Below, one piece after another: positions 1 through 24,507 of a DNA stretch of 24,507 bases. How positions within the stretch are numbered: position 1 is the first letter of the stretch; every line of letters begins with the position of its first letter. Location: positions 1-24,507 of IMG/VR virus record IMGVR_UViG_3300026142_000021; one strand, written 5' to 3'. Under the pieces are notes generated by a model. The model saw only the letters and a list, made by a program, of their open reading frames with translations, had not been told where the DNA came from and did not search any database. Position numbers and translations under genes: made by a program. Source of the stretch: a virus.

Positions 1-222
1 CAGCGCGGTTACTGGCGTGAAGGTACAGCATGCAAGGCTGGTGATGGCATGACGCATGGCGGCTCATTCTGGATCGCCAAACGCGACAATGCGAGCAAGC
101 CATGCCCGGAGAATGCCGACGATTGGTATTTGTGCGTTCGCAAGGGGCGTGACGGCGAGCGCGGTCCTGCCGGTACGGCGTATGTTCCGTCCACACCGGT
201 AAAACTGGACGCTGCCAAATGA
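1..222 (+). CDS. C-terminal end of a virion structural protein (partial)
   Basis: The frame is open from the first base to TGA at 220-222 and gives 73 residues; the start lies left of the window. The residues fit a small carbohydrate-binding-like module often fused to the ends of proteobacterial phage structural proteins: YWREG, then MTHGGSFWIAK, then DDWYLCVRKGRDGERGPAG, which ends as a short collagen-like Gly-X-Y tract. That pattern is seen; the family assignment comes from memory of similar phage proteins. The TGA overlaps the ATG of the connector gene (ATGA), and in HK97-like gene order the gene before the connector belongs to the capsid group, so a capsid or capsid-decorating protein is the likely whole. 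There is no in-frame TAG in this fragment. It could also be a separate small decoration protein. Confidence 0.6.
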   Translation, partial: QRGYWREGTACKAGDGMTHGGSFWIAKRDNASKPCPENADDWYLCVRKGRDGERGPAGTAYVPSTPVKLDAAK

Positions 223-575
223 CAAACCTTGTCTCGCTCTCATAGGCACGGGCGCATCTTCGGTTGGATACAACTGACGAAGATACATTCATCGCGTTGA
301 TTGTTTCTGCGGCGAGTGCGGCCGTGCTCGGCTACGTCAAGAATGGCCCGGACATCTTTCTGGATTCTGCCGGTGATCCGATCCTAGATAGCAATGGCGA
401 TCCGCTCGGCATCCCGGACGATATGAAATTTGCAACACTCTTGCTTATCGGCGAGTTCTACAAGAATCGCGAAGGGCAATCCGAAAATCCGGTTGACCCG
501 CAACATGGTTATGCCTACCTGAATCGCGCTGTCGTATCGTTGCTATATCGCTACCGCACGCCAAGTCTTTCTTAA
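219..575 (+). CDS. Head-tail connector, gp6-like (TAG read as Gln)
   Basis: Read with TAG as Gln this is a 118-residue protein starting at ATG 219, which overlaps the previous stop. The start reads MTNLVSLS-[TAG]-ARAHLRLD, then DDEDTFIALIVSAASAAV in near form, the usual opening of gp6-like phage connectors (typically SLAQAKAHLRVD followed by acidic residues and a helix). The amber at 243-245 (codon 9) sits where the family commonly has Gln. The protein would form a ring under the portal in the capsid-tail joint. In the standard code the gene would have to start at a TTG (264) inside the conserved N-terminus, losing the family signature, so the recoded start is preferred. Stop TAA. Confidence 0.85.
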
Positions 576-586
576 CTGGAAATCGC

Positions 587-796
587 ATGTCATTTGAAGT
601 CAAGCAATGGGATTATTCCGGCCAACCAGAACTGAAGGAGCGTCTTCTTTCAAAAATTCGTGAGACCGAACAATTCACAATACTGGTCGATGAAAAAACC
701 GATCGATGGATTTTGATTGGCCCGAACGATGATGCTTCAATCGCGGAAGCCTCAATTATGTGCGCCGCACTGAATGTTCTATCCAATGACAATTGA
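587..796 (+). CDS. Small hypothetical phage protein
   Basis: This encodes 69 residues from ATG 587 to TGA 794-796, with no in-frame TAG. The sequence is acidic and amphipathic (WDYSGQPELKERLLSKIRE near the start, ILVDEKTDRWILIGPNDD in the middle). I do not recognise a family. It lies between the connector and the adaptor, starts 11 bases after the connector stop, and overlaps the adaptor start by 11 bases, so it is cotranslated with head-completion genes. The spacing and overlap support a real gene; the function is unknown. Confidence 0.6.
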   Translation: MSFEVKQWDYSGQPELKERLLSKIRETEQFTILVDEKTDRWILIGPNDDASIAEASIMCAALNVLSNDN

Positions 797-1145
797 CGCC
801 GGAAAACTCCGTCATCGCGTCGCGCTGCAATCTCAAGTACAGACGCAAGACCCAGACACGGGAGAAATCACGGTTGCGTGGTAGACGCAGGCGACCGTTT
901 GGGCGGCAATCGAACCGCTATCCGTGCGCGAGTTTTTGCAATCGCAGGCCGTGCAGTCCGAGGTGACGACACGCATCACAATCCGTCGCCGGAGCGATGT
1001 AACCGCCGCATGGCGTGCGGTGCATATGGTCAACGGCGTGCTGGGAAAGATTTACAATATCACGGGCATTCTGGCCGATCCGGTCAGCGGCTTGGAATAC
1101 CAAACGTTGCCCTGCTCGGAGGGCGTGAATCAGGGCGGAGCGTAA
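786..1145 (+). CDS. Head-tail adaptor (phage head-tail joining family; TAG read as Gln)
   Basis: Recoded reading gives 119 residues from ATG 786 to TAA 1143-1145. It starts MTIDAGKLRHRVALQSQV, then EITVAW-[TAG]-TQATVWAAIEPLS, then RITIRRR and a typical ending with GKIYNITGI. This is the standard layout of SPP1 gp16-like adaptors, which bind under the connector and close the head. The amber (882-884, codon 33) falls between a Trp and TQATVWA in the first beta-strand region. Without recoding the first 33 codons are cut off and only a fragment starting inside the domain remains. It overlaps the previous gene by 11 bases, and the next gene starts on its stop (TAATG). Confidence 0.88.
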
Positions 1146-1678
1146 TGCTGTTCGCCGTTTTGTGTACAGGCCCAAGCCTGACGCGCGAGCAAGTCGATGC
1201 ATGTCGGAGTAGATGCAAGGTTGTCGCGGTGTCGGATGCATGGGAACTAGCGCCTTGGGCTGATGCTATGGTTTCGCACGATGCGCAATGGTGGCGAGCG
1301 CATCCTGAGGTGACGTTTCGCGGACCAAAGTTCACCGCGCATCCGTAGGGATTGCATGAGCTGGGCATAAAGGAATTCAAGCATGCCGAAGGGAACAGCG
1401 GGACGCTCGGAATCAAGGTTGCAAAATATCTCGGCGCAACGCGCATCTTGCTACTCGGTTGCGATCTGAAAGGAACGCACTATTTCGGGCCGCATATGCT
1501 TCCCGGACTTAAGAACACGACGCCGGAGAGGTTCCAAATATTTCAACGGCAGTTTGCGCTCCGATCACACCTTCCGGTCGTGAACTGTTCGCCTGATTCG
1601 GCGCTTGAATGTTTTCCACGCGGCAATTTGTTGGATGAATTGAATGCCTACGGCATGGCTTGCAATCAGGCCGCTTGA
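1145..1678 (+). CDS. MptE-like / 'norphogenetic' Rossmann-fold phage protein (TAG read as Gln)
   Basis: Recoded reading gives 177 residues; ATG 1145 overlaps the adaptor stop. The N-terminus MLFAVLCTGPSLTREQVD has the TGPSL loop of MptE-like/DUF115-type nucleotide-binding proteins, followed by AVSDAWELAPWADAMVSHD and WWRAHPE, and in the second half ARILLLGCDLKGTHYFG. Similar late-operon phage proteins carry the odd public annotation 'norphogenetic protein', and their function is not established. The amber at 1346-1348 (codon 68) splits the frame between TAHP and GLHELG. It is the first of six overlapping genes that look like glycan or nucleotide-sugar chemistry, so a role in making or placing a virion or surface modification is inferred, not shown. 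Confidence 0.7.
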
Positions 1679-2351
1679 GTCTCGGATTGCCGCATTCACG
1701 ACTGGGATGAAGCAATGCGGGTTCGCTGTAAGACAGGAAATGACGTTCACGCCAGATGCCGGCGATGTCCTGATTATCTGGAATCGATACGGCTAGGCGA
1801 ACGAATGCGCGAAGGCGTTTGAACGGAAGGGTTTGACCGTCCTGGTCGCTGAGAATGCAACATGGGGCAACGACGCGTAGGGAGGCCCGTGGTTGTCGTT
1901 ATGGCGAGGGCTGCACAACCGCGTTGATTCGATTCGCGACGGCGGCATGGAGCGTTGGGATGCGCTGACGATGCCCTTGGTGGCATGGCGACCGGATGGA
2001 GGCGAAACGGTCGGCCTCCCTCAGCGCGGAATCGGCCCTGAAGGCGTTGCGATGCCGCGAGGATGGATTCCGCCGGGCTGTGACCGAATCAGGGCGCATC
2101 CGGGCATGAAGGATTGCATACCGCTAGAAATCGATTTGGCAAACGCGTCGAAGGTGGTTACATGGGGAAGCGGTGCGGCGGTCAAAGCGCTGATGATGGG
2201 TATCAAGGTCGAATCCCATATGCCGGGATGGGCCGGCGAGCAGGACAATACTGATGCTGGGCGACTGGCAATGCTGCGAAGATTAGCTTGGGCCTAGTGG
2301 CGGCTGAGCGAGATTGAAAACGGAGAGGCGTTTACATGGCTGTTGTCCTAA
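1644..2351 (+). CDS. GT-B-like (capsule/KpsC-type) putative glycosyltransferase A (three TAG as Gln)
   Basis: Recoded reading from ATG 1644 gives 235 residues and overlaps the previous gene by 35 bases. This start is preferred because it includes IRPLESRIAAF, which reads as part of the fold (small strand-helix before GDVLIIWNRYG). Ambers are at 1794 (codon 51), 1878 (79) and 2295 (218). The C-terminal half has RAHPG, then LANASKVVTWGSGAAVKALMMG, a pattern like the donor-binding half of capsule-type GT-B enzymes (HPG loop, then Gly/Ser helix cap). The last amber lies in RRLAWA-[TAG]-WRLSE, closely matched by ARLAWWQWRPSE in the gene at 3151, which has a CAA codon for Gln at that place. No activity is proven. 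Confidence 0.65.
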
Positions 2352-3181
2352 TAACCGGAAAGGGTGGCAAATCCGGAAGCTGGTAGATCAGGGGCGAATA
2401 GTTGGGCGGGGCAATCGGCGCGGAAGTATTGCTCGAGGCCGAGACCTACGATTGCCGAGAGGCGCAAATCATTGTCTGCATCAAGCGTGTGCCAGATAGA
2501 CTGGTGAATACGGTTAAGGCAAGCGGTAGGCCGTTAGTTTGGGATGTTGTCGACGCCTATCCGCAGCCGAATTCGTGGAACCGAGATCAGTGCATGGCAT
2601 GGCTCTACGGGGAACTGCGAAGGATTCAGCCAGATGCCGTAGTATGGCCGACCGAGCGGATGATGCGAGATGCAGACTTCGCCGGGCCACAAATTGCCAT
2701 ACCGCATCACGCTTGGGCAAAATATCAGGCATATCCGGTGCGGGATAAGGTCCGCATTGTCGGCTACGAGGGCGCAGAAAACTATCTAGGCCGCTGGCGC
2801 TCAATCGTTCAGCGAGAATGCGACAAACGAGGATGGGTGTTTCAAATCAACGGCGATATGCAAAACGCCGATATCGGAATTGCTCTTCGAGATGGTGAAG
2901 GCTATGCGCAAAAGAATTGGAAGCCGGGCACGAAATTGGCCAACATTCAGGCATTAGGTATTCCAGCGCTGTGCAGTCCAGAAGCCGGATATCGAGAAAT
3001 TGCCAACGGTTCAGAACATTGGATCAAGACGGCGGATGATGTGGCGATTGCATTCTCTTCGCTCGAATCATCCTGCGCGCGGGAAGTCATTTAGGGCTTT
3101 CAAGTCCATAGCGTTCTGACGGTGAAATCCATCGCGGCGAGGTACAAAGAATGGCTCTACGGGCTGGCATTGAAATCCTGA
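2336..3181 (+). CDS. Putative GT4-like glycosyltransferase (three TAG as Gln)
   Basis: Recoded reading gives 281 residues from ATG 2336 (16-base overlap with the previous gene) to TGA 3179-3181. Two ambers lie close together at 2384 (codon 17) and 2399 (codon 22), giving SGSW-Q-IRGE-Q-LGGAIGAEV, which resembles the N-terminal loop of GT-B glycosyltransferases where a Gly-rich turn and RG..L line the active site. Later parts fit the fold: PLVWDVVDAYPQP, VVWPTERM, RIVGYEG, and KLANIQALGIPALCSPEAG as the donor-site helix. The third amber (3092, codon 253) precedes a 28-residue tail ending in a helical WLYGLALKS. The target glycan is unknown. In the standard code only an interior piece is open. 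Confidence 0.68.
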
Positions 3182-3906
3182 CCCATCCCGAGGACTCAAT
3201 AAGCGCCCGCGCGATCCTTAATGCAATGGGCCAAGCGAGTCCGATGCCGTGCGCGAATACGTCTGGATATTTTGGCAAGCATCATTTACTGATGTTATGG
3301 GGATACGGGAGGCCAGGCAATTCGGAGGTCGTGCGCGGACATATTAAGCGTGGCGGTCGGGTGATTTTGTGGGACTTGGGATATTTCGGCGATCGCAAAA
3401 ATTATGCGCGCTTAAGCATAGACCAATGGCATCCGTAGACGTGGCTTGACAGGACGCCGGCCGATCCCTCGCGGTGGCAAGCGCTGAATATCCCGCTGCG
3501 GAATGATGCGAATGATGATGGTCCAGTAATTGTCATCGGTATGGGGAAAAAGTCGCGCGTATTCCTTGGCGCTGGCGATTGGGAGTTACGAAAAGCAAGC
3601 GAGTTGCAGCAGCGGTTTCCCGGTAGAAGCATCATTGTGCGCCAGAAGCGTGCCCAGGTTCCGATTGACCAAGCATTACGCGGAGCATCGCTTGTCGTTT
3701 GTCATCACAGCAATTGTGCCGTGGATGCGATTATCGCTGGCGTGCCATTCGAGTGCGAAGACGGCGCAGCGCATTGGCTATAGGGCAAGCCATATACGAT
3801 GCAATCGCGACTAGATTTTCTGGCGCGGCTCGCATGGTGGCAATGGAGGCCGAGCGAAGCAGCGCTGGCATGGAAATTTATCTTGAGGATGGTCAATGCG
3901 TCTTAA
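3151..3906 (+). CDS. GT-B-like (capsule-type) putative glycosyltransferase B, related to the gene at 1644 (two TAG as Gln)
   Basis: Recoded reading gives 251 residues from ATG 3151 (31-base overlap) to TAA 3904-3906. Ambers are at 3436 (codon 96, DQWHP-Q-TWLD) and 3781 (codon 211, AHWL-Q-GKPY). The second half carries ASLVVCHHSNCAVDAIIAG followed by VPFECEDG, a typical donor-site block of capsule/surface-carbohydrate transferases. Its C-terminus LARLAWWQWRPSEA parallels RRLAWAQWRLSE in the gene at 1644, and the block before it also corresponds (VVTWGSGAAVKALMMG), so the two look like diverged copies. The catalytic role is inferred from fold features only. It may act with the neighbouring methyltransferase and GT8-like gene. 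Confidence 0.65.
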
Positions 3907-4393
3907 CATTGGATGTGGAAACAAGAGAATTGCAGGCTATACGGGCGTCGATGCCGTGGCTCGAAGCGCGGCGGATATCGTTTCGCCCGCATGGTAGATT
4001 CCGCTCTCGGATGGGTGCGTTGATGAGATCATGGCCATCCACGTTTGGGAACATTTCTATCGCTGGCAGTGTGATGATGTGATTGGAGAATGGCGACGAT
4101 TACTCAAGCCTGGTGGCTTGCTCGTCCTGGAATTGCCGGATTTTTGGAAGTGCTGCCGCAATGTTGTCGAAAGCGTCAAGGGCAAGCATCCAGACCAGCT
4201 TTCGATGTGGGGGTGCTATGGTGATCCAACGGGGCATGATGAATTCATGGCCCATCGTTGGGGTTGGACTCCGCAAACCCTGGGTGAATTTCTCAAGGCG
4301 AATGGCTTTGCTTCCATTGCCGAAAAGCCTACGCAGTTCCACCGCGCCGGTAAGGATTTGCGCGATATGCGAATTGAGGCCATCAAGGCATGA
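3896..4393 (+). CDS. Class I SAM-dependent methyltransferase (one TAG as Gln)
   Basis: Recoded reading gives 165 residues from ATG 3896 (11-base overlap) to TGA 4391-4393. Motif I is LNIGCGNKRIAGYTGVD at the N-terminus, the SAM-binding Gly-rich loop with the following acidic residue. Next come AWQIPLSDGCVDEI (amber 3995, codon 34), HVWEHF, and RRLLKPGGLLVLELPD, the standard order of type-11 small-molecule or sugar methyltransferases. In the standard code motif I would be cut off from the rest, leaving a dead protein. Its place among glycosyltransferase-like genes suggests methylation of a sugar or sugar precursor; this is inference. The stop overlaps the next start (ATGA). Confidence 0.82.
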
Positions 4394-5085
4394 ATCCGTT
4401 GCGCGTCTACATCGGTTTTGACGCCCGTGAGCAGGAAGCGTACCGCGTTGCGGAATCGTCGCTGCGCAAGCACGCATCTGTTCCGGTATGCGTCACTCCA
4501 TTGAAGGCAGACAGGCTTGCCTCATTTGGACTGCTGCGGCGCCCGTAGGATCGTCGCGGGACAATCTACGATCTGCCGAGCAATGCCCCATGCTCCACAG
4601 ACTTCGCCATTTCCCGTTTCCTTGTCCCGCACCTAGCGCAAACTGGATGGGCGCTATTCGTAGATTCAGACGTCGTGTTCCTCGGCGATGTGGCGGAGTT
4701 ATTCGACCAAGCCGACGACAGTAAGGCTGTCATGGTTGTGAAGCATTCGTAGCCGGAAACCGGCGGCCTGAAAATGGATGGTCAATCGTAGCTGCACTAC
4801 GACAGGAAGAACTGGTCGAGTGTGATGCTAATAAACGCAAGCCATCCAGCGAATCAGCGCCTAAGCTTGCAGGACGTGAACGAGCGTCCAGGCCGAGATC
4901 TGCATCGATTCTACTGGCTGCATGATTCCGAGATCGGGATGCTGACTCCGGATTGGAACGTCTTGATTGGAGTTCAGGAAAAACCATTCTTCCCAAAGCT
5001 CGCGCATTTCACGCTGGGCGGTCCATTCTTGCCGAACTGGAAAGGCGCAGAGCATGATGAAATTTGGCTGGAGGCGGCGCGCTGA
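4390..5085 (+). CDS. GT8-like (GT-A fold) putative glycosyltransferase (three TAG as Gln)
   Basis: Recoded reading gives 231 residues from ATG 4390 to TGA 5083-5085. It begins RVYIGFDAREQEAYRVAESS, the usual opening strand and helix of phage GT8-like enzymes, and carries ALFVDSDVVFLGDV, with a DxD metal-nucleotide-sugar motif. Ambers are at 4546 (codon 53), 4750 (codon 121) and 4789 (codon 134), the last two 12 codons apart just after the DxD region. The C-terminal part has the HFTLGGPFLPNW pattern typical of the family's end. The substrate is unknown. Position as last member of the cassette and overlap with the tail terminator gene (shared base 5085) tie it to late expression. Confidence 0.75.
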
Positions 5086-5450
5086 TGTTTCCGCCAGTTT
5101 TCAGTACCGCCGTCGCCGCGTCCGCCGTCACCGCATTACTCGGCACGAATCCGACACGCCTATATCTTTTCGGCGAGGCTCCGCAGGGCGTAGCAAAACC
5201 CTATGCCGTCTGGCAAACCGTCGCCGGCTCACCTGAAAATTATCTCGGTACGCTACCAGATATCGATCATTGGGTTGTATAGGTCGATGTGTACGCAGAT
5301 ACCGCCTCAAGCGCTCGCGCGGTTGCGTAGGCATTGCGTGACGCATTTGAGAGCAAAGCATACGTGACGGACTGGCTCGGAGAATCGCGCAGCACGGACA
5401 CACTGAATTATCGGTACGGTTTCATGCTGTCATGGTGGAAGCCGCGCTAA
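5085..5450 (+). CDS. DUF3168 tail completion / tail terminator protein (two TAG as Gln)
   Basis: Recoded reading gives 121 residues from ATG 5085 (TGATG with the previous stop) to TAA 5448-5450. The layout FPPVFSTAVAASAVTALLG, then YAVWQTVAGSPENYL, then HWVV-[TAG]-VDVYADTASSARAVA-[TAG]-ALRDAF, then a closing beta region RYGFMLSWW fits DUF3168 proteins of lambda gpU-like function, which cap the tail tube and join it to the head. Ambers are at 5280 (codon 66) and 5328 (codon 82); the first is where the family normally reads Q before a hydrophobic strand. Gene order (before the tail tube) agrees. Confidence 0.88.
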
Positions 5451-5455
5451 CGAAT

Positions 5456-5494
5456 CCGGGGAGCGCTCTCCGGCTAACTCCGCAATGATGCGGA
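5456..5494 (+). terminator. Two adjacent hairpins before the tail tube gene (weak terminator or processing site)
   Basis: 5456-5473 is a 9-bp near-perfect inverted repeat (CCGGGGAGC/GCTCTCCGG, one G-T pair). 5479-5494 is a 6-bp stem (TCCGCA/TGCGGA) with loop ATGA followed by ATCTTT. They fill the only sizeable gap in this part of the late operon, just upstream of the highly expressed tail tube gene. A leaky terminator, RNA processing site or message-stabilising structure are all possible. Confidence 0.35.
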
Positions 5495-5524
5495 ATCTTT
5501 CAATCATCTAGATGAGGTATCAAA

Positions 5525-5989
5525 ATGGCGGTCTTGACTCGCGGTACATAGCTCTACTTCGTAAATCCGGCGACCCATGCGGTCGTTGAACTCTATTGCG
5601 TGAAAACGCTTGATCCCGGCGGCGCGCAGCGCGGCTAGGTCGAAACGACTTGTCTCAACGCTCAGTCACGCTCGTATCTTCCTGGCCTGCCGACTCCCGG
5701 CTAGGCTACGCTGACGATCGATTTCGATCCGCGCCAGGCGAGTCATGTCCTGTTCCATGATCTGTACGTCTCGGGCGATACACTTCATTTCGCGCTTGGC
5801 TGGTCTGACGGCACCGCACCGCCGACCGTGAACTCTGCCGGTGAATTCGTTTTCCCGACGACACGCACATGGTTGTCGTTCGATGGATTCATCCAGAACT
5901 GTCCGTTCAACTTCCAAGTTGATCAGACGGTGCAGTCGAGCGTGCAGATCCAGGTGTCTGACTTCCCTGACCTGCTCGCGAAGACCTGA
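5525..5989 (+). CDS. Major tail tube protein (three TAG as Gln)
   Basis: Recoded reading gives 154 residues from ATG 5525, preceded by GAGG about 8 bases upstream, to TGA 5987-5989. Ambers are at 5549 (codon 9), 5636 (codon 38) and 5702 (codon 60): MAVLTRGTQLYFV, QRGQVETTCL, PGQATLTIDFDP. The beta-rich chain, the LTIDFDPRQASHVLFHDLY segment and the C-terminal FDGFIQNCPFNFQVDQTV fit tail tube subunits of siphoviruses, which polymerise around the tape measure. Position after the tail terminator and before the chaperones agrees. With an amber at codon 9 no tail tube could be made in a strictly standard-code cell. Confidence 0.82.
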
Positions 5990-5991
5990 GA

Positions 5992-6474
5992 ATGGCTGAT
6001 GCCGTTGACGTTCGCGGACTAGAGGGGGCACTTGACTTGCTCAAGAGCCTCCCTCAAGAGCTTGTCTCAAGCAAGGGCGGCGTCGTGCTGTCCGGTCTGC
6101 GGAAGGGTGCAACGATTGTTCGCAAAGCATGGCAGGCGGAAGTTCAGCGCATGGTGGACGAGCCGAATATCGCGGGGCGCTACAAGGATATAGGCCTATA
6201 CAAAAGATCCATCGGCGCCAAGCGCGTCAGCAATCCGAAGAAGTATGGAGCGGATGAAATGGTGCGTGTTCGCGTGAAGGCTGGCACGTATCCGGACGGC
6301 GATCCTGTCGCAATGGTCGCCGGCATCCTCGAGCACGGCGATGAACACATGGTCGCCAAGGCTCCTTTCAGCAAGGCCACGGAAGGCATAGGGCAAGCCG
6401 TTGCAGATGCGGTTGTGCAAGGCATCAATGACGGCATCCAAAAGGCAATAAAGAAACTCGACCCAACGGCTTAA
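5992..6474 (+). CDS. HK97 gp10-like tail/neck completion protein
   Basis: This encodes 160 residues from ATG 5992 (two bases after the tail tube stop) to TAA 6472-6474, with no in-frame TAG. The order DVRGLEGALDLLKSLPQEL, GVVLSGLRKGATIVRKAW, LYKRSIGAKR, and VAGILEHGDEHMVAKAPF followed by a C-terminal helix matches HK97 gp10/tail-component proteins (small N-terminal helix, KGA.hhhK.A motif, then a G-rich AKPF-type end). It likely helps complete the head-tail joint. In many siphoviruses it lies before the tube gene, so its place after it is a modest order change. Confidence 0.8.
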   Translation: MADAVDVRGLEGALDLLKSLPQELVSSKGGVVLSGLRKGATIVRKAWQAEVQRMVDEPNIAGRYKDIGLYKRSIGAKRVSNPKKYGADEMVRVRVKAGTYPDGDPVAMVAGILEHGDEHMVAKAPFSKATEGIGQAVADAVVQGINDGIQKAIKKLDPTA

Positions 6475-6496
6475 CCCAACGGCAAAAGCGGTTCAT

Positions 6497-6546
6497 CGGG
6501 CGCGCGGCCTCTACGCTGTTCGCCGTGGCGCAAGTCGCGCGACCCG
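6497..6546 (+). other. Imperfect GC-rich inverted repeat upstream of the tail chaperone gene
   Basis: CGGGCGCGCG at 6497-6506 can pair with CGCGCGACCCG at 6536-6546 with one bulged A, across a 29-base loop. It lies in the 94-base gap before the chaperone start at 6569. There is no following T-run, so it is not a clear terminator. It may be a message structure separating tail tube and chaperone expression, or nothing. Confidence 0.25.
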
Positions 6547-6568
6547 TCCCGCAAAGCAAAGGTGATTT

Positions 6569-6898
6569 ATGGAACTGATTCAGAAAACTCTCAAGTACAA
6601 GGGCAAGGAAGAGCAGGTTTACTTCAAGGAACTGACCGCCGGCCAGCGGCTAAGCCTGCTCAAAGGACAGCGCATCTAGACGCATCCGGGCGACGAAAAG
6701 GCCACGATCGAAATTGACCTTGGTGATAATCTCGAACGCAATCATCGTTTGGTTCAGATGACGCTGGTAACTGCGGAAGGCATTCTGGTCTATCGCACTA
6801 TTAGCGAACTACAAAGCGAATCCGATGCGAAGGTGCGCGCACTGGTCAAGCTTGCGTCCGAAGTCCATAAGGATGACGACGAAGAAAAAAACGCCTAA
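6569..6898 (+). CDS. Tail assembly chaperone G-like protein (one TAG as Gln)
   Basis: Recoded reading gives 109 residues from ATG 6569 (AAGGTG 5 bases upstream) to TAA 6896-6898. It opens MELIQKTLKYKGKEEQVYF and has KELTAGQRLSLLKGQRI with the amber at 6677 (codon 37), then an acidic, Lys-rich end (DDDEEKNA). Small acidic proteins directly before the tape measure gene are gpG-type chaperones that coat it before tube assembly. The end of the gene carries a slippery run for making the longer GT form. In the standard code this gene would be a 36-residue stub. Confidence 0.8.
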
Positions 6899-7221
6899 GC
6901 GGTAATCCGCAGCTTCGGTTCCTTTGCCGACTTGCCCTGACGTTTCGTAGGCCACTTCATGAAGTCATGGACTGGCCTGCGTCTCACATCGATTTATGGG
7001 CGCAATATCTCGGCAAGGAACCGTCGCCGGATGACCGCATGGAAATCCAGATGGCCGCGCTGTAGGCGCTCTACATCAACTCGCATAAACGCGAGGGCGA
7101 TCCAGCGAAACGCATCGATGAATTCCTCCTATTCCGCAATGCTTGGGGCGATGCTCCGCAGCCGGAATCCTCACTCTCTGATCTGCTAACCGAATTCGGG
7201 CACCATAACAAGGCGCGATAA
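6569..7221 (+). CDS. Tail assembly chaperone GT fusion by -1 frameshift (two TAG as Gln)
   Basis: The product is read as join(6569..6892, 6892..7221), base 6892 being used twice. After the slip the frame reads RLSGNPQLRFLCRLALTF, then HEVMDWPASHIDLWAQYL and MEIQMAALQALYIN, ending at TAA 7219-7221. RFLCRLALTFRRPLHEVM and the WPA....WAQYL block are typical of the T part of phage chaperones, which binds the tube subunit while the G part binds the tape measure. The T part has an amber at 7063-7065 (MAAL-Q-ALYIN). Making GT thus needs one frameshift and two amber readings. The tape measure start overlaps the GT stop (TAATG). Confidence 0.82.
6886..6892 (+). promoter_or_regulatory. Programmed -1 frameshift slippery heptamer A AAA AAC
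   Basis: In the G frame the codons are GAA GAA AAA AAC GCC TAA, giving the exact heptamer A-AAA-AAC in the right phase two codons before the stop. A -1 slip enters a frame open to 7219-7221 that encodes a T-like domain, the classic lambda G/GT arrangement. Confidence 0.85.
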
Positions 7222-10200
7222 TGGCAACGATTGTATTTGACCTGAAGGCGATTACCGGGGCGTTTATTACCGACTTCTAGCGCGCCTCGAAAGAGGCGCA
7301 GAAGGCGATGAAGGAAGTCCGCGACTCGATAAACGAGACGGCGGCTGGTGCGAAAGAGGGTCTTCTTGAGGCGGTGAAATCCCTGACTGGCCTGAGTGCT
7401 GGTTAGCTCGGTCTTGGCGCTCTCGCCGCCGGCTTGGGCGAGGTGACGAAGCAAGCCATCGAGACTGGCGACAAACTGAATAAGATGGCGCAGAAGGTTG
7501 GCATCGGCGTCGATTCTCTCCAGGGCCTTGTCTATGCCGCATAGCTTTCAGACGTTGGCATCGAATCACTCGGGTCTGGGCTTGAGAAGTTCAACAAGGC
7601 GATATCTGCCGCCGCGGGCGGTAGTAAGGAATAGGCAGCCGCGTTTGCGTCTATTGGCGTTAGCCTCAATGATGCGAACGGAAAACTTAAGCCTACAGCG
7701 CAGCTCGTGTCCGAGGTATCGGATAAATTCAAAGGGTTCACGGATGATGCGAACAAGACGGCGCTGGCAATGGCGCTATTCGGCAAATCTGGTGCCGAAC
7801 TAATCCCATTCCTGAACACAGGAAGTGAGGAAATCAAGAAAATGGCCGCCGAGGCAAAGGCTCTCGGTGGTGATTTCGCGGCAATTGCAAAGCCATCCGA
7901 GGAATTCAACGACAACATAACGCGCATGAAATATGCGGCGGTTGGTTTCGGCGTGGATATAGCGAAGGAATTATTGCCCGTCTTGATTGAGGCGGAAGAG
8001 CGCATATTGGATTTCATCAAATCCGCACGAGAAAACGGCACCTTCTAGGCATTGGCATCAGCAATCGGAGTTGTCGTTAGCAATCTCGATACCCTTGCGG
8101 TCGTGCTCACGTCGCGCCTAGCCATTGGTGCAGCAATTTCTGCGTTTGAGACCCTTACCGTTGCCATAACCTCGACCGCCGGAGCTGCTGCTTTTGCAGA
8201 AGGTGCGCTTGCATTACTTGGCGGACCTGTAGGTATCTTGGCAATCGCCGCAGGGCTGATGTATCAATTTTCTACAACTACAGATATAGCCACACAAGCT
8301 ACTGATCATCTCAGGGATGCGATCAAGAAGGCTGACGATGCGACAAACGAATCCCTGCCTGGTCAAAAGGCTGCGCTTAGGGCCGCAATTGATCGAGCCA
8401 ATGCTGACCTCAAGGCGGCAGATGCAGCATTGACTCGCGCCGAGGCCGAACAAAAACTAGCGAATGCTAATTTGCCTGCGCCAGGCGCCACATTCACAAA
8501 TGGTGGTGGCGCATTCACACTTGCGGCGGGCATGGCTGATTCAAAAGTCGATAGTCTAAAATAGCATATTGCTGATTTGCGAAAGGAGATATTCAGCGCA
8601 AACGAATCCCTAAGCATTCTCGCGATCAATTAGAACATTGTTGGCGAGAAGGCGAAACAGGCAACGCCAAACTTCAATGGCCTTGCGAAGGCCATGACCG
8701 ACGCAGAAAAGCAGGCTGAGAAGCTTGCTAAGGACGGAGTTGAGCTTGCCTCGTTTCTTGATCAGTTGTCTTCCAAAACTGCAGATAAGCATACGAAGGC
8801 ATGGGCGGAATACGGTGCAGCAATCGAAAAGATTAATGCCCTTTCCACAAAATTTATCAAGGATGGAATGGATCAGGCCAGGGTCCAACAGTTCATATCC
8901 GATGCGACCCAACTTGCAACCCGTTCATTGCGCGAATAGACTGATGCAAACGAGAATCTTCTTCATGTCTTTGGCGATCTCGATACGCAAATAGCGCAAG
9001 AAACTCAAACGCTGGGGCTGAATTCCGACCAGCGAGATATCGTGAATGCCACGATTAAGGCGTAGGCGGAAATCTCAAAAGCACTTGAGGGCGTAATGGG
9101 GCCATTGACTCAGGCGCAGCAAGACGAAATTGATGCAGAGCTTGGGCGCGTGTAGTCACTTGAGTTGCTGAAACAAGAAACAAAGCGCGGCGAAGAGGCG
9201 GCGAGAGACTGGCAAAATGTCTGGAAAACTGCAGGCGATGGATTGGCGAGCACATTTGCTAGCATTCTGGTCAATGGCGGCTCATTATTCGATGGCCTTG
9301 TTAACCTGGCCAAGCAAACCGTCTAGGCGATCATCGAATATTTCGCCAAGCTCGCGGTCATCAATCCGATTCTGAATTCGATCTTTGGCGGATAGGCCGG
9401 TTTCAATCTGCTGCCGACGCTAGGTAGCGCGATTGCTGGCGGCGGTGGCGTTGCCGGTGGTTCAGCCGGCATATCGTCGATCTTCTCCGCCTCGTCATGG
9501 GTCAACGCAGGTAAGAATCTCTGGTCAGGATTCAGCACGTTCTGGAACGGCTCCGGCGTCGATGGCGTCGGCGGCAATTTCATGGGCAATTTCGTCACCG
9601 ATAACGGCACGACGACCTGGACGAATAGCGGGCTAGGGAGCGCAATTGGCATTGCTGGCGGCCTCTATGCTGGCTACAACCGATACTAGAGCGCTGGCGG
9701 CGGCCTCGCCGGCCTCGCAGGAGGGGCGGCGTATGGCGCGGGCACCTATGCCCTTGCCGGCGGCCTCGGCTCGCTTGCCGCGGGCGGTGGATTTGCTGCT
9801 GGCGTATCTGGCGCGTTCGCGGCAGTTCCCGTGGTGGGCTGGATTGCATTGGCCGCAATGGCCATTGACATGCTCTCTGGCGGAAACCTGTTTGGCACGG
9901 CCGCGAAGCCTACGGGCAATACGACTTAGAACATTGTTCTAGGCCAAGAGAGCGCGTCCGTACAAAATCAGTACGAAACGAAAAAGAAAGAAGCCTTTTT
10001 CGGCGGAAATTCCTATAGCTGGAAAGACTTCGCCGCGACCGACGATTAGATGGCTGCCGCAGATGCGCTTTTCTCCGGCATCCTGAAATCGGTGACCGCT
10101 GGCGCAGATGCGCTTGGTGGCAAGGTCGGCACGCTGATTACTGGCTCGTTCTATCAGAAGTTCGATAAGGATGGGAAGGTACTCGATGCCTATTCGACCG

Positions 10201-11852
10201 TGCTCGGTTAGAAATACAAAGAAACGATGCAGCAGTTCGCGGAGCGCGTCACCGCTGAGAACTTGCTGGCATTGCTTCCCGCCGCATAGAACGCTTCGAA
10301 GATCGCCGATCAATGGCGCGCATCTGCGGATGCGTTGCTAGACGGCACCAGCCTGCTACTTTCAGCGCAGGTCGATATCAACAAGGGTATCGGCTTGCTC
10401 GGGGACAATGGCAGCCTTGCGGACATCACGAAAGAAGTTCAGAAGCTGCAGTTGCAGAATGAATCTCTTTCGCAGACCTATTCGAGATTGCAGACCGAGC
10501 AGCAGACGTTCAAGACCATTCTTGACACGTTGGGGCTGACGACGGGCAAGACGGGGGCTGACTTCCTCGAATTCACGGACAAGCTAGTCACCATGGCGGG
10601 CGGCCTATAGAACCTGCAAAGCGCTTGGGATGGCTATTACAACGCCTACTATTCCGATTCCGAGAGGCAGGCGAATGCGCTCAAGGCGATGCAAAAGGCC
10701 GTTACCGATACTTTCCAAGTTATCGGCGAAGACCCCGCCGAAAGCATGGCGAAGTTCCGTGCAGATTTTGAGGCGGCACTCCCAACGCTGACACCGGAAT
10801 AGGTGCTGCAGTGGCTTGCTGGCGCGAACGCACTCGCCAATCTGACCGCATATATGAGCCAAGCGGCAGATGCGGCAACGAAACAGGCCCAGGCAGACGC
10901 GGCGGCGCAAGCTGCGGCGATGAAGAGCTATTCCGACTTCGTCGCATAGTTCGATCCGAAGACGCTCGGCATCACGGCGTTTGAGAACTCGCTGATTGGC
11001 CTACACGGCACGCTGACGGACAATATCCAAAAGGCGAATGATCTGGCGAAGGCCGCCGGCATGGCTGGCGCTTCTCAGCAGGATATTGCAAAGATCATTA
11101 CTGCCTCCGCATAGGCCGGCGTCGATGCGCTTAAGGCGTTTGAAGATCAGACGCAGCGGCTTGCTACGAAGCTCTACGGTACAGACATTGATCGCCTAAC
11201 CAAGCAATTGACCGATCTGCAAGCTGTAGACAAAACGCGTCTTGCCGGCGTGGACCCGTATACCGCATCCCAGTTGGCGCCCTTCTTCGCCAAGCAAGAG
11301 CAAGCGATTCAGGATCAGATCGATCAGGCGAACGCTTAGGCGGCAGCGCTGCAACGGCTGGCGGATGCGACCTCACTCCTATCCAATCTCGGATAGATCG
11401 GTTCAATCACTGGTCAATCGCTTGACGACTTGACAAAGCAGTTCAGCATCCCATTGGATAAGTTTGCGACCGATCTTGGCCTTTCTGGCAGTGATCTCAA
11501 CAAGCAATTCCAGCAGGCCGAATTGCAGGCTCAGGCAGCGATCAAGGCGAACGAATATCTAGCCGATATTCTGGCCACATTGCAGGGCAAGCCAATCAAT
11601 GCACTCAGTACACTTGATGGAATAATTGGCAGCAAGCCGGTGCCTACACAATCCGCGCCTGCGGACAATTCCACGGCGCTCAACGCCATTGCGGATAGGA
11701 TCATCGCCGCGATCAATAATGGCACTGGAGCAACACAAAACACCGCGAGGGTTATCGCCAGTGCGCTAACGACTCAAACCACGCGGCAATCTGCGGCGGC
11801 ATTGAGCGGTCCACGCACCACGCAGCCACCTCGCTTTTCGCAGCCGGCATGA
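7221..11852 (+). CDS. Tail tape measure protein (23 TAG as Gln)
   Basis: Recoded reading is one continuous frame of 1543 residues from ATG 7221 to TGA 11850-11852; in the standard code it breaks into more than 20 pieces. I count ambers at 7278, 7404, 7542, 7632, 8046, 8562, 8631, 8937, 9063, 9153, 9324, 9393, 9687, 9927, 10047, 10209, 10287, 10608, 10800, 10947, 11112, 11337 and 11394. N-terminal parts such as KLNKMAQKVGIGVDSLQGL and ALFGKSGAELIPFLNTG are standard tape measure motifs. Long Ala/Gln/Lys helical stretches follow, then a Gly/Ala-rich membrane-like region at about residues 730-895, and further coiled coil. It sets tail length and passes with the DNA at injection. It is by far the longest late gene and directly follows the G/GT chaperones, as expected. 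Confidence 0.93.
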
Positions 11853-12235
11853 TTGTCCCTCGCGTTGTCGTCAGCGAAATGTTCGACGGAATGTCGATAC
11901 ATGGAAGCGCGCCGACTGGCCTGACGACACAGACATACTCGGCAACCTTCACGGCGGTCAGTCCGACGCCTCCGCCTTATACATTCACCATTACCGGCAC
12001 GTTGCCGCCGTCGATCGACCCTACGAAGACATCCGACTCGATCACGTTTTCTAGCAATAACCTCACAACCGCAGGCATTTATACCGTCACGCTGACAGCG
12101 CGCAATTCAGACCGCGTCCGCGCAAGCATCACGATCACATTCGTGATCATCGCATCAGAGCCGGATAACGCGATCATTGACGAATATAACAACTTCATTG
12201 TCGATGAATCAGGTAATAGGATTTTGTACTCATAA
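11849..12235 (+). CDS. Ig-like/cadherin-like beta-sandwich tail protein
   Basis: This encodes 128 residues from ATG 11849 (ATGA overlap with the tape measure stop) to TAA 12233-12235, with no TAG. Residues about 25-105 look like a putative Ig/He_PIG domain: YSATFTAVSPTPPPYTFTIT, GTLPPSIDPTKTSDSITF, then LTTAGIYTVTLTARNSD. The last 25 residues (NAIIDEYNNFIVDESGNRIL) are acidic and typical of a linker or short fold in phage tail proteins. It probably decorates the tail tip and may bind surface sugars. Lack of ambers sets it apart from the tape measure. Confidence 0.65.
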   Translation: MIVPRVVVSEMFDGMSIHGSAPTGLTTQTYSATFTAVSPTPPPYTFTITGTLPPSIDPTKTSDSITFSSNNLTTAGIYTVTLTARNSDRVRASITITFVIIASEPDNAIIDEYNNFIVDESGNRILYS

Positions 12236-12765
12236 TGGACAAACAAATATATCTATATCCAGAAGTCACAGCGCCATCTGGCACTGAACGTGCACTTCTT
12301 TGGAGCGGACCAGATGTAACTGGTTATACAGCTAACATAAAGCTATCAACGATTGCTGCACTGTCGAAATCAGTCATCCGCCTGGACATATTCCAGGGCA
12401 TTGTTTCATCGAAGTACGACTCGACGCAGAAGCGCGTCTGCGGAAAGGTCAAGTTCGATCCGACAGCAGCGCGATACAAGCTTTCGACGACATCAACCGC
12501 GACTCTTTACGTCAACCTGGAAACAACCAGTGCTTCGAACGCTGCCTACTTCGAGTTGTTTCAGGAATCCGGTACTGGATCACCACTGAGCATCGTCACG
12601 CTCAATACCACGTCACTCACGACCGTCACATTAACGGCAGACGTTTCAACCTATTTCCGCAGCAATTCTAACGCCGGCCTATTCACTGGTCGCGAATGGA
12701 TAAACGTTGCCGATTCCATGAACTACGCGAATGGTTCTGGAGCGTGGATCGAAATTCAACCTTGA
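12235..12765 (+). CDS. Hypothetical tail-region beta-rich protein
   Basis: This encodes 176 residues from ATG 12235 (shares one base with the previous stop, TAATG) to TGA 12763-12765, with no TAG. It is rich in Ser/Thr and alternating strands (TLYVNLETTSASNAAYFELF, TSLTTVTLTADVSTYF), suggesting a jelly-roll or receptor-binding fold. No family is recognised. Position between the Ig-like protein and a tail virion protein suggests a tail-tip or fibre component. Confidence 0.55.
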   Translation: MDKQIYLYPEVTAPSGTERALLWSGPDVTGYTANIKLSTIAALSKSVIRLDIFQGIVSSKYDSTQKRVCGKVKFDPTAARYKLSTTSTATLYVNLETTSASNAAYFELFQESGTGSPLSIVTLNTTSLTTVTLTADVSTYFRSNSNAGLFTGREWINVADSMNYANGSGAWIEIQP

Positions 12766-12772
12766 GAAATAT

Positions 12773-13861
12773 ATGTCGCTTCCTACACTATCTAAGTCAT
12801 GGACGTTCAACTGCAACAACGCTATCACGGCACAAGGCACCGCTTTGGCTGATTGCTAGGCTCTACTACTGGCGATAGTCAATGCGCTTTTGGCTACCGG
12901 TAAATGGGCGGTAGCATATTCATGCAATTCCGTCACGGCAGGCTCCGCAGGAGATGGAGTTAATCGCTGGTCTACTGGTGCGAATCTGGTATGGGGTAAT
13001 ACAACGCGGTCTTGGATGGTACTAAAAAACACCAGCATGCCTGGGGGCAATTATCAGCTTTGCATCGACTTAAGCAATTCGGCAAGCAATAACCTAAGCA
13101 TAATACGATCGGTAAATGCAGGGTTTACCGGCGGTACCGTGACTGCTAGACCAACAGCAACAGATCAAGCAACGGTGTTGAATAATTTGACGTGGGGAGG
13201 ACCAAGTTCCGATCAGGCGATGCGCTGGTCAACTGAAGTTAGTACGGATGGGCAATGCACGCGAGTCATTACCGCTGGTTCAGGCAGCTTAAGGGGATAT
13301 TGGTACTTTGAGCAAACTGCTAGTCCAGATACCGGGACTACATATCCAATAGTGGATTACGCAGTTGGAGTGAATACCGGAACAGCCAACCCGAGTTTAA
13401 CCGCAATACTGGTTTACCCGCTAAGTGCAACCCCAGGGACGGCGAGCGTAGGTTACGTCAGTCAACTAACCGCGCTTACTAGTCCGAGTTCTATTTCAAG
13501 CAATTGGCCTATGGTACCAGCTTGTATCGTTGGAACAACGGCGGGTGTTTTTGGCTACCTTGGCATGTTCCAAGACATGTGGATCGGGTCCGCTAGCATC
13601 GCTACTGGTGATAGCTACCCAGGAGCAGCGAATTGGGCGCCGAGCACGTCATATGCGGTGGGCGCACAAGTCACAAATGGATCCAATGTATATACCTGCA
13701 CCACCGCTGGAACTTCTGCATCAAGCGGCGGCCCAACCGGCACAGGGACAGGAATTAGTGACGGAACTTGCGTTTGGAGTTTTTTCTCGCAGACATTGAA
13801 GTTCGTTCAAGTAGGGCAGTACATCATTCCATGGAACGGCGGGGCGTTTAACCTCACATGA
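12773..13861 (+). CDS. Phage tail virion protein, fibre-like (one TAG as Gln)
   Basis: Recoded reading gives 362 residues from ATG 12773 to TGA 13859-13861. It opens MSLPTLSKSWTFNCNNAITA then GTALADCQALLLAIVNALL, with the amber at 12857 (codon 29). This opening recurs in virion proteins of proteobacterial phages as I remember them. The C-terminal third has WAPSTSYAVGAQVTNGSNVY followed by TCTTAGTS, a carbohydrate-binding-like repeat. Only one TAG in 362 codons. In the standard code the first 28 codons would be lost, but a start at 12890 would leave most of the protein. The stop overlaps the next start (ATGA). Confidence 0.65.
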
Positions 13862-14109
13862 CTGCGCGCGCTGGTGGTTTCTATAACGTACAACCTACGG
13901 CGCCATCCGCTGGACTTCGCGGCATTGGTCGCTCTTCTGGCGCATTCTATGCGTTTCAGTCACGCCTTCCGATCTATTGGAATACCGGATGGTACTTGGG
14001 CGTTCAAGAAACTCCGTGGCTCAGCTACGGCGCGCCAAGTTCAATATCTCCAAGCGGGCACACACCATTGACAAACGTGCAGTATGAATTGCTCGAATCA
14101 CTGCCATGA
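13858..14109 (+). CDS. Small hypothetical tail-region protein
   Basis: This encodes 83 residues from ATG 13858 (ATGA) to TGA 14107-14109, with no TAG. It is aromatic and Gly rich: RAGGFYNVQPTAPSAGLRG, FYAFQSRLPIYWNTGWYLG. There is no recognised family. Tight overlaps with genes on both sides show it is part of the tail operon and suggest a structural role. Confidence 0.55.
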   Translation: MTARAGGFYNVQPTAPSAGLRGIGRSSGAFYAFQSRLPIYWNTGWYLGVQETPWLSYGAPSSISPSGHTPLTNVQYELLESLP

Positions 14110-16916
14110 CCGTACATCGCACTCTAACCGCATCAATCGAATTCACTATGCGACAGCTCTATTCGATTCTCGATAACACCTATGCTGATGCATCGATGGA
14201 TATCAGCGATGGCGCGACTATTCTAGCTTGCAATACTGGTGGCGCGAACTCGCACCGCATGTGTCGTTGCACAGTGCCTCTGTCCGATACCATCAGCTAG
14301 TTTGAGACGCTTACTTGGGGTAGTGGATCGCTTACCAACGGTTCGTTAGGCGCCGTATACATCGGAATCGTGAATGCAAGTGCGCCGACCAACAAGTATG
14401 TTGGCGAGGATGCGAATGGCTACGGGTTCCGTTTGGATGACGGCAAGCTCTACTTCAACGGCTCAGCCGTCGCCACGTTCACTGCCTGCGCGAAAGGTGA
14501 TCTCGTCTACTTCCGGGTCAACTTCGACAACAATCAGATTTTGATCACCGTTCTCAATGGCAGCACGACGATCGGCACGTATCTCGCGAGCACCACGAAC
14601 ACGGCGGCATGGTATCCGGCAATCACGGTTGCTGGCGGCTCCGCGTTCTCGTTGCAGACGTTCTTCAATGCAGGTCAGCGCACATTTGAGAACAACACCA
14701 ATGTGCAGGGCTGGTGGGATGCTGCCGCATAGCCCGCATCGGTCTATCTTGCGACCGATCCATATCTCTCGCAGCCATCCGACAGCTTGCCATCACAACG
14801 CTTTGATGCGGTCAATGGCGCCCTGATTCCAGACAATTCGATGGTCTTCCCGCGCGGCGCGGACTTCTGGATGAACAAGGGCGATAGCCGGCTCGGTTCA
14901 TCGCTGAGCACGCTGGCATTAGAAGACCCAGACGGAAAATATGATTTCATGCTTGACCATCGCAATGCAGCGATGAAGTTGAGCACGGTAGACCAGAGCG
15001 GAAGCTACGATAGCGCGTAGCTTGAGGATACCGTCATCCTTGATCGAGTGGAAACAAAAGGTGACCAAGCCAAGGTCATCTATATGGCCGATCCGATCGC
15101 GGAATTCTTATCAAAGCCGTTCAATACGACCTATTTTCTGCCGAACTAGGATTCTAGCGTGGTGGATACGCCGGTGCCGGTTCTTATCGGCATGGCGCGC
15201 AATTTCGAGCCGGTGTGTGAAGATCCGGTAAACCATGTCTACCGCATTAGTGATAGTGCAATAGGTGCAATTGGTGCGGTTAGGGTATAGGGCAAGCTGC
15301 TTGTATTCGGCACGGACTATACGTTGTCCGCTGACGGCATGCGAATCACTCTCACGGCTGCGCCTACAGGAAAATTGACCGTAGAGGCCAGCGGGGTAGT
15401 GCAGGGAATTCCTCCTGGTCCAACCGATTTGCTCAGTGGTCACGGCGACTTCGGCAGCTAGACGACTCCGGCAGTTTGGCAAGCCAACTGGCAAACCTAT
15501 TGGAGCGGAAATGATTCCTATACCAATGGTGACCGCCCCTGCTGGTTTGATGAGTTTGGCGGCGGCCATGTTGACGGCATAGACGATGCGGGCGGCCTGT
15601 CTGGCTCCAATGGCTCGGTGCTGATCAATTTCTATGCGACAACTCTGCGTCCGCAGAACTACGCCATAGGGTTCCGGACTAAGACCAATGTTGTGCAGAA
15701 CGGTAAGACCTATGCCTGTCAGGTAAAGTTTTGGGATGCGCCATACGTCGCGACTCAGCAGCCGTTGGATAGCACGACCTCGGTTCTTGCGCATTTCTTC
15801 CTTGACGGGCATCACGACCAATACCAATACCGCTCCGTAAATCACTGGTCGGGGATGTACTATTCTCAGTTCACAGATTCGGGCGGCAAGCCTGGGGCGC
15901 CTCAACTTGCCGCGGCTGGCGGTGTATGCAATGCGGTGTTCTTTAATACCGGCCTCAATCTTCAGCCGTACGCAACCGATTGTCCCGCCACGGCAACCAT
16001 CAGCTTCACCAACAATTCCGGCGCTGATCTACCCCTTTGCCTGAACTTCGTTGATGGCAACGGCGGATCATGGTGGATCCGCAGTGTGGTGCTTTACGAG
16101 TTGCCGGACGCGATCAATGCAGCCCCATTGCAAGGTGTCGGCCTCGAAGATTATATGCGCGCCGTGCTAACACGCGCTGGAATCGATGAAAGCCAATGGG
16201 ACCCAATACAGGCACGGGCAATCGATGCGGCTACGGGCTACCAGATCGGAAACTGGTTCTCGAATCAGCCGGTAACTGTTCAGTAGGCACTACAGCCCGC
16301 CCTTGACACGTTCGGCGCCTCCATCTATCGCAAACGTGATGGACGAATGGGCGTCGTTCGTCTGATTGATCCGGATACCGTAGCGGATGCGGATGTGAAT
16401 TGGGAAATCGACGAGAGCGATATCCTCTTGGAGCCTTATGTTTATCCCGATGTCATGCAGGGATTGACGACTGGCACCTATGGTCGAAAGAACATCTCTC
16501 CTGCGTCAGAGAGCGACTTTACGAACATGACGACCACTGACGTGTCAATCGCCGAGCGTAAATTGCTGGAAAGGAATTATCAGTTTACCTATACCAGCGG
16601 CGTGCAACTCAGCGAAATGTACGGTCAGGCATAGCTTAACGTTCCGCGTGAAACGCTATTCGACCTTAAGGCCGATATGTAGGCAGAAACCGAGCGCACA
16701 GTTGCCCTAGCGGTGAACACGCGCAAGTTCTTCCAGATCACAGTCAAAATGCCGCCAGGAACTCAATATGATGTCGGCGATGTTGGCAAGGTGACCTATA
16801 AGCTCAACTCAGCCGGAACGTCACGGCGGTACGGTCTGGATGGGGCAAAGGTTTTTGTCTTCGCCGTAGATCCGAACCCCGCTATGCAAACCTGCCTGCT
16901 TGTTTGTTGGAGATAA
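14106..16916 (+). CDS. Large tail-tip/hub-like protein with SPRY-like domain (nine TAG as Gln)
   Basis: Recoded reading gives 936 residues from ATG 14106 to TAA 16914-16916. Ambers are at codons 65, 209, 305, 348, 395, 452, 727, 843 and 859 (14298, 14730, 15018, 15147, 15288, 15459, 16284, 16632, 16680). Residues about 66-205 look like a B30.2/SPRY lectin-like domain (GYGFRLDDGKLYFNGSAV, GDLVYFRVNFDNNQILITV, WYPAITVAGG). A possible jelly-roll at about 445-675 follows. The C-terminal third (GLEDYMRAVLTRAGID, NWEIDESDILLEPY, KFFQITVKMPPG, DVGDVGKVTY) has the look of central tail hub/baseplate proteins. It likely forms the tail tip and contacts the host surface. A eukaryote-like SPRY fold in a tail hub is less common. 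In the standard code it is ten fragments. Confidence 0.75.
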
Positions 16917-17776
16917 TGATGTCTGGATCATCCCTATTCGGCTATGGCGCACCGGCAGGCGTGAGCTATGCCATTACGGGGGGCGCAGCCTTTGTTGGCA
17001 ACATCGTGCTCGACAACTCGGCGCCTTCCGATGTCACCCGCTTCACCTGGTCGTCTACATCGACCGCAGTCGTTACCCTGCAGGCGCTATGGTCAACGCC
17101 AATTGTTCCACGCTGCGGTTGTTTCTTAGGCACCACGCTTCCTATTGGCATGGTGGTCACAATCAAAGGAAAGCGGTCTGGGGATTCAAACTTCCCCTAT
17201 CTTCTTGGCGGAAATTCGTAGACATCAGTTGTGGTCTAGCTTGATGACGGATCACGGGCAATCATCTGGGCGTTCGATGCTGGATTGACTCCGATCATCG
17301 GCTATGAAATCGCCATGTATCCCGCGCTTAGTGTTACCTCATCGGAACTCTTTGAGATTGGTGAGGCTCGCATCTTTCAGGGCTACCGCCCCGGTAATGG
17401 CATTCAGGAGAAATGGACGCCGGGGTTTGACAATATTCAGAATCCATCAACAACGGTCAATCGCCAACCGCACGTTGTCAATCACCGCTACAACCATACG
17501 CTCAATCTGACCCTCGGCATCGCTACTGAACAAGCCGCATGGACGAGCGATAATGGCGACATATCGCTAAACCGCTTCGCGCACATTGCGGCCGCGCATC
17601 AGACCATGCTTGCGATCCCATATGCCTACAATAAGGGTATTCTGAACGCGCAAATGCTCGCCAACTCTGCGATCTACGGTTACGCAAGCAAGGTCGAGCA
17701 GCCTCAGCACATCGAGAACCATCTTTATCAGATGGCTATGTCGTTCACCGAATATCCTCCACAGCAATACGGCTAA
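16916..17776 (+). CDS. Hypothetical distal tail protein (two TAG as Gln)
   Basis: Recoded reading gives 286 residues from ATG 16916 (tandem ATGATG; the second at 16919 is also possible) to TAA 17774-17776. Ambers lie close together at 17219 (codon 102) and 17237 (codon 108): LGGNS-Q-TSVVV-Q-LDDGSRA. The middle IFQGYRPGNGIQEKWTPGF and VNHRYNHTLNLTLGIA segments are beta-rich; I know of no clear family. It follows the hub protein, so tail tip or receptor binding is likely. Confidence 0.65.
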
Positions 17777-17789
17777 CCAAGGAGTCACC

Positions 17790-18539
17790 ATGTATAAGTT
17801 CATTCTCGCAGCGATCCTGTTCGCCATTGCCTCTTTGGCGCACGGCTAGGTCGCTACCTGTACCGTCACTGGCCCGGATGGCTATAACGGACCATATTCT
17901 CCGGCGCTGAACTTCACTTGCGGAAGCACACCACCGCCACCAGTTTGCACGCCACCCGCAACCCTTGATCCAGTGACACATCAATGCGCGACACCGATCA
18001 ACTATTGTGACGCAAGCCAGATAAGCACCGCCCTTGGTGGCAAGACGTTTCAGCGGCAGTGCGCGGGGCAGATGGTGCTACAGCCCAACGGCATTGGTGG
18101 GGGAATCGTCGGCCTGACAGATCTTGGCTCTCTGCTTGGCAACAAGGCGTTCCCGAACTATCCGTATTCTGGGCAATCGCTGACGTTCTACATCGACTCT
18201 GGATACTACGTGTCGCTGGCGTTCACTCCCGCCGCATCGGGGCTGATTAAGTTCACTGCGAACAACAGCTACGGCGACGGCGGCACGATCTCGCTGAGCA
18301 CTTCGCCCGGTGTCTTGACCCCTGGCGCCCAAGGTGTCATCTGCGCATCAACCTATGGTGGTCTGAATAGCATGATCGTCGGTACATCGACGGGATATTG
18401 CCAGGTCAAGATCGGGCAGACGTACTACATTAACTTCGCCGACACAAACGCCAACGGCGATCAGCTTTGCTTTGGTGGGACAGCGGGGACATGTGCGCAG
18501 TCGCGTGTGTCCTACGCCTTTACAGCAAGAGCGCAGTAA
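17790..18539 (+). CDS. Secreted/exported phage protein with signal peptide (one TAG as Gln)
   Basis: Recoded reading gives 249 residues from ATG 17790, with an AAGGAG box 7 bases before, to TAA 18537-18539. A classic signal peptide is seen: MYKFILAAILFAIASLAHG. The amber at 17847 (codon 20) would be the first residue of the mature protein if cleavage follows AHG. The mature part begins with a Pro/Cys-rich stretch (CGSTPPPPVCTPPATLDP) and then a Cys-containing beta domain with CDASQIS, YYVSLAFTPAASGLIKF and GDQLCFGGTAGTC, probably disulfide-bonded in the periplasm or on the virion. As last gene of the late operon it may act in lysis, exclusion or adhesion; no family is recognised. Confidence 0.7.
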
Positions 18540-18713
18540 CCGGCCTAGCTAAGCGATCCATCGCCGTCCGCCGCTTGCGGCACTGCTTCCGGGTAGGCGT
18601 AGGGTAGGGGTGTCGACGCTCTCGTCGACATGGGCGATTCCCGCGCCATCCTGTAGGAGATTTCCTACGCCGGAAGGGTAGGTTTGTGCGGCTTTGAGTC
18701 GGCCTGTCGGAAA

Positions 18714-18741
18714 AATAGTAGCAGTCAGCAGGAATAGTAGC
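18714..18741 (+). repeat. Left pair of putative integrase arm-type sites
   Basis: The 9-mer AATAGTAGC occurs exactly at 18714-18722 and 18733-18741 (start-to-start 19 bp). The same motif occurs in inverted orientation on the other side of the tRNA-like core. Spacing and flanking position fit arm-type sites bound by the N-terminal domain of tyrosine integrases. Confidence 0.6.
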
Positions 18742-18743
18742 AA

Positions 18744-18775
18744 AAGGCCCGCAAGCGGAAAACGCTGCGGGCCTT
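18744..18775 (-). terminator. Strong hairpin terminator beside the att core
   Basis: AAGGCCCGC plus AGCG pair with CGCT plus GCGGGCCTT (13 bp, one bulged A, loop GAAAA). On the - strand it is followed by TTTTGC, a short T-run, so it acts best for transcripts running right to left, i.e. the integrase operon or, after integration, the restored tRNA-Asn gene. It may also stop late + strand transcripts. Confidence 0.65.
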
Positions 18776-18783
18776 GTCGTTAT

Positions 18784-18834
18784 TGGCTCCCCGAGACGGA
18801 CTCGAACCGCCGACCCAGTGATTAACAGTCACTC
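18784..18834 (-). other. attP core: 3' half of a tRNA-Asn(GTT) gene
   Basis: On the - strand this reads as an anticodon arm AGTGA-CTGTTAA-TCACT (anticodon GTT), variable loop GGGTC, T-arm GGCGG-TTCGAGT-CCGTC, acceptor strand TCGGGGA, then G and CCA ending at 18784. The D-arm and 5' acceptor strand are absent: the bases before the anticodon arm cannot form them. Phages that integrate into tRNA genes carry exactly such a 3' half to rebuild the gene. It lies about 90 bases beyond the integrase stop, flanked by arm-type motifs. Confidence 0.85.
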
Positions 18835-18890
18835 CCGGCAATGTGATGATATCGCATTGATTCGTATAGCGAAAACTGCATTTGCAAATT

Positions 18891-18957
18891 GCTACTATTC
18901 GGCAAAATCGACCGGCTACAGACCGCATTATTGCTTGACCTGTTTGCGGATAGTAGC
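18891..18957 (-). repeat. Right pair of putative integrase arm-type sites
   Basis: GCTACTATT at 18891-18899 is the exact inverse of the left-side motif (longer match TTGCTACTATTC). GATAGTAGC at 18949-18957 matches 8 of 9 bases in the left-side orientation and lies inside the last codons of the integrase gene. Together with the left pair they bracket the core. Confidence 0.5.
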
Positions 18958-19917
18958 AAGCGGAGTCACCGCCGTTGGCTTGGCGCGATAGTGCTTTCTA
19001 GTCACCTTTTCGTCGCTATGCCCGAGCCTTTGCGCGGCGTCCGTGTCGCTCGCTGAATCGCTGCCAGTCTTGCGGCGCAGATCGTGCCACTTCAAATCCT
19101 TGACCGGCAATTTCACGCGCCAGCGCTGCCATGTCGAATGGAAGCTATCCGCCGTGTAGTGCTTGCCATCGCGCGTCGGGAATAGTGGCTGCGAACCGAT
19201 GCGGTCGCCCGCCGCATCCTTCCACACCTCCCGCAGATCATCCGTCCATTCAAGCAGTATCGGCTTGCCGCCCTTGCTCGGCCTGTACGTCACCCCCTCT
19301 TGACCGGCCTGCGTGATTCGCAGCGCGAGCACATCGGCCTGACGCATGCCCGTCAGATAGCTCCAATGGGCCATCTGTGCGAGGCGGCGGGGAAGGGCGC
19401 CAATGATCGCGGTCAACTCGGCGTCGGTCACATAGCGTTGCCTAGGCGCCTCGGGATTGCGGAAGTGCATTCCCTTGCACGGATGATCGCCGCGAAACTC
19501 GCCCGCGTTCAGGAGGTGTGTATACATCGCCGATAGCAGCGCGCGGTCACGGTTCGCCGCCACATCGCCGCGCTCGGTTAGGTACTTGTAGACGTGCTCG
19601 CGCTTCAATTCGTCCAGCGCAAGCGCGCCGAATATCGGGATGAGCCGCTTTGCGCTCCTAGCATATCCCTTGCGCGTCTCTGGCCTTAGTTTGTCGTGGC
19701 GTAGCGCGAGATACTTCGCCAATGCCTCGCCGACCGTCTCTGCGGGCTTGTGCGGCTCGCCGACTAGCTCGGCGTACTGGCGAAGCGCCTCGCCATAGTC
19801 GCTGCCTAAGCGAAGCCAGCGCTGCTTGCCGTCCTGCCGGTACTTGTAGCTATAGACCTTTCCACGCTTGACCATACCGCGCGGTAGGAACTTGTTCGAC
19901 TCACGCAGCCTTCCCAC
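18928..19917 (-). CDS. int: Tyrosine integrase
   Basis: This encodes 329 residues from GTG 19917 to TAA 18928-18930. This start is preferred to GTG 19941 because it has a GGAG box 8 bases before it and gives MGRLRESNKFLPRG, the usual opening of this phage integrase group. The N-terminal part (VYSYKYRQDGKQRWLRLG) is arm-binding-like and the middle is a SAM-like core-binding domain. The catalytic domain shows Arg in SYLTGMRQADVLALR, Lys in PSKGGKPIL, HDLRR, GHSDEKVTRKHY with the nucleophilic Tyr. No internal TAG. It integrates the phage at a tRNA-Asn gene, judged from the neighbouring attP. It overlaps the DUF4224 gene end by 17 bases. Confidence 0.93.
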   Translation of the reverse strand: MGRLRESNKFLPRGMVKRGKVYSYKYRQDGKQRWLRLGSDYGEALRQYAELVGEPHKPAETVGEALAKYLALRHDKLRPETRKGYARSAKRLIPIFGALALDELKREHVYKYLTERGDVAANRDRALLSAMYTHLLNAGEFRGDHPCKGMHFRNPEAPRQRYVTDAELTAIIGALPRRLAQMAHWSYLTGMRQADVLALRITQAGQEGVTYRPSKGGKPILLEWTDDLREVWKDAAGDRIGSQPLFPTRDGKHYTADSFHSTWQRWRVKLPVKDLKWHDLRRKTGSDSASDTDAAQRLGHSDEKVTRKHYRAKPTAVTPLATIRKQVKQ

Positions 19918-20116
19918 GGATCGCGCTCCAATCCGGTTCACGCGCCTTGCGCGCCGGCTTCTCGTTGCCGAAATAGTCTACGCGCTTCACCAGCGGGCGA
20001 CCAACGGCATTCGGACGAAAGGGGATGCCCATTGCCGCCAGAGCGCGACACTGCGCCGACCAGCGCTTGCGCGCAGTCAGCTCAATGATTGTTTCTGGCG
20101 ATAAGTGTTCGCTCAC
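19901..20116 (-). CDS. DUF4224-type small protein upstream of integrase
   Basis: This encodes 71 residues from GTG 20116 (GTGA overlap with the previous stop) to TGA 19901-19903. SEHLSPETIIELTARKRWSA, then QCRALAAMGIPFRPNAVGRP, is the DUF4224 pattern: a short helix-turn-helix-like fold almost always encoded just upstream of phage integrases. Such proteins are thought to help DNA binding or excision, but this is not established. An upstream in-frame start (20149) would overlap the GIY-YIG gene more and lacks the family start. Confidence 0.8.
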   Translation of the reverse strand: MSEHLSPETIIELTARKRWSAQCRALAAMGIPFRPNAVGRPLVKRVDYFGNEKPARKAREPDWSAIRGKAA

Positions 20117-20628
20117 GCAGATTTCTTGGCCTTCGCCATTGCGTCGCAACTTTCAATGAAGTCGATAAGCTGCCAGCCAGTTATGAACTTTCTATCGTTT
20201 ATTTCAACGAACCCTATCTTGCCTTTTTGAATCAACGATGAAATCGCACTAGACGCCACGCCAATGGCATCCGCCGCCTCCCTTCGATTGTATAGAGGCT
20301 TGAACCTTACGGTTTGGTGCACAAGTTCTGCGCGCGCCGCCTCATATTTGCTGTTCGGCGCGGCCTCTACACGCCTATGCACAATGTTATGCAAAGGCTT
20401 TTCATTCTTGATGGCTTCGCGTTCAGCGGCAATCGCATCAGCACGACTGGGGAAAGATACGATTTCGACTCTGGCTATGCTGCCGAACCAATGCGAGTGG
20501 TCTTGATGCTGGCCGAGTCGGGAAATTGCGGATAGTGAAATTCCGACATACAGAAGTTTACCGTCAGCATCGAAGTGTCGGTACAAATTCGTCTTGATTG
20601 CCAATCCTTCATTCATTCCATCGCCCAT
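20113..20628 (-). CDS. GIY-YIG nuclease domain fused to an excisionase-like HTH domain
   Basis: This encodes 171 residues from ATG 20628 (GAGG 8 bases upstream; ATG 20634 is possible but too close to that box) to TGA. The N-terminal half is GIY-YIG: LYRHFDADGKLLYVGIS with both Tyr positions, Arg in ISRLGQH, Glu in AAEREAIKNE and Asn in PLHNI, so the catalytic set looks complete. The C-terminal half (LYNRREAADAIGVASSAISS, then KGKIGFVEINDRKFITGWQL) looks like a winged HTH of the excisionase/MerR type. The combination two genes before int suggests a site-specific nuclease or a recombination regulator. Its stop overlaps the DUF4224 start. Confidence 0.75.
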   Translation of the reverse strand: MGDGMNEGLAIKTNLYRHFDADGKLLYVGISLSAISRLGQHQDHSHWFGSIARVEIVSFPSRADAIAAEREAIKNEKPLHNIVHRRVEAAPNSKYEAARAELVHQTVRFKPLYNRREAADAIGVASSAISSLIQKGKIGFVEINDRKFITGWQLIDFIESCDAMAKAKKSA

Positions 20629-20643
20629 TCTCATTTCCTCGTC

Positions 20644-20874
20644 TTATCCCGCAATCAGTCGCCGGCTAGCCCTGACCGGTTCAATGAAGTCAGGGTGGTA
20701 GCCACTCGCCGTCTTTCTTCCCTCCCATAAAACGGTTGGACTATTGAACTCATCCACCCGCGTTACGATCCCGATCCTCTTTGCCTTCACGCCAACATAA
20801 AGGGTTGCCTCGATCCCTCTCTTGCTAAGGCGAACCTTCTGGCCGATTTTGAAAGGTGGTTGTGAACCTATCAT
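20644..20874 (-). CDS. Small SH3/KOW-like hypothetical phage protein
   Basis: This encodes 76 residues from ATG 20874 to TAA 20644-20646. FKIGQKVRLSKRGIEATLY, then KRIGIVTRVDEFNSPTVLWEG and GYHPDFIEPV, is the five-strand pattern of small SH3/KOW-like phage proteins (Gly-Val-Val turn, then W, then YHPDFIE). The role is unknown. A GAGAGA box precedes the start. Confidence 0.6.
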   Translation of the reverse strand: MIGSQPPFKIGQKVRLSKRGIEATLYVGVKAKRIGIVTRVDEFNSPTVLWEGRKTASGYHPDFIEPVRASRRLIAG

Positions 20875-20884
20875 TCTCTCTTCC

Positions 20885-21121
20885 TCACTCCGCTAGCCGA
20901 TTAGGCTGGAATAGGTCCGCGTTCTTTGCCCTGAGTTCTGCGCAATGATCGCCAGGTAGGCAGTGACCGCCAGTTACACGGCATCCAAACCCGCAGTGAC
21001 CGATATCGCCCCAAGGGCCGCGCTGCGTTACCGTATATTGCAGCGGGCATCCTTGCGCATCGAAGCCAGGATGGCTTGCGTAAGGGTTCACGCCGTCTTG
21101 TGGAACCATTCGTTCTTGCAT
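20885..21121 (-). CDS. Cys-rich small phage protein
   Basis: This encodes 78 residues from ATG 21121 (AGGA 6 bases before) to TGA 20885-20887. It contains CPLQYTV, then GHCGFGCRVTGGHCLPGDHC, i.e. five or six Cys and several His suitable for zinc binding. No family is recognised. It follows the TAG-terminated gene with 7 bases between them, so its separate start matters for judging that TAG as a real stop. Confidence 0.55.
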   Translation of the reverse strand: MQERMVPQDGVNPYASHPGFDAQGCPLQYTVTQRGPWGDIGHCGFGCRVTGGHCLPGDHCAELRAKNADLFQPNRLAE

Positions 21122-21128
21122 AAAAATC

Positions 21129-21641
21129 CTAGTTCACCCCAGCGGACGATCCGCGAAAAGGGAAGGGTAAATTCTTCGATTCTCGGTCTTTTACGTAACT
21201 CCCCAACCAATGCAGCCAGATAAACGAGGCCGCAGCGTAAGGCTCGTTAGCAATGCACATCGCGAATGCGAAGAGCAAAATCATTGCGGTAGTTTCTTCG
21301 CAAGATCGGGTGTAAGCCCGCACAAATTTGTTGATCGTGTTTCGCTGATTCTCGATACGATGGTGCAGGGCATTCATCTGGCGCGCGCTTTCGTAGTCGG
21401 CTGCTTCAACCGCGGCAACGTGATCGGCATAGCGCACGTAGTCGCCGTCCGAATCAGGCTCGATGTCCTGCCAGTTTTCCATCCCGCGCGAGCGCAGAAC
21501 CAATTCGTATCGTGCAATCGTGCTCATCGCGCCCCCCCAAATCACCCAACCACACCACCCAAAGAACACAACCCACCCGAGCAGGCACAGCACGCCATAG
21601 ACCGATTTTGAAACGTTCGGTGTAAGGGATCTGGCATTCAT
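21129..21641 (-). CDS. Two-segment membrane-like early protein ending in TAG
   Basis: This encodes 170 residues from ATG 21641 (ATGA overlap with the upstream gene) to TAG, 21131-21129 on the - strand. Residues about 15-35 form a membrane segment (VYGVLCLLGWVVFFGWCGWV), followed by a soluble part starting at Met 39 (MSTIARYELVLRSRGMENW, DIEPDSDGDYVRYADHVAAV), a helical stretch, and a second hydrophobic segment (TAMILLFAFAMCIANE). Met 39 follows a run of seven G (21532-21538), which can act as a ribosome site or a slippage point, so a shorter product is possible. The TAG stop is the only one seen among all genes of the window. Confidence 0.6.
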   Translation of the reverse strand: MNARSLTPNVSKSVYGVLCLLGWVVFFGWCGWVIWGGAMSTIARYELVLRSRGMENWQDIEPDSDGDYVRYADHVAAVEAADYESARQMNALHHRIENQRNTINKFVRAYTRSCEETTAMILLFAFAMCIANEPYAAASFIWLHWLGSYVKDRESKNLPFPFRGSSAGVN

Positions 21642-21766
21642 GCTGTCAACACGTTCCCGCAAACGGACGTCGAATGCCTCGACGCGAGCTTGGCGATGTT
21701 CCGCTGTCGCAACGCCTCGCGTTCTGCGGTGCGAGGGTTGTATTCGTAGCTGAATTTCTGTGGCAT
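21638..21766 (-). CDS. Short 42-residue early protein
   Basis: The gene starts at ATG 21766 in a TGATG overlap with the upstream gene, with GGAGG just upstream, and ends with TGA overlapping the next ATG (ATGA). It reads MPQKFSYEYNPRTAEREALR and then a basic helix. Overlaps at both ends and the ribosome site support it. Function unknown. Confidence 0.55.
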   Translation of the reverse strand: MPQKFSYEYNPRTAEREALRQRNIAKLASRHSTSVCGNVLTA

Positions 21767-21954
21767 CACCCCTCCTTGCTCGGCGTGGGCTGATCGTCGA
21801 AAAAGCCGCGTAGGTTTCGATACAAGCTCTCTGCCTGCTCCCAACTAAGTTCGACCTGGATGCCACCCGCATTTAAGCGAATATAGGAAAGCTCGGCGTT
21901 TTCCACCGTCACGTCTTCGAACTCGTCTTGAGAAATGTCGATCTGAATTTCCAT
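21766..21954 (-). CDS. Small acidic early protein
   Basis: This encodes 62 residues from ATG 21954 (TGATG with the upstream stop) to TGA. It is acidic with one alpha/beta unit: MEIQIDISQDEFEDVTVENA, VELSWEQAESLYRNLRGFF. No family is recognised. A longer in-frame start at 22233 would cover two other coding regions and is rejected. It is part of the overlapping early chain. Confidence 0.6.
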   Translation of the reverse strand: MEIQIDISQDEFEDVTVENAELSYIRLNAGGIQVELSWEQAESLYRNLRGFFDDQPTPSKEG

Positions 21955-22151
21955 CACGGCTTCACCTCCGGCGTGGGTGCGGCGGCGAGCGCTTGCCTCA
22001 TTTGCTCTGCCGTATACAGCCATGTGCAATCGAAATCGATTACCCGACCACGCTGGCATCGTGCGCATTGATCCACGTAGCTCGGCAACAAAATTCCGAA
22101 CGTACCGATTCGACGCCAGCGGTGTATTCCGAGTGCACAAAGTAGATTCAT
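21954..22151 (-). CDS. Small protein with CxxC zinc-ribbon-like motif
   Basis: This encodes 65 residues from ATG 22151 (ATGA overlap) to TGA 21954-21956. MNLLCALGIHRWRRIGTFG, then VDQCARCQRGRVIDF, shows one CxxC plus an upstream Cys/His that could bind zinc, similar to small phage and bacterial zinc-ribbon proteins (typically C.lG.H.W...C.RC). Function unknown. Confidence 0.65.
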   Translation of the reverse strand: MNLLCALGIHRWRRIGTFGILLPSYVDQCARCQRGRVIDFDCTWLYTAEQMRQALAAAPTPEVKP

Positions 22152-22885
22152 TTGCTGAGCCTCTCGATCGCTGATTCGATGATTTCCCGCGCAAGACCAC
22201 CAATGCCGTGTGGAACAAGCGAACCGCTGGCATCGAGGTTTAGCAGCGCTTTGGCCTGAGCAATAAAAGCGGAGTGATCCTCCGGCAAGCCCGTCTGCGC
22301 CACGGGAATTTCAGCGATCAGCGACTCGATGCTCATGCCCGTAGGCGACCACGTCTTGCCAAGCTTGACGCACAGCATCTTCTCGACTTCGATTGCCCAT
22401 GCCGCAACCTGATCCGTCTGCGCCACGGGCTGCGCGGCAAGTCCAGCTTCAAGAATCGCTGTCACGCACGGACGCCCAATGAAAGCCTTGTTCACGATCG
22501 CGTAGGCGGCGTCTATCATTTCCTTGGTCGGCTCACGGATTACTTCCCCCTGCGCGGCGAGCATCGGGGCGATGGCTTTGAATCGGTGACGTGCTGCGAC
22601 CAGCGCATCGTAAGCACCAAGGCAGTATGCTTGTGCAGAGTCTTTGCCGCGGAATTCCTCGCGACCACTGCCGTACAGTTTTTCATTCAGTCGTTCTATC
22701 TCGGCATCGAACACATCGTGCGGAGCTTTGGCTGCTTCCGACAGCCTGTCGAGCATTGGCCCGATGACTTCGGCTACGTGGCGAACTGACGCACGCAAAT
22801 TGTTTCCGTCGTACACGTCGATGAAAGCCGCATACGCATCGTTCTCAATTTCGTCCGTAACGAAAAACTTCGTTTGCTCGCTCAC
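22148..22885 (-). CDS. Hypothetical early phage protein (245 aa)
   Basis: This encodes 245 residues from ATG 22885 (ATGA overlap) to TGA 22148-22150. It is mostly helical; EVIREPTKEMIDAAYAIVNK is a motif often seen in proteobacterial phage proteins of unknown role, usually near other early genes. It also has VDQ-like and AAQPVAQTDQVAAWAIEVEK repeats of low complexity. No catalytic motif is seen. No internal TAG. Confidence 0.65.
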   Translation of the reverse strand: MSEQTKFFVTDEIENDAYAAFIDVYDGNNLRASVRHVAEVIGPMLDRLSEAAKAPHDVFDAEIERLNEKLYGSGREEFRGKDSAQAYCLGAYDALVAARHRFKAIAPMLAAQGEVIREPTKEMIDAAYAIVNKAFIGRPCVTAILEAGLAAQPVAQTDQVAAWAIEVEKMLCVKLGKTWSPTGMSIESLIAEIPVAQTGLPEDHSAFIAQAKALLNLDASGSLVPHGIGGLAREIIESAIERLSK

Positions 22886-24111
22886 TTCCCACCCCCAAGT
22901 TGATCGGCGACGGCTAGCACATGCTCCAACATCGCGCGCGCCTGCGGGTCATTAAGCAGGTTTGTTCCTATCGGCCAACAATGAGGGTATTTGTCACTGA
23001 ACGACCTGTCGAAGTTGATGCCGGCGTCGGGGTGAAAATCCTTCGGAAGTCGCCACGACAAAAAACGACGCACCATTTCATCCGTCACGACATCTTTGGT
23101 TACTGGCGTTTGCGCCCGTGCTCGAAATTCATCACGCTCGGCGATGAGTCTTTCGAGAAACGTCGACATGTCTTCGTCGTCGTGCGCACCGCCCTTTTCG
23201 CGAACGGCCAGATTCGCCGCAATCTCGTCGTGCAAAACTTCCTTTAGCCGATCAATTTCCACTTTCTGCTGTTCGATCCTTTCCTTACCCCGCTCGCTAG
23301 TTAACGATGCCGGCGTTTCGTTTACTTGGGGGTGCGGCGGGTGGGTGTAGAGCGCCATCCACGGATAGCTCTCGGCACGATGCGCATCACTGCCGACCGG
23401 ACGAGTGTCCGACCAGAGCGGCCCGTTACGCGGATGCACAGGAACGTGCGCTACTAGCTCTCCCTGCGCCGCAGGTTGGGCAAATATGACACTCCCATCC
23501 TCAGCATGCGTGTGCGCCCTTGATACTGCACACCAACAATCGGATTGCGAAAGCGCCGCAACCCGCTTCATCCGCGACTTGCTCGGCGTGTCGTCCGCTG
23601 CGGTGTGTTGGGCGGCAAGGGCGGAACTCCACGCCGCTTGCCAGTTATCCCATGCGACGGTCGTTTGAATATCCGCATCCGGCTCAACTGGAAGGCCGAA
23701 CCATCGCTCAAACGCGGCACGGCACGAAGCATCCGCAACGGTTGGCATCTTGCAGCATCGACCGAACGGCATATCCTTGGCCGCGCAGGTACATTCCGGC
23801 TGGGCGGCAAGTCTTACCGCCATCTCCTCGCCGAATTCGCGCTGTTCGTTACCTTGAAACCCGCACAGGAGCATCGCATCGTTTGCCGCCTGTTCGTCGG
23901 CGTCGCTGCCATCACCGCAAACCTTCGGTAGCCACCGAATCAGCGCGGCTTGCAATTCAGCGATCTGCGCTTGATAGCGATTTTGCCCCCGGGTCGCCAG
24001 CCGCACCAGTTCCGCGCGAATCAATTTCCACTTGTCCCCGTGCATCGTCACGCAGTCGAACTGCTCGATCGCTTCGCGGACCTCGGGCGGGAAGGGGGAA
24101 AGGTCGGTCAT
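22882..24111 (-). CDS. Hypothetical early phage protein (409 aa)
   Basis: This encodes 409 residues from ATG 24111, which overlaps the upstream TGA (ATGA), to TGA 22882-22884. It is modular: an N-terminal helical part (FPPEVREAIEQFDCVTMHGD), a Cys patch (ECTCAAKDMPFGRCC), a segment with AFERWFGLPVEPDADIQ and WDNWQAAWSSALAA common in phage proteins, a coiled coil (GKERIEQQKVEIDRLKEVL), then TDEMVRRFLSWRLPKDFHPD. Such mosaics of short phage modules are frequent in early operons; the function is not known. No internal TAG. Confidence 0.65.
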   Translation of the reverse strand: MTDLSPFPPEVREAIEQFDCVTMHGDKWKLIRAELVRLATRGQNRYQAQIAELQAALIRWLPKVCGDGSDADEQAANDAMLLCGFQGNEQREFGEEMAVRLAAQPECTCAAKDMPFGRCCKMPTVADASCRAAFERWFGLPVEPDADIQTTVAWDNWQAAWSSALAAQHTAADDTPSKSRMKRVAALSQSDCWCAVSRAHTHAEDGSVIFAQPAAQGELVAHVPVHPRNGPLWSDTRPVGSDAHRAESYPWMALYTHPPHPQVNETPASLTSERGKERIEQQKVEIDRLKEVLHDEIAANLAVREKGGAHDDEDMSTFLERLIAERDEFRARAQTPVTKDVVTDEMVRRFLSWRLPKDFHPDAGINFDRSFSDKYPHCWPIGTNLLNDPQARAMLEHVLAVADQLGGGK

Positions 24112-24368
24112 AGCGCCCACCCGAAAGGAATGTCCGCGCGCTTGACATACTTGACCACCAAGCCCTCATCGTTGGCGATCAGATGCACGTCATAGCCAAG
24201 TTGGTCCGCAGCGCTGACTCGTGCGTGCAGATCAGCGAGCGACCAACCCTCTGACAGTCTCGCCTTTGGATAAGTCCACATGATCTTGCGACTCGCATAC
24301 TTGACCTTCCATGCGAAATCCTTCACGTCTTTGAGAAGACGCTGATACGGATTAATCCTCACGGTCAT
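24108..24368 (-). CDS. Small hypothetical early protein (86 aa)
   Basis: This encodes 86 residues from ATG 24368, preceded by AGGAG 6 bases before, to TGA 24108-24110. It is basic at the start (INPYQRLLKDVKDFAWKVKY), then SLADLHARVSAADQLGYDV and a short beta hairpin. No family recognised. It starts 51 bases after the SSB stop, and its stop overlaps the next start. Confidence 0.6.
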   Translation of the reverse strand: MTVRINPYQRLLKDVKDFAWKVKYASRKIMWTYPKARLSEGWSLADLHARVSAADQLGYDVHLIANDEGLVVKYVKRADIPFGWAL

Positions 24369-24380
24369 ACATTCTCCTTT

Positions 24381-24406
24381 CGCCGAGCCGATGAACTGGC
24401 CCGGCG
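24381..24406 (-). other. Hairpin between SSB and the next early gene
   Basis: CGCCG..GCC pairs with GGC..CGGCG (8 bp with one A-C mismatch). It lies just upstream of the ribosome site of the gene at 24368. There is no T-run, so it is more likely a message structure than a terminator. Confidence 0.25.
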
Positions 24407-24419
24407 TGGTTGGGATAGA

Positions 24420-24507
24420 TCAGAACGGGATTCGGTCGGAATCGGTGAAATCGTCGGCTGGCGCTGGCGCTTGACGTGAACCACTCGCCTGCCGCTGTTC
24501 GCCGCCT
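24420..24507 (-). CDS. ssb: Single-stranded DNA-binding protein, C-terminal end (partial)
   Basis: Reading from the right edge gives 28 residues ending at TGA 24422-24420: a Gln/Ala/Pro-rich linker followed by PADDFTDSDRIPF. The acidic tail ending IPF is the diagnostic C-terminus of bacterial and phage SSB proteins, the part that docks DNA repair and replication partners. The OB-fold part lies outside the window. It shows that the - strand block continues into replication and recombination genes. Confidence 0.85.
   Translation of the reverse strand, partial: GGEQRQASGSRQAPAPADDFTDSDRIPF

Follow-up and report, generated by a model that had tools for sequence, protein, structure and literature searches.

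TAG as a probable glutamine codon in the late genes of a temperate phage fragment related to PAJU2 and HK97

Can a phage late operon with TAG inside most of its genes still be translated, and if so, which residue is inserted and what would such a code do for the phage? The question is raised by a stretch of 24,507 bases, referred to hereafter as the window, which is an entire IMG/VR record without stated completeness. The window is a fragment (about 25 kb) of a temperate tailed bacteriophage and had no near match among the phage records searched. Under the standard code its plus strand breaks into short frames; when TAG was opened, plus-strand frames of 1,547 and 942 codons emerged. A scan with the tape-measure protein returned four contigs (G001-G004) that carry TAG in the same genes as the window.

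In-frame TAG in the late gene block

The late genes and their internal TAG codons are as follows.

1-219, plus: 3' end of a tail-fibre-like gene, also labelled portal in PHROGs (phrog_1289/5073), with a counterpart in G003; truncated by the contig start, no TAG in the remaining part.
219-575, plus: head-tail adaptor Ad1 (connector), 1 TAG (phrog_40, 9.6e-20; PF05135).
587-796, plus: small late gene, 0 TAG; 97-99% identical in G002 and G003, no PHROG match.
878-1678, plus: sialyltransferase-labelled gene, 1 TAG, start codon uncertain (phrog_4603, 1.8e-25).
1644-2351, 2336-3181 and 3151-3906, plus: three genes with 3, 3 and 2 TAG; 67-94% identical in the recoded contigs G001-G003, no PHROG or Pfam match.
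3896-4393, plus: methyltransferase-like gene, 1 TAG (PF08241, 1.2e-7).
4390-5085, plus: GT8-like gene, 3 TAG (PF01501, 1.3e-4, below the Pfam cut-off).
5064-5450, plus: tail terminator, 2 TAG (PF11367, Tail_completion_gp17, 2.3e-17).
5525-5989, plus: major tail tube protein, 3 TAG (PF16460, 4.7e-56).
5992-6474, 6569-6898 and 6967-7221, plus: three small tail-region genes with 0, 1 and 1 TAG (phrog_337, 6967-7221 only).
7221-11852, plus: tape-measure protein, 1543 codons, 23 TAG (phrog_8462, 2.8e-37, and others).
11849-12235, 12235-12765, 12731-13861 and 13858-14109, plus: four tail-region genes with 0, 0, 1 and 0 TAG.
14106-16916, plus: tail-region gene with a SPRY-like stretch, 936 codons, 9 TAG (phrog_8917, 1.2e-32; PF00622, 4e-6).
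16904-17776, plus: distal late gene, 2 TAG; 99% identical over 198 aa in G003, no PHROG match.
17790-18539, plus: distal late gene, 1 TAG; 64% identical in G005, no PHROG match.

The 21 complete late genes (219-18539, plus strand) comprise 6,032 codons, among which 57 internal TAG, no TAA and no TGA were counted. TAG lies inside 16 of the 21. The original prediction of in-frame TAG without TAA or TGA was thus borne out, while its figures (58 TAG, 17 frames, 23 genes) were close but came to 57, 16 and 21 on recounting, a mismatch that choices of start codon and gene boundary would explain. That no late gene ends in TAG also held, since all 21 end in TAA (11) or TGA (10). In their two remaining frames, these genes contain 84 TAG, 106 TAA and 278 TGA, so that TAG makes up 18% (84/468) of stop-like triplets; at this share, the chance that 57 of 57 would be TAG is about 3e-43. 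Members of conserved families (PHROG, Pfam) are among the TAG-bearing late genes, and the tape measure, which standard gene calling fragments, becomes one protein of 1543 residues under code 15.

Decay in a dead prophage, or sequencing error, might be suspected in a contig that is a fragment known from its sequence only. Decay would also yield TAA and TGA, as had been argued beforehand, and the 6,032 codons hold none of either. In addition, of 54 window TAG codons that align with G003, 43 coincide with a TAG there, and the relatives stem from four differently numbered metagenome records, which may be samples of plant rhizosphere. We therefore regard decay or error as exceedingly improbable.

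Between the head-tail adaptor and the tail terminator (878-5085), the window carries the sialyltransferase-labelled, methyltransferase-like and GT8-like genes together with three unnamed genes; perhaps these genes serve virion or surface glycosylation. One gene had earlier been labelled 'GT4-like', a label for which no Pfam support was found.

The residue read at TAG and its tRNA

To assign a residue, the amino acids of standard-code homologues were gathered for each TAG column and all 20 were scored. The control, run on pooled lineages only, returned the known residue for 61 of 61 sense codons. In the pool of all lineages, which included some shadow frames, TAG scored 146.6 for Q and 6.8 for E (254 columns). 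Shadow frames were then removed for tests of single lineages, the ORF antisense to the integrase was left out of the window set, and six control codons were read correctly in each test. The window alone gave 12.2 for Q and 0.0 for E over 24 columns, and the window lineage 98.5 and 10.9 over 180 columns, which are not independent because related contigs repeat the same sites. Q was also top in each of lineages B to E, with scores of 13.4, 17.3, 6.3 and 4.4 over 31, 22, 12 and 5 columns, respectively.

The window alone is a modest sample for residue assignment. Gln is present among the homologues in 11 of its 24 columns, and the commonest residue is Q in five, A in five, S in three and E in two. 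Single columns vary accordingly. Of the sites named in advance as expected glutamines, that in the tail terminator (annotated then as DUF3168, which we take to be the former name of Tail_completion_gp17) held up, with Gln in 10 of 10 standard-code homologues, but the connector column was mixed (E 3, Q 2, T 1, R 1, Y 1). A second column in the tail terminator holds no Gln (T, A, R, S), and W is commonest at position 1346 (13 of 34 residues).

Comparison among the recoded relatives gave a similar picture. At 25 aligned window TAG sites, G004 has Q at 10, TAG at 10 and another residue at five; at 56 such sites, G003 has TAG at 45, Q at seven and another residue at four. In the reverse direction, the G003 TAG codons that differ meet four Q, two E, and one each of P, Y, S and A in the window, and the sole G005 column aligned to TAG is T. 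TAG accounts for about one in five of the late glutamine codons (57/296). The base that follows TAG is a purine in 41 of 57 cases, compared to 76 of 138 after CAG (p 0.036) and 61 of 101 after CAA, which is a weak hint of codon context only.

The window has no tRNA gene detectable by ARAGORN and no Rfam match; it begins downstream of the region where its relatives keep their tRNA. A tRNA with a CTA anticodon was found in G002, G003 and G011, each time within a tRNA cluster that lies upstream of the terminase genes, and these three are all of the window-lineage contigs that extend at least 3 kb upstream of the large terminase gene (TerL). The cluster lies on the late strand; promoters near it numbered one site against 1.8 expected. 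No CTA tRNA was found in the 51 loci scanned out of 160 that lack TAG in TerL, 37 of which include 3 kb upstream; one of the 51 (L121) carries a tRNA whose anticodon was not read. Two wider Rfam scans did not list the CUA tRNA, which was detected by ARAGORN and by direct scans (47.4 and 46.8 bits, cut-off 29), with all 71 positions fitting the general tRNA model. Its two copies preserve a pair in the anticodon stem through a change on both sides. Read by eye, the tRNA has G2-C71, G3-C70 and G73, a variable loop of 5 bases and a C-C mismatch at 1-72; E. coli tRNA-Gln agrees with it apart from a T1-A72 pair. Such features suit glutaminyl-tRNA synthetase, and by our own reading the tRNA of the relatives would have glutamine-type identity positions.

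These data also bear on whether TAG might encode another residue (e.g. Glu, Ser, Lys, Tyr, Trp or pyrrolysine). The runner-up in the window lineage and in lineage B (E 5.2) is Glu, and ARAGORN labels the CUA tRNAs 'Pyl' from the anticodon. However, every lineage puts Q at the top, CAA and CAG likewise had E in second place in the control, as expected of glutamine columns, and the tRNA fits the general model and has Gln-type positions, which makes a different residue very unlikely. The assignment of TAG to glutamine in the late block (code 15), as originally predicted, is supported by the column test, by the Gln codons of recoded relatives and by their CUA tRNA; the aligned TAG columns fit Gln in the pool, in the window and in four further lineages.

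As a separate observation, a complete permuted tmRNA (RF04321, 112.5 bits) with the tag peptide ANDDSYMPMAQAA is present in G003 (L017:14260-14568, minus) and G011 (L027:609-917, plus).

Relatives, early genes and the spread of the code

The longest relative, G003 (56,420 bases), carries genes for terminase, protease, capsid, endolysin, integrase, RecT, SSB and DnaB. The window-lineage TerL is 57.5% identical to that of Pseudomonas phage PAJU2 and 51.8% identical to that of HK97. The gene order of G003 is that of PAJU2: TerS, TerL, protease/capsid, portal (identified on the G002 copy), a further gene, Ad1 and the sialyltransferase-labelled gene. PAJU2 gp10 occupies the position equivalent to window 878-1678, and in this order the window begins at the gene just before Ad1. 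An HK97-like order was ruled out for G003, since the HK97 portal precedes protease and capsid and the reverse is true of G003. The genes of PAJU2 and HK97 are annotated as ordinary standard-code genes.

Beyond the late block, the window carries the following features.

18714-18958, no strand: four AATAGTAGCA repeats (three exact, one with a mismatch), putative integrase arm sites.
18784-18833, minus: 3' half of a tRNA-Asn(GUU) gene including CCA, read by eye, putative attP core; the same stretch lies beside the G005 integrase.
18928-19941, minus: tyrosine integrase, 0 TAG inside (phrog_1, 2.3e-47; PF00589).
20113-24368, minus: early-type genes, 0 TAG inside.
20113-20634, minus: GIY-YIG nuclease.

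Apart from the integrase and the nuclease, the minus-strand genes have no clear name. The early genes of the window contain 70 CAA or CAG codons and no internal TAG (probability near 4e-7 at the late TAG share, taken here as 57/301), and the 15 early-region frames of G003 contain 126 Gln codons and no internal TAG; in both, the frames were chosen as open under the standard code, a choice that favours a zero outcome. TAG ends one window frame (21129-21872, minus, start uncertain) and one of the 15 G003 frames, which has no Pfam match. The endolysin gene of G003 and G002 has in-frame TAG, as does the HNH gene of G003. In what was examined, recoding is concentrated in late and lysis genes.

An integrase, a temperate trait shared with PAJU2, is present in the window, and the putative attP half-site suggests integration into a tRNA-Asn gene. 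Four AATAGTAGCA repeats were found against 0.72 expected, and none of 100 shuffles reached four. No copy of the half-site turned up in 12 genomes with up to three mismatches allowed or, with up to one allowed, in 399 genomes from the order to which a Rhodoferax genome belongs, and the integrase had no match at 1e-60 among 229 genomes from the class that includes a Lysobacterales genome; as samples, these sets do not establish absence. Window 18530-20100, with the integrase and attP, is 89% identical over 1,570 bases to the corresponding stretch of G005 (L021:2007-3576). As the longest frame of G005 (1,520 codons) has no TAG, recoded and standard-code phages seem to exchange modules. Two further observations concern integration: G007, of lineage B, carries the 3' half of a tRNA-Lys(CTT)-like gene (L202:3640-3698; G007:23640-23698), perhaps the attP of that lineage, and two integrase-like frames adjoin at the end of G003 (L018:14762-16420), the first of which matches Phage_integrase.

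TAG was found inside TerL in 9 of 169 loci, five from the window lineage and one each from G007, G008, G009 and G010, in scans that covered the best 80 of 479 and the best 80 of 584 relatives. None of the 80 genome contigs with a related terminase (best 80 of 479) has TAG in that gene. Among the matches listed, relatives with a 75-80% identical terminase also lack TAG there. The terminase of G010 (L036) is distant (24% identical, G+C 0.41) and has three in-frame TAG; over five columns of this contig, Q is the best reading of TAG.

A quick tree of TerL, one gene, placed the five recoded rows in five places. Five separate origins of recoding were rejected, because the scatter is countered by the TAG codons that G003 and G007 share: 11 of 28 Gln-or-TAG columns, compared to about 12% expected (p 2e-4). 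This excess argues for recoded ancestry in common or gene exchange, and the simplest reading is that one recoded ancestor gave rise to the G003 and G007 lineages or that genes were exchanged between them. G003 also shares TAG with lineage C at 4 of 8 columns (p 0.007). It shares none of five columns with lineage D, whose recoding looks separate.

A possible role in late gene expression

Considering these results together, we are confident that the late genes of this phage use TAG for glutamine while its early genes and integrase do not, that a phage tRNA with a CUA anticodon decodes it, and that a delay of late proteins is a likely result. TAG would then be a third glutamine codon (NCBI code 15) in the packaging, head, tail and lysis genes. 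The CUA tRNA would most likely be charged by the host glutaminyl-tRNA synthetase, as its identity positions suggest. No gene for a release factor or for this synthetase (PF00472, PF00749) was found in five related, possibly incomplete records, so release factor 1 must be beaten by other means; a phage-encoded RF2 has been reported in some recoded phages, and neither it nor a synthetase is required. Suppressor tRNA that has accumulated would outcompete release factor 1 and so enable synthesis of virion proteins. For the 23 TAG of the tape-measure gene, a readthrough of 0.95 per codon gives 31% full-length protein and a readthrough of 0.8 gives 0.6%. With up to 23 TAG in a gene, very high readthrough is needed for full-length protein, and virion protein would therefore appear in quantity only after the tRNA builds up, with late proteins probably delayed or locked during early infection and lysogeny. 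Borges et al. (2022) reportedly described stop-recoded phages of bacteria that use the standard code, with suppressor tRNAs for which a role in timing late genes has been proposed.

The regulatory part of this explanation, and that part only, is contested by the possibility that TAG came to encode glutamine by tolerated drift after gain of a suppressor tRNA. TAG codons are spaced evenly within the late genes (KS p 0.20; 12 of 57 in the first fifth), without the 5' clustering that a tight lock would favour, and the absence of TAG from the terminase of the 75-80% identical relatives agrees with drift. On the other hand, within the genes examined TAG was confined to the late and lysis sets, and TAG sites are common to diverged lineages. 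We give drift without a regulatory role somewhat less than an even chance.

A more specific proposal, which we consider doubtful, is a lock on lysogeny in these PAJU2/HK97-related phages. The CUA tRNA would be made only at induction, so that leaky late transcription in the prophage would yield no virion protein; the tape-measure gene with its 23 TAG would set a steep threshold on the tRNA, and the permuted tmRNA of two relatives would clear the ribosomes that the switch leaves stalled. An ancestor of at least two lineages would have acquired the system, which would since have been passed on or lost.

Recoding of TAG to glutamine in phages is already known; what stands out here is the temperate, PAJU2/HK97-related setting. 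In PMC9523058, it was verified by mass spectrometry in crAss-like human gut phages, in which TAG is likewise Gln, with predicted suppressor tRNAs and observed Gln peptides; those gut phages differ from our fragment of about 25 kb, which is temperate and has PAJU2/HK97-like terminase kin. Late-biased stop-recoded phages are described in PMC13059738 as having genomes of 100-600 kb, whereas the longest relative here, a record of 56,420 bases, has sisters of standard code within its terminase family. In surveys, codes 15 and 90 together make up 2.03% of 741,692 genomes (PMC12676247), a CTA suppressor tRNA is usual in recoded jumbo phages, only 4.94% of which were called temperate (PMC13037316), and a matching tRNA was present in only 13% of 285 TAG-recoded gut genomes (PMC9610469). 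PMC13037316 and PMC12676247 assigned codes by coding density, compared to homologue columns here. Within the partial literature searched, we found no temperate phage, whether proteobacterial or related to PAJU2/HK97, for which TAG recoding had been reported.

In the literature examined, most descriptions of recoding concern phages of the gut (crAss-like, Lak) and jumbo phages. The recoded lineage described here and its sisters, which have 75-80% identical terminases without TAG in that gene, form matched pairs. Since these pairs fall within a well-studied phage architecture, the proposed role of the code in timing late proteins would be testable in laboratory phages.

Follow-up and report, generated by a model that had tools for sequence, protein, structure and literature searches.

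Positions 18714-18958 of the window, by which we mean the whole 24,507-bp stretch of DNA analyzed, can be read from their sequence with high confidence as the attachment site (attP) of a phage, including arm sites for its integrase. The site is of an already known kind, a textbook anticodon-type tRNA attP of the well-known type, and would let the phage insert into a tRNA-Asn gene without breaking that gene. More unusual than the site is its setting, an integration cassette of roughly 2 kb that a TAG-recoded phage has in common with an otherwise unrelated, standard-code one. The resulting attP/attB pair is precise and testable.

A tRNA-Asn half beside an integrase gene

The core of the site and the two genes that accompany it are:

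18784..18833, minus strand: attP core, tRNA-Asn(GTT) 3' half, positions 27-76 with CCA, 50 nt identical to host tRNA
18928..19941, minus strand: tyrosine integrase, 337 aa (PF00589, 1.2e-10; PF14659; phrog_1 integrase, 2.3e-47)
19901..20149, minus strand: probable excisionase (DUF4224), overlapping the integrase start (PF13986, 5e-12; phrog_8896 excisionase, 1e-8)

The original prediction placed a tRNA-Asn 3' half in the core, which is correct, but gave it 51 bases where the actual length is 50 nt. It also proposed a search for bacterial tRNA-Asn genes with an identical 3' half, and 21 contigs of the genome collection contain a perfect copy of the 49-nt core, in every case within a complete tRNA-Asn. 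Many of these contigs come from Rhodanobacteraceae (Rudaea, Tahibacter, Dokdonella and others) and a few from elsewhere. Because the carriers include members outside this family, and the core is common to 21 species, the predicted host site at the 3' end of tRNA-Asn(GTT) stands as a tRNA but does not name a host species. No complete tRNA was found anywhere in the window, and the Rfam tRNA model detected the core fragment only below its cut-off. As in other anticodon-subsite attPs, the host-identical 3' part of the tRNA runs from the anticodon arm to CCA, and a tyrosine recombinase gene lies beside it. The overlapping DUF4224 protein is, by its profile matches, probably the excisionase; a GIY-YIG endonuclease-like gene (20113-20634) lies directly upstream of it. 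A class-level integrase search found no close relative among 369 genomes, and a megablast search of phage genomes gave no match to the window.

Phage DNA flanks the site on both sides, as in an attP and not an attL or attR. Left of the core, where a check for host DNA had been suggested, the genes are phage structural once in-frame TAGs are read through: only with TAG as an amino acid do they encode a tape measure, tail terminator, major tail protein and head-tail adaptor. A sister phage (G001, described below) has the same site, likewise between phage genes, which bears out both the attP reading and the earlier statement that this is not a prophage end. A junction of two tandem prophages in one tRNA-Asn gene (or a concatemer), on a contig partly integrated in a host, would be expected to give the identical sequence, with a 3' half only and phage DNA on both sides, and the record is linear. 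We consider such a junction unlikely, as no host gene was seen in the window and its late and right-hand genes match a single 56-kb phage record; even then, the att site would be functional.

Probable arm-type repeats flanking the core

Four copies of a 10-bp repeat surround the core:

18714..18723, plus strand: arm-type site 1, AATAGTAGCA, at -70 from the core start; geometry kept in relatives
18733..18742, plus strand: arm-type site 2, AATAGTAGCA, at -51, 19 bp from site 1
18890..18899, minus strand: arm-type site 3, inverted AATAGTAGCA, at +106
18949..18958, plus strand: arm-type site 4, GATAGTAGCA (one mismatch), at +165, within the integrase coding sequence

These copies are the sole matches within one mismatch across 24.5 kb, compared to 0.72 expected, and none of the shuffled windows reached four. 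Two direct copies stand left of the core, and an inverted and then a direct copy stand right of it, so that arm-type repeats flank the core on both sides as in lambda-type intasomes. The integrase gene ends between the two right-hand sites, confirming that its end falls inside the right arm. The sister phage has all four repeats at the same positions and without a letter changed, although identity in 50-bp windows of the right spacer drops to 74%. The repeats are very probably the arm sites of the integrase. IHF-like sites gave weak matches in the window and none in the sister phage.

A cassette common to otherwise unrelated phages

The sister phage, IMGVR_UViG_3300026078_000069, has an integrase 91% identical to that of the window. 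Two nested stretches stand out in the comparison:

18133..20100, no strand: integration cassette, the sole stretch common to the window and G001, 87% identity
18546..18832, no strand: left arm and core block, 287 bp, zero differences from G001 (int about 14% different)

Outside 18133-20100, the two phages are unrelated at the DNA level. The right edge of the 287-bp block is the edge of the tRNA core, as site-specific exchange would produce. Judged from two sequences, the identity of the block may reflect either constraint or a recent exchange of the left arm.

The block might also owe its conservation to a separate role, as a small RNA or a short ORF (18549-18743), with the repeats serving that role and not the integrase. 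Its perfect conservation next to a diverged int would fit, as would the folding of its RNA (z of about -2.6), but recent left-arm exchange accounts for the identity equally well and an Rfam search, which also disposed of the block as a known RNA, gave no hit. Moreover, the repeats flank the core, and repeats with other letters stand at matching places in Tahibacter harae, G466, G038 and PBR31 (below), which lack the block. We therefore regard a separate function as very unlikely and retain the reading of the repeats as arm sites. A host origin of the block was likewise rejected: genomes of the candidate host family match only its terminator part and an 18-nt motif, and no plasmid match was found. 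The motif, CTGTAGGAGATTTCCTAC (18652-18669), is exact in one genome of that family (G086), and a second (G087) has it with one base different and without the first C.

Integrated relatives

Tahibacter harae P2K carries a 44.3-kb prophage in tRNA-Asn with an integrase 41% identical to that of the window. Its complete tRNA-Asn lies at C78:86368-86443 and the displaced half at 42013-42059, beside the integrase and in the same orientation, with primase, helicase, terminase, portal and tail genes between the two. Further elements of 38.7 and 39.9 kb lie at tRNA-Asn in G466 (integrase 43% identical) and at tRNA-Thr in G038 (46%), respectively. A restored tRNA with a displaced 3' half is thus seen for relatives whose integrases are 41-46% identical. 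The T. harae prophage shows, in a relative, the integrated state that had been predicted, and the comparison upholds tRNA-Asn as the target.

Conserved arm geometry with different letters

Counted from the tRNA 3' end, the arm-type sites of the window and its relatives lie at:

Window and G001: -70, -51, +106 (inverted), +165; letters AATAGTAGCA
T. harae: -69, -50, +104 (inverted), +164; letters GATAGTGAC
G466: -70, -51, +103 (inverted, weak), +162; letters AATTTGGGCG
G038: -45, -26, +102 (inverted), about +165 (weak, p 0.17 alone); letters TAGTGGAAC
Xanthomonas phage PBR31 (tRNA-Ser half): -68, -49, +97 (inverted), +159; letters CTATGACCCA

The T. harae motif was first spotted by eye and measured afterwards. 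Predicting the right-hand sites from the left pair alone gave a joint p of 0.0005 for T. harae and lower values for the others. Of random 200-bp host windows, 1.3% contain a 19-bp pair (9/10 or better). Such pairs with other letters were found next to the tRNA in T. harae, G466, G038, G137 and PBR31, that of G137 adjoining its tRNA-Asn. In G038 and G137, the pair is 24-25 bp nearer the tRNA and there is no hairpin there. No 19-bp pair was found in G297, which has a similarly distant integrase and lies beside tRNA-Thr. One universal arm spacing was rejected, with more distant relatives having 21, 23 or 24 bp or none, and G297 none. The return of the four-site geometry with other letters in independent systems nonetheless substantiates the arm-type sites of the original prediction.

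We lean slightly towards a broader interpretation, in which this integrase family keeps to one intasome plan (a pair of sites 19 bp apart past the tRNA 3' end, with one inverted and one direct site opposite), whereas the 10-bp arm letters and the tRNA target are rewritten from lineage to lineage. The cassette would then move between unrelated phages, including between a TAG-recoded and a standard-code phage, with int to one side of the site or the other. In the window, G001, T. harae and PBR31, int is located 5' of the tRNA fragment; in G466, G038, G137 and G297, it is next to the complete tRNA. Grouping by side was rejected on the integrase tree, where it did not form one clade and did no better than shuffled labels. 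Since the sides do not fall into two clean clades, int seems, on what is a weak tree, to have switched sides while the polarity of the site stayed the same. The orientation of int relative to the tRNA and its effect on int regulation are discussed in a study of KplE1 (PMC2951348); in the window, int is directed towards the site, which would place its promoter outside the arms. Naturally diverged arm sites with conserved spacing are useful for learning how integrase N-termini read arm DNA.

A terminator-like hairpin next to the core

One further element lies between the left repeat pair and the tRNA 3' end, just past CCA:

18744..18775, minus strand: hairpin, perfect arms of 10 bp, resembling a terminator on the tRNA/int strand

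On the tRNA strand, the surrounding stretch of 55 nt has a folding energy of -24.5 kcal/mol (z of -3.6), in agreement with the strong hairpin first described beside the core. It may act as a terminator: the T run is under the threshold of a simple terminator scan, which found no terminator, but the hairpin resembles those of the host. Host tRNA-Asn genes have hairpin terminators at the same place after CCA; the first 12 nt past CCA in G100, ATAACGACAAGG, equal those of the phage, and the hairpin loop of G119 has the phage sequence. In our reading, the phage hairpin was captured from a host tRNA terminator or imitates one, and it is best taken as the terminator of the restored tRNA gene and, by extension, of the int message too. 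In the lysogenic state, transcription of the restored tRNA-Asn would stop at this hairpin, with the host's own terminator beyond the displaced half. In the T. harae prophage, a hairpin follows the complete tRNA and another follows the displaced half.

Recoded late genes

Phages with recoded stop codons in their late genes are already known. In the window, the tape measure gene (7221-11852) has 1,543 codons, including 23 TAG and no TAA or TGA, and reading through TAG raises the coding density of 219-18539 from 0.76 to 0.91. In-frame TAG is absent from the integrase gene and from the likely right-side genes. In the gene adjoining attP, TAG aligns at one position with a CAG (Gln) of G001. The late genes of the window phage are accordingly predicted to read TAG as glutamine. 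G001 is a standard-code phage; because the late genes of the window are TAG-recoded and the cassette is common to both, the cassette appears to have been exchanged between phages of different codes. A TAG-free lysogeny cassette common to a recoded and a normal-code phage bears on how recoded phages remain temperate in standard-code hosts. With TAG read through, the late genes also include a sialyltransferase-like gene (878-1678; phrog_4603, E 2e-25).

A 56-kb relative, G874, matches window positions 1-17497, and 20635-24416 only as short patches. This phage is informative on whether the window is an assembly chimera of two phages joined at the att block, as a perfect block of 287 bp could mislead an assembler and code use differs left and right of the site. 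Relatives of both stretches occur together in G874, albeit as short patches for the second, and there is a contig break in the slot between them, where a different integrase is found; both cassette flanks have homologues in G001 too. A chimera is therefore highly improbable.

The slot in G874 (L087:14554-16420) holds a different tyrosine integrase (Arm-DNA-bind_1) together with an Exc-type excisionase and one more ORF that includes an arm-binding-like stretch, and both contig ends break nearby. A CTA-anticodon tRNA, the expected amber suppressor by its anticodon, lies in a tRNA cluster in G874 and in G875, also a relative of the window phage (L086:7239-7315 and L088:19632-19706). G874 also has a circularly permuted tmRNA gene (L086:14260-14568; Rfam RF04321, 112 bits compared to a cut-off of 47); permuted phage tmRNAs have been reported (PMC9004378).

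Proposed mechanism and comparison with known systems

In the mechanism we propose, the N-terminal domain of the integrase would bind the four 10-bp arm sites and its other domains the tRNA-derived core. The core would recombine with the same sequence in the host tRNA-Asn(GTT) gene, and strand exchange would probably fall within the anticodon region. Once integrated, the phage would have the restored tRNA gene and the phage-borne terminator on its tail-gene side, and on its integrase side the displaced 3' half with the host's own terminator after it. The DUF4224 protein, as the probable excisionase, would control direction.

The closest published layouts are the Islander anticodon sites (PMC4383910) and the cluster K mycobacteriophages (PMC3203893). 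Islander anticodon-subsite ('A') sites have, like the window, a 3' tRNA fragment from the anticodon arm to CCA; the tRNA is restored on integration with the displaced 3' half at the far end, and there is no difference in principle (PMC4383910). In cluster K attPs, for example that of CrimD, two pairs of ~11-bp arm repeats flank the core, a stem-loop terminator separates core from arm, and the letters of the arm sites differ according to the integrase N-terminus (PMC3203893). Both right-hand sites are inverted in cluster K, whereas one is inverted and one direct in the window, and the phages are unrelated.

Among phages with related integrases, the integration module of PBR31 (int 33% identical) has the same + + core - + order as the window but uses a tRNA-Ser half instead of tRNA-Asn and the motif CTATGACCCA. 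The T. harae P2K prophage (int 41% identical) has the same tRNA, int side and arm geometry, but its motif is GATAGTGAC and its DNA is otherwise unrelated. Finally, the P2-like phage Smp131 and xanthomonad prophages have 45-46-nt 3' tRNA halves, including tRNA-Asn, and, like the window, direct repeats and a hairpin beside attP, although their repeats are 12 bp apart and on one side only, in a P2-like phage (PMC3931495).

Follow-up and report, generated by a model that had tools for sequence, protein, structure and literature searches.

In the model for phages that read TAG as a sense codon, early genes keep the standard code while structural and lysis genes are recoded (Borges et al. 2022, as summarized in PMC10879173). 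Proteomics placed code 15 in virion proteins, and the early proteins detected gave no indication of it (Peters et al. 2022, PMC9523058), and a tRNA-associated code switch has been described in which an HDV-like theta-ribozyme adjoins a suppressor tRNA (PMC10879173). Genome blocks of different genetic code were also found in cold seep viruses by Mgcod analysis (PMC10504277). The early/late code switch is already a published model, and the phage clade described here is a new lineage with known behaviour. Similar to the code 15 gut phages, it has TAG as glutamine in structural and lysis genes, a standard early code, a suppressor tRNA and a proposed timing switch. Unlike them, its members are HK97/PAJU2-like, temperate, ~55% GC and related to phages of Pseudomonadota; they also differ in having early genes that end at UAG and in being known from sequence alone. 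In the cold seep viruses, recoded genes serve mostly replication and repair, whereas the replication genes of the present clade are TAG-free. PAJU2 and HK97 share its temperate siphophage layout but use the standard code. Neither early UAG terminators nor a TAG gradient was seen described in the papers compared (PMC10879173, PMC9523058 and PMC10504277).

The stretch of DNA that we analysed (the window) comprises a whole IMG/VR virus record (24,507 bases) and represents part of a temperate siphophage. Its + strand encodes head-tail, tail tube, tape measure and tail-tip proteins at positions 219-18539. On the - strand, 18928-24368 carries genes for an integrase, a DUF4224 excisionase and a GIY-YIG protein, behind which small early genes form a chain (Table 1). 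Between the head-tail and tail genes sits a TAG-recoded cargo block (878-5085), whose glycosyltransferase-like and methyltransferase genes possibly have a role in surface or DNA modification.

Table 1 Coordinates of features in the window and in R3, which is relative G003 read in window orientation
Feature	Sequence	Position	Strand	Remarks
Late genes in which internal TAG codes for Gln	Window	219-5450	+	Open only when TAG is read
Head-tail adaptor	Window	219-575	+	phrog_40
Methyltransferase in cargo block	Window	3896-4393	+	Methyltransf_11
Family-8 glycosyltransferase-like gene in cargo block	Window	4390-5085	+	Glyco_transf_8, weak
Connector gene	Window	5064-5450	+	TAG-recoded late gene
Tail tube protein, 3 internal TAG	Window	5525-5989	+	PF16460, E 5e-56 with TAG = Q
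Tape measure protein, 1,543 aa, 23 internal TAG	Window	7221-11852	+	PHROG tape measure families
Tail-tip and late accessory genes	Window	12731-18539	+	14106-16916 with 9 internal TAG
attP core	Window	18784-18830	-	3' part of tRNA-Asn(GUU) gene, with CCA
Tyrosine integrase	Window	18928-19941	-	0 TAG, stop TAA
Excisionase-like DUF4224 protein	Window	19901-20116	-	PF13986, E 4e-12; PHROG excisionase; 0 TAG
GIY-YIG endonuclease-like gene	Window	20113-20634	-	PF01541; PHROG endonuclease; 0 TAG
Two small early genes	Window	20644-21121	-	0 TAG; coding score of 20885-21121 weak (+1.6)
Early gene ending at TAG (21131-21129)	Window	21129-21593	-	Called with TAG stop; true start uncertain
Remaining early chain	Window	21766-22023, 22148-22885, 22882-24120, 24108-24368	-	0 TAG
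Integrase, SSB, RecT, repressor	R3	571-11383	-	
Methyltransferase, DnaB helicase, other replication genes	R3	11501-20300	+	
Middle and lysis genes	R3	20324-25909		
tRNAs	R3	28093-29182		
Terminase and virion genes	R3	30964 onward		

A recoded clade was collected from IMG/VR with integrase, tail, terminase, capsid and helicase queries. Most of the late block of the window has 86-98% identity to relative G003 (IMGVR_UViG_3300005548_000485, 56.4 kb), whose other end matches short stretches of the early region; G003 therefore covers nearly the whole phage, circularly permuted. Its homologue of window gene 14106-16916 likewise has 9 TAGs. G004, G005, G007 and G008 are further members, and a diverged lineage is formed by G006, whose late block is ~73% identical, and L120, both from one sample. 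Several of the sample numbers probably belong to rhizosphere soils. The terminase is 57% identical to that of phage PAJU2 and 52% to that of HK97, and the capsid is 52% identical to that of PAJU2. Together with the tail tube, these relationships and an integrase with its attP point to an HK97/PAJU2-like temperate siphophage. Among relatives with a capsid identity of 64% or less, matches to terminase, capsid, tail tube and tape measure contained no TAG, and a search of reference genomes for a recoded prophage gave at best a 60% identical capsid in Luteimonas, in standard code.

The relatives showed further features of their own. A permuted (two-piece) tmRNA gene (Rfam RF04321, 112.5 bits) lies at L012:14169-14600 on the - strand and is found in G004 too; its tag, ANDDSYMPMAQAA, ends at TAA. 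No such gene was present in those parts of G005, G007 and L120 that are covered. Two-piece tmRNAs have been reported in phages, mostly from marine or aquatic samples (PMC9004378). Early proteins built of short repeats are encoded in G003 (SATSGYSAH-like; R3 7024-8049, L011-L013) and in G006 (pentapeptide-like AGADL/AYLARA repeats; L112). At the late/early junction, the window and G003 carry two different integrases, and no integrase match was found at that of G006 (L111/L112).

Aligned codons and residues were used to assign a meaning to TAG. Opposite a TAG, the clade most often had TAG (317), CAG (71) or CAA (42), the next codon being GAA (26). In standard-code relatives, the best conserved positions had glutamine opposite TAG in 61/64 cases for the portal and 16/18 for a connector, and TAG 38 of the tail tube faced glutamine in 18/18. 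Over all TAG columns, many of them variable, glutamine was the commonest residue in these relatives. Such comparisons indicate that TAG in late genes stands for glutamine.

G003, G004, G005, G007, G008 and L120 encode a tRNA with a CUA anticodon a short way upstream of the terminase genes. Every clade member that covers this place has it, and a scan of standard-code relatives turned up none. The window fragment does not include the locus, and its CUA tRNA is presumed from relatives up to 98% identical. The tRNA occurs in two sequence types, both with an unpaired first pair, G2-C71, G10 and G73, which are glutaminyl-tRNA synthetase features; ARAGORN labels the CUA tRNAs tRNA-Pyl because of the anticodon only. 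In L114 (G007) and L115 (G008), a tRNA-Gln(UUG) with the same weak first acceptor pair adjoins the CUA tRNA. Rfam models searched over the tRNA region gave no ribozyme match next to the suppressor tRNA up to E = 1, and a promoter and terminator scan around the tRNAs returned sites no more numerous than chance.

The - strand early genes of the window had been predicted to lack internal TAG over about 1,800 codons, where some 17 would be expected. The lack holds, and those figures, which include overlapping ORFs, are near the ones from a stricter gene set. With 57 CAG/CAA codons, the early genes have 0 TAG in 1,475 codons, against 57 in-frame TAGs in 5,970 codons (0.95%) and 240 CAG/CAA in the late + strand block. 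At the late rate, the early genes should hold about 14 (P0 = 7e-7); a Fisher test on Gln codons gives p = 3.7e-5. The integrase, with only 13 Gln codons and a chance of 0.81^13 (~0.06) of having no TAG, is too short to show depletion alone. Composition or a general avoidance of TAG was rejected as the cause: in their five off-frames the early genes have 5.7-14 TAGs per 1,000, about the late-gene frequency, compared with 3 in 8,530 codons in frame, all three terminal. The lack is thus specific to the reading frame.

The same border was seen when the check was carried to the rest of the genome, with 0 internal TAG in early genes of G003, G004, G005, G006, G007 and L120. The internal TAGs of G003 number 0 in the left early, 0 in the right early, 8 in the middle and 71 in the late genes. 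Summed over the clade, with integrase, repressor, recombination and replication genes as the early set, internal TAGs per Gln codons were 0/~560 early, 31/288 middle and 231/1379 late (Fisher early versus late, 1e-35, on genomes that are related and not independent data); a single early TAG counted in this sum is the terminal TAG of the G006 SSB. The border is repeated in the diverged G006/L120 lineage, at least two lineages in all. Terminase and capsid of the recoded relatives have TAG in frame together with 0 TAA/TGA.

The original prediction set lysogeny genes on one side of the border and virion genes on the other. An early/late code border is real, but that line is not exact, as the border falls among delayed-early genes: internal TAG also occurs in delayed-early or middle genes, namely a nuclease-like gene, small proteins, lysozyme and holin. 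The first internal TAG of G003 lies in the nuclease-like gene (R3 20324-20644), ~10 kb before the terminase genes; the family of this gene was assigned by eye, Pfam and PHROG having given no match. The middle genes with TAG precede those for the tRNAs, so the border does not just follow the late operon.

UAG has two meanings in one genome, stop in early genes and glutamine in late ones. The predicted TAG stop at 21131-21129 proved real: the read-through stretch scores -17.7 in the codon model (anti-coding) and would run for ~75 codons, out of frame across the next gene (20885-21121). The 247-aa ORF at 21129-21872 is over-long, its first ~85 codons scoring negative, and the gene probably starts near 21,530-21,650. 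In G003, the repressor stops at TAG (22 read-through codons, score -5.9), as does the methyltransferase; G005 and G007 encode a small HTH protein that also ends at TAG, with downstream codons that differ. The G006 SSB stops ...DDIPF-TAG, directly after its DDIPF tip; since the SSB tip must be the C-terminus for partner binding, TAG acts as stop there. As terminators of early genes, TAG codons are less frequent than in standard-code relatives (4/93 versus 51/394, p = 0.017), which is what some cost of such stops under late suppression would predict. A TAG in G003 (R3 40183-41028) that looked like a late stop was discounted, since the window gene conserves what follows it.

Within late genes, TAG is shifted toward the 5' part relative to CAG/CAA of the same genes in the window, G003, G005 and G006 (within-gene permutation, P <= 0.0003 in all four genomes), and a control of CAA versus CAG showed no positional shift. 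The ratio of TAG to Gln codons is 0.26-0.35 in the first fifth of genes and declines to 0.03-0.12 in the final fifth, and the shift survives exclusion of the first 15 codons and of the tape measure gene (P <= 0.002). Between G003 and G006, 10 TAG sites are shared and 25 are TAG/CAR exchanges; the TAGs unshared between the two are shifted as well (P = 0.0085 and < 0.0003). This bias sets the clade apart from the gut phage phAss-1, the single comparator, in which no 5' TAG shift was found. Full reassignment predicts no gradient, whereas costly or incomplete suppression predicts one, as does selection for early truncation; the gradient data do not separate the latter two. Because TAG is concentrated in the 5' parts of late genes, suppression of UAG is probably incomplete.

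We consider it likely that this temperate HK97/PAJU2-like siphophage gives UAG two meanings in time. Before the late phase, integration, repressor, recombination and replication genes would be translated in the host's standard code with UAG as stop, so that early genes could not tolerate internal TAG and some could terminate with it. In the relatives, a CUA tRNA of predicted glutamine identity is encoded on the late strand upstream of the terminase genes, a position from which it should accumulate once the region is transcribed. It would then be a competitor of release factor 1, and glutamine would be inserted at UAG in the mRNAs of virion and lysis genes. The border, glutamine at TAG, the tRNA of the relatives and the TAGs that terminate early genes are read from the DNA itself; from them we infer the timing of tRNA expression, the charging of the tRNA and the dependence of full-length late proteins on it. 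In the translational late-gene switch as originally proposed, the border, TAG as glutamine and the CUA tRNA are supported and two-code timing is well supported, whereas a regulatory purpose of the TAGs is something that we only infer.

It is an even call whether the TAGs control anything at all. If the suppressor tRNA were present only late, late genes could simply drift to TAG, and the early block would be amber-free because it is translated before the suppressor exists. Such drift is in keeping with the count of late genes with TAG, which matches random placement among Gln codons, and with the fast turnover of TAG sites between the G003 and G006 lineages. It sits less well with the non-random placement of TAG within genes, although the strong 5' bias also fits a cost of failed read-through. 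A gate in every late gene was rejected, as the number of TAG-bearing late genes equals random placement. A stronger form of control, which we think improbable, would make suppression a two-sided switch that opens late genes and at the same time puts tails on UAG-ended early proteins (+23 residues on the repressor, +4 after DDIPF on the SSB and +9 to 10 on the HTH protein), with incomplete suppression setting the 5' bias.

Early genes might also lack TAG through recent acquisition from standard-code phages, a mosaic origin that is improbable for the early genes as a set. Window 18133-20100, which comprises a late gene end, attP and the integrase, has 87% DNA identity to G001, whose late block uses the standard code; the integrase is 91% identical in amino acids, the tRNA-Asn attP core is 47/47 identical and another early stretch of 101 bases matches G001 at 76%. 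In the integrase taken by itself, the missing TAG is explained equally well by recent exchange and by timing. Yet the diverged lineage of G006 and L120 has the border too, helicase identity is 82-100% within the clade but does not exceed 62% outside, and early genes terminate with TAG but never contain it. The replication genes are clade-specific, and exchange does not account for their lack of TAG. The breakpoint of the G001-shared cassette (L009, L010) lies inside the late gene at 17790-18539. A host in which UAG is a sense codon, or a contig that joins two phages in a chimera, is very improbable; neither found support, and no host genome with the phage was found. A UAG-sense host is at odds with the UAG stops of early genes, one of which falls exactly at the C-terminal tip of an SSB, with the phages' own CUA tRNA and with the standard code of isolate relatives (PAJU2, HK97 group) and of the Luteimonas prophage. 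A chimera is opposed by the presence of both blocks together in two other assemblies, G003 and G006.

Read as a switch timed through the infection cycle, these phages would extend behaviour known from the gut to an HK97-like temperate phage, whose group includes relatives that are tractable in the laboratory. They offer testable anchors, namely an SSB and a repressor that end at UAG where capsid genes need UAG as glutamine. The integrase cassette shared with a standard-code phage shows that amber-free modules can cross the code border, and the 5' TAG gradient may tell complete reassignment apart from suppression that is partial or gated. Should the two-sided switch be true, C-terminal tails would shut early functions down.
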